NCBI GenBank assembly: GCA_026770025.1
Contig: JAMXDE010000037.1
Location: 372,001 to 436,000 of the forward strand
Source of the DNA: Craspedostauros australis
Taxonomy: Eukaryota; Bacillariophyta; Bacillariophyceae; Mastogloiales; Achnanthaceae
DNA length: 64,000 bases
Direction: 5' to 3'
Shown here one piece after another: positions 1 to 64,000 of the stretch (positions are counted from its first letter, which is position 1; each line of letters begins with the position of its first letter). The notes under the pieces were generated by a model. That model was given only the letters and a program-made list of their open reading frames with translations, was not told the DNA's origin and ran no database searches. A program made the position numbers and the translations under genes.

Positions 1-509
1 TCTGTTTGATCTTTGTCAACACAGAACCGAACGCCACGAAGCAAATGACACCGCTGTTGGCCTGTCGCGATCGTCGCATCGACAGAGGTCGCCAAGGGCC
101 AGAGAATGCATGTTGATCGTGGGCGACAGCAACTGCATAGCCTTGATCATACAGAGCAGGATCCTGGAGTATAGTAGAACACAGCACGTACACTTACGTT
201 GGATACTTACGCACAGGTATGTCGCCCGTTCGAGAACACATCCTTTCCATGGTCCACGTTTGGAACCAAGACATCTCTGTTTCCTTCTTTCCTCTTCCAC
301 TCGGACAACCAGACCGCTGCACCTTCTGACCATACTTTCTCATCACGATTATCATCGTTGCCATCGCTATCGCTGTGGCTATGCTATCGGCATTGTTTTC
401 AGCCGTTGCTACCCTCCACCCAACTACTCTCGTTCTTACTTTCTGTCGCTTTGTATGCATCCTACCAGTCGCCCACCGTCATTGATTCGAGCTTCGAACA
501 GCGCCAATC
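1..509. other. Upstream region, no gene seen
   Basis: Several short overlapping frames exist here, but none has a recognisable motif or protein-like composition. It probably holds the promoter and 5' leader of the hydrolase gene that starts at 510. Confidence 0.5.
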
Positions 510-704
510 ATGGAATCATCCAACCCGGCCATGCGGCGCCTGCTGATCCAGACCTTGATCTGGGTGGCAAGCGTGGCGACGTTGATTTTCTGGGCCTACA
601 AGAAGATGCGAGGACCCATGTACGTGCCGGGCTCGGTGTCAAAGCAGTTCAAACAGCAGCAGCAGCAGCAACAACAGCAGCAACAACAGCAGCAACAACA
701 GCAG

Positions 705-736
<32 letters not shown>

Positions 737-1976
737 AGACCAGGGCGAACGCCAAGGTATGACACCGAAAGTTGATGCCAGCGACAGCAGTGCCGCCACA
801 GGTGATGCACCAGGCATCTGGACCATGCCCAATGGTATCCAGCTCTTCTACTTCTCTGGATCGACAACGCAACATGGGAATCAACCTCCTCCACCCAACC
901 AAACCAATAGAAAGTCGGGCGCAGAGATGACGACGCATTCTGCCATCCTCTGCATGCATGGAGGTCCAGCGATTGCGCCTGCAGTTCCATGGAAGTTATT
1001 TGATGCCATCGCCAAGGATGACGCAGTGGCCGACGAGATCTATCTCTACCACGCCCGCGGGTGTGGCAAATCCACGCGACCATTCTCGAAGTTTCCGACT
1101 CCTGGAATGTGGCCTGGCATGAAGATACTGGAGAAAGAATTGGGCATCGGGGCTCAGCTGGCAGATGTGGAACGCATTCGCAAGGACAAGCTCAAGGTCG
1201 AGAAGCTTCACTTGGTTGCACATTCATTCGGCGGCTTCCTCGCCACGATGTACGCAGCCGAATTTCCAAGTCATGTGGCATCTCTCACGCTCATGGTCCC
1301 GGCCGCGGTATTGCAGCTGCCTGCCAAGGATCCATCGAAGAGCGGCGACATATTCAAGATGATCCGCAGCAAGCTGGTGGCCATCTCGCAACGAAGCAAT
1401 GTGGATGCGGAAGGCGAAGGCGGCGACGATGGGAACACGGATGCTAGTTCTGGGGCACCGCCGAGAGTTGCGATACTTGATGAATTTGATGCCTTCATGA
1501 AGCAATATCTCGATTTTGGCAGCCTGCCGAAAGAAACCGATGAAACCTTGGGACAACGGCAGTGCGACTTCTGCCGTCACTACTACCGCGCGGACTTTGA
1601 TGGCGATGAGGCAAAAGTGAATGCGGCAATGGAGAAGGTTGACAAGTCCATGATCGGCGGCATGGCCTGCTTTGCTGCCTTCATGTCCATGGGTATGGAA
1701 CATGACTACATCCCCGAATGTCGAAGACGCCTCTCCAAAGCCGCCTTCCCTGTCACCATCGTCCATGGTGGCCAAGACATGATACCCGAACACACCAGCC
1801 GTCAGTACATGGGCATCTTCCCACCCACCATCACCGAAGCAAGCGGTGATCGCAGTAGCTGCAGGAGTCCAAGATTCCATTTGATTCCTGATGTGGGCCA
1901 TGAGCTGTTCGACCACCCAGACATGGTGAAAATCGTCCTGGATACGATGAAGACAGCGGAGGTGTTAAATGCATGA
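510..1976 (+). CDS. Membrane-anchored prolyl-iminopeptidase-like alpha/beta hydrolase
   Basis: 488 residues, opening with a hydrophobic segment (about residues 9-28) that looks like a signal anchor, then a glutamine tract (about 49-76), then an alpha/beta hydrolase fold. Visible motifs are HGGP near residue 150 (oxyanion region), RGCGKS near 185 as in prolyl iminopeptidases, the nucleophile elbow AHSFGG with Ser near 239, an acid candidate in VHGGQD, and a C-terminal GHELF with the likely catalytic His. All parts of a serine-hydrolase triad are therefore present. Proline iminopeptidase (family S33) removes N-terminal proline from peptides, but related folds act on other amides and esters, so the substrate is uncertain. 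The insertion between the core and lid carries acidic and low-complexity sequence. The ATG at 510 was chosen because it leads directly into the anchor. No intron is needed. Confidence 0.8.
654..735 (+). repeat. CAG/CAA triplet repeat encoding polyglutamine
   Basis: An interrupted run of CAG and CAA codons inside the hydrolase gene, encoding roughly 27 glutamines between the membrane anchor and the catalytic domain. Mixed CAG/CAA use usually stabilises such tracts. The cysteine-, leucine- and alanine-rich frames on the opposite strand are artefacts of this repeat. Confidence 0.9.
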
Positions 1977-3418
1977 TGACCGAGAGAGAGACAGACAATC
2001 CTGCCACACCCGTAGTTGAACCGGAGACACGAGCTGGTGAGGAAGTGGATATACAATACGTGTACTCAATGCAGTACGACCATAACAAAAGTGCGTAGTA
2101 CCACATCAAACAAACTACGATGATGCTCCTCTACTCATCTTATCACCTGATTTTCACTTCGATCTGGAAGAAGTACACTAGTTGCTCATCTGCCATGCTG
2201 CGAGCTAGAGGAGTTCTGGTGGCATGCTGTTCCTGCAATCTCAACCCGAAAAGTCTGTCCCCTCTATCTTTCACGACTAGCCTTTGTGGAAGAACGAATT
2301 GGAATCGTCCGACTCGATTGAGAATGACAATCCCAATGTCGACCACTTCGACAAAACATCCATCCACGATTTGGTGAACACACAAAAACACAAAATCGCA
2401 CGCCACAATTTTGGTGGGGAAGGACCATGTTGGCAGAATTTGGGCGCCACAAAAAATTGCTCGCAAGATCCACGCTGCGTGTGGTGATCGCCAAGTCGCA
2501 TCGCGGAATTCTGCGCCGTGGAGCAGTCTGTGAGGGTGCTCTTGTGGTGGAACTTGGCAGAGCTTGATGGAGCTTGGAGGGCGTTTTACGCCGTGGTGCG
2601 ACTGTGTGGATTTCCGAACGCGGTGTCTCCGCCGCTACTTTCATCGAACAAGCAAAATGATTGATTGACGTAACGTTTCGCTCATTGATTCAGCCATCGA
2701 CGCAATCAACGTTCCATTCACAACACACAAAGTGCCGAGCATCACACCACGCGTTGCATCAAGCATCAGTAAGCAGCAAGTCAAGCGAGAGACAATCAAC
2801 GCACACTCACAAGGAAGCCGAAGGAAAGGCTCGCAACGTCTCATCCCAATCCCAACAGCAGGAGAAACGATAACGACAGAGAACGAAGAACGTGGTCTCC
2901 CACGATCCGCAACTCTCACATAATCTTCCATTCTGTGGCAAATTCGAGGCTTTCCCATCCAGCGCAAGACAACAAGTAAGCGACCAAGCAAGCAAGTGAG
3001 CAGACAGCCGAGCGAACAGTCCATTGATCGGCCATTGCTATTGAAGCACTGAGCTATCTTTCGTGGCGTTCTGACACAACGACAGCAACGAAAGCAACAA
3101 CTCAACGCAACGCAGCGTATCGCAACGTCACAAATTGTCAGGTTGTCAACTCTCTCTCTCCCATCCCTGCTACACTGCCACGCTCGCGTCGACCGCAGCA
3201 CAACGCAAAGAGTTCGAGGATACCGAACGTGGAATCACCGCGAGGCACGTTGCTCGTCTTCTCTCTCACCGTCAATCACATCTAGACTCTCACAGAAGAA
3301 CTCTCAGGCTTTCCATTCGAGTGCACATCATCAATCCGTACACACGCAAGCACGAATTGTACGCATCCACGCGACACATCCACACATCCGCACACACGCA
3401 CGGAAACATAAATCCACG
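1977..3418. other. Intergenic region and probable long cyclin leader
   Basis: No convincing coding frame. The segment from about 2650 to 3418 is rich in CA- and CAA-type words and reads like a long 5' untranslated leader for the cyclin gene. One open frame runs from 3143 into the cyclin, but its composition before 3419 is not protein-like. Confidence 0.4.
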
Positions 3419-4567
3419 ATGAAGCAGGAATCATCGCATCAAGTGCTGACGGAAGAGCTTGCCGCCATGCAGGATCGAGTGGAGGTGATGATGGCGTTGG
3501 AGCAGTCCACCTACAAAAGACAGCAGAACATGCTTCACAAGTATGTGCCAGACGCGGTGGATTCCAACTGGCGTCAGATGATCGTGGTGTGGATGAACAA
3601 CATCGTCCAGATCTTCCATCTCAAGCCGTGCATCCTCGAAGTGGGGATGTATCTCGCGGATTCATCGGTAAGACAGGGATTGGTCTCTGAATCTACGGAC
3701 TACCAGCTCGTCGCTCTGACGTCGTTGCACCTGGCCATGAAGCTGTACGAAGTCAAGCTGTTCCCCATGAGGGAGCTGCTGAAGCTGAGCCACGGGGCAT
3801 TCCGAGATGACGATGTGGCGGACATGGAAACACGGATCCTCAAGGCATTGCAATGGAAGCTGCATCCTCCGACGGCGCACTGCTTCATCGAGCAGCTGTC
3901 GCACATTCTGTTGCACATGGAATGCTCGACGCTTCGCAAGGATGTGATGAGACAATGCCGGAAGCTGGTGTTCGAGATGGTGCAAGAGGATGGTTGGACG
4001 TCGGCAACTCCGTCGCGCGTCGCTTATGGTTGCATGCTGGTGGCGTTGGAGCAAGAGGGGCAGAATGCTGGAATGGGCTTGGATGAATTCCAGATGTTCG
4101 TGGACGTGGTGGACGAGCTGACAGGGATTGCATTCGACGATGTGGAATTGGTTCTCATCGTGGATTATCTCATTGACGGCAACATGCCACCACACACGCA
4201 GAAGCCGAAGTCGAAGCACAAGCAGACTCCATCGCAATCGCAATCGCAGGTGCACCAAGAGAAGCATCCATCAGGAGGAGTGTCGATCAGCAGCACAAGC
4301 TCCACTGAAGCCAACTCTGATTCGGAGGATGAGTTGATGCCGTGCAGGGATGGTTCAGAAGCTACGCCCACGAGAGACGATGAATCGAAGAGAATAGGAG
4401 AGGCGTTGCAAGAGAAGCGGGATCCGAGCGTCATGGATGATAATAGCCCCAGCACCATTGTGAGGAACACTTGCTGCGTTCCCACAAGAGAGGTCAACAT
4501 CCAGGGCGGCAACAGAAGCAACACGTCGTCACGATCGTCATCGCAACATGTCATGATATCACCATAG
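3419..4567 (+). CDS. Cyclin (N-terminal cyclin box), diatom-type
   Basis: 382 residues from the ATG at 3419. The cyclin box is recognisable from about residue 40 to 165: NWRQMIVVWMNNIVQIF gives the first helix, YLADSS and YQLVALTSLHLAMKLYE give the central helices, and ETRILKALQWKLHPPTAHCFIEQ matches the conserved end of the N-terminal box. A second helical stretch follows (about 170-250), then a serine-, glutamine- and acid-rich tail. Cyclins bind and activate cyclin-dependent kinases. Diatoms carry an expanded group of such genes, and the short length and style fit that group; the specific type cannot be decided from motifs. The same frame stays open upstream to 3143, but that part lacks protein character, so the later ATG is preferred. 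No intron is needed. Confidence 0.85.
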   Translation: MKQESSHQVLTEELAAMQDRVEVMMALEQSTYKRQQNMLHKYVPDAVDSNWRQMIVVWMNNIVQIFHLKPCILEVGMYLADSSVRQGLVSESTDYQLVALTSLHLAMKLYEVKLFPMRELLKLSHGAFRDDDVADMETRILKALQWKLHPPTAHCFIEQLSHILLHMECSTLRKDVMRQCRKLVFEMVQEDGWTSATPSRVAYGCMLVALEQEGQNAGMGLDEFQMFVDVVDELTGIAFDDVELVLIVDYLIDGNMPPHTQKPKSKHKQTPSQSQSQVHQEKHPSGGVSISSTSSTEANSDSEDELMPCRDGSEATPTRDDESKRIGEALQEKRDPSVMDDNSPSTIVRNTCCVPTREVNIQGGNRSNTSSRSSSQHVMISP

Positions 4568-5427
4568 GACAGCCTTGCGGTGGAGAGTATGCACCAATCA
4601 TACTAACAAGTACTTGGACGAAGACAGGGTCATGCATGCGCATGTGCACGTGCAGGAGAAACTTGCATACTCCAGGTTGTACGTCTATATCATTATATCC
4701 TATTACAATGTGCTACATCATTCGGCTACACTCCACGATAGCTCTCCGCTCATGCATGGTACCATACAGCAATGGATTGTGGGTTGAGCAACAGCAAACG
4801 CAACGATAGAACTGGCCACCATCCAGTTTGTTGACGCGATGAGAATGTAACGGACGGTGGCAGGATGGACGCATCACTCCGATCCCCATCATCATGCTGG
4901 ACCAGCCAGCCGTCACGCTCGAATGTGATTATCTCCACAAACCATCAACGAGAGGCCATGGCCACGCACGGTGCATGCAAATAGTGGCAGTATCAGCAGA
5001 ACAGCTCTCCGTCCACTGGGAACGATCAGCTCGATTGTTGGCACTGCTTCATACTGTACGGACCAACTGTGATGCCGTGCAATACAATGCCATGCAATAC
5101 GTGTGCACGGTCCCCACATTCCATCATGATGCCTCATTTTTTGCTCGTCCTCATCCGATCCGACAAATGAGTGATTTTCACCAACCACACGTTAGTCGAT
5201 CGAATCAAATGGCGCCAAAAAAGCACAACCAACCAATTTTTTCCCACGAATCCAATACTGGGGTCCTCTTCCGGAGAGACCATCCCCCATCACCAATCAC
5301 CACAAAACAGTCTCCTGGACGCTCCGCATACCAACAACAGCATCGTGGGCTGCACCAACTATTCTATAATAGGTTATTACGTACACCGTTGCGATCAGCG
5401 TTTGTTGCGGCCAACGCAAGAACGACG
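4568..5427. other. Intergenic region, no gene seen
   Basis: One frame is open from 4894 into the next gene, but its composition before 5428 is not protein-like. No RNA gene or repeat was recognised. Confidence 0.45.
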
Positions 5428-6096
5428 ATGGCGATCAGCAGCAACTCCAAAGCCACGCGCAAAAAGAAGCGCATCAGCAAGCACGTTCTGCAAGCCGACG
5501 TGGAACGCACGAAGCAGCAAATCATCGCTTCTTCCAAACCGGACGGCCATCAGGCGGAGCTCAAGACACTGCAGCAGAGTCGCGCGGGTGCCGCGCAGAA
5601 GAAGAAACGGCGCAGCGGCAACAAGCACATCAAGGACCCCAGCGAGGCCGCCATGTACCTGAAGCTGTGGCAGCAGCATAAGAAGCACGGGACGGATTGG
5701 AAATTCAACAAGAACACGCAATCGTGGCTCATTCGTCATATGTACGAGGCGGATAAGGTGGCCAAGGCGACTTTTGGTCTGCTTCTAGAGTACTTGCTGG
5801 GGTTAGACGGCGATGTTACCAAGAAGCGCATTCGTTCGGATGCTACGCGTCGCGCGCAGCGGTACAAGGAGTATGAAAAATCGAAAGAAGGTGAGGCGGA
5901 GACAGCGAACGGATCAGAAACGAAGGACGAGGAGAGCGGAAGCAGCACGAAGGCAACGCAAGATGCAGACAAGAACCCAAACAATGATGCAGATGTAGAT
6001 GAAGATGATGCTTCGCGTTGGAAGAAGCTTGACGGTCACGACAAGCGGAAGGAATACAAACGGGCGAGAAAGATACTGGATTCGATCACGACATAG
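5428..6096 (+). CDS. WKF-domain protein (C7orf50-like)
   Basis: 222 residues. A very basic N-terminus (KKKRISKHVLQ and KKKRR blocks, likely nuclear or nucleolar signals) is followed by AAMYLKLWQQHK, then the signature WKFNKNTQSWLIRHMY near residues 90-106 and LLEYLLGLDGDVTKKRIRSDA. That order matches the WKF domain of human C7orf50 and yeast homologues, thought to act in ribosome biogenesis. An acidic stretch (about 155-195) and a basic C-terminal helix follow. The start at 5428 is chosen because the 178 upstream codons of the same frame lack conservation-like features. Converges with the minus-strand gene ending at 6443. Confidence 0.78.
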   Translation: MAISSNSKATRKKKRISKHVLQADVERTKQQIIASSKPDGHQAELKTLQQSRAGAAQKKKRRSGNKHIKDPSEAAMYLKLWQQHKKHGTDWKFNKNTQSWLIRHMYEADKVAKATFGLLLEYLLGLDGDVTKKRIRSDATRRAQRYKEYEKSKEGEAETANGSETKDEESGSSTKATQDADKNPNNDADVDEDDASRWKKLDGHDKRKEYKRARKILDSITT

Positions 6097-6442
6097 TTTT
6101 GCCAATAGTTCTCTCGAGACCATTATTCCATTCGTGGTATCTGCATGCTGTGTGTAGGTACGAGTATTGTGAGTCAGAACCGTGTGCGTAAGAATTATGT
6201 TGTGATGTTATGATCGCGCATACGGTGAGGGAACGATACGCGCAACTCGCACATCTATTTGGCGTGATGGGTATTGGTACTCTAGTTTGACTTTTCGGTC
6301 CCGCAAGCATCGTCCTTTCCTTCGAATTGCTTTGTCCAGGAGGTGTGCTCCGAAGAACACGACGAGCACCATCCCAACCAGATCGTAGAAACTAGTAGTT
6401 ATCGAGCAGTCCCCGTGCTTGGGATACCTTGTGTCTCTGTCT
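6097..6442. other. Short convergent intergenic region
   Basis: About 350 bp between two converging genes; it should hold both 3' ends. No further feature was recognised. Confidence 0.5.
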
Positions 6443-9400
6443 TTACATCTTCATCGGAGGCGATGCAATCTCCATGGATGGAGGAGTGTAACCCGTTGTT
6501 GGATCAGCGACGAGCGTTGGCGAAATACCCGGAGCCTGCGCTACCGCAGGATCTTCCATTGCAGGATGCATCAATGGCGGCTGTTGGTGTTGTTGCGGCT
6601 GATGGTGGTGGTGATGATGATTTTGCTGCTGCTGATGGGGTTGCGCGAGAGCTTCGGCCGGTACCATGGTAGGAACGGGCACTTGCATGTGAATCTCAGA
6701 CGAAGGGACGCCAGGTGCCGTCGTGTGAGCAGTGGCGACGCCAGCAGCGTCCACAACCTCGGCGGCGGCAACGGCAGCAGCGGCCTGCTCCTCTGCCGTC
6801 CTTACGGGTGCTGTTGCCGTCTGCTCGTGGTGTTGCTGGTGAGGTTGCGGCAGTGGCGGTTGAGGTTGATGCGGTTGCGGCAAAGATTGTTGTTGTTGTT
6901 GATGATGAGACTGCTGCGGTTGAAGCTCAGGAGGCGGCGGGTGTTGTGGTTCATGATGCGGCTGCGGCTGATGCTGTTGCGACTGCTGCTGTTGTTGATG
7001 ATGATGGTGCAACACAGAAGCAGCAGCGGCCACAGCAACTGCAGTTGTTGTCGGGGAAGCGCTTGCCTCCAGTCCCATGCCAACATCCAATCCCACGCCT
7101 GGAATGAGCTTGTGCGGATCGATGATCTCCGTTGTTCTGGTATCTCTTTGCATCGGCGGCATCTTCGCGCGTTGCTCGGCCTGAGTTGGTTCCAGAAAAA
7201 CATCGGGATGATCCTTGATCTTCCAATCATGATTCAGCTTCCAATCGAATCCTCGTTGCTCCGCGCGGCTGTGCATCCTTGCGTACTTCTCCCGCACCTT
7301 GACGTGTATCCCTAATTCCTTGGCCACCGTGCTCCAGTTGACCTTCTGGTTGTGTTCCTTGGCGATGGCATTGTACTTGGCCCAGAGGTTCTTGGAGTGC
7401 GTGACAATCGCGTGTAGATCGCCGGCCGTGGACACGATGATGGCGGAGCGCTGCTTCTTCGGCGGATTGGGCGGTTCGCTGTTCATGGCGCTGGCACCAC
7501 CCGCCAAAAGTGCCGCGTTGGCAGCCGCTTTGGCCGCTGTGGCGCCGCGGGTGATCTCTATGGGAACGCGGTTGGATGCCACGAGCTCCGCACAGCGCTG
7601 CAAAGCTGCTTCCTTCTGCTCTTGCGCAAACTTCTCTCTCTGCACGCGAATCTCCAGCTTCTTCCTGCGGCGCTCTTCCCTGGAATTCTCTCGCCGCATG
7701 CGCTCCGCCGCTTTTTGGATGGCGATCTTTTCTCTTTCCCGCGCCTTTTGCTCCTTCCGTTCCTGCGTGAGCCTGCGCTGCTCCCGCTTGATGTGCATCT
7801 TGCGGTCTTGGTCCAGACCCCTTTCACCTGTACCGTGCACCACGCCTGGAAGTTGCTGATGGTGAAGAGTGCCGCCGTGTGCCGCCTGTGGATGATGCGC
7901 TACCAGCTGGACTTGCGCATGCAGATGATTGTACGCTTGAGGATGGACCTGCGCGTGGCCATGTGTCTGGTCATTCGCGGTGGCTGTTTGCAGTGGCACA
8001 TGCGTGGGCATCATCTGCGGTGTCGGATTGCTGGGCGAGTGGACCTGCTGCGCGGCGATCGCTGCCTTTTCAATATCAACGTTGGATGCATCCACTCCGC
8101 CTGTGGCTGCAACGGCCGCCGCCAACTCGATCTGCTTCTTGGTGACCTTTTGTATGTCGACGGTGGACGCTGCTGCAACCGCGGTTTGGTCGATGCTGTA
8201 CATGCCTGCGTTTGCCGCAATCCCCGCGGCTGCTGCTGCGGCGGCAGTTGTGGCATCATCCGAAACGAACAGATGATCGACGGTGGAGGCTGCGACGGCT
8301 GCTGCAGCGGCTGTGGCAACCGTTGAGGGATCCGTAGCCGCTACTGCAGATTGGTGTGCATGCGGATGTGAGTGTGAGTGTGCATGCGGATTGTGGTGCG
8401 AGTACTGAACATGTTGCTCGTGGGTTGATTGGCTTGGTTGGGCTTGGCCGTAAGTATGATTCATCATGGGGCTGTGGCCTTGCGGATTGTGAATATGATG
8501 ATGCTCCGAGTCCAAGGTGGGAGGCGGCATGTCGATCGCCGTAGTGGGCATCGGAGCGTCGGGTGCGACAGCTGAGTTCCCGTGCGCGTCCAAATGATCC
8601 GTGACAACGGTGCTGCCGTCTGCAGTGTTGACGGTGTGCGATGGCGGCGGCGGCGTTGGGATGTCCATGGTGTTCGAAGGCATCGTTCCTGCTTTCGTCG
8701 CAGCTGCGACTGGCGCTGGGGACAACCCCGGCGACTCCCGCGTCAACGTTGAAGGTTCCAATTCCATGACCGACACAGGCATGGTATCCCGCTCCAACCG
8801 CTGCTGTGGTTCTGATGCCTGTGGTGGCATGAGCGCGCTCGGAGGAGTTGCGATCTCCGGAATGCGGATGTGGTAAAGCAGGTTGAATCGCTCCATCTGC
8901 GTGACGATGTAGGCCTTGTCAAATTCATCCGTGATGCCCATCATGTGCCAAAAGTCCACTGGAGATGATCGGTGATAGGCCTCGGGAGACAGCGTCTTCT
9001 CAAGAGGGTGCGCGGTGGAGGACTGCCCGGTGGCCGCAGCCACGCCGTGGGCTGGCGTTCCCGTGGAACTCGCCGGCTGCAAGTTGCATACGTTGCCATC
9101 CCTGTCGACCCCGTTCGGTAGAAGATGACCAGTGTTGTTGGAGTGCGCGTCGCCAGCGCCGGCAAAGGACGTGGGTGTTGGTATTGGAACCGGCAGCAGC
9201 GATAACTTGCAGAGCAGCTGCGAGCTGAGATTGCCTCTGAGGTATGGTTTGTACTGCATGAACTTGGCGTCCACCTGGTCCAGCAGCGCAAGGTTCTCCA
9301 TGGCCCAGTCCCTGCAAAGCAGCTTCAGCCATTCCGATGGCCGTTTTGCGGCCTTCCGCAGCTATTGGAAGATGCATCACGGAGGACAAAAGTCGCGGCG

Positions 9401-10689
9401 TTTCATGGTGTCGAATGGTGTCGAATAGAAGGAGAGCAGCGTCATGCATCATCGCATCATTGCAACAAGTGGATCATGAAGTGTTGTTTCCCAACAGAAA
9501 AGCGCATCGCAAGCACCAGATCGGATTTCGCAGAGAGAGAGGGGAGGAGGCATGAGCGGCTTAGCGGGGTGCGAGCTGTGCATCAAACGGAGAGTGGTGC
9601 GAGTGCACAAGCCCTCGCATGGCTTTGTGGTTCGCCGTTGTCCACAACAGCATGCAACACGACAGAACGTGAAGCAGACCTGAGACAACCTCCACCATGC
9701 CAAATGGCGGAGCTGGAATGAAATGGAATGTTCGCAACTGCAAGGGGAACCATGACTCGTCTTGTTGGATACCACGGTTCCTCTCGCTTCCGTCACAACC
9801 AACACTGACATGCGTGATGTGGATGACGGTTGGCGCGAAGAGCAAGATTCCATCATGTTCGGGTGCCAAGTTGCGGTAGGATTCCACCAAGAAAATGGAG
9901 CTTGGAATTCAGAGTTCCACCTTCGCCGAGCGTCGTTCTCGCCGTACAATGTGTACCATCTTCTACGAGAGGGAATTTCACAAAACTCACCTGGCGACGT
10001 TCCTCCACGTCGGGATCATGATCGAAGAAATCCTCTCCTCTGTCTCCTTCAGCTGTTGAAGCGCTGTGGTTGTTCTCCTCTTCTTGTTTGGTGATGGTTC
10101 CTGTTGCTTGTTGTTGCTGCTGTTGTTGCTGTTGTTGCTGTGGTGGTGGTTGTGACACTTGTTGCCGGTGCTGTGCGTGCTGTTGATGGTGTGGTTGCTG
10201 ATGTCGTGGCTGTTGCTGAAGCACATTTGTTGGGGTTGCCATCACAGTTGGTGCTGTTGCAACCAGAGGCTGAGGAGGAGGAGGTGGTGACTGGACATTA
10301 GCTATCGTGGCGACGGAAACAGGCGCTGCGACAACATCGGTCGCGTTCCCAGCCACCTCGTCCTTCGCTGCCATGACATCCACAACGCTGCCTCCGCCTT
10401 CCCCGTTCCCATCCTCACCATCGTTGACATCGCCATTGGCACCATCGTCGTCGTCGTCGTCAACCCCTCCAGCCCCCACCGCCTCCTCCACATCCATCGC
10501 AACCGCCGCATCCTCCTCGGGATCGTGGTGATGATGATGCGGGTTGTGCGGGTGCGGCTCGTACGGATCCTCCCCCTCCACGCCCAACGGATGTGGGGAA
10601 TCGTGATGCAGCTCGTCCACGTCGGTCTCGTGCACGCCGCCGTCGCCCAGATGGACGCCATGGTGCAGGTGCTGCGTTTCGTCGCCCAT
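6443..10689 (-). CDS. Large low-complexity SANT/Myb-like nuclear protein, two exons
   Basis: Exon 1 runs 10689-9991 and exon 2 runs 9361-6443. The donor CAG|GTGAGT and the acceptor CAATAG|CTGCGG join in phase 0, giving about 1205 residues. The exon 2 frame stays open upstream of its first Met to the acceptor and reads LRKAAKRPSEWLKLLCRDWAM, which supports splicing. The N-terminus is histidine- and acid-rich, then P- and Q-rich. A highly basic, charged helix or coiled coil spans about residues 750-840, and a SANT/Myb-like helix set with NWSTVAKELGIHVKVREKYARMHSRAE lies at about 895-945. The C-terminus is Q-, H- and A-rich. A chromatin or transcription role is likely for such a build but is inferred. 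No closer family was recognised. Confidence 0.65.
9362..9990 (-). other. Intron of the SANT/Myb-like gene
   Basis: 629 bp with a GTGAGT donor and an AATAG acceptor on the minus strand. Both flanking frames are phase 0, and stops interrupt them inside the interval. Confidence 0.65.
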
Positions 10690-11183
10690 CTCGCGCTGCT
10701 TTTTGTCTGCCTCGTTGTTGTCATGGTCGCCGCTGCTGTCTCAGCGCCATGGTGCGCACATTTCAAGCCGCGACGCTTCTTGTTGTTCAGGTTGGGCCTC
10801 TTTTAGTACCATGACCACCGCGAAAATACGTGGGCGACGAACAAGTCCGAAGTTGGCAAACACGCAAAGATGCCCTGAACATCCATGGATTGGTGGTGTG
10901 CGGAGTGGAGGAGACCATGGCGCCTATTATACTCTAGAGCGAGAAGCATGACATCCGCCGTCAGTCTTGTGTCTCATACATTGTCTCGTTCGCTTCAGTG
11001 CTTCTAACGTCGCCTGTCACGCTCTACTTTACCTTTCTCTCGTGGCCTCGCTCGCGCAAATCACTGGAGGGAGGTCGCACCGGTCCAGTTCAACCACCAT
11101 TCCTCTACTCTACTTTACTGTGCTCTACTAGATGTACCGAGAAGAGTGAACTCCCGTCCTGCTCATCCTGATGGCCCACCATG
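10690..11183. other. Intergenic region
   Basis: Probable promoter and leader of the minus-strand SANT/Myb-like gene and the 3' end of the next minus-strand gene. No coding frame is supported. Confidence 0.45.
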
Positions 11184-12785
11184 CTATCGCGATTCATCCA
11201 TGACAGCCTCCAAGTCTTCCTTCATTGCGGCAGCAGACGATCCTAACGTGACGGATGAAGATGCCATCGTCACTAGCAATTTGCTCATCATCGATCCTAA
11301 ACTGTTGCCAATGATCCAGGCATCCTGAACGTCTCGCCTACTGCGCTTGGAATCGATTCTCTCCGACTCATCTCCACGGGATTGTGGCACGTTGGATCTT
11401 CCAATTCCAGAGAACCGTATGCTTCGCCAACGTCCGTCTCTTGCCACATGTTCAGCAGAGCGTCGATCGGATTGCTCAATCTGTCGCTGAGGGTTCGAAG
11501 ACCGTAGGTGACTTCCATCGGATAGAATGCCGGCATGGAGCTGACCGGTTGTAGATTCTGCCGGTGAGCGATCGGGGCCTCTGTGACTACGTTTTGGTTG
11601 CGGATACAGCATCCGGCGTAAACTGATTTTGTTGGCATGCCTGGAGATGATGACCGGAGCATGCGGCGCATCTAAATCATGTCGTAATCGGTTGATATAC
11701 CGAGATAGGTACATGTCGAACCGTCTCTTGTCGGCTGGTGTCTTACCATGTTGCTCGCCTTGCATACTTCCAGCGGAAAAGAAGACGCCAGCTATCTTCA
11801 GCTTTTGGCGCGGCGGTCGTGCATCATCATCGCGGCGCTGCTGATGCTGCGGTGCTGTTTCTGCCGATCGCGTTGATGACAAGTAATTCAGCACGTGTGT
11901 GATGTGGCGTGCGTCATTCTTGCGCTGCGAGCGCTCATCTTGACAATCCACCATTGTGGCATGCGTGCCCCCTGTGCCGTCCTTCTGATTCTTCCCGCTC
12001 GTATCAGTTGACGATGAGCGCACTGCAGGATCAACGCTCGTAGTCGTGGCGGTAGCGGTGCCGTCATCCACACCAACAGCCTCGTGCTGCGAGACAATGT
12101 TGCATCGACTCGTACTAACCACGCGCGTCCTTCCGTCGACTTGTTCGTATCGTTCCACCAGCGAATTGAAGTTCGAAGGGTTGCCGTCCTTGCCTCCAAC
12201 TGACAGCAACAGAATGGGAGCTTCACGTCCAAGAGTCTCTTGCAAATGGTGTGCAAGCTGACGTTCAAATACGTGTAGCGGGGATATCGTCTCATCTTGA
12301 TGGATGACATCTGAGAAACTGGTCGTTGGCAGCACGTCATTCCGAATGATGTGCACACGCGGTAGTTGTACACGCCCATTGCTTCCTGTTCGACCCTGCG
12401 TCAGTCGTTCGTTCCGCCGCTGCTCTTGACGACCATGTTCGGATACAGCATAGCTTTTCACTTCGATTGATCGGACGGTTGAGTCATCTGGATGATGACG
12501 AAGCGTGTGCAGAATAGATCCATCGGCATCCAAGCTGACATTCGCTCCAGTGCCGGTGCTCTGATGCGGTGGCTGCGCCATTGCCGCATTCGCACTGATC
12601 CAGTGTTGTGGAATTTGTCCAAAATCTCCCACAAACAAAAACACATGAACCACGGATGCTGTGCTGCTCTCATCATGGGCGACTTGCTGTGTTGCTACGC
12701 GATTGCGTCGCACTGTCCGGCTCACATCATCTTCTGATGTAGAGACTGTGGGAAACTGATTTTTTGGGAATGTCACGGAATCCAT
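11184..12785 (-). CDS. Divergent SASA/acetylesterase-like protein (tentative)
   Basis: 533 residues in one open frame. The blocks VVHVFLFVGDFGQ, then FERQLAHHLQETLGREAPILLLSVGGKDG, then KIAGVFFSAGSMQGEQHG with FDMYLSRYINRLRHDLDAPHAPVIIS follow the order of the SASA (sialate O-acetylesterase / carbohydrate esterase) domain, in which a GQSN serine motif, a GGS block and a WxQGE block occur. The canonical GQSN serine is not visible, so it may be inactive or very divergent. After about 11671 a different minus-strand frame (11671-11297) looks at least as protein-like (VYAGCCIRNQNVV, ALLNMWQETDV), which points to an unrecognised intron or a frameshift. A membrane-anchored frame lies just upstream at 13526-12789 and might be its first exon. 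Family assignment is weak. Confidence 0.45.
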   Translation of the reverse strand: MDSVTFPKNQFPTVSTSEDDVSRTVRRNRVATQQVAHDESSTASVVHVFLFVGDFGQIPQHWISANAAMAQPPHQSTGTGANVSLDADGSILHTLRHHPDDSTVRSIEVKSYAVSEHGRQEQRRNERLTQGRTGSNGRVQLPRVHIIRNDVLPTTSFSDVIHQDETISPLHVFERQLAHHLQETLGREAPILLLSVGGKDGNPSNFNSLVERYEQVDGRTRVVSTSRCNIVSQHEAVGVDDGTATATTTSVDPAVRSSSTDTSGKNQKDGTGGTHATMVDCQDERSQRKNDARHITHVLNYLSSTRSAETAPQHQQRRDDDARPPRQKLKIAGVFFSAGSMQGEQHGKTPADKRRFDMYLSRYINRLRHDLDAPHAPVIISRHANKISLRRMLYPQPKRSHRGPDRSPAESTTGQLHAGILSDGSHLRSSNPQRQIEQSDRRSAEHVARDGRWRSIRFSGIGRSNVPQSRGDESERIDSKRSRRDVQDAWIIGNSLGSMMSKLLVTMASSSVTLGSSAAAMKEDLEAVMDESR

Positions 12786-12788
12786 ATA

Positions 12789-13526
12789 TCAAAGGCAAAA
12801 GGAAAGCAGGCAAGAACGTGAAGCATGCAAGAACGTGAAGTATGATAGTGTCAGAGCACGAGAGGTAGCGCGACAGTCATCGGATACGCTTCGAAAGGTG
12901 GTCCATGCTGGTATTGAGGATTCCATCATCCCCAAGCACCAACCAATCAAGTTTGCGACGATGTAATACCAGAGTACCACCCCTGCATCATGTGTACGTA
13001 CCACGGCATCGCACACTTCGGAATGGTGTTTGGAACTCTGATGCAGCCATTCGTGGGCAGTCAGGTTGTAGCCACCGACCTCCAGCTTTGGTTGCATCTC
13101 GTTCTGTTCTCCGTGCACCAGGCTTGCTCCCGCATTCGCTTGCACCAATGTCATTCTTGGATTGGTCAATGCATGTGAACGACAGTGAATGTTTCGCAAC
13201 GATATTGGTCCATTATCGTAAGAGCTGGACATGGTGATCCTGGCGTGCGCATCGTAGACGTTCTTGTTGTTGACTGTGATCTTGTCAAGCTTGCTGAAGA
13301 ATTGATGCTGATACAGTACCGCGCTTCCCATCTGCGTTGATCGAGACGAGAAAATGAACAGCACCGTCGGGATGATGAGGAGGCGGCAGTGCTTGCTGCA
13401 CGAATGCAGACCCAGAAGCGCCAACGAGAGCAGCAGCAACGTGCATCCGATCCCCGCCGACGGAGCACGCCACAGAAACGCCGTGAGTATCGGCAGTAGC
13501 CGCCCTTTCTGTCTCTGTCTCCTCAT
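12789..13526 (-). CDS. Hypothetical membrane-anchored protein
   Basis: 245 residues from the ATG at 13526. The basic start (RRQRQKGR) is followed by two hydrophobic segments (about residues 27-45 and 50-65), then a soluble part with VNNKNVYDAHARITMSS and LVQANAGASLVHGEQ. The frame stays open further upstream, but that part is histidine- and arginine-rich and unlike protein. I do not recognise the family. It ends within a few bases of the SASA-like frame and may be the 5' exon of that gene. I could not find a splice pair that joins the two cleanly, so they are listed separately. Confidence 0.4.
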   Translation of the reverse strand: MRRQRQKGRLLPILTAFLWRAPSAGIGCTLLLLSLALLGLHSCSKHCRLLIIPTVLFIFSSRSTQMGSAVLYQHQFFSKLDKITVNNKNVYDAHARITMSSSYDNGPISLRNIHCRSHALTNPRMTLVQANAGASLVHGEQNEMQPKLEVGGYNLTAHEWLHQSSKHHSEVCDAVVRTHDAGVVLWYYIVANLIGWCLGMMESSIPAWTTFRSVSDDCRATSRALTLSYFTFLHASRSCLLSFCL

Positions 13527-14614
13527 CTGCTCGCTCCTGCGATTGTCATATCTTTTGCATCGGTGCCTGTGATAGTAGCAGTTCCTCCAACAGCGACGGC
13601 GATGGTGATAGTGATGGCCAAGATAATGACGATGGCAGCGAAACGGAGAACACAACAACGGTATCGTCGGCTGCAGAGGCAGTGAAATTGTTGCCTCTGC
13701 TCTACGTGCACTTCACTCTGTCTCCATTGCCAAAGGTTCAACTTCACGGCACGCACGAAGGCCGCAAGTGAGAGACTACTCTACATAGTACTCCTTTCTG
13801 TCCATGCATGTACCATACCATGCCTGTCAGACACCAAGTGTGGGAAACCGAAAATTCACAGATGATGCGTTTCGAAAACACACACACGACACCAACAACA
13901 AATTCAAATTCGGGAAGGTGCGCGAAGACAGTTTTTTGTGTTCGGTGTCGACGAAAATATGAGGGACTTTTCATGTACTACACAATCGCTGTCTCTTCAC
14001 ACCACAACGCACTTTGCCAAATCGCCATCAGCAAATCACATGATATATCATGTGTTTCATGTCGCACACCTGTCTCACCGATCGCCAACTCTGCAACCTC
14101 CTTTCACATTTTCGAAAATTCCTTTCGCCAAATCTGCTAACGACGCATCACGCCTCCACCCATCAAAACGGCGAGGAAGGACATCAACGAACAAAGGAAC
14201 GAGAACCAGAACGAGAGCGACAACAGCAACAACAACAACAACAACAGTCGACACCAACGGCCCGCTGATGCAAACAGAACGAAGAGCGTGAGAGTAACGG
14301 ATCACAACAGGGGGTACAAGCCACCAACAAGCGAGCATGCAAATCAACTTCGACTATTCAATGATTTCTATGCCCAATGGATTGTTTGTTTGTTGCGCGC
14401 GTCCAAACAGCATCCCCCCACACACAACAAGAGTCACATCTCGATCACAAAACCTCAAAGCTGAAGTCCAGATACAACACACAGAAGGATAACGATCCAA
14501 ACAACAAACAAGAAGCAGAGAGCCTCACATACTCACTACTCCATCATCAACATTCGTTGATTCCCGAGCTTCACGCAACCAGATTGGAGAGGACGAGCAC
14601 TCCCACCAGGCAAG
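13527..14614. other. Intergenic region, divergent promoters
   Basis: Lies between a minus-strand and a plus-strand gene. It is rich in CAA and CA words near 14210-14550, probably the leader of the gene at 14615. No coding frame is supported. Confidence 0.4.
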
Positions 14615-15799
14615 ATGACGAATCACTTTCACGTGCAGACATCGAAGGATGAAGTGTCGAGGAATGGAACAACAGCCACCACTGCCACGACCATCCTCTC
14701 GTTGGAGTCGTTTGTGCAATGCACCAACGTCAACACGGCCTCGAGAGGATCAGAGGCCATCGTCACATTGCCAACTCCATCTCATCAATCGGTCATCTCG
14801 TCGCTGTCCCGCGACCAGAGCCCCATCAACAGCGGCCCTCCGGTGACGTTTGACTTCATCCCGGAGGTGGCCCCAAGACAAGTGCAGGGCAATGCGATGA
14901 GCCATCCAGGTAGAAATGACACCTACGCCTGGCAATCAACCCAGCAGTACAGCCATCGTCAGCATCATCATCAACTGCATCAGCATCAGCTGCAGCTGCA
15001 GCAACATCAACACCGCCAACAGGCACAGCAGGATCGTCAAGGATGGTACGTTTACACAAACAGCGTGCGCCAAACAATCACGAAGACGAACAAACCTGGC
15101 ACCACCACCACCACCACCAACAACAACAACATCATCCAGGCCCAAGGTCAAAGGCACAAGCTTGGGCTTGGACAACAGCAGCCGGTGCAAGTCGTCAATC
15201 ACTTTCACTATCATCAAAGCCACGCCCCCAATGACGACAAAGAAAACCAGGGCAGGAACTTCAGCAGCAGCAAAGGCGCCGATCGTGGCAACATCAACGC
15301 CATATTGAAACAGGCATCTCAAAAGTCAGGCTTGTCGCTGATGACGACTGGCGAGTTCACGTACACCTACGCTCAACAGCACATGCCGCTATCCAAGAGC
15401 GGCAAGATCAAGAACACCAAGTCCCACCAAGTGTCGTCCGCACTGGTGCGACCCTCTCGAGGAAGTGCTACTTTCGAGGGTTGGACGCCCGACTGCTTGC
15501 GCATCAAGACTGTGCACAAGCCCGACCCAAATCGGATGTCCGACGACGTCTTCGACACGAAAACCAACATCCGCAAACAGCGCAGGGTGCGCACCGCAGG
15601 TGGCGCGGTCAGCGGAGCCGTAGTGGGCGCTCTCGTGCTTGGCCCGCTTGGCGTGCTCACTGGAGGAGCCACAGGCGGATGGATGACCAAGAATATCTGC
15701 AAGCACGGCGAGAAGCGCGAACAGAGGAAGTTCGAGAAGAAGAACTTCCAACGCCATGCCTTCCAGTCCAACATCCACCACACAGCAACCTTTTGTTAG
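14615..15799 (+). CDS. Hypothetical protein with glycine-rich C-terminal membrane hairpin
   Basis: 394 residues. The first 250 are low complexity, with S/T-rich, H/Q-rich (about 112-140) and T/N-rich (about 160-175) tracts. The conserved-looking part is the C-terminus: FEGWTPDCLRIKTV, a basic segment FDTKTNIRKQRRVR, then AGGAVSGAVVGALVLGPLGVLTGGATGGW (about 332-360), a glycine-zipper-like hydrophobic hairpin, and a basic tail. Such hairpins sit in or pack against membranes. The hydrophobic stretch is about 28 residues, enough for one long or two short helices. I do not recognise the family and give no function. No intron is needed. Confidence 0.6.
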   Translation: MTNHFHVQTSKDEVSRNGTTATTATTILSLESFVQCTNVNTASRGSEAIVTLPTPSHQSVISSLSRDQSPINSGPPVTFDFIPEVAPRQVQGNAMSHPGRNDTYAWQSTQQYSHRQHHHQLHQHQLQLQQHQHRQQAQQDRQGWYVYTNSVRQTITKTNKPGTTTTTTNNNNIIQAQGQRHKLGLGQQQPVQVVNHFHYHQSHAPNDDKENQGRNFSSSKGADRGNINAILKQASQKSGLSLMTTGEFTYTYAQQHMPLSKSGKIKNTKSHQVSSALVRPSRGSATFEGWTPDCLRIKTVHKPDPNRMSDDVFDTKTNIRKQRRVRTAGGAVSGAVVGALVLGPLGVLTGGATGGWMTKNICKHGEKREQRKFEKKNFQRHAFQSNIHHTATFC

Positions 15800-16851
15800 A
15801 TGATACGGGAGTACAGTCTGCGTATGCAATCTGCTGCTCTACGAGTACACCAGGAAGCCACAACCACGACGTAACCAAAGCACAAGCAAAAAGCGATCAG
15901 AAGGGTCAACAGCAACACAATGAATGGACATGCAGACTTTACCACATCATGTTACATCATACCACAGCACTGCATTCGTCCAGGCACGCTCGACACAACG
16001 CAACGCAACACAACGCAACACCACACACATGAAGAGAACTGAAAATCGTTGATTCAGTGAGACGACGACACCACAAATACAACATCACCACCAATAACGA
16101 AAACCACAACGGAGTAGGGGGGACGACGAATGAGCTTATACCTTCTTCGCACCTCCCCCTTCTCCGTCTTGGCGCTCGGGAAAACCGACGGCTCCAGGCT
16201 GGACCAACGACAGTCGAAGCCAGAGTCACCGATTCCCGTAAGCAGCCGACCACGTCGTCATTGACAACCGCAGCAACAACACCATCACTAGAGCGAGAGA
16301 GAGAGAGAGAGAGAAACAACGAAAGGAGCTTGGCTTGCTTCGCTTCGCCTCGACCAACGAGTGCGTACCACACCATACACGCACACAGGCAGCGACATCA
16401 ATAGACACTTCGACACAGATCGAGATCCATCCAGAGAAACGAATACATTGCACGACAACGGCACCAGCAACAACGGTACTACTCGTCCCATGGTGCTGGA
16501 CAGTAGCATAAGCTGCCGCAGCAACGGATAGATCCTCCACTGCGTTAGAACTCATCATACAAGCACAAGCACAAGCACAACCACTAGAACACGGCATGCT
16601 ATGGAATGCATTATCTCACCAATTGAGAACACATTGCAACTGTGATAAAGCACCCATTGTCGTTGCTGCATCTTTGTCAGCTGTTCCTTTCGACTTAATA
16701 ATGGATACTTGTTATCCAGGCAATCTACTCTACTCGTATTCTATCCATCCTTGCCTCGATGTTTTCACCATACACATCAACTCACAGCTGCACACCAGCC
16801 TCCAAGGCCAGCTTGTATTCGGAAACAGCAGCACAAACGCTGGCGCCGTCG
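15800..16851. other. Intergenic region with simple repeats
   Basis: Between two converging genes. It contains a GA dinucleotide run, a CACAAG-type run near 16561-16580 and CAACG-type words near 15990-16020. No coding frame or RNA gene was recognised. Confidence 0.45.
16295..16314 (+). repeat. GA dinucleotide microsatellite
   Basis: About ten GA units in an otherwise non-coding interval. Confidence 0.85.
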
Positions 16852-18143
16852 TCACAGATTCCGCTGGCGGCGATCTCGCAGCCAACCAACATGATCGAGA
16901 ATCAGGTTCCCATCCAGATCGCTGGGGAGCATGGATCGATCCAATCCATGGTCATTCTCCAACCGGTGCATGATGGTGTTCGTACTGCCGGTGTGCAAAC
17001 AGAGACGTTTCCGCAAGGTTGTTCCGAAATACCATCGAATGATGTGAATCACAATGTTCGAAAACAACGGAGGGTTGCAAATGTGCACCGCCGAGATGCG
17101 GATGGGAAGGAAGTTGCGGAAACTGCCGAAGATGAATCTTATTCTGGCAATGTCAATCTGCCAAAGCTTGACGTGCCTTGGGTTCGAGATGAAGACGATG
17201 CCTTTCTTTTGCGCCTCTTCATCCTCAAGAAGCGCTTGTGAGCTGTACCAAATGCTGCGAAGCAAGGCTTCCTTGGTGAACCTGGTCGGATCCAACCGTG
17301 AGGGGTCGGCATAAAGTATGGCTCGGCGGTCCTCAGACGTCGAACTGCTTGCATCGCGCGAGATGCACCTCATCATGCCTACCTCCAACACATCGTGATC
17401 ATCCCTCAACGCGCCATCCAAGGTCATCGGTAGGAATGCCTTCTCTGGACCGAATACTGTGAATCGATGCTCCCAGTACGCGACGATTCGGAGCACCGCA
17501 CTCTGATGAGGGCAGATTTTGGAGTTTCAAGTTTGCGCAGATGATGATTTTGGAAGTGCAATGTCAGAGGGTGCAGGCAGGCATGTTCGAAGCAACACAA
17601 AATGGACGCCAAGAGGCTTTGTGAGCGATACATTGAGAGCAGAATGGTATGCTATGTTTGCATGATCACTCTCGATGCCACATCGAAAGGCCTTGGGGCA
17701 TCACTAACGATGGTTCCGCAGAGTAACCGTTGACCTTCATGGGATCTAATGTCGCCGAAGATCGATGTGTCTTTATGCGCCATAGACGCTTCATCAACCG
17801 ATGTCCTCAAATAAATGGCCCTGATGGGAAGGGCGGTCACTGCAACGGCGCTGGAAGCTGCAGCTAGAAGACTCACCTTGACATCGAAGACCTTGCATCG
17901 AAGGAACATGAGCTTGTCCTTCGATGAGACCAGCTCTGGGGATCTCTCACATGCGAGCATGTAGTAAGTCTTTTGATCGGCCGGAAGACGGTCCAGCTCC
18001 TCGTCGAACTCGGCCAGCTTGGCAGCAATGAGTTTGGGCGATTCGATGGGATGCACTTGCCCGAACCGATCAGGCTTCAACTCCATTGGAACCTCCATTA
18101 TGTGATGTGCTCTTTCTCTTCCTCTCGTTTCTCGTCCTATCAT
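16852..18143 (-). CDS. CRAL-TRIO (Sec14-like) lipid-transfer protein, two exons
   Basis: Exon 1 is 18143-17877 and exon 2 is 17502-16852; the donor AAG|GTGAGT and the acceptor CATCAG|AGTGCG join in phase 0 to give about 305 residues. Across the junction the protein reads KLMFLRCKVFDVK then SAVLRIVAYWEHRFTVFG, the typical end of the CRAL-TRIO N domain. The lipid-binding domain follows: GIVFISNP, IDIARIRFIFGSFRNFLPIRISAVHICNPP, LRKRLCLHTGS, and a closing LPSDLDGN resembling the LPxELGG motif. Members carry phosphatidylinositol or other hydrophobic ligands between membranes; the ligand here is unknown. The start is uncertain: an in-frame ATG at 18098 is also possible, and no good upstream ATG exists in this frame. 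Confidence 0.72.
17503..17876 (-). other. Intron of the CRAL-TRIO gene
   Basis: 374 bp, GTGAGT donor and CATCAG acceptor on the minus strand, phase 0. Skipping it restores a continuous CRAL-TRIO N to lipid-binding domain reading. Confidence 0.7.
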
Positions 18144-18681
18144 CTCCTTCTCTGCGGCCGTTGGCTCCTCTGCTGTTGCTGTTGTGACTGTAATCAATAG
18201 TAGCAGTAGTATGCTGCTCTACTCCATGTCCGTAATGAAAGTGCGCAACGGCCCACCATCGATGCATTGTCGGAGCCATACTTTGGCAAGACCCATGAAC
18301 GAGAAGAGACGTGAGACGAGAGAAGGCGGAGGGGGGCGGTTCCGCCTCCTTGGTGCTGTTCCTATTTCTGTGCCTGTGCCTGTTGCTGCGACAAAACGTG
18401 GAAAGGTGAAACCGAACCGTGGAGGCGTGAAATTGGTGGTTCTCATTCGTGACAGCTTGACATCATCAATCAGGGCCACACCAACGCAGAGATTGCAGTT
18501 CTCTTCTCGCGCGTTTCGGCCACAACCTCTCTCTCCACTCTGTTCGAATCTACCCGTAAAAACTATAATATCTGTGCGTGCTATGTCTGTGTGTGCTCAT
18601 CTCATGTAATAGAACACATGTGGGTATGCTATACACAGAACTCATGCACCTCCATGCATGTGTCACATAAAATGCACTCAT
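18144..18681. other. Leader of the CRAL-TRIO gene and left flank of the mobile unit
   Basis: No gene is supported. The bases next to 18682, read on the minus strand, continue the 3' end of the LRR pseudogene now found at 45019: the first codon after the junction is a TGA stop. Confidence 0.5.
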
Positions 18682-18685
18682 CTAT
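18682..18685 (+). repeat. Target-site duplication CTAT, left copy
   Basis: CTAT immediately precedes the left terminal inverted repeat and recurs immediately after the right one at 45019-45022. Confidence 0.7.
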
Positions 18686-18817
18686 GACCCGGTTACTCTA
18701 GGAAGCGTGCATCTGAGCCGTAATGACTTTTATGACCTATCTGAAACTTTGCACACAGATAGACCTATAGGTGGAGGGCTACTGTGTGAAATATTGCCCC
18801 CCCTACGAGCATTATTA
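18686..18817 (+). repeat. Left terminal inverted repeat, 132 bp
   Basis: Matches the reverse complement of 44887-45018 over all 132 bases; similarity stops abruptly on the inner side. It contains a run of seven C near its inner end. Confidence 0.92.
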
Positions 18818-20372
18818 GAGTAGATATTTAAGTTTTTAATTTTGGACTATACCAAGACTATTGACGTACCGCATGACAGACGGCACTTTTACACCCATTT
18901 TGCTTCCCGATATGGGTCAAAATTGGGCCTGTTGTCGGATTTTTTTGAAATAGACAAGCCTGAAGCTAATAGTTGAATTGATGTCATTGGGGTGTGTTTG
19001 GGAATCTCGTCCGCACATCTACAATTGCAAAACCTGAAGCTACACTTTTGTCATTCGCCTTGCCGGCTTTCAGAACGTCCTTGGGTCATCTTTGAACTTC
19101 CAACGATTCGGTGGGATGATGCCTTCAGCTTCACTGGGCAAACTCGCGTCAGTGGCCCTGCGGCCTGTTGCAGCAGTGAAGTGGATGCAACACACCCCTT
19201 GGGATGCCATTCACCAACCTTGATCCCTGCGGTTAATCGTCCTCACTCAAACAAAGGTCCCCTGTCTCTGACCCTCACCTGCCTGTGGTCGAACCTGCAA
19301 ACCGTATCAATGCCGGACCGCGACAATTTATCCACTTTCGGCATGTTCCTGTCTTATTTGATGCCATAAATTACTTCAACCCTGAAGTTCTTTAATACTC
19401 CCTTGGTGTTGGAGTTGGAGCAGCTCATGGTATTTGGGATAACCTCTAGTATTCCATATCCAAGGTTGCCACAAGCGCGCTGTTTGTGAGGATTCGAATT
19501 TCGTTCAGTTTGAATGTTTCGCTTGGTTACGGTCTGATACCGGTTTTGACATGTCTCTGCGTCGCCGGATGTATCTATCTATTTCGAATATAACGCTTGC
19601 ATTCAATGTCTCGGTTTGAATTTGTCGAGTTCATCGCACAGTGACGTCAGCAATGTCAATCGGACAATGCTGCCAACGTGTAATAGCCAATCAAATCACT
19701 TGTTTGGATGCGGACGTCAGCCGGACATGTGGCCAGACGTTACGTCTGCAACCTAATCAATGCCAACAAAGCGCTTCGAGGCTCCGTTTCAGTGCGTCTC
19801 ACTTGCACGGACCTGAACGCAATAACGAATGGTGTGACGACAGCGCTCGAGAATGCTATCGGCGTGCCGAGTGAGCGAGGTGCAGTAGTACGTCCGTCCA
19901 ATCCATCCCCCTTGTGGGATTCTGTGCCCAGGGTCTTGCTCATACTCGTATTATACAGGTATGATGTTTCCCATCTTCGTCCTCAAAACACGAGGGAGTT
20001 GGCACGAAAAAGTGAGCGTCACATCCATCACAGGAACGGCCGGAGCATCGCTGTTGCGGAGGAGGAGCGTGATGATGAGTACGACGACGAGTACGACGAC
20101 GAGTACAACTACAAGAAACTTAGTACTTGTCCTCCTGAGTGGGAAGTATGCTATGAATCTGAGTGATTGGTATTGCAGGCACTGTGCAAGCGCGCAGAAT
20201 AGCTTGGTAATGTATTACCAGTCTCAATGATGAATCCTCTACACTGGTTTTCAAGTCGCCCATAACTGCCCCTGTAGGGCACTATCCGGATCGGTGATCC
20301 TGTCAGACCTCTGAAACAGTGCACCAGTACTTTAGATGCAGCGTACTCCGCATTGCTTGGAGTAGCTTGTGC
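18818..20372. other. Left interior of the mobile unit, no supported gene
   Basis: Several frames of 75-150 codons exist, the longest at 19708-20166 (+) with an acidic DDEYDDEY repeat near its end. None has a recognisable domain or a convincing composition. The sequence is AT-richer than the flanking genes up to about 19640. Confidence 0.4.
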
Positions 20373-23300
20373 CTATGGCCATGCCGTGTGGCGTTCCAGA
20401 AACAATCACGAGAGCTCCAGTTTGTCAGCCTCTGCTTCTGTAGCACCCGGCTTCAACGTCCAGAGTTTGAGATTGACGATTTCGAACTTGGTTCTGTTGT
20501 TGTGCATCTTCGACAGCAACGGGCTGTTGAATGTCAGACACGGACGCGTGGTTTCATGGAGCATACCATCTCCTTCGACAACTAAACCAAATCCCCAGTT
20601 CGGCTGTTGCCGTTGTTGGTGTGCGCCATCACTGTTGTTGTTGCTGGTGTTGGCATTGAGGCCGCTGCCTCATGTCGCTGGATTACCAATGGTGTCCAGG
20701 TGAATTGATGTGTAGTTGGTGGCCGTGCGTGGATATTCCTCTTTCTTTTCGCCTGCTTCTTGTCCGCCATCGTCATCGTCGTAGAAGTTGTGAGAAGAGG
20801 AGGAGGATGGAACGGTGGGAATTGGCATGGGGCCGGTGCTATCGGCAGGGGTGCCCCATCCAACCGCAAGTCAATCGTTCGTGCAGAGCTGGATGTAGTC
20901 GTTGGCACCGGCACACGGGAAGACATCGATCTTGCTTTCCAGCTGCGCCTACTCCAGAACGGATCAACTCTTCGGTGCCAAGCGGTGATTGCACATCCGC
21001 CACAGGAAGCATTCGCCCATGCCAAAGTACTTCCGTGTCTTGCGCCATGCCTGGCCGGTGAAGGCGCTGAACACTTAGCCATCCATCGTCTCCAGCGCCA
21101 GCATTGTGTACTGAGCTCTTCTTGCTTGCTGAAGGAAGGACCCAAGGGATGCACCATTGCGGACGAGGGATTACTTCAGATAGAAGTTTTCTTGTTTTGG
21201 GAAAATGGGAAGAATCCTTGAAGCGATTCCATCAACGGAGGGCTCAGGACATGAAGCGATACCGCCATATCGTCCGCCAATGTGCCAAGGATGGAAAATC
21301 CCAACATGCCACCACCTCCATAACCGTCCACATAATCGTCCTTCATGATGTTCCAGCTGTCCAACCATTCATTGTCTGGCACACATGACATATCTGAAGC
21401 GTCCTGGTAGTTGTCATCGTCGTCGTCATCAGCATCGCCGTTGTCGCGGCCGTCGTTAGCGCGCATGCGGCAGGCATGCTGCGTATTAAAGTGGCTGAGG
21501 GTTTCCTGATCACGCGGTGTGCCAACAGTGGAGGCGTCCAAGGGATCATGTGAGGAATATTCCGTCATTTCCAGATTGGGTGCAGACATTGTGGCAATGA
21601 TCCCTGGCATGAATGACTGTTCATTGTCTGCGCGACACGGCACGACGAATGCGAAAGATGTCATCATGCACATCTTGGTTGAACAAAGCGCCCTGGTTCT
21701 GGAAACCTTCCTTGCAGTGGTAGTACGACGATTCATCAAATGAGGTTGACAGGTAATGGTTGCCATGGCTCTGATCCATCGGTGTGTTTCCATGGCTCAA
21801 CAGTCGAGAGAACCAGATGATGCTCTGCGAAGGTTGTTGCTGCGCCCGTTGTTGCAGCTGTTGCTGCCAGTGATGATAGCCCCTGTCGTTTGTCCCAGCA
21901 TTCTCGACGGCGGCGCTGTGATCCACATCAGTGTAATCCAGCACTGCCGGTTCCTGCTGCTGATTTCGACCATCGGCATCGCGGCCATGTGCTGTCGCAT
22001 CTGCCATTCCCTGTAACGAACCCTGCTGTTGCTGTTGCAGCATATTCTACGGACTTTCGCTGACTTCCACACCCTCACCGTCGTAATTGTTTCTTGATGC
22101 CAGGCGCAACAGGACAGGTTTTGGTGGGCTCTTCTTGGCTGTGGGCGTCTTGGATGCCCCGTTGGCGCATCATGTTCTTCCATGGTGAGGGAAGACATCT
22201 TGGCGTCTGATGGTGTTGACGAAGGCAAAGCTTGACTCATGGTCTCCAGGTCCATTGAAGAATCTGCCGTTGCAGCAGACTCGATGGTTTTGACAGTCGA
22301 TACGATGCTCGGCATTGTGGCCGCAGTTGGCACAGTCAAGATGGTAGCAGGAACATGATCAAGACGGAGATTTTGTTGCTGTTGTCCTTGCTCGTGTGCA
22401 CTGCTGGTTTGTGACGACTACTATGTGCTTGTTGCAAATGACGACATGTTGCTGGCCGTCGCCCATGCCATAGCCACCTGATCCGATGCCTCATACTGCG
22501 CGCGCAAGATCTCTGCCGCGTTGACAGATGGTGGTGGTGGGATGGTGACGACAGCATCGCGGAAGCACAGCTGCGTAGTTGTGGTGGGAGCTGTGATCGG
22601 GATGTCGTCTTGGATGACAACTCTAGATGATTGCTGTGCTGCTGCATCGTGAAAAGTGGCGGTGGACGATTCGGACCGCATGGTGGTTGCGGGTTGGATG
22701 GGAGGGAATGTCTCAGTGGTCGCGGTTGATTGAACATGCGACGATGTTGCCAGTGCCGAATTCTGAAGCAAGGCAAGTCGCTGTCCGTCGAGATGGTGGA
22801 TTGGGAACGCAACGCTGTCGTGTGGCGAATGGATGGAATGGTCGCATTCGTCGCGTCGGTGGTAACTGACTCGCCTCGCATCACAACGCCTGGTGGGAGC
22901 GGCGGGAACGTGTTGTTGGTGGCAGTTGATTCGGACTGGATGGCCGTCGCGAGTTGGATGGGTGGGATGCTGGCCTCGGTTGCGACGGATTGCCGCGCAT
23001 CGCCTTGCCTGGAGGGATTGGGGGGAAACTATCGACCGTGGCTGTCGATTGCGATCGCAGCGCTGTTGCCGGTTAGATCGGTGGGATGCTCGTATTGCCA
23101 ATGCTCGCCACCGTCGTGGATGAGTCGCTTCGAATGGCGGCGGCGGGGCGGATGCTGGCAAAGGATGCGATGGATCCTGCGTCAGATGCGATCCTTGCAA
23201 GACGAGCTGTGCTTGGTCGCGACGTTGGCACAGGAGCATCGTCGATTGGCAATGACGACGACGAGGCGTAGACCAATGTGTCCGACTGTCTGCGAGTCAG

Positions 23301-24840
23301 AAGCTTCGGCCTGCGAAAGGTTGAAGTTGGTGTTGGAGTGGTACCATCGTTTGTTCACTCCAAAAAAGGTGACAGATTGTATCCTGTCACGTGCGGCCAG
23401 CGGCATTGGCGGAGATGCGAGGGCACCAAACTGTGATTTTGACATCGACGATCTCTTGGGCATTGGTGATAGCCGCAATGCTGCCATTGGCTTGTTTGCA
23501 AAGGATACTGCAGCGACGGTCAGCGACTGGGAACGCTGATATTTGCGTGTGAGTTTTGCAGTTGGGATGTCGCGTTGTTGTTGTTGTTGCTGTTGCTTTT
23601 GCTGCTGCATTTGCGACCTCTGCTGCAGAGTGGTGGAGGCAGGGAGTCTGATCGATCTGCGTTGCAGCTTGCTGCGGAGGATCATGCGCGCCTTAGCATG
23701 CAAGCGATGCATGTCATCAGGGCCAACGATGATGCGGATGAGGTGGCGCTATGGACACTGCTGCTGAATGAAAGCCTCTTGTTGGTATTGGCGCGGCGGC
23801 AGAATTGTAATAACTGCTCCAGATGTTGCTGTTGCTGCTACTGTGGCTGGTGTTTCGTTGTTATTGCGGAATCCGGAGCATGGATGGGAGTGGCTGGATG
23901 ATGGTCGGAGGCGTAGCTCTGGTTGACACTGATTGGTTGGTAGATTCCAAGCTGTCCCTTTGGTTGGCTTGTGCCTGTGACTGCAGCCAGAGATGTGGTG
24001 GCGTGTCAGCTGGAACGAACAGCGTCCCCGCACCCGTCGCATTCGATGTCGTGACCAAAGTCCCCAGCCCTTGCTCATGCACCTTCCACAGAAGCATGTG
24101 CGGCGAGTCCTTGCCATCCAGTTGCTGCTGATGTCGTTGCTGCAGCACCGGGTTGCGACAGGCGGATCCCACTGACGTGGACCTGCCCATCTTCTTGTGG
24201 ACGGAACCTTTTGAATTCATGCCACTCACATCACCGTTTTGAAGACCATCTGCATTGGACGCGAATGATATGGGCTTCGGGAGTCTTGGCAGCGGTGGCC
24301 TTGTGTTTGCCTTCAACTCCGCGTCAGCCAAAGTCGCAGTTGCAAAGTAGCAGCAGTTGTAGTAGTAGCAGCGGTGGAGTCAGCATCATGATTGATGCCA
24401 TTGGCTGCCTTTGTGGAATCTGCGCCAATTGGTTGATCATCTGCTGACTTGGCGGTGGCAACGTGAGAAATGGATGACATGGACATGAGCTCCCCCTGCT
24501 GCAGTCGCTCCCATACCAGTTCGATCTCGCTGTCCGTGCCACGCATCGAAAGTTCCCGCAAGAAGGTATGCTCCTTGGACGTCAGGTACACGAAGGAGGA
24601 GGCGCGTCTGCGAGATGATCCCAGCACCCCTCGTTGTTCCTTGTTGCAAATGCTGCCGTTTGCAGTGTTTCCCTCCGTGTTGTCCATGGCGTTATCCATG
24701 TCACTATCCATGTTAGCATTCGTGCCATTCGTGCCTTTGCTGGTGTTGCCGTTGTCTTGCGCAGCAGCTGGGCCTCCGGTGGCACCATCTACAATCTTCG
24801 CTGCGGCTGATGTCGCCTCTATGTTCACTTCTGCTGTCAT
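20373..24840 (-). pseudogene. Decayed TLDc-domain gene
   Basis: Read on the minus strand from the ATG at 24838-24840. The N-terminal part is A-, T- and N-rich low complexity with TSKEHTFLRELSMRGTDSEIELVWERLQQ. The frame shifts near 24320 and again further on. A TLDc domain occupies about 21180-20370: GASLGSFLQQARAQYTMLALETMDG, VFSAFTGQAWRKTRKYFGMGECFLW, IDVFPCAGANDYIQLC, LAVG, then WGFGLVVEGDGML and FEIVNLKLWTL. TLDc proteins act in oxidative-stress protection and V-ATPase regulation in other eukaryotes. This copy carries at least eight in-frame stops in the domain (near 21171, 21075, 20964, 20949, 20871, 20670, 20406 and 20373) and cannot be functional. Several stops look like CGA to TGA changes. 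It lies wholly within the 26-kb mobile unit, so it is captured cargo or was present before assembly of the unit. Confidence 0.75.
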
Positions 24841-25477
24841 GGCGCAGCTTGGACTGTCGACTCGTATCGTACTATCCGAGAGAGAAGGGTCCCATCTACC
24901 AAGTCAACGCGAGAACGGTTGGCCGTGTCAATGATGATGTTGTTGTTGTTGGTGGCAGCGGCGGTGCTGTTGTTGTCGTGTTTTCGCTTGACGAATGGAT
25001 TGATTGTGGAGAAAGGGAGTGAATGTGATGCGTTGCGTTGTGATGTGCGGAGTGCCAGGCGCCGCGCAACGGCGATGAGCGCTGTGTTGTCCTTGTGTCG
25101 TCTGTGCTGCCACTAAAACATCCATGACATTTTCGTTTCTGGGTTCATGGCAGTGCCGTTTTCTCTGTTTGGATCCGCGGTCGCTCCACACGATTCCATT
25201 TGTTCCTCCCCCTCCATGTCCGAGTTTGTGGGTCACGCTGTGTGTCGGTCGTGGACTTCGATAGGAAAATCCGCTCTTGGCCGAAGTTGTACAAACCAGC
25301 GTGTCGTTCTGCCGTCCTCATCCCTCTCCGGTGACTTGTGCGCTCTTCATTGTGTTCTTCTTGCATGTTGTTTGCACCTTTGCTCCAGCATCTTGAAAGT
25401 ATTCATGCTTCGTGCACCTTTGTCGACTTGCACATAATTCCACCCAATCTCAAGCCCAACATCCTTCACTGTGCAAC
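24841..25477. other. Gap between TLDc pseudogene and left transposase
   Basis: GTT- and TGT-rich sequence with no supported gene. It should include the promoters of the two divergent neighbours, if they are still active. Confidence 0.4.
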
Positions 25478-27997
25478 ATGTATCATCCACGCGATTCCGG
25501 GTTCGGCCACACCCAGCCACCACCACCAAAGTCTCCAAGGTACGAGTATGCAAACAGTGGCCACATCAACCATCACAACCAACCACCAAGCCCAGGCCTC
25601 GTCCATCCCAACTCGCCTGCAATGTACTCTGGCCCACCTATTGTGGCTCGCCCTGTTCCATACCCATACTCGTACCCCTACCAGAACATGATGAACCCTG
25701 TGATGCACCCATCCTATGCATCGCCTCCACCACAGCATGGACAGCCAACATTCCATCGACCAAGTCCTGCCTGGTACCCACCACCTGCTGCGCACATCCA
25801 CCACAACATGAGCTTGCCAAATGGCGGAGCGACGACGGACGATTTCAACATGCTGAGACTCCCAACTGAAGTCGCCAAGCGCAGCCTTTCTGAAAACGTC
25901 GGATCCGCCATGCACGAAAGCCGTGAATTCGCCCAAACTGCAAAGGAGGAGGGGAAGAACCGTTTCGGCATCATGCTATGTCGTGCATGTGGTGTGCACT
26001 TCTGTTCCTGTTGTTTCCAGCAACGCGCGAAGTTGGCCGTGTGCCCAGATTGCGCGGGAAACAGAGCAATTGGAAGTGACAGCCAAGCCACTCTTGGAAC
26101 CGACAGCCAAATCGAAAAACAAACTGACATCGCTCACAACAACGTGGAAAATAACACGCAACCCAAGTTGGCAGTTGGACTTGACAGCAAACAGACAGAC
26201 GCCGTTTCCAGCAAACAGACAGTCAACGATACTAACACCACTAAAATCCACAACAACGATGACTACGAAAATCACACTGCCATCAACAGTAGACCTACCG
26301 ATACCATCATTGAGGAGGCTGCTGCAATGTATGACTATGATGATGATAGTGATGATGAGCTCCTCAGCAACATGATGGCAAGCGATGACAGCCAGGAGGA
26401 TGGCAGAGATGTTGACTATGATGAAATGGAAGATATGTGGCCAACATGGGATGGCAATACAAAGTCTTGGGAGAAACTGTCCTCCATCATCAGCATGGCC
26501 CGCCACAACATGCATGGTTTGAGAGACTTTTGCAAACAAGGCTACCACACAATTCCTGGTAAACATGAGACACAGAAGTGGGCAATGATCAACAGAGCAT
26601 GGGATCGGTTGTCCACGATCTCATCACAGATCATCTTTCCCAACAGACCATGTCTGCGCCAACTTGCCAATGTGATGAGATTTGTCAGAGATGACAAACG
26701 CCTGCCTTCACTCACCTTGGAGGAAACTGTCTGCCTGATGCTCTTCTTTGGGAACAGAGATGTGTCAAAAATGGCAGGCGCAATCCTCGCATCAACTTCA
26801 ACCTGCAAAGACTGTGCTGCCATCCTCACGCACCACTACAAGCGCCTCTCCCCAGAAGATCAGGTGAAGGTCATCTCCATGCGGACTAAAATGCACAGCT
26901 CCAAGCACAAGCAACTGATTGGTGCTGCCAGGAAAATTATCAGCGGTGGGCCAATTCCTGTTGGGGAGTCGAGAAGTCGCCTTGGTCGTGAAAAACTTCA
27001 GGAGGTAACTTCCTTCCTCGCCTCTGTCACGAATTTCAAGCCAGGCAGATCGCGCAAGGTGAAGCTCCATGGCGTGGTGTACAATGGTTTGCCTATCTTC
27101 CTACGCGGCAAACAGACTGTCAGACAGCTATTTCGCCAATACAAGCAGACAGCGACAAAACCAGTGGGCTTCAATACTTTCCGCGAGATTTTTGCCCTCC
27201 TCACCAAACGTGGCAAGTGCGAAACAGGTCTTTCCTCCTACTATGTGGACACTTTGGAAATGTCAATCAAGTTCACTGATATGCTCACGCGAATCATCGA
27301 AATGCTGGGCACAGATGATGCCACGAACGATCTACGCAAAGAGGCACTCGAAATTGGCGAAGAGTGGAACGAAGTTTTCACCTTTGTCAAATGGGAGTAC
27401 ACGCATTCACATGTGCGCGTCCAATGTGAGGATGACCACCTTCACTCAGCGCAATTCGCACTCACCACCGGCGAATGTGAGGCCCAACAAGAAGTCTGTG
27501 CACGTTGTGCACATGCAATGACATTCTTCTCCTTCCGTGTCACAGACTACCTTGAACGCACCAAGGGTCACATCCGCAACCAACAGGACCAAGCAGAGTT
27601 CAACACTATGTTTGGGGCTGTGTCTCTGTGTGACAAGCAGCTTGGTGTGTACATGTCACACAAGGTGAGGGCAATGGTGCAATTTGAGCAAATCCGAAAG
27701 GAGAAGGAATCACTTATCAACGAACAAGACAAAATGATTGTTGTGCTTGATCACAAGCAGAAGATATTGCCCATCTGCAGCAAAGAATGTCAATCGGCAT
27801 ATTTTGCCAAAAAGGGAATGTCACTTCTGGGTGTGATGACCATTACTTATGAAGGAGGTGAGTATCACTATCGCTTTGTGGACATGCTGATAAAAAACTA
27901 TCATGCACAAGATCAAGTGCAGGTTGCAGGGCTTCTCAAGATACTTATGGCGGACATCTTTCCCGTCATGCATCCGGACAAGAAAAGAATTGTCATC

Positions 27998-28000
27998 CAG
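27998..28000 (+). repeat. Target-site duplication CAG, left copy
   Basis: CAG precedes the insertion at 28001 and is repeated at 31564-31566. Removing the insertion and one CAG restores the reading frame of the host gene. Confidence 0.75.
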
Positions 28001-28190
28001 GAACACCCAACATTTTGTCCGATTTTCACTTTTCTAGATCGTGACCTAATTTAACGGGACTTAATACACTGCGTTGAGACAGAAAAGTGAATCGTCTGAA
28101 ATCCTGAAAATCGTAGATAGGGTTACGCTATTGCTCTTCAATTGTCGTTGGTCCAGGCACGACAGAGACCGGACAAAACCGGAGAAACTA
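28001..28190 (+). repeat. Left terminal inverted repeat of the Harbinger-like element
   Basis: Nearly identical to the reverse complement of the right end for the first 48 and several later blocks (for example the stretch around the word TTAATACACTGCGTTGAGAC), with scattered mismatches near 28095-28160. Confidence 0.85.
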
Positions 28191-28332
28191 GGTCAGACCG
28201 GACAGACCGGACAAAATGACCGGACAAACCGGACAGACCGGACAAAACGACCGGACAGACCGGACAAACCGGACAAAATGACCGGACAGACCGGACAAAA
28301 CAAACGAATCAACCGGACAGACCGGACAAAAC
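28155..28332 (+). repeat. 10-bp minisatellite, CCGGACAGAC/CCGGACAAAA type
   Basis: Units of about 10 bp repeat the core CCGGACARA. An inverted array of the same unit lies at about 31185-31400, so both belong to the terminal repeats of the nested element. Confidence 0.9.
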
Positions 28333-28781
28333 TCAAGAATTTATCGAACTATTTAACGGACGTTTGGTCGAATATAACGGACATTTGGATCGTGAAGAAA
28401 CAGACAAAACTACTTCGCACGGAGTGACGCAAGCCAACCCAAACCACAAGAACAGATCAGCGAAACAAGACAACAAGCCAGCTTCGCACTGAAGTATGGC
28501 ATCATGCCAATGCAAATGTCCGGCTCTATTGCATTATGTGTGTTGTTCTTATTAATGTTTTGTGGTATGACATCAAATCTTGAAGAGTTCTGCTCCATCA
28601 TCCTGATGGTATTGCACAATGGCACAACTGGCTTCAAACACATGCTTCTGCTTTTCTGTGCCATGCAAAAAGTGATCTCCAGCACGCTGAAGAACTCCAG
28701 TCTCTCATTGAAAGTCTCATGATGCAACCGTGCTCTGCTCTTGAAGTTTTCAAGTTCTGGCCCATCGATCTCATTTGGTGT

Positions 28782-29368
28782 TCACATCATATTCTTTTTC
28801 ATACAACTCGTCCTGTGCCCACGATCAGCAATGATGACTTTTCCGCCTGCGATCTGATGCAACAATCCTTCACAAAAAATAGTCAAGTCATGTTTACCTC
28901 CTTGATGGAGCCCGTGGATCCAAACACACTTTAAGTGGTACACAGTGATTGCGATCTTGTATTTGAGAGCACAGTGGTTGAACTTCTTCGAGCCCCATGC
29001 CAGATCTGTGTTGAGTGTTGAGTGTTTCTGCTCCCATGCATGAAAATCTGTGCTGTCAACTGTGGCAATAAAAGCTGGTCCCTCTGGATCATTCAATGAG
29101 CTTGGCCAAACAATCATGTCAGCTTTCATTGCTGCAATCATTTTGATCCAGCACCATAGATGATTCCATGTTGCATACTATCAACATATCCCATATGCTG
29201 CAGCAAGGATGTTGGCATTCTTTGGATAGGTCCATAGAAAGCATAGAACTGCAAGGAACATTCAGAAGCCTCTTCCACTGTGGTCATATTGTGATATTTT
29301 TGCTGCGGAAGTAGTGGTTGTGTGCACGTCATCCCAAATACCTGAAATAGTTTCCGGCCAAGATGCAT
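28782..29368 (-). pseudogene. Harbinger-type DDE transposase fragment
   Basis: Two adjoining minus-strand frames (29368-29138 and 29141-28782) cover part of a DDE transposase. The first has FYAFYGPIQRMPTSLLQHMGYVDS; the second has the VDSTDFHAWEQK block with the first Asp, the HQGGKHD block (second Asp) and the ADRGH block. Compared with typical 350-400-residue Harbinger transposases, the N-terminal part and the rest of the catalytic region are missing or frameshifted. The protein would have acted on the terminal inverted repeats of its own element. Confidence 0.6.
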
Positions 29369-31180
29369 AGTGAGATCGGAACATGGTATTTCTTTGATCC
29401 ATTGTCATGTCAAGAAACAAAGGGCAAAGACCAGTTCAGCCATAAAGCCTTGTTCCAGGACACCCAATGGTTAAACAACAAGCATTTGTACAGAGGGTAT
29501 GTGTGGCTTCTGTTGATGTGATGCGGTGGCAATGCTGCTGGCTTTGGTGTCATTGGTATTCTCTCCATTAGGTGTGAAATTGCCAATATGTTTGGTGCAT
29601 TATGGTTGATCTTCCCTCCTTGAGGATTTGTCAACATCATCGCTGTGTTCTTGGTTGTGAGATTGATGCTGTTGCAATGTGCAAGCATTGAGTCAAGAGA
29701 AAAGAAGTTTCAACATAGAAAGTCTGTGTCAGAAATATTCATTCTTGAGGGCATTTTCCACGGGACTCCAATCATTGTCATCCAATGCAAGGAAGACATC
29801 AGAGTATGTGGAGTGCAAGTCCTGTCATAGCCAAAGTGCTGTGGAATTTTGCAGCACGAGTGGGATAGATGGATCATGGTTGTGGATCACCATAGTGAGA
29901 GAAGTCCAAGACATTGATGATGCTGTTCCTGTGGCTGCTTACCTTGAGGCAGGCACTGTCATCATGACAAGAAAGGGCAAGAACAAATGAAGTTTGATTT
30001 GTGAGCTTTCTCTCTCTGCATTCTGTTGTCCTCACTTTGGTTGTATCACTGTCTTGTCATTGTGTTCTATGTTTGCTGCAGGTACTTGGCAACTTGGTCT
30101 GTTCTTTGTCTATTCTTGGCACAACACATCAAGCAGTCCAATCAGAGAATGCTTCTTGCTGCTCCTGCATCTGTGGATGGACAAGCTTGCATTTTTGCAA
30201 CAGTTCGTTCTTCTCGAATGTTTGGGGCAAGCTCTCTCATTTTATCTCTCAGGAACTCAGACAGCCAGGCATCATGCCAAGCTCAAAGAATTGCACAGAA
30301 GCCAAATCCTGAGTGAAATCATCATTGTTCCACAGAATCAACAAGAAAGGAGTGGTCAAGACATAGCACAAACACCACAGAATACTCCAAACATCCCCAC
30401 AATGTCAAGAAGAGAGGGTTGTATCAAGTGAAAGGCTAGCAAAGCAAAATTCATCATTCTACAGGACTTGCTAGATGGTGTTGTGCCAATGACTGAAGAA
30501 GAGTTATCTGCTGCAGAAGTGTGGGACACATGCTGCTTCCACATGGCTGAATTTGTTGATGTTGTGCTCAGCCAGTTTGAAGCTCACCTTCGCGATCATT
30601 GGAAACAGTTGGGCAAGAAAGAGTTGCATCCCATGGTGGAATTGGCCTCATTGGAACATGATAGATGCATACACCCAAGAGAAGCAATGAATTCTTGTGG
30701 AGGCTTGGTGCTCAACATGTCCACTGCAAGTATGCTCCTCCAACAAGACATCCTAGAAGTTGAACAAATGGAGGCGACACCATCAGAGTTGCAGCAAACC
30801 TGACCAGTATATATGTGCAATTTGGAAAACGCAAATTCAAAGAACACATCTACCAGGAAGTGCGACAAATCAAGCTTATTTTCTATCTTGAAACCAAGCA
30901 CAGCAACCCTTAATTGAGCAGAGCGTATTGAACTCGAGCAGAGTGTCTCAGAATGGAGTATGAAACAGTAAGAACCAGCATCACTCTTCACAGCTTTTGC
31001 TGTCTACTTTCCACATACTAATCGCATCAACCAAAAATACTTGCCGGAGGTAGTCCTCCACACTCAACCCAGACACTCGCAATGTTTCTCCCATTTGATC
31101 CATCGCACGTCGCCGCGCCGGCCTTCAGTGCTGGTTTGGGTCACTGTCCGTTAGCAGTGTCCGTTAAGTTCGTTAATTTT
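29369..31180. other. Interior of the Harbinger-like element, unassigned frames
   Basis: Several plus-strand frames of 85-145 codons occur, for example 30468-30803 with TEEELSAAEVWDTCCFHMAEFVDVVLSQFEAHL. One could be a remnant of the second (Myb-like) Harbinger protein, but no diagnostic motif is visible. Confidence 0.35.
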
Positions 31181-31184
31181 GTCC

Positions 31185-31400
31185 GGTCTATCCATTCTGT
31201 CCGGCCGTTTTGTCCGGTCTGTCCGGTCATTTTGTCCGGTTTGTCCGGTCGTTTTGTCCGGTCTGTCCGGTTTGTCCGGTCGTTTTGTCCGGCCTGTCCG
31301 GTCTGTCCGGTCGTTTTGTCCGGTCTGTCCGTTTTGTCCGGTCATTTTGTCCGGTCTGTCCGGTCTGACCTAGTTTCTCCGGTTTTGTCCGGTCTCTCTT
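31185..31400 (-). repeat. 10-bp minisatellite, right (inverted) array
   Basis: About twenty units of TTTTGTCCGG/TCTGTCCGGT, the reverse complement of the array at 28155-28332. The open frames here are artefacts of the repeat. Confidence 0.9.
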
Positions 31401-31563
31401 GATGGGCGTGAACGAACCACAATCGAAGTAAAATAGCGTAACCCTAAGTATGCTTTTTGGGATTTCGGCTGATTCACTTTTCTGTCTCAACGCAGTGTAT
31501 TAAGTCCCGTTAAAGTAAGTCACGAGCTAGAAAAGTGAAAATCGGACAAAATGTTGGGTGTTC
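31375..31563 (-). repeat. Right terminal inverted repeat of the Harbinger-like element
   Basis: Reverse complement of the left end at 28001, ending GGGTGTTC directly before the CAG duplication at 31564-31566. Confidence 0.85.
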
Positions 31564-32940
31564 CAGAGTGACAACGCAAGCTGCTTCGCCAGCCCATCAT
31601 TGATGCGCTACATTTATGGGCTGAACCGAGGAGAACACGGTGTGAAATTCAACCCCAATGGTACCGCGGAAGAAAAGGCCCAAGCATACACTGATGCAAA
31701 AATGGAGATCAACAACATCACCACCCATCCGATGCCTCCTGCAGGACAAGGCAATGAACAAGCCACCCAACCATCCAATGCAGGCCCCAAGATTGTCAAG
31801 TGGATCTACACTGAAGCACAGACTGGAAAGGGGCTCCTTGATGCACATTTCAGTTACATCAATGGTGGGCTCACATGGTACATTGGTGGAGCTGACAATG
31901 GTAAGGCACAAACAGAAGAGGATGTTTTCCATGTGCTTGTGGAGAAGGGCATCAAGGGCACCATCACTGTGCTTGTGGAGGGGGAAAACTTGTTGGCACC
32001 GCTCTTGTTTCCAGTCAACGAGAAGCGGAAATCGACCTTCTCCAACACGATTAAGCCCCGGACAAGAGCAACCCACCAGGTGGACATCCTTGACAATTGT
32101 GTACATGTCACAGCATCATCCGGAGTGTCCAAACCAGAAGTTGTTCCACAGGCACAGCTTGGCCTGTACTACATGCAGGACCTTGACATCTGCTTGTCGG
32201 AAGGGGAAGTGAAACCGGTCACTGCGGCATTCACATCCAAACCACAACCCAAGCAAACCACCCAAGCAACAGCGAACGCGAAAAAAAAGAAACGCGAGCA
32301 GATCGATGTCGACTGGCGGGACACTGCAGCGACCTTGGTGATGGAAAATTTGAGGCCACCCAACCTCACATTCGCGGAGGGCGACAAAACAGGAGCACCA
32401 ACCATCGTCAAGGAGGGATGGGCCAAAACCTTCCAAGACAAGCCCAGCACAAGCACAGCCACCAACGACGAGCCTGTGCCCAAGAATTTGCCATCAATGA
32501 CAAAGGAGGTTGCAAAGATTGTGTGTGAAGCCAAGATCAAAGGTGAGAACAACAAGGACAAGCGGAAATCAGAGTATGTTGTGCATCAAGACTTGCTGGA
32601 AGGCCCTTTGGCTGCTGATTGGAAAGGACGTGTGAAAATCACGATTCCATTCCTCAAATCGTTCCTGTCAGGTGATGTGAAGCGTGCACAGAACTACATG
32701 GCGAATAATGGGTACTTGACGGAGGGCTACGATGCTGTCGAAGAGGAGATGCAACCATTGGATGTGATGGAGGAAAACGAAAACGCGATGCACCTGGGGG
32801 ATATCGACACCTGGATGGGTGGCATTCCAGACGATCCAGAATGTGACGATGGTGCCCATCTTCTGCACAATGGCATTTTGCTCGAAATCGAAGAACCTCC
32901 ACTCGAGCTGGATCCCAACACAACCATTTATGAAGTGTGA

Positions 32941-34160
32941 TGAGTCTACTTGCACATCAATTCACATGATCTAAAGTATAGTAGCCATTGGATGACTGTG
33001 CCAACAGTTGCAAGAGCATGCACAATGTGTGTTGTGTTGTGCTGTGTCGTGTCGTGTTTTTTTGTGTTGTGTTGTGTCGTGTTGTACTGTGTCATGTTGT
33101 GTCGTGTTGTGTCATGTTGTGTCATGTTGTGTCGTGCTGTGTGCACGCGTTCGCACTCAGCACGGAAAACTGCACGATCACACCGGTCGCGATCGGCTTC
33201 GCCAGAAACCAAAAAGTGTAGGACAACAGTTTTGGGGATGGGAGAGCACCCATCAGCAGCTTTGATGGTCGAAGATGCCATGCAAGCATCTTCCAAATCG
33301 CCAAGCCACCCATAGAAGATATGTTCATCATTAACACAGGAAAAAAATGTTGTGAGAGTTTTAAGTAATATTGTCTGCAAGAGGCGTTATCCTAAAATAA
33401 CCGCCAAGGGGCCTTTTTCGGCACCGACAAAACGGCATGATGGGCTCATCATACGGGTGCGTACCTTCGAGAGCATGCACACCCAACCCATTCTGGATGC
33501 ATCAGGATGTCTTCAGGGAACGTGGTCACGCGCGGGGCGCACGACGAGGGGCTGCGAAGGTCGTAGGAATGAGATACGGATGCAAACAGTAGCAGCATCA
33601 CGATCGGCGGTAGTTTTTCGAAATCGTTGGGCTTCAGGACGGGGACCATTTGGGGCATGGGATGCTGATATCAGTGGCGAAGCTTCATTGAAAGTCGATA
33701 GATACAGGATATACGGAGACAGTGTGGTGCGTAGCTTGCAGCAATACGACGGTCACGGGTGCTGAGGGGAGGTCAGGCTGGCACCATCCACGATTTGGGG
33801 ACTCACGAAAAAGCCGAATACATGCCGAAACGACGTTAAAAATAAAGTTGTGATAATTTTAACTTCGATGGTCACCACCGCTGATAGGAAGCTGTATACA
33901 TGTACTATTTGGTTTCAACTGGAAACGATGTGTTGTTGTGATATGGCATCATATCCAGTTGTTGGCATTGATTTTGGGCGTGTTCTGTGTGGGCGTGATT
34001 GGCACACCTCGTGGCACGAAACTCCACGGGTAGTGCTATCACGGAGGCATTCCATGGCACGTCGCGCGCAACATGAAAGAGTTGCATCATCGTTGTTGTT
34101 GCGATTTCGTATGGTGCTCTATTTGTCTTAGCTTCGGTACCATGCGATGCTCACATGAGT
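32941..34160. other. Non-coding interval after the left transposase
   Basis: Contains a TGTTG/TGTCG-rich low-complexity tract at about 33020-33145. The rest has short frames without recognisable motifs. No inverted repeat that would close off the left transposase as a separate element was found here. Confidence 0.4.
33020..33145 (+). repeat. TGTTG/TGTCG low-complexity tract
   Basis: A long stretch built from GTGTTGT and GTGTCGT words with slight variation; likely expanded by slippage. Confidence 0.85.
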
Positions 34161-37100
34161 CGACGTTTCAGCAACGAATGCACCGTGCCATTGCGCTGTG
34201 TTGACGTGCTTTGGGGCGACATCCTGCTGTGCTGCATGGTGCCATCGTGCTCGTATCGTGTCCATGTGCTGCCATCGACGCAAGCGCATGCCGATTCATT
34301 GAAAAGCCCTGATCGGCATCCGACAACGTGTCTCCATCTTTCACCATACGCGCGCTTGATGTGCTCTGATGTGCTCTGATGTACTTTGATGGTGTGTGAT
34401 GCGCTGGAGGATCCAACCGCAGCAGATTCGCTTCGTCATGAGGACCACCTCTGGCTGCAGCACCTCTCTTTCTATCACCATCTGCTCGCGTGTAATGGGA
34501 TCGCGTGTAATGGGATTGTGTGTGATTGGCTGTGTTGGTGTTGTGTGGGTAGGATCCGCGCGCAGGATGCTTCGTTGCCCAATGAGATTCACATCCCACC
34601 GCATCTATCCATCTCTGGCGCTGTACTCGTGGGCGACGGATTCGCATACAACAGCTTGTGCCGGTCGTGCTCAGGATGACCCATGCACCGCGGATTCACT
34701 TTGCAGTCACGGTCACGTCCGGCGGCGTCTGTCTATTTCCCATCATGTGCTCGCTTGTGATGCGCCCGGTGATTCAACCGCGGAGTGATCCAACCGCGGA
34801 GTGATCCAACCGCGGAGTGATCCAACCGCGAAGCGATTCCCCTCGCAGTGAGGATCACGCCCGACAGCGTCTCTCCTTCTCTGACCATATGCTCCGCCGT
34901 GTTGTGCCGCGCAGATGCCGCACTGGCGATCCATGTGCACAGTGATTCGCATCGCAATTACGATCAAATCAAACAGGCATCTCTCCATCTATCACCATAT
35001 GCTCGCTCGTGGTGTGCTGTGTCGATGTTGCTTGCAGCGATGCAATCCGCATGGCCTGGCGCTGAGCAGGGAGGGTCGCATCCGACATCGGCTCTCCGCG
35101 GCTCAACATCTGCTCGTGTGCATTCTGCTGTGTTGGTGTGTGGCGCGTAGGGTAATTCAACCGTAGCGGATCCACTTTGAAATCTTGATGGCATCGATGG
35201 CGGCCATCTATCTCTGACTCAGCATCCCCGCATGATCTGCAGTATTGGCGCGTGCCAAGTGATCCAACCATAGAATGAATCACTCTGCAGTCATTATCAC
35301 ATCTGATAGCACCCCACCTTCGCTGACCCTGCGCTCGTGTGTGACGAGGTTTGCGTGTGATGTCACGTGTTGATGTTGTCCAAAGTGATCCAAACGCATA
35401 GTGATTTCTTATGCAGTGCGCCGGCCTCCCACCGCATCCATCCATTTGACCACATGCTGGCGTGTGGTGGGCTGTGTTGGTGTGTGCGCAAGATGATCCA
35501 TGCACAGTAGATTCACTCTGCAGTGAGGATCATATCCACATCTGACAGCATCCCTCCATTTCTGGTCTTCTGCTTGCACATGCTATGTTGGCCTATGTTG
35601 GCCGCGTTGGTGTGTCTGTCTGACAATGGGAGCGCAATGGAGATCGTATCCAACAACATCCCTCCATCTCTCCCCAGGCACTCGCATGTGATGTGTTGAC
35701 ACGTGACATCCTGTGCTGGTGGTGGGTCAGGTGATCCAACCAAGGGTGATCCAACCGCAGATGATCCAACCGCAGATGATTAATTTTGCAGCAAGGATTA
35801 CATGCGACAGCGTTCACCCGTCTCTGACCCTGCATTCGTGTGCGGTGTGCTGCGTTGATGTTGCATATGGTGATTCAACCGTTGCAGATTCATTTCGCAG
35901 CGGAGATGACACCTGGCAGTGTCCACCCGCCTCCAAACATGTGCTCGTTTCTAGCATTCTCGCGTGTGATAGCATTTGTTGGCAGTGTGCACAGTGATCT
36001 ATGCGCAAGGCCATTCACTTTGCAGTGACAATCACATCTGACAGCGCCCTTGCATCTCCGACCCAATGCTTGTGCATGGTGACCTGTCTCGATGTGCGCG
36101 CTGGGTGATCCAACTCACACTGGATTCACCTCGCAGTGAGGATCACGTCAACAGCTCGCAGCGTCCCTCCATGTACCATCCACCATGTGTTCGAGTGTGT
36201 TGCGCCGGGTTCTCCAACCGCGGCGCGGTTCACTTGCAGCAACAATCACATCTGAACTCGTCTCCGCATCTTTGAACATGTGCTCGTGTATGCTGATGCT
36301 GCGTTGCCACTGCGCGAGGTGGTCCAAGCACAGCGAATTTACGTTGCAGCGAAGGTGGCATCCGACATCACCCATCCCTCTGTGACCATGTGCTCGTTTG
36401 TGATGTTTCCACGAGTGATGTACTCGCATGTGATGGGCTGCATGGATGGTGCACAGGTTGATCCTTCATTGTGCAGTTGTGATGACATCCGAGAGTGCCT
36501 CTCCATATCCGACCATGTACTTGGATGTGATATGCATGGTGGCCTCTGCGTGGCGACCTCTGTATGAACTCATTCATTGCCCATCGCGGATCGCATCCAA
36601 CAGTGTCCCCCATTCTTGGTCTTTTACTTGATGTCATGTGTTGTGGCGGCCTGTGCTGGGTGATCCATGCTCAGTGTGATCCATATGCAGGGTGATCCAC
36701 TTCGCAGTTGTGATTGTATCAGAGAGCGCCTCTCCACACGCGACCATGTGTGCTCAAATGTGATGTGCCAACTGTGCTATGCTATGTTGGTGCTGCGTAG
36801 GGTGACCCAACCGCATCTCCAGTTGCTGTGCGGTGAGGATCATATGCAATAGCGTCCATCCATCTCTGACCTAGTAGTCGCGTGTGGTTGGTTTGCATGG
36901 ATTGGCCTATGCTGGTCTGCATTGATGGCATGCAACGTGATCCAAACTCAGGATAGACTCTCTCGCTCCAAGGAGAGAATCGCCTATCACAGCGCCCCTC
37001 TATCTCTCGCCATGTGCTCACGTTGGATGCGCCGTGTTCATGTGTGTGCAGGGTGATCAACCGCAACGGATTCATCTTGCTGTGACGATCACATTCGCCC

Positions 37101-37530
37101 GCGCCCACCCATCTCTGGCCTTGTTGTGGTGTGTGATGTTCTGTGTTGGAGATGGCATTGCACACACCTTGCCTCCCTCTCTGAAAATGTGCTTGCATGT
37201 GCTGTGCCATGCTGAGGATCGTCGTGATGTTGGGTAACAGATCCACTTCGCGATGGGGGTTACATCGAACAGCCCCTCTGCGTCTCTCACAGCATGCTTC
37301 ATGTGCTGAGCTCTGTTGATGTTGTGTTGAGTGCTCGAACGCCAGTGGACTCATTCGGTGACGAGGACAACATTCACCATCATCCCTTCATCTCTCACCC
37401 TGTGTGCTCAAGTGTGTTGTGCGATCGCGTGCTGGGTTCAGATTGGGCAGGGCGATCTGACTGCATGTCAAGTGACTGAACAGCGAGGACTGTATCCCAC
37501 AATGTCTGTCAATCATCCAACAGAAGAGAG
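34160..37530 (+). repeat. Degenerate tandem-repeat field, unit about 110-130 bp
   Basis: The same set of words recurs in order along about 3.3 kb: GTGATCCAACCGCAG, then GATTCACTTTGCAGTGAGGATCAC, then ATCCGACAGCGTCTCTCCATCTCTGACCATGTGCTCG, then TGTGATGTGCTGTGTTGG. Units are strongly diverged and vary in length. A local 16-bp four-fold repeat (GATCCAACCGCGGAGT) lies at 34771-34834. The many small open frames are not genes. The array lies inside the 26-kb mobile unit. Confidence 0.75.
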
Positions 37531-37534
37531 CTGT

Positions 37535-37890
37535 GGTGATATGCTGCGATGTCATGCTGTGATGCCATGCCGTGGTGCCATGTCGTGACGCCATGCTATG
37601 GTGTGATGCTGTGCCGTGATGCCATGCCGTGATGACATGTTGTGATGCTGTGCTGCGATGGCATTCTGCGATGCCATGCTGTGATGCCATGCCGTGATGC
37701 CATGCCGTGACGCTGTGCCGCGACGCCATGCCGTTGCGCCATTTTGTGATGCCATGTTGTGATGCCATCTTGTGGTGCGATACCGTGCCGTGATGATCTG
37801 CCATTCTGTGATGCCATGCTGTGATGTCATGCGTCGATGCCATTCTGCGATGCCATGCCATGATGTCATGTTAGGGTGTCATGCTCGGAT
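37535..37890 (+). repeat. 13-bp minisatellite (GTGATGCCATGCC type)
   Basis: Consecutive 13-bp units with the consensus GTGATGCCATGCC, best preserved at about 37670-37790. It abuts the larger tandem-repeat field. Long frames on the minus strand rich in WHH and AS come only from this repeat. Confidence 0.85.
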
Positions 37891-38867
37891 GTCACTTTCG
37901 GATGTTCCGTTGATGCTGTGCTTCGATGGTAGTCGTATTGCGGCGTTGGATGCCTCTCCTTTGTTGTGAATACAGCCCACCAGGGCGCTCGTCCTCAATG
38001 AACGTTGCAGTGCGTTGGACATCGTGCTTGCGTGTGGAATAGCAAAAGATCGACGAGACCAAATGACTGCGAAAACGCATTTGCTTCCACCCCAGCAAGA
38101 ACGACGGCGAACAAGTCTGCTTTCTCTGTGTGAACATCTGTCATCAGCCAGTGGGCGGGCTCTTCCAAACTTCACGACCCGGTGATTTCGGCGTTTCAAG
38201 ACGTGTTGTGTGTTGCCTGCGAACCCAAGAGACCACCTCCAGAGACACAAGAAGACCCTCTCAAAATCCAATTCGACACTTGATCGATCTGGTCGAGAGC
38301 CATCAATTCGACACACAGTTCGTTTGATCGGGCACCCGTCCTCTCTGGCAACAAAGTCAACGACGTATGCATTTGTCACATCGGGACATTTCTTCATTTA
38401 AGGAAGCATGAAACGAAAGTTGTGGACAGATGGGACATTGACATGTGTTAACGTCCGTCCAACCGAATAAGGAGCATGCCAACCCGCAAGCCGAAACGGA
38501 AATGGAGAATCCTGTTCTCCCCAGAAGCTAATCGAACATCGACGACTTCGATCGAAGCGAAATCGAGAAGCCCAGGAAATTGAAGAAGGCAATTCCACGT
38601 CTATCCGCGGTACGAGAATCTGGAAAGATGTGTGTGGACAACGTCTGGAGAACGTCGACTGAGACTGTCTTCCAACCATGTGTACGACGTCCAAAAGCCA
38701 AGCCATCCAGGTTTGGACACATGTTGTCTTCTAAACCCACAACATCCTTGGCTTGACGGGCGATATCGGAGTCGACTCTAAAATAATTTAAGACGGGCCA
38801 CTGCGAGGGTATCTTGTGGCCCGGCCGGCGTGTAGAGGTTAGCCTAGATGCTTATAACTTTTATAAG
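37891..38867. other. Interval before the right transposase element, decayed sequence
   Basis: A minus-strand frame at 38397-37879 (172 codons) and smaller frames exist, but none shows a known domain. From about 38790 the sequence GGCCACTGCGAGGG...GTGGCCCGG may be a decayed outer end of the inner element. Confidence 0.35.
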
Positions 38868-38953
38868 AGCCCGATCAGTGAGTCGACCAATCGTTTGAAA
38901 TGAAGAGTCTAATCGGATTTCTGGGATTTTTAAAATAAGCACATATTCGCAAT
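38868..38953 (+). repeat. Inner inverted repeat, left copy
   Basis: About 90% identical over 86 bp to the reverse complement of 44799-44884, starting AGCCCGATCAGTGAGTCGAC. In the right copy this segment sits directly inside the outer 132-bp repeat. Confidence 0.85.
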
Positions 38954-39360
38954 CCTTGTAGTCTCTTTATGTACATGTCACCTTTTCAGTGCTTAGTAAA
39001 GCTTATTTTACGTTTTATGCACCGATCAATGTGTTCATTCTAGTCATGTGGATCCAACCACACAAAAATCGTTGGTAGTTGTCGAAGGTTCTATGATGTT
39101 CTGAGATATTTATCGTCAGGTGATCAGTCACGCACTTGCTTCCGAAGGTGTCAGTCGTTTGGTACGCGTTAATTACACGTTAGCATGTGCCACAGGATTC
39201 CACATTCTGCTCGTCACAAAACAGATGACACAAAACACATCACACAAAACACATCATCTCCATCATTTCGCAAATTCGCGCCACACGTTCGCTCCATTTC
39301 ACAACTTGGCTCGCCAATGCCATGCACACTCGCCCTTTCGCTCAATGCACGTTCTCGTCA

Positions 39361-39393
39361 GAGTAGTAGTAGTAGTAGTAGTAGTAGCAGTTG
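39361..39393 (+). repeat. AGT trinucleotide microsatellite
   Basis: About nine AGT units upstream of the right transposase start. They add a polyvaline run to the upstream extension of that frame, which speaks against the extension being translated. Confidence 0.85.
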
Positions 39394-39515
39394 TTGTTGT
39401 TGTCAACGAATGGTCGACCATTCATCGTTTTCTCTCCTTCCTCACTTCATCTCAACCAGTGCACACCATCACATCCAACCGGCAAACCACACTACTCTCC
39501 ACCAACAACTCCACC

Positions 39516-42500
39516 ATGTTTCTCTCTGCTGCTGACAAGGCCCATCCCAAGGATGCCAACCCCTCCCCCAGTAAGAAGCCACGTTCTGCTCGCCCTGCAT
39601 CTGCTCACCCTGTGCCTGCTCCTCCTGCCGACTCCAAGGGAAACTTGCTCCCTACCACGGAGCAACTGTTGCCTGACAAGCCATCCGCTACGTTGAGGAA
39701 GCCAAGCACCATCACACGAGTGATTGATGTGAAGCCGATGTCTGCAGCGGATGGCGGCCTCGTCCCGAACGGTACGCATGCGCACGCTCGTGAGCTGCAT
39801 GTGTTCGTCCACATCCTAGACAGCAACGGAGGCGTCTTTGACGACTCCCATGTCGAGGTGCGTTCGGAGGGACGAGGTGTTGGCGATGGAACAGTGGTGA
39901 GCGTTTTCGTGAACGCGCCACCCCCGCCTGCTGCGCCTGACGTTGCACCACCTGTCGAGCCTACCCCGCCAGCTAGGCTTCCCCGCCAATGCAATACGAT
40001 TGTTGCTGGCCGCTACGCAGACACCTCCAATGATAGCGACAGCACGTACGTTGACGAGGAGGAAAAACAGACGCGCGCCGGCTGGGGCAGGAGGGGCGGC
40101 AAGTTTGAGTGTGACCCGACAGAGGAGGGCAGCTGGAGGCGCGATGCCATCGTTCGTGCGATGGCGGCTCTTGGATCTAACCTAGATTCAAAACTGTTGC
40201 AGCTGATGCCGAAAAAAGGGTTTGTTCTCACAGGCAGACACGATCGGACCATCTGGAGCTACATCAAACAGGTGTGGAGTGTCGCATCGTGTGCACTTTG
40301 GACTGTCCTGCTTCCAGAAGAGGGCGTGCCAACTTGTCAGATGGAACAGGTGGTTGCATACGTACGCGGCAATGTGGAACTTCCTCCAACGATGTTGGCA
40401 TCTAACCTCTACACTGTGGGCTTGCTCGGAGAAACTACATCATCCCGCACAGTTAGAGCTGCTCTGGCCATGTCTGCACCACATGCACAATGCACTGCTA
40501 TCCTGGGTAGGCATGCACAAGGATTGTCGGAGGAACAGAACGCCCGCATGCTTCCCAAACGCGACATCATCACGCAAAGCCAGGCAAGCACCTTGCGTCG
40601 CTACTTCGACAAGTTGAGTCACGGCGAAATCGTACCTGCGCGAGTTCTTCAGTACCGTGTGGGTGCCTGCAATCTCTCTGGTGTGGTGTCCTTCCTCATG
40701 AACACGACTACGTACAAGGCAGGGTTGAGTCACACGGTAAAGTATGGTGGTGTCCAATTTGACAATGTCCCGGTGTTCGATCGTGGAAGCACCACCATCC
40801 GAGACTTATTCGGCATGTACTCGTCAACGACTAACAACCCAGTGGGAAGGCCCGCCTTCACCACCATTACTAACCTACTCACACGCAAAAGCAAAATCAA
40901 GACAGGCCTCTCTTCCTTTGAGAGTTACTTCTGGATGGCGACGGAGAAACTGAAACAGGCAATTTCGCGCCTAGTAGAGCTACTCAAGGCTAAGTATGAA
41001 GCAGACGGGGAGGAGGAAAACGATGATGCTGTGGATGCCAATGACGAAAGCTACCACGACAATGATGATCCCAGTGACGTCATCGCACAGCATGAACGCA
41101 CAGCCGATTCCCTGTTGCATGCGCTTGGACTGATTGTTGTGTTCCTCAAATGGGAATTCACCGCCTCCCACATGCAGCTTCAGTGTGACGATCCAATGCA
41201 CTCGGCCGCGTTCGCTCTCACTGCCAACAAGGAGAAGAAGAAGGGAACAACCACATCAACCAATCAACGCAAACCACGCACCAACAAGCACAAGCGCAAG
41301 AAGAACACTCTCACAAATGACATTCCTGTGGTCATGACAAACGAACAACCACGTAAAGTATGCAACCGTTGTGGCGCAGCAATGCGATTTGTGAATGATC
41401 GTTTTGTCCCTTTTGTCAAAATGCTTAAGGACAACGAACTCGCAGAACACAAAGACGAATTGCAATCAATGCTTGTGGCGGCGCCAGGATTCGCCAATGA
41501 AATCGTTAAATACATGGCTCACAAAGTGCGTGCGAAAGTTCAATTCCAACAAATCGAATTTTATCAATCCCAACTCAACGAAAAGCCTGAAAGAGCCTAT
41601 GTGGTACTCGACCATAAGCAAAAAATTCTACCGACAGGCCAAGGCGAAGCCCAACAAGAATATTGGGGGAAGAAGGGGATGTCACTGCTTGGGGCAATGG
41701 TCATCACGTGTCGCAACGACATTTTTACTTATCGGTTCATCGACATTGTGGTCGAGGGAAGACCGACGCAAGACACACTTCAAGTTGGTGGACTGCTGGA
41801 GATTGTGCAACAAAAGGTCAAAGACATTTACCCATCCGTGACTGAAATCATCCTACAGAGCGATAATGCATGTTGTTTCGCCAGTCACGAGCACATCGCG
41901 CTCATCACGTCCAAACTGAACAAGAAACTTGCGACACGAAAAGCAGCTAAAATCATCGCGTGGATCTACACAGAGGCCCAAACCGGTAAGAGCATGCTGG
42001 ACACCCACTTCGCGTACATCACACGTGTACTGCGAAAATACGTGCAAAGTGGCAAGGACATCAAGACCCCTTTCCAAGTCTTCCTCGCGCTCCAAGCCGG
42101 TAACATCGCAGGTACGACAACAGTACTTGTCAACGCGTCGTCCCTTGAAGGCAACATCACGTCGTTTCCAGGCGCACCAAAACGACGATTCCGTGCAAGT
42201 GGACAACAGGTACGTCAAACTCACGAGGTGAAGTATGACGATGACCAGGCGCGGTTGGTGGCTGCATCTGGCATCACCGAAGACGTCGTGGTGAAGAGCA
42301 CCGAATGGGAGGGCTGGAGTATCAACGAGTTGGGTGTCATCGCGGACAAAACATTCACGTCCGACAAGCCGGCAATTACGTCCGAATCATTCAGGAAGAC
42401 GGACAAGACGCGCAAAATGGGGCGTACAGCAACAGAGAGCAAGGCGTTCGCGATCGGCAAAGCCCTCCAAGACGGACAACGGCACCTACCGTCCGATCAC

Positions 42501-43034
42501 ACCACAGCGTTCAAAGACCAGACAGCAGGAACAGAACACCCACCACTCGCGGTGCAAGGCTGGGCAAGCAAAACAACACGGACCAACGCCAAACTACCAG
42601 ACTACATCGCGGCGAAATTGAAGGACATCTGCAAAGCGTCCGCGAAGGATCCGAAAAACAGACCATCCGAACACGAAGCACACGAGCAATTGATGGGCGA
42701 CGAAAGAACCAAAACTGACTGGTACGTGCAACTGCACGCAAATCCCATGCGCGTGAAAGCGTCGCTGTTTGCAGCGTACAGTGCCAAGCAACGCAAACAA
42801 AACCAGGAGGCTGTGCTCACCAAGACAGAAACCAACACAACAAACAAAGCAACAGCAGCATCCGCAATTGTGGCAATCCACAATGCACCAGCGAAAACAG
42901 AGGAAGAGCAGAGAGAAGAGGAGTTGCAGAGAGAAGAAGAGCAATTGGAGAATCAGAGGTGGTGTGATGCTCACACAATGAAGGCCAACACAGAAAGTGA
43001 GGCTGTGTTGGATGATGAGACGGACATTTTGTGA
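39516..43034 (+). CDS. Intact transposase-like protein of an unassigned family
   Basis: 1172 residues from an ATG with a favourable CCACC context. The frame is open upstream to a GTG at 39120, but that part includes a microsatellite and is not used. The N-terminus is proline-rich, then comes a helical middle region (GGKFECDPTEEGSWRRDAIVRAM, IWSYIKQVWSVASC). A zinc-type cluster LQCDDPMHSAAFAL...CNRCGAAM (about 549-625) precedes the core: LDHKQKILPTG (Asp about 699), KKGMSLLGAM, IILQSDNACCFAS (Asp about 783), and WIYTEAQTGKSMLDTHFAYI (Glu about 820, Asp about 829). This order suggests an RNase-H-like DDE/DDD enzyme that would cut and join the element ends, but superfamily and third acidic residue are uncertain. 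The C-terminus is charged. It has no stop or frameshift and may still be active. Confidence 0.68.
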   Translation: MFLSAADKAHPKDANPSPSKKPRSARPASAHPVPAPPADSKGNLLPTTEQLLPDKPSATLRKPSTITRVIDVKPMSAADGGLVPNGTHAHARELHVFVHILDSNGGVFDDSHVEVRSEGRGVGDGTVVSVFVNAPPPPAAPDVAPPVEPTPPARLPRQCNTIVAGRYADTSNDSDSTYVDEEEKQTRAGWGRRGGKFECDPTEEGSWRRDAIVRAMAALGSNLDSKLLQLMPKKGFVLTGRHDRTIWSYIKQVWSVASCALWTVLLPEEGVPTCQMEQVVAYVRGNVELPPTMLASNLYTVGLLGETTSSRTVRAALAMSAPHAQCTAILGRHAQGLSEEQNARMLPKRDIITQSQASTLRRYFDKLSHGEIVPARVLQYRVGACNLSGVVSFLMNTTTYKAGLSHTVKYGGVQFDNVPVFDRGSTTIRDLFGMYSSTTNNPVGRPAFTTITNLLTRKSKIKTGLSSFESYFWMATEKLKQAISRLVELLKAKYEADGEEENDDAVDANDESYHDNDDPSDVIAQHERTADSLLHALGLIVVFLKWEFTASHMQLQCDDPMHSAAFALTANKEKKKGTTTSTNQRKPRTNKHKRKKNTLTNDIPVVMTNEQPRKVCNRCGAAMRFVNDRFVPFVKMLKDNELAEHKDELQSMLVAAPGFANEIVKYMAHKVRAKVQFQQIEFYQSQLNEKPERAYVVLDHKQKILPTGQGEAQQEYWGKKGMSLLGAMVITCRNDIFTYRFIDIVVEGRPTQDTLQVGGLLEIVQQKVKDIYPSVTEIILQSDNACCFASHEHIALITSKLNKKLATRKAAKIIAWIYTEAQTGKSMLDTHFAYITRVLRKYVQSGKDIKTPFQVFLALQAGNIAGTTTVLVNASSLEGNITSFPGAPKRRFRASGQQVRQTHEVKYDDDQARLVAASGITEDVVVKSTEWEGWSINELGVIADKTFTSDKPAITSESFRKTDKTRKMGRTATESKAFAIGKALQDGQRHLPSDHTTAFKDQTAGTEHPPLAVQGWASKTTRTNAKLPDYIAAKLKDICKASAKDPKNRPSEHEAHEQLMGDERTKTDWYVQLHANPMRVKASLFAAYSAKQRKQNQEAVLTKTETNTTNKATAASAIVAIHNAPAKTEEEQREEELQREEEQLENQRWCDAHTMKANTESEAVLDDETDIL

Positions 43035-44798
43035 TGGCTGTGCGTCACCGCAATAACACTAGTTGTGGAGTTTTGTGGGGGATGAGTCGTGATACGTAGA
43101 CTACTCTAGAGAGCATCCAAAATCCATCCAAACATCTGCTTATCATGCTATATCTCAATAATACATGGTTTACAATTAAATCTATACATTGCATACGTAC
43201 ACATGACTATCAATGCATCAGAATATCGAAGGTAGATTGAAATAGAAGTTATTTTTATTGTCATGTTGGTCCACCACACTGTTGTGTGGTGGATTCACAA
43301 AATTCTCGATCAAGCAATGTTGCCCTCCCCTCAGCACCCATGATCATCATCATCATTCTGGTATTTCTGCAAACTGCGCACCACAATGGCTCTGTATGCT
43401 CCTCATCTATCCACTCCATGAAGGACAGAACATTTCTGCCACATTGCATGCCCCAAAGTGTCGATACACTGAAAAAAAGCGATTTCAAAAAACGATTTGC
43501 AAGCCGGACGCGGTATGGATACGGATCCATACCTCATCCACATGACCCTTTCAGCTCCTCCACATGACCCTCGTGCATTCCCACACTCCCTGGCGACACG
43601 CTGACGCATCCAGAGGGGGCTGGACATGAATGGTACGGGTGGTACACCTCCATATGATGATGCCGTTGCTTTTTTGGGCGCCCCACCAAAAAATGACCTG
43701 TCTGTACTCATTCGAGGCCGCAGCCTCTTCCAGACAATATCGAAGGCGCAAACTTCGTCAGGACCATCTTCCGTTGGTGGCGCACGCATCTTGTATGGGT
43801 TAGTTGGCGATTGGGTGGCTTGATGATGCCTCCCCCTCACTGCCAAAGCCATGTGATGGGTACGCCGCGACCCGCCCAACAAAGCTCTTGCCCTCCACCT
43901 TTCCCTCCGCGCGGACACCTTCCCGATCCTCCCCGACCCTCAAACTTCGTGGGCGCGTTGGTGATGGCCTCTTGGATGTGCCTTGACCCTCCAAAGGTGT
44001 TGGTGTGGGCTGTGTATGGAGCACACAGGCCACATCCAACGAGCCAATTTGCCGCATTTTGGAGACGTTTGCGCGGAGGCCTGCGGCGGCCCCAAATCAA
44101 CCGCTCTCGCAGCCTCCGCTCGTCCACCCACCAAGGGTTGCATGGCGGTGACGGCGATGTGCTTGGATTTGTCGTTGGACCGCTGGTTGGTGCGGCGCCG
44201 AGGATGCCGTTGGACGGCCATTGTGGGATTTTTTTTGGGTTTCCGCCATCGTCATGTTGTTGTTTCGAGTTTGGCGCTCTCAACCAGTCGCACATATTGG
44301 GGTCTGAGGCAATTATCAACTATTGTACCAAAATGAACGAAGGCAGCATGACACAAAACACTTCGGGAGTACCAACCACACTCAACCCTTCCGTCACAAC
44401 GAAACACACAAGACGATGTTTCATGTCGTCCTGTGATTGGTGGTTCATGACGCAGCAACCAGTTTGGTGACGTAGACGACGGATCAGACAAACGGAGGGT
44501 AAATTGAACTTAAACGCACGCTCACCGCTTCTCCCACAACTCTACAACTAGTGCTATCGTGGACGGGTGTTGGATGGTCTGATCGGAACGCCTCAGGAAG
44601 AGACTAAACAATTCAAAATGGGAACAAACTTGCTCAACAGAAGAACAGCAAAGGGTTAACTTGGATCGATGTAGTCGTAGCCAAAAGGCTGAAACCCGAA
44701 GGAGATGGACGAATGTGCAAATCCATCGGTCCATAAAACATAAAATAGGGCCAACCTCGGAACTGGAATGGATTGGTATAAGTTTTAGATCTATGAAG
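43035..44798. other. Right interior of the mobile unit, no supported gene
   Basis: Overlapping frames on both strands (for example 43811-44470 plus and 44319-43837 minus) are proline-, glycine- and arginine-rich without domains. Likely 3' sequence of the transposase gene and filler. Confidence 0.4.
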
Positions 44799-44884
44799 AT
44801 TGCGAATATGTGCTTAGTTTGAAAATCCCAGAAATTCGACTACACTCTTCATTTCAAACGATTGGTCGACTCACTGATCGGGCT
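44799..44884 (-). repeat. Inner inverted repeat, right copy
   Basis: Reverse-complement partner of 38868-38953. It is contiguous with the right outer terminal repeat, separated by only two bases. Confidence 0.85.
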
Positions 44885-44886
44885 CA

Positions 44887-45018
44887 TAATAATGCTCGTA
44901 GGGGGGGCAATATTTCACACAGTAGCCCTCCACCTATAGGTCTATCTGTGTGCAAAGTTTCAGATAGGTCATAAAAGTCATTACGGCTCAGATGCACGCT
45001 TCCTAGAGTAACCGGGTC
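44887..45018 (-). repeat. Right terminal inverted repeat, 132 bp
   Basis: Perfect reverse complement of 18686-18817, ending CCTAGAGTAACCGGGTC and followed by the CTAT duplication. Confidence 0.92.
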
Positions 45019-45022
45019 CTAT
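45019..45022 (+). repeat. Target-site duplication CTAT, right copy
   Basis: Immediately follows the right terminal repeat and matches 18682-18685. Confidence 0.7.
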
Positions 45023-45994
45023 GCAATTGCAGATCGCTCGGCCCGCAAGTCTCGGTGTCCGTATCCCGTGCGCAAGATGCCCGGCACAGCGTTTCGTTCA
45101 CCGCCGCATCTTCCTGTGGCGCTCGGGTTGCCTATTCCCAAGCACTTGTCGTATGATGGCGGGGATCTGGAATCGTCACGCCACACGCAGGCTCCATAGA
45201 AGCAGGTCTCAGCTCCGAGTCCCCAGTTCGATCTGCAATCTCCTCGGTTGGTGCGACACCAGTCGCAACAGGAGCATGTCACAGGTGACAGGAGCTCGCC
45301 ATGATCACCGCAGTCAGCCCTGATCAAAGGAACCTGGATCTTATTTGGATCACGTAGGCAGAAGATGAGGTCAATATTGCCGACCACTTGTGTGTTCACC
45401 AGGCTAATGGTGCTAAAGCTCATGATGTTGGATAATTGGGTAGGTATGTGTCCAGATACATCTGTATCTGATAGAACGAGGACACACAACTTTGAGAGGT
45501 TGCCCATCTGACTTGGTAGTGTTCCATTCAGCTTGCTACCACCCACTGAGATCTCTGTCAGCATTGTCACACGTTCGATCTCTCTTGGGATTGGACCAGT
45601 GATGTTGGTTTGGAAAATATTCAGCCAGTCGAGATCTGTGAGATGCCCAATCTCAGAGGGTATCGTTCCAGAAAATCCGGGGTTGCTGGCTTGCAGTTTG
45701 AGCAGATTCGCTAGTGCTTCAATGTAATTCGAGATTGTGCCACGCAATGAAGGATACTCTCCGGTTTTGTATCTCGTCCATGCCATAAAAGCAAGATGCT
45801 TCCAGTGGAAACGTTCCACGGAGACCGTCACCCATAAGATGCAATTGGCGTACCGTCCCAGAAGCCTGATCGCAAATGATCCAATGCTGTTGTTTCCCGA
45901 GTTGCAATGCTGCTTTTGCCATCGTGATCCGGTTGCTTTGCTGGCTCTGAAGGCGACGGTACTTTCGGCGGTTGCTTTTCAGCCATGGTGCCAT
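45019..45994 (-). pseudogene. LRR protein fragment, frameshifted and cut by the mobile unit
   Basis: Minus strand. It starts around 45994 with QHWIICDQASGTVRQLHLMGDGLRGTFP, changes frame near 45770, then reads a run of leucine-rich repeats (LRGTISNYIEALANLLKL, FSGTIPSEIGHLTDLDWL, ITGPIPREIERVTMLTEI, LNGTLPSQMGNLSKLCVL) and the cysteine-rich tail IFCLRD...CSCCDWC. Another shift near 45085 is needed to reach ETLCRASCARDTDTETC, which matches the tail of the intact paralogue at 46886-49360. The whole N-terminal and transmembrane part is missing. The tail runs exactly into the 45018/45019 junction. Confidence 0.82.
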
Positions 45995-46885
45995 TGATTT
46001 TAGAACGAAACTGGCAAAGAGCCAGGGTCAGTGAGTTTGGGAGGAAGCGGAGCAATAGCGATCTTGGCTTGAATAAGACTTCCTTCCTCCCTCTTGTCTT
46101 GGGTGATGTTGTGATGCCTTGTGCTGCGAGTGTGGTGTGCCGATGGGTAGTCTCCTGGTGCTACAATCAATCGTGGGCCGATGCGCACATCTCACCCGTT
46201 GTATTCGTGCAGGACGTGGATCGAGAACGCGCAAATCATCGCCATCGCGGTGCCTGCACCCTCCACTGAGAACGGATTGACAAAATGTGGGGACGCTGTT
46301 CGCCATTATTCGACTCAACCAATCAAGGAGACTTGCGTGCACAGGCATCTTTGGCATCGATATGGTAGTCGTACATGATACGAGATCTTCAAATCAGAAT
46401 CGTGATGGAGAGTCGCAGCTCATACGAGCTTCTCGTGTCATTCCGCACCCTCTCATGTGCTCTGCTTTCTCTCTCCGGCCTTTCGCTGTCGAACTGGCGT
46501 GTATCGCTCCAATCCTTTCCGGAGACGGGGAAGAGGATGCAAGAATCTTGATCTCCCAAGGACGGTGCGGCGTGGTGGACAAGGACTGACAGGCGCATCT
46601 TGACATGACATGCAGTTTCGTGTGGGAACACTGTTGCTTTGCAATGCCCTCGTGTGTGTGTGGCGAGTGCCGTAGTCATGGTGGAGGTGGTGACGGCGAA
46701 GTTGACAACCAAAGATGATCGATGCATCTGCATCTGCCTGGTGAAGCGGAGTGTCTCTGGTGGAACGCCTCAGGGATGAGTACCTGCGCAGACCATCTGA
46801 ATGACGGCAACTGGTCCATAGCATTGCGTGTACGACGAGCAGGATGTTGTGAATTCATCTGATTTTACTCATAAAATTGAGCCAC
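45995..46885. other. Intergenic region inside the LRR cluster
   Basis: Short frames without LRR or other recognisable motifs. No trace of the missing N-terminal half of the LRR pseudogene was recognised. Confidence 0.4.
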
Positions 46886-49360
46886 CTATGATTCAAAATC
46901 TTCCCGCGGACGACACGTCGCTGTGTCAAAATCCCATTCGCAGGACGCCTGGCAGAGCTCCTCAGCCGTCGTCACACTTCCGGCGTCGCCAGTCTCCAAG
47001 CACCTGTTGCACGATTCTGCGAACCTCGAATCGCCGCACCACACGCACTCTCCAAAGTAGCATGGGTCAGGCCCGAATTGCCGAGGCGACCAGCAATCTT
47101 GTCCCTCGACGCAGCAAAGAGTGCAGCAGGAGCACGCCACAGGAGATTCGAACTCTCCTTGTTCACCGCAGTCGGCATAGAAGACATCGACAGGACCTTG
47201 ATCACGCAGACAGAAAATGGGGTCGAGATTCCCGACCAAGTCGGTTCCCTCCAATTGGATGTGACGAAGCAGCTTCAGGTTGGATAACTCGGTGGGTACG
47301 GGGCCGTGGAGGTATGTATCTCCTACCGCGAGCACCTCCAGAAGAGAGAGATCGCCGATTTCCCTTGGCAGCGTTCCGCGAATCTCGCTGTCATGTAGCG
47401 CAATATTCTGTAGCAGTGCCGGACTCCCGATCTCTGTTGGAATCAAACCACTGATAGAATTGCTGTATGCGTAGAAAAGTTGCAGCTTCTGGAGGCTCCC
47501 GATTTCAGATGGTATAGATCCGTAAAATTCGGTGATTCCGACGTCAAACTGCTCCAATTCTGACAATGCGCCAATGTAGGTGGATATTGTCCCATACAGC
47601 CAATAATTTAGTTCCAGCCAGACGATCCGGACTTTGTAAAAGCAGTAGAATTCCTGCGGCAACGTCCCACCGAGAAAGTAATCCGTAAACCGCAGCTCGG
47701 TGACGGTCCCATCACTCTCGTCGCAAAAGATCCCGATTCTATCTTCTGCGTTATTCCAGTCGCAAATAGACAGGTTCGTTGACAAGAACTTGAGCTGATC
47801 ATTTGGCCAGTTGAGCCCGCTGGTGGCAAAGTAGAGCACCGCCGCCGCGTACCGTTCGATCAGGTGTCGAAGGCTGATGTCATTCGCGTTGAGGATATCG
47901 TTGACGCTCAGCTCCTCTGCGCTCTCGACTGTTGTTAGTCCAGCTGTGGGGTTGTACTGGACTTGATCGAGGTCATACGTGTCGGAGAGCCACTCCATGG
48001 CCTTGTATTGCGCGGTGGTCGCATCCTCAAATACCTCGCGCTCAGTGAAGACCGGCGCGCGGTTCAAGATGGGCAGGAGCAGGTCGACATAGAGATCCAT
48101 GATCGATGTTGGAGATGATGATGGCGATTCAGTGGGCAACGATGACGGCGACACGGACGCGGCCGGCACCTCTGTTGGGGTTGCTTGCGATGCGGAGGCA
48201 TCCTCTTTGGACGACTTATCTGGAGAGACTGTGAGCACCAGCACCACGACGACCGCGACGATGATGACAAGGCACGTGACAGCAACGCCATAGTACAGCA
48301 TTCGCTTGGACCACCGTGGCTCTGCCGCCTCCGGCGCGGTGACCGTCGGCTCCGGATTCAGCTTCGATGTGACGGCCACAGCAGCGGGCGTGACGACCGC
48401 AGTGTGGGCAATGCGCTGTTGCTCCATACGTTCCCGCACTTCTCGTTCCATGCGCTCTTCAAAGTGTTGCTGCAGCCGATCCTTGACGCGATCTTCCATG
48501 TCTTCGTCGCCCTTGACCATCCTAGCCATGACGGCCGCGGCTGGTTTCGGAGTCGTGGCGATCGTCATGCTGTCGTAAACGATGCTCACGTGCCGGTTGT
48601 TGTTGTTGTTGTACAGATCTCGGCCACTTTGGAAGGCGCCGGGACGCAGGAGACGCGCGCCTTGGCGATCCAATGCCGGTGGTGGCGCTACGGTCGACTG
48701 GTCGGTCGTGGATGCGATGCTGAGCGTGGAGGTTGCATTCACACCGTTCCTTCCCAATGGCACAGGATCAGGTGTCGTGGGCGATTCCGCCCTTTGGCCG
48801 ACAGAACCGTTGTTGCGAGATGAGCGCTTCGGTCTGGGCGATTTTTTAGTTTGGAGTGTCGCTGATTGCGTTGATTGCGCTGACTGTGGGCTGCTCTTTT
48901 GTTCTTTCTTGAGTTTGCGCATGTCCGCCGCCGACGACGCTGATTGATCCCCGAGAGAGCAATCGCTTTCGACGTCCATATAATCTGTGCGCTGCAAAAC
49001 TTTCTCCATTTGCTTCGCTCGTCCGGCGCTTTCTTCGGACTGCTGGCTCCTCGTACTCTTTTGCATCGATTTCTCGCGGTCGGAGCCATTGAGGGCTGTT
49101 TGATGAGCTGTCTGATGAGCTGATGGTGCCCGAGCTGGATCAAGATTGAGCGTGGGCTGTCCAGATTGCCCCAAATTGGGAGGCGCTTGCTGTGGTACGT
49201 CAGGCGCTGATGCGGCTGGCCCATCCCGATTGATGCTTCGCAATGGCATCGCGTCTGTGCCCGCGGATGGTCGATGGTGATGGCGCGCAAGTGGACGCAC
49301 CGGAGGCAACTCGTCCGCATCAGCATCGGTTGAGGCCACCGGCGACCGCTTTCTGCCCAT
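46886..49360 (-). CDS. Membrane-anchored LRR protein, diatom receptor-like
   Basis: 824 residues from the ATG at 49360; the frame is open further upstream but only from a TTG. The N-terminal 350 residues are polar and disordered, with a charged EDRVKDRLQQHFEERMEREVRERMEQQR helix just before a single membrane helix (YGVAVTCLVIIVAVVVVLVLTV, about 355-378). An S/P/T-rich linker follows, then an LRR cap with YAAAVLYFATSGLNW and CDWNN, then about five plant-type LRRs (GTLPQEF, GTISTYIGAL, GSIPSEIGSL, GLIPTEIGSP, GTLPREIGDL). The tail is cysteine-rich: CLRD, ADCGE, CSCCTLCC, ELCQASCEWD. The N-terminal side probably faces the cytosol and the LRRs the outside, as in receptor-like proteins; there is no kinase domain. 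Ligand unknown. It lies between two broken copies. Confidence 0.85.
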   Translation of the reverse strand: MGRKRSPVASTDADADELPPVRPLARHHHRPSAGTDAMPLRSINRDGPAASAPDVPQQAPPNLGQSGQPTLNLDPARAPSAHQTAHQTALNGSDREKSMQKSTRSQQSEESAGRAKQMEKVLQRTDYMDVESDCSLGDQSASSAADMRKLKKEQKSSPQSAQSTQSATLQTKKSPRPKRSSRNNGSVGQRAESPTTPDPVPLGRNGVNATSTLSIASTTDQSTVAPPPALDRQGARLLRPGAFQSGRDLYNNNNNRHVSIVYDSMTIATTPKPAAAVMARMVKGDEDMEDRVKDRLQQHFEERMEREVRERMEQQRIAHTAVVTPAAVAVTSKLNPEPTVTAPEAAEPRWSKRMLYYGVAVTCLVIIVAVVVVLVLTVSPDKSSKEDASASQATPTEVPAASVSPSSLPTESPSSSPTSIMDLYVDLLLPILNRAPVFTEREVFEDATTAQYKAMEWLSDTYDLDQVQYNPTAGLTTVESAEELSVNDILNANDISLRHLIERYAAAVLYFATSGLNWPNDQLKFLSTNLSICDWNNAEDRIGIFCDESDGTVTELRFTDYFLGGTLPQEFYCFYKVRIVWLELNYWLYGTISTYIGALSELEQFDVGITEFYGSIPSEIGSLQKLQLFYAYSNSISGLIPTEIGSPALLQNIALHDSEIRGTLPREIGDLSLLEVLAVGDTYLHGPVPTELSNLKLLRHIQLEGTDLVGNLDPIFCLRDQGPVDVFYADCGEQGEFESPVACSCCTLCCVEGQDCWSPRQFGPDPCYFGECVWCGDSRFAESCNRCLETGDAGSVTTAEELCQASCEWDFDTATCRPREDFES

Positions 49361-50105
49361 GATCGAGAAGTGCTGGAGAGACAACGCCGATTCGTGATGA
49401 AGTGTTTGCAGATGCTTGGAGATGCTTACAGATGCTTGCGGAGTACAATGAATGAAAGCGGCAACCGGTTGGCTCTCCTTTTCGTTCAAATGGACGACTG
49501 ATTGAAAGTTGATGCCTTGCCTTGTGCCCTCTCGCCTTCTGTTGCAGCTTCATCGCCGAGGATGTGGATGTGGATGTGGTTGTTCTCATCGTCCAGCTGT
49601 TGCTTCGTTTCGATGATGTCCCCACTTGCACACCCATGGCATTTCGCACAAGACACAGCGCAGCGAGGTACTAGTGAGGCACAAAGCCTTCTCCGTTGCG
49701 TTGGCGTGAAACGCTCTTCCAGTCCACAGTACTCTCTGGTGCCTGCATGAACGCCCGAATTAGCCACGATTGCCTTGTGGTCAACGTGCTCAGCGAATAG
49801 TCTCCTTCCACGTGGAGAGTCCAATCGTTGTTTTTCTTCCCAAGAGCTTCTCCGATTGATTCTCCTTCCGAATCAGAGATTGCGCGTCGTTGGTTGTGCC
49901 TGAGCCAAGGTGTTGGAGATGGCCGGCTGCGCCCCAGGCGAGGAGCTATGCAGTAGCCACCTGGAGTTTAAGCTACTTTATTATTAGAACATAATATTGG
50001 ACACATGCAAGTGCAGTAGAGTATGTACTGTACGTGTGCTTTACATAACACTTTCCTCTAATTGTTGTACTTCGGTTTAGATGCTCATCGCATCGCTGAA
50101 ATCAG
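49361..50105. other. Intergenic region in the LRR cluster
   Basis: Leader of the intact LRR gene and the 3' side of the next pseudogene. No gene is supported. Confidence 0.45.
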
Positions 50106-51660
50106 TCCTCGACCCGCACGCCCATCACGTTATCCAAGTCGCCCGTCTCCAAGCACTTGCCGCACGATGCTGCGAACTTGGGGCCGACGCATCACACGCA
50201 TCTTCCATGACTGCACGGGCCAGGTCTCGATTTCCAAAACGTGCGGCAACCTTCCCATCAACGCAGCACTTCGCACAGCAAGAGCATGCCACGGCTGAAC
50301 GACTTTTCCCGTCATCGCCGCAGTCGGCCTCCATTTTGGTCTGATCGTTGAGGCAGAAGATGGGATCTAGATCGCCAACCAAGCCGGAGCCTTCAAGCCG
50401 TGGGATTTGAAGGTCTTTCAAGTTTGACAGCTGGCTTGGTACTTTGCCTTCGACCCACGATTTTGGCCAGCTGCAGCTTCGTCATTGTCGTGAGCAGACC
50501 AAGTTGGCTGGGTACTGTCACGCCCACCTGAAATCGAACACCAAGAATCATCCCAGTGTTGTCGCCTGCCCAATTGCGGATGGTATCGAACCAACGATAT
50601 TCGTGCTGTACAAGAGCAGCAGCTGTTCCCACCAGACCGTGAGCGACGAAGTGGAGCCGGGTCCTGGTTTCATCATTCCTCTCGCAAAAGATTCCAATGT
50701 CGTCAGCGGCACGGTTGCAACCGCAAATCGACAAATCGATCGACAAGAAGTTGAGCCGATTCGATGGCCGGTTTGGTCCGCCGACGGCGAAGCAAAATAC
50801 GGCTGTTGCACACCCCTCGATGAGATGCTGAAGACTGAGATCACTCGCATCCAGTACGTCAGCCACGCTCAGCACCTCTGCGGTATTGGATGTTGCCATC
50901 CCACCGGCGAAATTGCACTGAACCCGATCGAGACCGTACGAACCGGAGATCCACTCCATTGCTTTCTATGCTGGAGTGCCCGGATCTTCAAAAGACTTCG
51001 CGCTCGGTGAAGGTGGAGGCGTGGTTCAATATGGGCAACATCTGATCCACGTACCGATTCATTGCCGGCTATATTGATGGCGGTGATAATGTAGATGGTG
51101 CCAATGTCCACAGTGGTGCTTTTGGAAGCGAGGCAGGACCATCTTGTGCACCAGCTGGTGCGGGCGCCGCAACCACAACCACAGCCACAACGGTGATGGC
51201 TGCGAGGCATACGGCAGCAACGCTGCAAGTACAGCAGCCGCCTGGACCGTTGCGTCGCTGATCCTTCCCTGGCTCTGTCGTGATTGGCGTGGCTGCTTTG
51301 GTCGTCGAGAACAGACTTGTCTCAGGCGCACCGCTCGGTGCTTCTGCCACGGCAGCGGTTAGCAGAGAAGTGGAGACCTGTTGCTCCTTCAGTCCTTGGA
51401 TTTCTGTTTGCATCTGCTCGTCAAAATGCTGCTGCAGTTCGTCTCGGATGCGCTCGACGATTTCTTCTCGGTCGTTGCCAATTGGGTCGCGATGGGAACG
51501 GTTACCGCGTGCATTGGGCTGTCATCAAGAGCTGTGCTGTCATCAACGATCGTTCCACTCTCATTGTTGCTGTCCGCGTGGAAGTTCGCGCCACCTTGAA
51601 ATGCATCCGGGCGAATCATGCGTTGATCGTATCGGTTCAATGATGGAAGTGCCGACATGA
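50106..51660 (-). pseudogene. Second LRR-family pseudogene
   Basis: Minus strand, scattered over several frames. The start matches the intact paralogue: RMIRPDAFQGG corresponds to RLLRPGAFQSG, and a charged ELQQHFDEQM-type helix follows. A membrane-type segment lies near 51270-51190 (SVAAVCLAAITVVAVVVVAAP). Then come MEWISGSYGLDRVQCNFAGG, LQHLIEGCATAVFCFAVGGPN, and the tail LDPIFCLNDQTK...CSCCAKCC. Most of the LRR repeats are deleted and frameshifts are frequent. Confidence 0.75.
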
Positions 51661-52308
51661 TGACTCCACCGAATGTGGGCATGGATCCTCTGGTCATCCT
51701 TTGAAGCGCATCGCCTGCCACAAAGCGTGCACATCTCTACATCGCTCTGTCTCTCTCTCCCCATTGACGACCGTATCTGGAACTCAGTCGGCATCTTCTC
51801 CTTCCCTTTGGTCGCCGCTACCAACCCCCATGTATGGATACTCCCAAGAGTACCTCGTACAAGTTGTGCAAGAGGGGGATTGACAGATGCTGAAGAGCAT
51901 CTCATGTTGCTGTAGTCAATGGTCGCCACAATCGCCGTGATCGTGGAAACAAATGAGACTTCACTGGGCAACGTGAAAAAACAACACAGAACAAGTCTGA
52001 CATGACTTCACGATCAAAATGACTCACTCGACCAACTGTTTCAAGATGCGAATGAATCCGCGACTCGGTTCTCTTTGTCTCATCGTGTTCCTGATGGCGG
52101 CATCACGATCCAACGAAACGCGCCAGAGCCCCTCAAGAATCCCGGTTCTGTTGCTGCAGGCAATGGATTTGAACTTGACATGTCTCATAGGTCGTATCTT
52201 GGCTCGTACTCTAGAACTCGTAGCTGCGTTCATTCCATTGTTCTAAAATGCTATTTTATGTTTGCCGGATGCATCGTATCGCATGATCGGATTCTGCGCG
52301 TGTTCATA
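51661..52308. other. Intergenic region, no gene seen
   Basis: Between the LRR pseudogene and the U-box gene. Only short frames occur, with no domain or RNA gene. Confidence 0.45.
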
Positions 52309-53124
52309 TTAGTCTTCCAGAATCTCTGTGCATCGTTCAAGAAGCTGGTCCAGCGTCTCGCTCGGCTCTTCCGGCTCCGCGCGCGAAGTGCTACCGACCT
52401 GGAGCAGACCAGCTGCGGCCATGGCAACTAGCGAAGATGGCACGGGTGCTCTTCGTGGCATGCGCCCATCGCAACCCTCCGGCTGCTGCTTCTGTCGTCT
52501 CCAGATATCGATCTCGTACTTGAGCTTGCGGTTGGGCACGAAGGAGGAAGGCAGAAGTTCCTGCTGACCCGCGACCGAGCAGAGGTAGAGGTACTCCGTA
52601 TCCCCCATACTCAATGCATCCGTGACAGCCTCACGCTCGAAGCTGATGCCGTTGCGCACCATGATTGGATCTGTCATGACGCGCATTGTCAGCGAGCAGA
52701 TGTATTCCTGCGGAATTGCAGATGGGGAGACCGGCAGGCTGGAGCACTGCGAGTCAGAAGCTTGCTGAGAATATCCGTGGAAGCTCCCGTCGTCGATGGA
52801 GTTGCCGGCGGCCGCCTGATCTACACGCCATCGCTGGATGCGCTGCTTCAGCGCCATATTGGATGCCAAGCTTGATGGGTACAGCGGCGCCCTTGTGATG
52901 GGACAGGTTCCGGATTGGGTGGTGATCCAGGACATGATGGCAGATCGCTCGAAGGTGTGGCCTTGCTTGCTCATCACAGGCACGTTCATGATCTGCTGTG
53001 TGATGGGACAGATGAATTCATGGGGAATGGAGGGTGAGCCCAAGGTTTCTGGTGCAGCTGCCGATGCATTGTCGGCGGTGATGTCATCGGCGCACGCCCG
53101 GGACGTTGGATTTTGTTGAGCCAT
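52309..53124 (-). CDS. Protein with two U-box domains
   Basis: 271 residues. The first U-box (about 33-99) reads IPHEFICPITQQIMNVPVMSKQGHTFERSAIMSWI...CPITRAPL, with all landmark residues. A second, more divergent U-box (about 136-208) starts IPQEYICSLTMRVMTDPIMVRNGISFEREAV; it keeps the fold signature but its CP-type loop is replaced by LYLCSVAGQQELLPSSF. U-boxes bind E2 enzymes and act in ubiquitin ligation; the second domain may be structural. The C-terminus has a short acidic helix EEPSETLDQLLERCTEILED. No substrate-binding domain such as ARM repeats is visible. The ATG lies 28 codons before the first U-box. Confidence 0.85.
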   Translation of the reverse strand: MAQQNPTSRACADDITADNASAAAPETLGSPSIPHEFICPITQQIMNVPVMSKQGHTFERSAIMSWITTQSGTCPITRAPLYPSSLASNMALKQRIQRWRVDQAAAGNSIDDGSFHGYSQQASDSQCSSLPVSPSAIPQEYICSLTMRVMTDPIMVRNGISFEREAVTDALSMGDTEYLYLCSVAGQQELLPSSFVPNRKLKYEIDIWRRQKQQPEGCDGRMPRRAPVPSSLVAMAAAGLLQVGSTSRAEPEEPSETLDQLLERCTEILED

Positions 53125-55604
53125 GTTGTCTGTGTTGCTTGTTTTGATGTGTTGCTTGTGTCACTTGTGTTGCCTGTGTTGTTTGTGTTGCCTGTGTTGT
53201 TTGTGTTACTGTGTTTGTGATGACTTGCTGTTTGTTTCGGAAATCTGAAATTATGAGTATGTCGGTGATGGGCGAAGGTGATGGAAAGACAACCTGTGCT
53301 CGAGGTGTCTGATGTTACCAGTGTACTTGGATGCAGGGGGTGATGGGCGGCGACAAAGGAGACCGACAAATCAATCCGGGCCCAACGAATCATCACGCAC
53401 TACTCCACCACACGATGGCGACAACGAACAGCGGAGTTGGGACAAACACTCATGACGTGGTTTGGACAAACCAGCCGCATTTTTCCGAAGGGACGATGAT
53501 GAGTGTCCACAAACCAGTTTGTGACTGGTGGACAAATCAAGAGATCAACTGGAGCGCACCACTCGAGCTCCACAGAGTAATTAATTTCCGTCGGCAGAAC
53601 TCCCTGGACATCCATCTTGGAAATCCTGTGCAGGAATCCATCGTTTTGCTTTTTGCTGTGGAGATGGCGCAGCCAACCTCGAGCGCTTTGTTGCTTACGA
53701 CTATCATCGACGTCCACAAGATCAGAATGTATGTTTGCGAGTTTGTCTGCTCATCGCGGCTGGAACCGCCCCAGCGGTATCTCCGAATTGTGCTATCACA
53801 TGGCTGAGGGTCGCGGAACTAAACGAAGAGAATGAAAGCAATGGCAAAGCGATTCGGCGTTCTGTGGTCTTCCTCTTCACGGAACTCGACAACTAACCTC
53901 CAGACAGCAAAGAAACAGGAACAAGAAAACGAAAGAGGATGCAGGTCAGAAACCAAACATCACCAGGCAGGTTACATGAACAAAGCAATGGTTGTGAGAT
54001 AGTCGTCCCCATAGTACGGGTAGGTGCAACGACTGGACAGCATTTGTGCAATACCAGTTGATGGCGCACCCTGCGTGTTTGGAGTACTCTCGACGAGAAG
54101 CGCCTGGATAGAACCAGCGCGCAACGACTGGAGACGATCCCTTCCTGGGAACATATCTCGCGTGTACTGCCTCAGCTCAGGTCGTAGATCGCAGGACTTC
54201 TTTGCCTCCTACTATTGGCCGTATTCGTGAGTTTAGGTTGAGTTGATGCAAGCGTTCTACTCGTATGACAAAACCAGCACCTCGTTTCACATGCCTCACA
54301 CTTCGCCTTTCCTTTTGTCGCTGATGCCTTTGTCGCCTGTGCATCCTCCAGTGCTAATTGTAACACTGAATGGCCGCAATACACCACAACAACCAGCCTT
54401 GCCGCTTCACTTCTGGCATGAACGGGGCTTGTTTGATGGATCCCAGACTTCGCCATCATCAAATCACCCAAGCGACTCCCATCCACAAATGGCATTCGGT
54501 GGACAATTCCGCTTGGTCTGTTCTATTCTGCCCGATTGTGTGACGGTGACGAACGACAACGTCTCTGTTCATACCAACAAATTTGTCCTGACCACAGCGA
54601 GACCCGCATGTTTTGGCGCGCAACCATCACGATGCTCGGACTCGCATGGCACGATACTTACTCGTTTGGAGCAGTTGCTTCTCCGCATCAGCGCCTTCTT
54701 GATAAAAGTTATGCTGCACCAGCCGTATTCATGGGCTCTCGCAGGCCGAAGTCTGCCACCCGCATGCTTCACGAGAGCGAAAGGGCGGCCGGCAATTGTA
54801 TTACAGTCACATGAAATGTCGTCGGCACCCACTCTCGGAACCCATGCGCTGTTGCGTCCATGAAAGACACCACAGGACGGATCCAAATGGACTTATATTC
54901 CTGTGGCTGCACCACAGCTGAAATTGAGAGCCCAACGCAGGTGAAGAGTTATTGTCGATGGAACAAAACGAGTGCAACATGAAACACACAAAGGAGACTG
55001 CTGAATCAGTTTCTCCATGCTAACCATTGGCGGAGCAATCCCACATCTTCGCTGGACGGCAGTAGCACCGCCATTGCTGATGCCATACGACGCCACGAGT
55101 TTAAATGGCAGTATTAGTGCATGTCCTCGTGCTTCGACGATAGTGCAACATACCCCCCACGCCTGCACCCGTACCAATAGATGCCAGGCAAGCGCTACTG
55201 TTCCTGCTTCATTTCAAAGACAGTGGTCTTGAGGAAGAGCACGCACCTCATTCCCATCGATTGCTGCTGGAGCGTGAGAGGGAAGGTTGTTGTGAATTTG
55301 TCGATTTTGTTTGGGCAAATAGTTTCATATTTAGCGAACATACGGACAGACTGATTAGGTCCATATCGATACGTTGATATCAGCGTTAAAATAGATTCGT
55401 ATCTACCCTATCGACGCAAGCTACCAGGCCGACACGTACAGACCGAGCCTGTCAAGGATGCGATGCAGTTTTTGGAGTCAAACCTACCGGACTCGTCTCT
55501 TATCGACATACTCCTATCTCATATAATTGATCGTAGTAGCCAAGTACTATTTGTTTACCGCCCACCACAACAACATACGTAAACTGTGGTTAGCGTTGCC
55601 CTTT
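53125..55604. other. 2.5 kb without a supported gene
   Basis: Contains TGTGTTGCCTGTGTTG-type short repeats at 53140-53215 in the leader of the U-box gene. Frames up to 206 codons (54243-54863 plus) and several minus-strand frames (53717-53400, 54495-54172, 54886-54569, 55177-54893) exist, but none shows a domain. The chain of minus-strand frames could be a decayed gene, unidentified. Confidence 0.4.
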
Positions 55605-57544
55605 TCAAGAAGTCGAGGTGTTGGTTTTGCAAGTATCGTGCCAAATGCCAGGCATGGCCCACTTGCGAGTCAGCACCGGCATGGTCACCCAATTCACACT
55701 CCGCATGGGGCACTCGCGTTCATGCTTGGGCATCGCTGCGCGGAAGGCGAAGTCCTTGTCCCAGACTGCGACCTTCGCGATCACGTCTTCAGCCGGAACT
55801 GCTTTGCTCGGCACACCATCGTTCGTCTCGTTGTACACTGTCACGACCCCCGTCCGACCTCGCCAAACGTACTGCGTCACGTTGTCCACAGCAGGTAGCC
55901 TGGACCCTTCGAAATTCTCCCTGTTTGCATACTTCATGGCTGCTTCCTTCGAACCTGCATCGGCTTGTGGTAGTATCGACAGCGCCGGGTGTATCGTTAT
56001 CGTGGCTTTGTCCCCACCATTGCTCACGACTGTCTTTGTGACAGCCCCTCGCGTTGTTGCTGCGTCAGAAGCTGCCTTTGCTCTGGTGCTTTCGTCGTCC
56101 CACAGCACCATGTACGAACGCCTCGACGATGCCTGCTTCGACTTCCAGATCATGCGATTCCAAACCACCTGATCGTCGCACGTGCACGTCTTGCAAGGGA
56201 ATGGGTCTCCAAGGCACCCGCACTTCTTCAGCACGGTTTGGACGAGCCGCTTCACACCATCCGAGTCGCCTCTCATCCATGACATTCCTCCGCACGTGAC
56301 GAAGCCGTTGCCAAAGTACACGTCTGATGTGGATGAAAGGGGGATACGAGGAAGGAGTTGAGTAGCAGACACGTTGCAAGCGGAGTCCACGCACGGACAC
56401 ATGCACGAGCACAGTTTTGGGCACGGCAGAGAACAACGGCGCACGAGTACGAGTAGAGAAGGAAAGATGGAAAAAAGAGCAGGTGAGAACAATGCTTTGC
56501 TCATCCTCAACAACATGCTTCTGCAGCTGACATCGATCTTTGTCATTACGCGTATCAGCGACAGGTAATCGCATTCCTCTCAGTTGCGGCTTTGGCCCAA
56601 GTTTAACTTCAAGCCGTTCATCCGATCAACTTGCAAAGCCGCATGCATCGTCAAACGTGTGTGAACACCCAACACATAGATCGATGGCCAGAGAGCAAGC
56701 ACGGGAAATCTTCTATCCGTCCATCCGTACCTTGTGGATAAGCCGTTTCGTACGCCAGGAACATATCGCGATCTGTCGAGGCGAACTTCTCGACGTCGAA
56801 GAAGGACATGAAGTGGTTGTCAACATCCGTCAGCAGCACATGATCCGTCTCATTCTGAAGCAGATCGTGAATGTACATCCAGCGTCGCGGAAACAGCTGC
56901 CGCCGATATTCCCGCTGCGTGCGCCCGCCATGCGTGATCTTCCTCCCCGTGCAGAATGGGTAGGGCATTTGTGAGCAGCGGACATCTCCCTCCTGCTGAA
57001 AGTACTCGTACGTTTGTTCATCCATGGTGATCAGCTCATGCTGGTTGTATCCCAACTCTGCCAGCTTGCGATACCACCGAAGGCCGTACTCTCTGTACCG
57101 GTAATCGCAAAAGGCAATTATTTTGGTCGTCAATGCCTTGCCTTTCCTGACGTGCGCGGCTGTGTCGATTTGGGCACCCGTGGCCTTCGACACCGTTGTG
57201 GTCGTGGCGTCACCGGCGCTGTTGCTGACAGTATTCGCCTGCTGCGTTTGTTCCGAAGTCTTCGCAACCGTGACGTTTCCAATATGCTGCGGTGTCCGCT
57301 GCTTCGATTCCTGCGCCACCACCTGAGAAAGAAGCGGTGCAAGGTGCGGGTTGTCACTCTGGTGCGCCACATCCAAGGCGTCGATCTGTGGCGCTGGGAT
57401 CGCATTCATGGACATCTGAAGCGATGAGAAAATGCTCGCCAGCATGATCAGCCCCACCACTGCAATCGTGGACTTCTTGAAACCATTGGATTGCCCACTC
57501 ATGGTCGGTGCGCTTTGATCTTTGGCTCCTCGAGATGGCATCAT
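55605..57544 (-). CDS. Nucleotide-diphospho-sugar transferase (PF03407 type), two exons
   Basis: Exon 1 is 57544-56731 and exon 2 is 56323-55605. The donor CAAG|GTACGG and the acceptor CATCAG|ACGTGT join after the first base of a codon to read YPQDVYFGNGFVTCGG, giving 510 residues. A membrane anchor (about 28-45, STIAVVGLIMLASIFSSL) marks a type II Golgi protein. The stem is T- and Q-rich. The catalytic domain has TKIIAFCDYRYREYGLRWYRKLAELGY, REYRRQLFPRRWMYIHDLL and the metal-binding LLTDVDNHF, then in exon 2 FVTCGGMSW and DDQVVWNRMIW, the order expected for this glycosyltransferase family. Donor sugar and acceptor are unknown. An alternative start is the ATG at 57502. Confidence 0.75.
56324..56730 (-). 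other. Intron of the glycosyltransferase gene
   Basis: 407 bp, GTACGG donor and CATCAG acceptor on the minus strand, phase 1. Removing it joins the DVD block to the FVTCGG block. Confidence 0.65.
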
Positions 57545-58330
57545 CTTCGCACGGTGGCGCTGCTGCACATTTGCACCAGTGAAGCTGAAGTGGCTGATGT
57601 CGCTGATGGTTTGGCGATCAGTAGACCTTGACAGCAGCCTCACGGGAGACTTCCGATCACCGAACCAGCTGAGCAATGACCTGGACTGCTAGAGAAGCAA
57701 TCATTCGTTCTCAACTTCACGCTGGGTCGGTTACGAAACACAGGAGGAAGTGCGAGAAAGGGGTCGATGGATGATGATGACGATGATGATGGTGTGCACT
57801 GTGGATCCCCGTGCGTATGTCCAAAGCAGGATGGTGTCGCGAAACAGTCATTTTGTGTTCGGCGATCCACGTTTCTGGTTTCTTTGGAATCTATTGCCGA
57901 ACTCGTGATTCGATCGTTGTCAGCATGATCAAGTCACGAGCTCTGTCCGCCTCCATGCTACGGCCAGCCGTACGATGATGCGCAACGCGCTCACCAAATG
58001 ATGGCGATCAATCAAACATCAAACCAAAGAGAGACGCACAGCTCATCATACGTACTCTAGGATACATACTTATACAGTGAGACGCTGGCGAGGGAGAACG
58101 CAAGGAGAAAGATCATCCTTTCATGTTGCGCGTTCTGTCCCTCTCTCTGCAGGTGTTGGTCAATCTGCTCACTTCGGAGTCAAATACTCGAGAGAACACA
58201 ATTCAGCCTTGTGTCTCTCCGCCAACCATTCGAAGAACACCAACACCCTAGAGGACGATTACTCGTATATTTGTTTGCGAATGGGTATGCGTATGAGTAG
58301 ACGTGGACGTCGACATTGTCGCACTATCCT
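57545..58330. other. Intergenic region
   Basis: Probable promoter of the glycosyltransferase gene and 3' end of the uL11 gene, with a short GAT-type run near 57770-57795. No gene is supported. Confidence 0.45.
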
Positions 58331-58783
58331 CTATTCCTCAGGATCCGCAGCCTTCACGACAACGCCCATGCTCTTGGCAGTTCCCAGAACCGACCGCGCG
58401 ACGCCCTCCAGCGGAATGTGCCATCGGTGGCTGTCCTTCTGCTTAATCCTGGCAATCTCGTACACGGCTTCCGGCGTGATGTGCCCGCTGGGCATCTTGC
58501 CGGCATTGGGGGAGCCCGGTCCCTTGTCCATGCCGATGGATTGCTTGATCAGCCACGACGTCGGCGGGCTGCGGATGTCGAATGTGTACGTTCTGTCGCT
58601 GAGGGCGTTGAGCTCCACCGACACGGGTGTGTCTCTCTCGTACATCGTGTCCGACTTCTCGTTGAAGTCCTTGCAGAACTGGGCCATGTTGATGCCCAGC
58701 GGACCCAGCGCCTGGCCGATCGCCGGGCCTGGCTTGGCTGCTCCGGCGGGAACGCGGAGCTTCACTGCTCTGACGAAAGACAT
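58331..58783 (-). CDS. Ribosomal protein uL11, mitochondrial type
   Basis: 150 residues. The start KLRVPAGAAKPGPAIGQALGPLGINMAQFCKDFNEKS is the classic L11 N-terminal domain; QFCKDFNE is closer to mitochondrial than to cytosolic or plastid forms. PPTSWLIKQSIGMDKGPGSPNAGKMPSGHIT marks the C-terminal rRNA-binding domain, followed by YEIARIKQKDSHRW and SVLGTAKSMGVVV. uL11 forms the GTPase-associated stalk base of the large subunit. The length is normal for the family. There is no obvious N-terminal targeting extension, and an in-frame stop upstream prevents a longer start in this exon. A 5' exon encoding a presequence cannot be excluded. Confidence 0.92.
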   Translation of the reverse strand: MSFVRAVKLRVPAGAAKPGPAIGQALGPLGINMAQFCKDFNEKSDTMYERDTPVSVELNALSDRTYTFDIRSPPTSWLIKQSIGMDKGPGSPNAGKMPSGHITPEAVYEIARIKQKDSHRWHIPLEGVARSVLGTAKSMGVVVKAADPEE

Positions 58784-59694
58784 GGCTGGCGATGAAAAGT
58801 GAGTCGTGCGCTTTGCTTTGCTTTGGTATGCTGTGCTGTGGAACTCTTCGCGTCAATTGTGTGGCTGCCACCACGATGCCCGGAGGTTGTCGTTTGATGG
58901 TTGCAAGATGGACGACTAGTCGTACGGGTGTGCTTGATGTGTCGTCTCTTTGTTCGTCCGAGGATGCTGCGAGCTGTGCAATACTTGGATCAGCGTCTTC
59001 TCTGTGCTTGTGGTGTGTTGCCCCCTTGTCGCGTCTTTTTTTTGTGGTGGGTTTGTTGTTGTGATGGGTGTGGACGCGGCAAGCTTGTTGTTGTGGCTTA
59101 GTCGTGGTGGTCGAACAAACAAAAACAAACGAAACAGCCACTTCGACACGATCGACCACTTCAAGCACCCCACAGCCAACAGTCGCATCAGACACTTGCA
59201 TGACTCAAGCAAGATTCGCAAGGAGACCTTCGCCTTGATTCTATCTTGGAGTCGCAGCTCTGGAGAGAGAGGCATCGGAAGATGAAAACGCAGCCCCCAC
59301 CAACAACGAATCACACAGGCGCTTGATCGTTGGGGGGGGGGGGGGAGTGTCCATGGGCTGTCAGAGACGATGGGGTGAATAGTATGAGGGTGTTATATTT
59401 GGCCCGAGTACTCGCGAACGGATCGAAGAACAAGATACGAGTACGGTAAGAGTATGACAATTAATACGCTAGGAGACAGGGGCGTGTCTGCATTCCCATG
59501 GTTCTCGCCATCCGCGTTTTGCGTCACAGCCTTTCCCTCTCAGTCCTTGAGGCAGGATCGACAACGATCGTGTTCGGGTTTTTCTTCGACGCGCCCAATG
59601 GAATGGTACTTGGGTGCTTGGTATCATCTGGCATGCACCGACTGCCAACACCAAAGGAGCCCAAAAGGGATTGCAATGCCGTCACCCAAGTGGT
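58784..59694. other. Intergenic region
   Basis: No gene is supported. It contains a run of 14 G at 59332-59345. Confidence 0.45.
59332..59345 (+). repeat. Homopolymer G run
   Basis: Fourteen consecutive G in non-coding sequence; a likely sequencing or slippage hotspot. Confidence 0.9.
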
Positions 59695-62600
59695 TTAGCG
59701 TTGTTGGTTTCGCAACGCATCCATCAGCTCCTGGAGTGTTGGTTGGGTGCTTTCCTGCCAAGTCGTTGATGCGGCAGAAACAGCCTGTGCCGCCCCCGCC
59801 ATGCCAGATGCTTGGGCCCGACTCGCGGGCGTGGCCAGTGGTGCTCTCGCATTTGCCAGTCTCAGCGCCGTGGCGAATACATCGTTGGATGCGAACTGTC
59901 CCCCACCGGCTTGCAACGCCGCTGCCTGGGCAAGAGCCGCTGTGGGCGCAGCAATGCTAGCCGCGGGTTCGACTTGCCCGGCCAATCTATTCGCAGTTAG
60001 TAGAGCCTCGAGCTGTGCGTTCCCCCCATCGTTACCCCCCAATGCGCCGATCCCGGCGATGCCGCCAAACCCCGGCACCTGGGAAGGCACGCCGGCTGCT
60101 TCGGCACGCAGTTGCTCGACGAATCGAAGCTGCCGCTGCTGCTCCTCAAGCTGAGGATCTGCATGCCGCGCTTGCTTCGAAAGCTGCTGCTGTTGCTTCT
60201 GACTTGCTTCTTGCGCATCCATCACACGCTGCTGCTGCTGTTGCTGCTGCTGTCGCTGTTGGCTATGCTGCAGCAACAGCGTGGTCTGATCTGTCGATAT
60301 GCCAAGCAATCCAGAGCCTGCACCCCGTGCCATCGCTGACAGCTGCGCCTGGTTCGCGCGTGCGTCCAAGCCTTGTCCCTCTCCGGAAGCTCCGGCTTGC
60401 CGTGCCAGCAGGAGCCTTTCGATCGCTGCAGCATCCACCTGAGCTTGAGACGACTGCGCCTGAGCTGCCTTTGCTGCTGGCTGGTCAGCCAGCGCCTGCA
60501 CAATGGAAGAGATGTCAGTCGATGGATCCCCAACGCCGCCTATCCCGACCGAACGACCGATGGAGGCACTGGTGAACGGTTTCCCCGCATCGCCTTGCGC
60601 TCTTCGTATCGCGACCAGTTTCGAAACGATGTCGTCGCTCAGTATTCCAGCTCCTGCACCTCCATGGTGTGCCATCAGCTCCGCAACTGCAGCATTGGCG
60701 CTGGATTCGGTCCCTGCACCTCCTGTGGCCATGCTTGCGAGCAAGGCCTGGTGAGAGAGGAGAGGTGACGTGGTGTTGGTTGGCGCTGAGTAGCTGCCCG
60801 CAAGGCTGGCATTCTCGACGCCTTGGACGACAGAGAAAATGGATGCTGCCTGCCCTTGCGCTTGCGTGAGCTTCGGTTTCCGCTCACTTTCTTGCTGGAG
60901 CTCGGATTGATTCGAGCTTGTGGCTGAACCCGACGACCTGGCCGTCTCCAGCTTTCTACCGCCGAGGCTGACGTCGCTGCTGTTGGGATTCTTTCGTGGA
61001 GGCTTGTCTGGATCGTCATTGCTACTGCCTGACGCGCCGAGGACTGCGTCGAAGTTGTACGTCATGTCGGATGGTGGAACGAATCTTCTTGCGTCCGCCG
61101 GCGTGGCTATGTAGCGGCACAGATGTGGCAAACCTCGTACCATTAGCTGCAGTCACATGAAGGGAGAGCATGCAGCATGCAGCATACGAGCACAGCACAT
61201 GGCATAGAAAACAGGAGCATGATAGAATAGTGACATCAAACAAACAAGTGTTGAGATGGGCACATACAACCAAGGTCAATTTGAGGGGGATGAGAATGTC
61301 AGAAAAACGAGAATCCATTCGACGAACCATCGCAAATCAAACGTGCGAATAGACATGTACGCAAATCAATGTGCACACTGGCAGACTTGCAGAAGGACAA
61401 TGCGAATGTGTGAGTTGCAGAGCATAAAATATGTTACATAGAGCAGCACGTAGACATACGATGTAAACCATACGCTGCAACCAATGGTCGTTCATAATCC
61501 AGGGAATGAGATTTAGATGCCCACAGGAAGAAGGGGCATCCTCCATCAAACAATCGGAGAGACACATCCACCAAAGCCATCCACAGACACAGCTCACAAC
61601 AAAGGAAGGGGCACCACCTCATATCAAATCACCCAATACTAGTTGCACAGCGTATCGAATGGTATGACATGGCAAGACACAAAAAAGGAGGCGCATCGCA
61701 CGATTGCATCTCTTACCTCATGATATATGCACCCGGCATTCTTGCCTGTTGGGACCTGAACGAAGCTGAAGGCCTCCAGCTGGTTCAGGAAGCCAGTGAG
61801 CGTGGCTGCCTTCTGGCCATGGAACTCGATGGATAGGACTGCAGGTTCCAGCTGTTGCACGTTCATGATTTGGAAGCAACGGCCGTTGCTCTTCCACGCG
61901 ATGATGGATGAGAATGACTCTGACGAGAGAATGTGGTGCAGCTTCTGCGAGAAGCTGAGTTGTGCTTGATGTTGCAGCGTTGACAGTTTGTTGAATTGCG
62001 CCCCACCTTCACCAACAATCCCCGCAAGAGGTTTTGGCCGGGTCGATGCGGTGGTCGCCACGTTGCGTGCCAATTGTGATGGGGCTTCTTCCGCATGCTG
62101 GTGCTGGTGCTGCTGTAGCTGGTGCAGCAATCCCAGCTCTGACAGCAGAGCGTACGGTGGCTGTCTACCGAGAGCAGACGCAGCGGAAACGGCAGCGGCT
62201 GCAGCCGCAGTGTCGTGACCTTGCAGCGTGTTCACCCCGGGAACAACAGGCAATCCTCGAGCTCGGCTGAGCAGGCTCTGAATGGCAAAATCGCTGCCTG
62301 GCGCAGCCAATCTCTGCTGCCAAACATCGCCACCGCCAGCCGCAGCCGCTGCTGCGAACATGGTTGCTGATGGGGCCGCGGATGCACTTGTGTGAGCTGC
62401 CGGGAGAGTGTGGCTTTGTTGGGCGGAAACTGCAGTCATGGGAGGCGGCGCCGCTGACGTGACGGCGGTAGTCCTAGTAGGCTTGTCGATGGTTGCCAGC
62501 TGGGCGGGCGGTGGTCGTTTCGCAGCGGCTGCTTGGTGCTTGGCCTGCTGCGATCTGTTCAGTTTCCCTTGGTTGGAGATGTGGGTGGGGTCCTTGATGG

Positions 62601-63600
62601 ATTGGCGCGTCATGAGTCTGCAGAGCTCCGCATTGTCCCGTCGAAAGTGCAGCTGATGCATCGCACCCTTGTCGGGTCCGCTTCCCACGCATTCGAAGCC
62701 CCAGACATTCAACGAGCGCTGGAACGACTTGTACTTGGTCGAGTTGAAGTAGACGGGCATCACCTGCTTGGCGAACTTCAGCTTGTCATGGACCTTGAAG
62801 GACTTTCCCGATGGTAACCATGACACCACCGAGGCGAGGCCATTCTTCTCGACCTCAGACAGCAGCTGGTGCAGCCGGTACGGAAACACAAGACCGCTAC
62901 GCGTCTTGTTGCCGGCGTTTCCGCTTGCCGCTCCGCCCTTGCCCTTACCTTTTGATTTCGTCTTGGTTTTGCTCGATGCCTTTGGCTGCTGAAGTGAGGC
63001 ATTGGCGTGCGTTGGTGGCGTTTTGGTGGACGACTTCGCAGACGTCGCACTTGATGCAACATCCTTTGAGGCGTTTGCAGCATATCTCTGTTGGGCCGTA
63101 TCTTTGGTACTTAACTTGTGGCCGGGGAGACCAGTGGCAGGGCTACCACCCGAGCCTGCCTTCCGACGAACGTTGCGTGCTGACTTGGACAGTTGCGAGG
63201 AGGAGGAAGCTGAATCCTCGTCGTCGCTTTCATCGTTATCGTTGGTGCTCTCGCTGTCATCGTCGTCGTCGTCATCGTCATCGTGATTGTGCTCCTTTCC
63301 GTCTCGATTGCCATTGCCAGTACCCACAACACCACCGCTGTTGTCAGCCTTCGTTTCATCCCGGTCATTTTCATTGTCATTGTCATCGTCATCGTCGCTG
63401 CCAGCAGTCAGCCGTTCACGTACCCGTTTGCGCTTGCGAACATCGTGATGCTGCCTGCTACGGTCGAACGACTGAGGCGAAGGGCGAGATGCAGATCGGG
63501 ATGACGCTGCCTCAACGCCGGAGGCCACAAGTCGTCCAGCATCAGCCAATCTTTTCAGATGCCTCTTGCCATCGTCAGCTTTGCCAGGGGCCTGGTCCAT
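59695..63600 (-). CDS. HSF-type transcription factor with two DNA-binding domains, two exons
   Basis: Exon 1 is 63600-61717 and exon 2 is 61146-59695. The donor GAG|GTAAGA and the acceptor CTGCAG|CTAATG join in phase 0 to read GCIYHELMVRGLPHLCRYI, giving 1111 residues. The N-terminus is basic, acidic and serine-rich. The first HSF domain (about 230-335) has FPYRLHQLLSEVEKNG, VSWLPSGKSFKVHD, FAKQVMPVYFNSTKYKSFQRSLNVWGFECV and GAMHQLHFRRD. The second (about 545-650) has SFSQKLHHILSSE, IIAWKSNGRCFQIMN, AATLTGFLNQLEAFSFV and YHELMVRGLPHL; it spans the intron. The C-terminus is A-, Q- and G-rich, as in activation regions. HSF proteins are the largest transcription-factor group in diatoms. The recognition helix is clear in the first domain and weaker in the second. 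Confidence 0.85.
61147..61716 (-). other. Intron of the HSF gene
   Basis: 570 bp, GTAAGA donor and CTGCAG acceptor on the minus strand, phase 0. It interrupts the second HSF domain just before its RGLPHL block. Confidence 0.8.
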
Positions 63601-64000
63601 GTTGCCCGTGAATCGCGACCCCGACGTGCGCGTCGACTACCGCCCTTGTTCCAACCGATCGTCTGAGTTATGTATGGACGTGGCTCTCTCTCTCTCCTGA
63701 CTCTCTATGTTAGTGTGTGTGCGTGTGTCTCTGATTGTCTCTGCTGTTGCCTTGGTTGTTGCCTGGGTCTCAGTCTGGGTGTTTTGTGTTCGTATTGGTA
63801 TTGTTGCAACCTGCGCGAAGACGGCGTGAGTGGACAAGTGGTTGCCTAGCTACTTAGCTGGCTGGCTTGCTGGATGAATCACAGTGTTGTAGATTTGGAA
63901 TGGTCACAAGTCCGTCGAATTTTTGCGGCTCTGAACAGCAATTGGATGGAGTAGCACAAGCACAAGCACAAGTATCGTACCAGTCGTCGTCTTGAAGTTC
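63601..64000. other. Leader and promoter side of the HSF gene
   Basis: Contains a short CT run near 63684-63702 and TGTG-rich sequence. No gene is supported before the window ends. Confidence 0.45.

Follow-up and report, generated by a model that had tools for sequence, protein, structure and literature searches.

A probable giant inverted-repeat transposon with a captured host gene, stretched by nested insertions, in Craspedostauros australis

The window, a 64,000-nucleotide stretch of the Craspedostauros australis genome (contig JAMXDE010000037.1, positions 372,001 to 436,000), contains two inverted copies of one sequence about 26 kb apart, which raises the question of what kind of unit they bound and whether that unit moves as a whole. 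A first-pass annotation had described the two stretches as 132 bp long, mismatch-free and flanked on both outer sides by CTAT, and this description proved accurate: the 132 outermost bases are the same at the left and right ends, with 0 mismatches, and the outer span (18686 to 45018) measures 26,333 bp.

18682 to 18685, no strand: left target-site duplication CTAT, the same 4 bases standing at 45019-45022
18686 to 18817, plus strand: left 132-bp terminal inverted repeat (GACCCGG...)
44887 to 45018, minus strand: right 132-bp terminal inverted repeat
45019 to 45022, no strand: right target-site duplication CTAT

A perfect inverted match of 132 bp is far beyond chance. It is broken at base 133, which is G at the left end of the core and T at the right in six of the six pairs of ends described below; a repeat search lists the window pair as 135 nt and 99%, because it extends a few bases into the flanks.

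A search with the left 132-bp end through the genome to which the window belongs (74.8 Mb in 90 contigs) gave 14 matches: six inverted pairs, which account for 12 of them, and two degenerate singles. The copies are labelled here by contig.

C35, the copy in the window: span 26.3 kb, CTAT on both flanks
C43: span 22.6 kb, CTAA on the left flank and TTAT on the right
C28: span 31.7 kb, CTAA on both flanks
C14: span 16.75 kb, ATAA on both flanks
C3: span 9.3 kb, TTAA on both flanks
C27: span 11.3 kb, outer 12 bases of one tip lost

A matching 4-bp duplication (CTAT, CTAA, ATAA or TTAA) is present in four of the five testable pairs, the exception being C43. The first-pass annotation had held that ends found only in short elements with different partners would speak against its proposal and that several large units with fresh 4-bp duplications would speak for it; the list of copies by spacing, six inverted pairs at 9.3 to 31.7 kb, agrees with the latter.

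All 15 pairwise comparisons of the six copies revealed a common core, which C14 carries without a large insertion in a length of 16,753 bp. The unit proper is about 16.75 kb, the C14 form, and not 26.3 kb. The larger spacing in the window arose because two insertions (3,563 bp and 6,019 bp, about 9.6 kb) landed in the core, which measures 16,744 bp without them.

28001 to 31563, no strand: nested element 1, 3,563 bp, with inverted ends of about 345 bp (88%) and a 3-bp duplication, CAG
38867 to 44885, no strand: nested element 2, 6,019 bp, with inverted ends of about 91 bp (92-93%) starting GAGCCCG and a 4-bp duplication, ATAA
39225 to 43034, plus strand: frame of nested element 2, open over 1,269 codons counted from its first ATG

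A composite transposon, in which the 26.3-kb block including its nested elements moves as one unit, had been suggested for this locus and would account for the perfect outer ends and the matching CTAT, but the two insertions argue against it. Nested element 1, with its CAG duplication at 27998-28000 and 31564-31566, splits the transposase gene; the three other copies in which the site survives (C14, C28 and C43) are uninterrupted there, C3 and C27 being without the site itself. Nested element 2, with ATAA at 38863-38866 and 44886-44889, adjoins the inner edge of the right end, where five of the five other copies are uninterrupted. Counted over the whole genome, window included, nested element 1 has at least 18 full-length matches among the best 40 of 55 candidates scored, and nested element 2 has at least 13 matches that cover 6,015 or more of the 6,025 queried bases, among the best 23 of 558 candidates scored. 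Since both are private to the window copy, each with its own duplication, and multicopy elsewhere, there is no sign that the 26.3-kb form has moved, and we consider a composite transposon highly improbable. Both nested elements were inserted later than the core; we infer the order of events.

The inverted ends of nested element 1 contain 9/13-bp tandem arrays (TGTCCGGTC), and two of its ORFs gave no match above cut-off against Pfam. Also within the giant element, window 37498-37910 holds an array of 13-bp units (TGCCATGCCGTGA-like), and at 33198-33987 a stretch of 0.6-0.8 kb, perhaps an old repeat, is similar (65-68% identity) to no fewer than 32 other places in the genome.

Among the other copies, C43 carries one 5.9-kb insertion bounded by 665-bp direct repeats that are 100% alike, and C28 carries a 14.9-kb insertion that itself contains a 5.9-kb piece with 663-bp identical repeats. 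The transposase region is missing from C3 and C27, which have an identical deletion junction at different genomic sites, and C3 is missing an additional piece beyond the deletion common to both. The left sides of C3 and C27 diverge from that of C14 by 8.2% (514 of 6,280 bases) and 8.7% (549 of 6,283), so the deletion form is not young, and the occurrence of one junction at two sites suggests that this form was probably mobilised in trans. Together with the six pairs and the 4-bp duplications, this derivative bears out the earlier view that a large TIR transposon moves here as a unit.

C43 and C28 are 99.8% identical over 14.4 kb, including a left flank of 1 kb that is the same at 100%, and their right flanks differ, so C43, or else C28, may be a recombinant or a misjoin. 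This pair is what would favour reading the locus as an assembly artefact, a collapsed or misjoined repeat; the window copy, however, lies between flanks not seen at the other copies, its duplication matches, and its nested insertions are private to it, and we regard an artefact as very improbable.

The transposase gene of the window copy lies in two parts, one on either side of nested element 1.

25478 to 28000, plus strand: 5' part of the transposase gene, interrupted by nested element 1, 99% identical to the open frame of C14
31564 to 32940, plus strand: 3' part of the transposase gene, 98% identical to C14

An open frame of 1,298 codons is kept in C14, C28 and C43; it is split in C35, and the region is absent from the two deleted copies. 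A structural model of the product (mean pLDDT 78.6) predicts a core of the DDE/RNase H-like type, and its best structural matches include integrase and Mos1; Foldseek searches against the PDB and viral models returned no match at E <= 0.001. Judged by the predicted fold, the intact copies would encode a 1,298-residue DDE/D transposase with presumed catalytic activity, and the window copy could presumably move now only in trans, if at all. Searches of Pfam with single proteins of the transposase family gave no significant match; rve, one of eight weak families (best E 0.088), appeared at E 0.14 in one of six members and was left out of account. Against PDB sequences, neither the nested element 2 frame nor the A3 transposase profile gave a significant match, and none of the relatives found in protein databases (4, 13 and 17, the last search having scored the best 7,993 candidates by common words) has a precomputed Pfam domain or a transposase name, two being called 'hypothetical protein'. 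A fragment at C28:145815-147125 is 93%/89% identical to the outer transposase, with no 132-bp end nearby among the matches listed.

The size and long inverted ends of the unit might also suggest a Polinton-like or other endogenous viral element. Polinton/Maverick elements carry polymerase, packaging and capsid genes, and Polintons make a 6-bp duplication. The duplication here is 4 bp, no Polinton or other viral gene was found among the ORFs compared with Pfam, a set that leaves out many short ones, and the A3 profile gave 127 pattern matches in viral contigs with no relative confirmed. We give a viral origin next to no credence. Rfam at gathering cut-offs found nothing within the window.

Besides the transposase gene, the core contains a segment that matches a host gene.

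19890 to 25047, minus strand: captured host segment of about 5.1 kb in which a 1,489-codon TLDc-domain gene survives as a decayed copy; 86% identity to the host locus over 5.2 kb
20847 to 21200 (C35:392847-393200), minus strand: TLDc domain remnant (PF07534, E 1.4e-11, 5 stops)

The host donor locus (C28:462957-468043) has a single open frame, 1,489 codons between stops, that encodes a TLDc domain (PF07534, E 6e-26), and six of the six element copies match it over about 5.1 to 5.2 kb, at 86% identity in C14, C35, C28 and C43 and at 89% in C3 and C27. Counted codon by codon in C3, C27, C14, C35 and C28, decay amounts to between 4 and 14 in-frame stops per copy, with 4 to 9 indels that shift the frame (13 and 9 in the window copy); in C3, a 977-codon open stretch remains, TLDc domain included. 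We call the gene decayed because of these stops and frameshifts and not on the basis of dN/dS, which is 0.43 to 0.69 and not 1. As the donor is open and the element copies are broken, the gene appears to have passed from host to element, and the match continues past the open frame, by 165 bp upstream and 455 bp downstream, which speaks for the capture of genomic DNA.

Pack-TIR carriers are typically non-autonomous. Host DNA lies between the inverted ends in all six copies here, yet three carriers, C14, C28 and C43, keep an open transposase frame, and the captured piece of about 5.1 kb includes a whole 1,489-codon gene. The case otherwise resembles Pack-TIRs and transduplication as these are described (PMC6710886, PMC8277862), in that the copy of a host gene enclosed by inverted ends has decayed while the original is open; published instances include a histone H3 gene captured by a fungal hAT TIR element and then inactivated (PMC6710886) and the Pack-TIRs described for animals (PMC8277862). 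According to one review, a survey of Pack-MULEs contained none longer than 7 kb (PMC6431247).

The 132-bp inverted ends in six pairs and the fixed 4-bp length of the duplication in the four pairs that have one are those of a class II TIR transposon, and we compared the element with the published descriptions of named groups. Giant KDZ, EnSpm and Sola-1 elements of Ectocarpus are described as exceeding 10 kb in general and reaching 30 kb, and as carrying additional genes and transposons nested within them (PMC12477816); large size, extra genes, nested transposons and copies with a broken transposase are all found here too, whereas the nested insertions in Ectocarpus are, in that account, generally common to several copies and none of those compared here is. 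Sola2 elements of social amoebae likewise combine inverted ends, a 4-bp AT-rich duplication and variable large cargo, although, compared by description, their ends are 12 to 21 bp and their duplications AWWT, against 132 bp and CTAT, CTAA, ATAA or TTAA here (PMC3627910). EnSpm elements enlarged to 16-20 kb in a red alga are similar in size, but are described with 4-5 ORFs, against one long frame of known kind, GACCCGG ends and a 4-bp duplication here (PMC6431247). As described, Zisupton (KDZ) makes an 8-bp duplication, against 4 bp here (PMC12730594); EnSpm/CACTA elements have CAC...GTG ends and a 3-bp duplication, against GACCCGG and 4 bp (PMC12730594); and Kolobok and piggyBac duplicate TTAA specifically, which is one of the four duplications here, that of C3 (PMC9587614).

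The ends had further been held to be more pristine than the contents, perhaps by conversion. If the lost tip of C27 is left aside, variation among the twelve 132-bp ends is confined to bases 57, 74, 79 and 94. When the ends of C14, C3 and C27 are compared with one another, each of the six comparisons gives 1 or 2 differences, where the adjacent 500 bp would predict 4.8, 6.9, 8.7, 12.7, 8.3 and 8.7 (Poisson P 0.05 to 4e-5, values that, like those that follow, assume independent differences and are made too small by patchy divergence). With the whole side as the yardstick, the deficit of differences persists at the left ends of these copies (P at most 0.004) and is weaker at the right ends (P 0.01 to 0.07). 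C14, C28 and C35 are young copies; of their six comparisons, three fall below what the adjacent 500 bp predict (P about 0.01 or lower), measured against the whole side there is no clear deficit in any of them, and C14-C28 shows no excess likeness. The first half of the claim thus holds for the comparisons among C14, C3 and C27.

Homogenisation of the ends by gene conversion or ectopic recombination, under which end identity would say little about recent movement, is compatible with a giant class II transposon. Besides these low counts, it would fit the base-79 variant that the two ends of C3 have in common (one end of C27 carries it too), the patchiness of divergence (difference counts per 250 bp have a variance/mean of 0.7 and 1.7 within the transposase gene and of 3.9 to 8.1 elsewhere) and the left flank that C43 has in common with C28 while the right flank is not. 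However, the weaker signal at the right ends, its absence in young pairs such as C14-C28 and the patchiness that lowers the P values all count against it, as does base 133, which separates left from right in every pair; constraint from transposase binding would keep the ends alike equally well, and recombination alone makes no 4-bp duplications. On balance, we find homogenised ends quite possible, if slightly doubtful. Silent sites of C14 and C28 are closer in the transposase gene (dS 0.0024) than in the captured gene (dS 0.0136), a contrast that recombination among copies would explain and that uneven mutation or constraint might also produce.

Relatives of the element occur in the same genome. 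The product of the nested element 2 frame matches the outer transposase in 179 of 596 aligned columns (30%), and at the level of sequence the two are related. A 12.0-kb relative (C37:526831-538807) has 135-bp ends that are 97% alike and one clear tip (GACCCGGG); its left tip sits in a palindrome, which may mark a rearranged end, so no duplication is readable there. Another family, commoner in the genome than the window's element, is represented by a 13,493-bp copy (C17:352749-366241) with 38-bp perfect ends starting GACCCG and ATAA on both sides. When its left part was used as a query, 24 of the 65 other matches measured 290 bp or more and began within query bases 5141-5147, just outside the end of the C17 element, as did three short matches, the remainder starting further in. 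With GAGCCCG and ATAA at nested element 2, the end motif and the 4-bp duplication are therefore common to the members in which both ends are readable. One query in this one genome gave at least 35 loci of the transposase group, with elements of about 6.0, 12.0, 13.5 and 16.7 kb.

Given the observed ends, duplications, copy pairs, nested insertions with their duplications, captured gene and open frames, the window very probably contains a single copy of a class II transposon of giant size (about 16.75 kb), stretched by two nested insertions and carrying a captured host gene. Catalysis, the cut-and-paste route, mobilisation in trans and the order of events would then be as follows. The 132-bp inverted ends would most likely be the substrate of the 1,298-residue DDE/D transposase from intact copies, by which the element would be excised and inserted at a new site, in most cases of NTAA form, a 4-bp stagger at joining giving the 4-bp duplication. 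An ancestor would have taken up the 5.1-kb host segment with the whole TLDc gene, which would have decayed as a passenger. In the window copy, a 3.6-kb element would have split the transposase gene, and a 6.0-kb relative would have inserted immediately inside the right end, giving the 26.3-kb spacing.

A giant cut-and-paste transposon with gene capture is known in outline. Set against the descriptions of named superfamilies, it is conceivable, though rather unlikely, that the element belongs to an undescribed one, giant, with GACCCG-type ends, NTAA-like 4-bp duplications and a DDD/E transposase of about 1,300 residues, in which a whole host gene was taken up while copies stayed autonomous and the ends were kept alike among copies. 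The element adds a transposase lineage without a name from Pfam or PDB sequence comparison, and one genome offers the whole series, an uninserted 16.75-kb copy, insertion-stretched copies, a deletion derivative at two sites and an open donor of the cargo, which makes the size limits, gene capture and end likeness of giant DNA transposons measurable.
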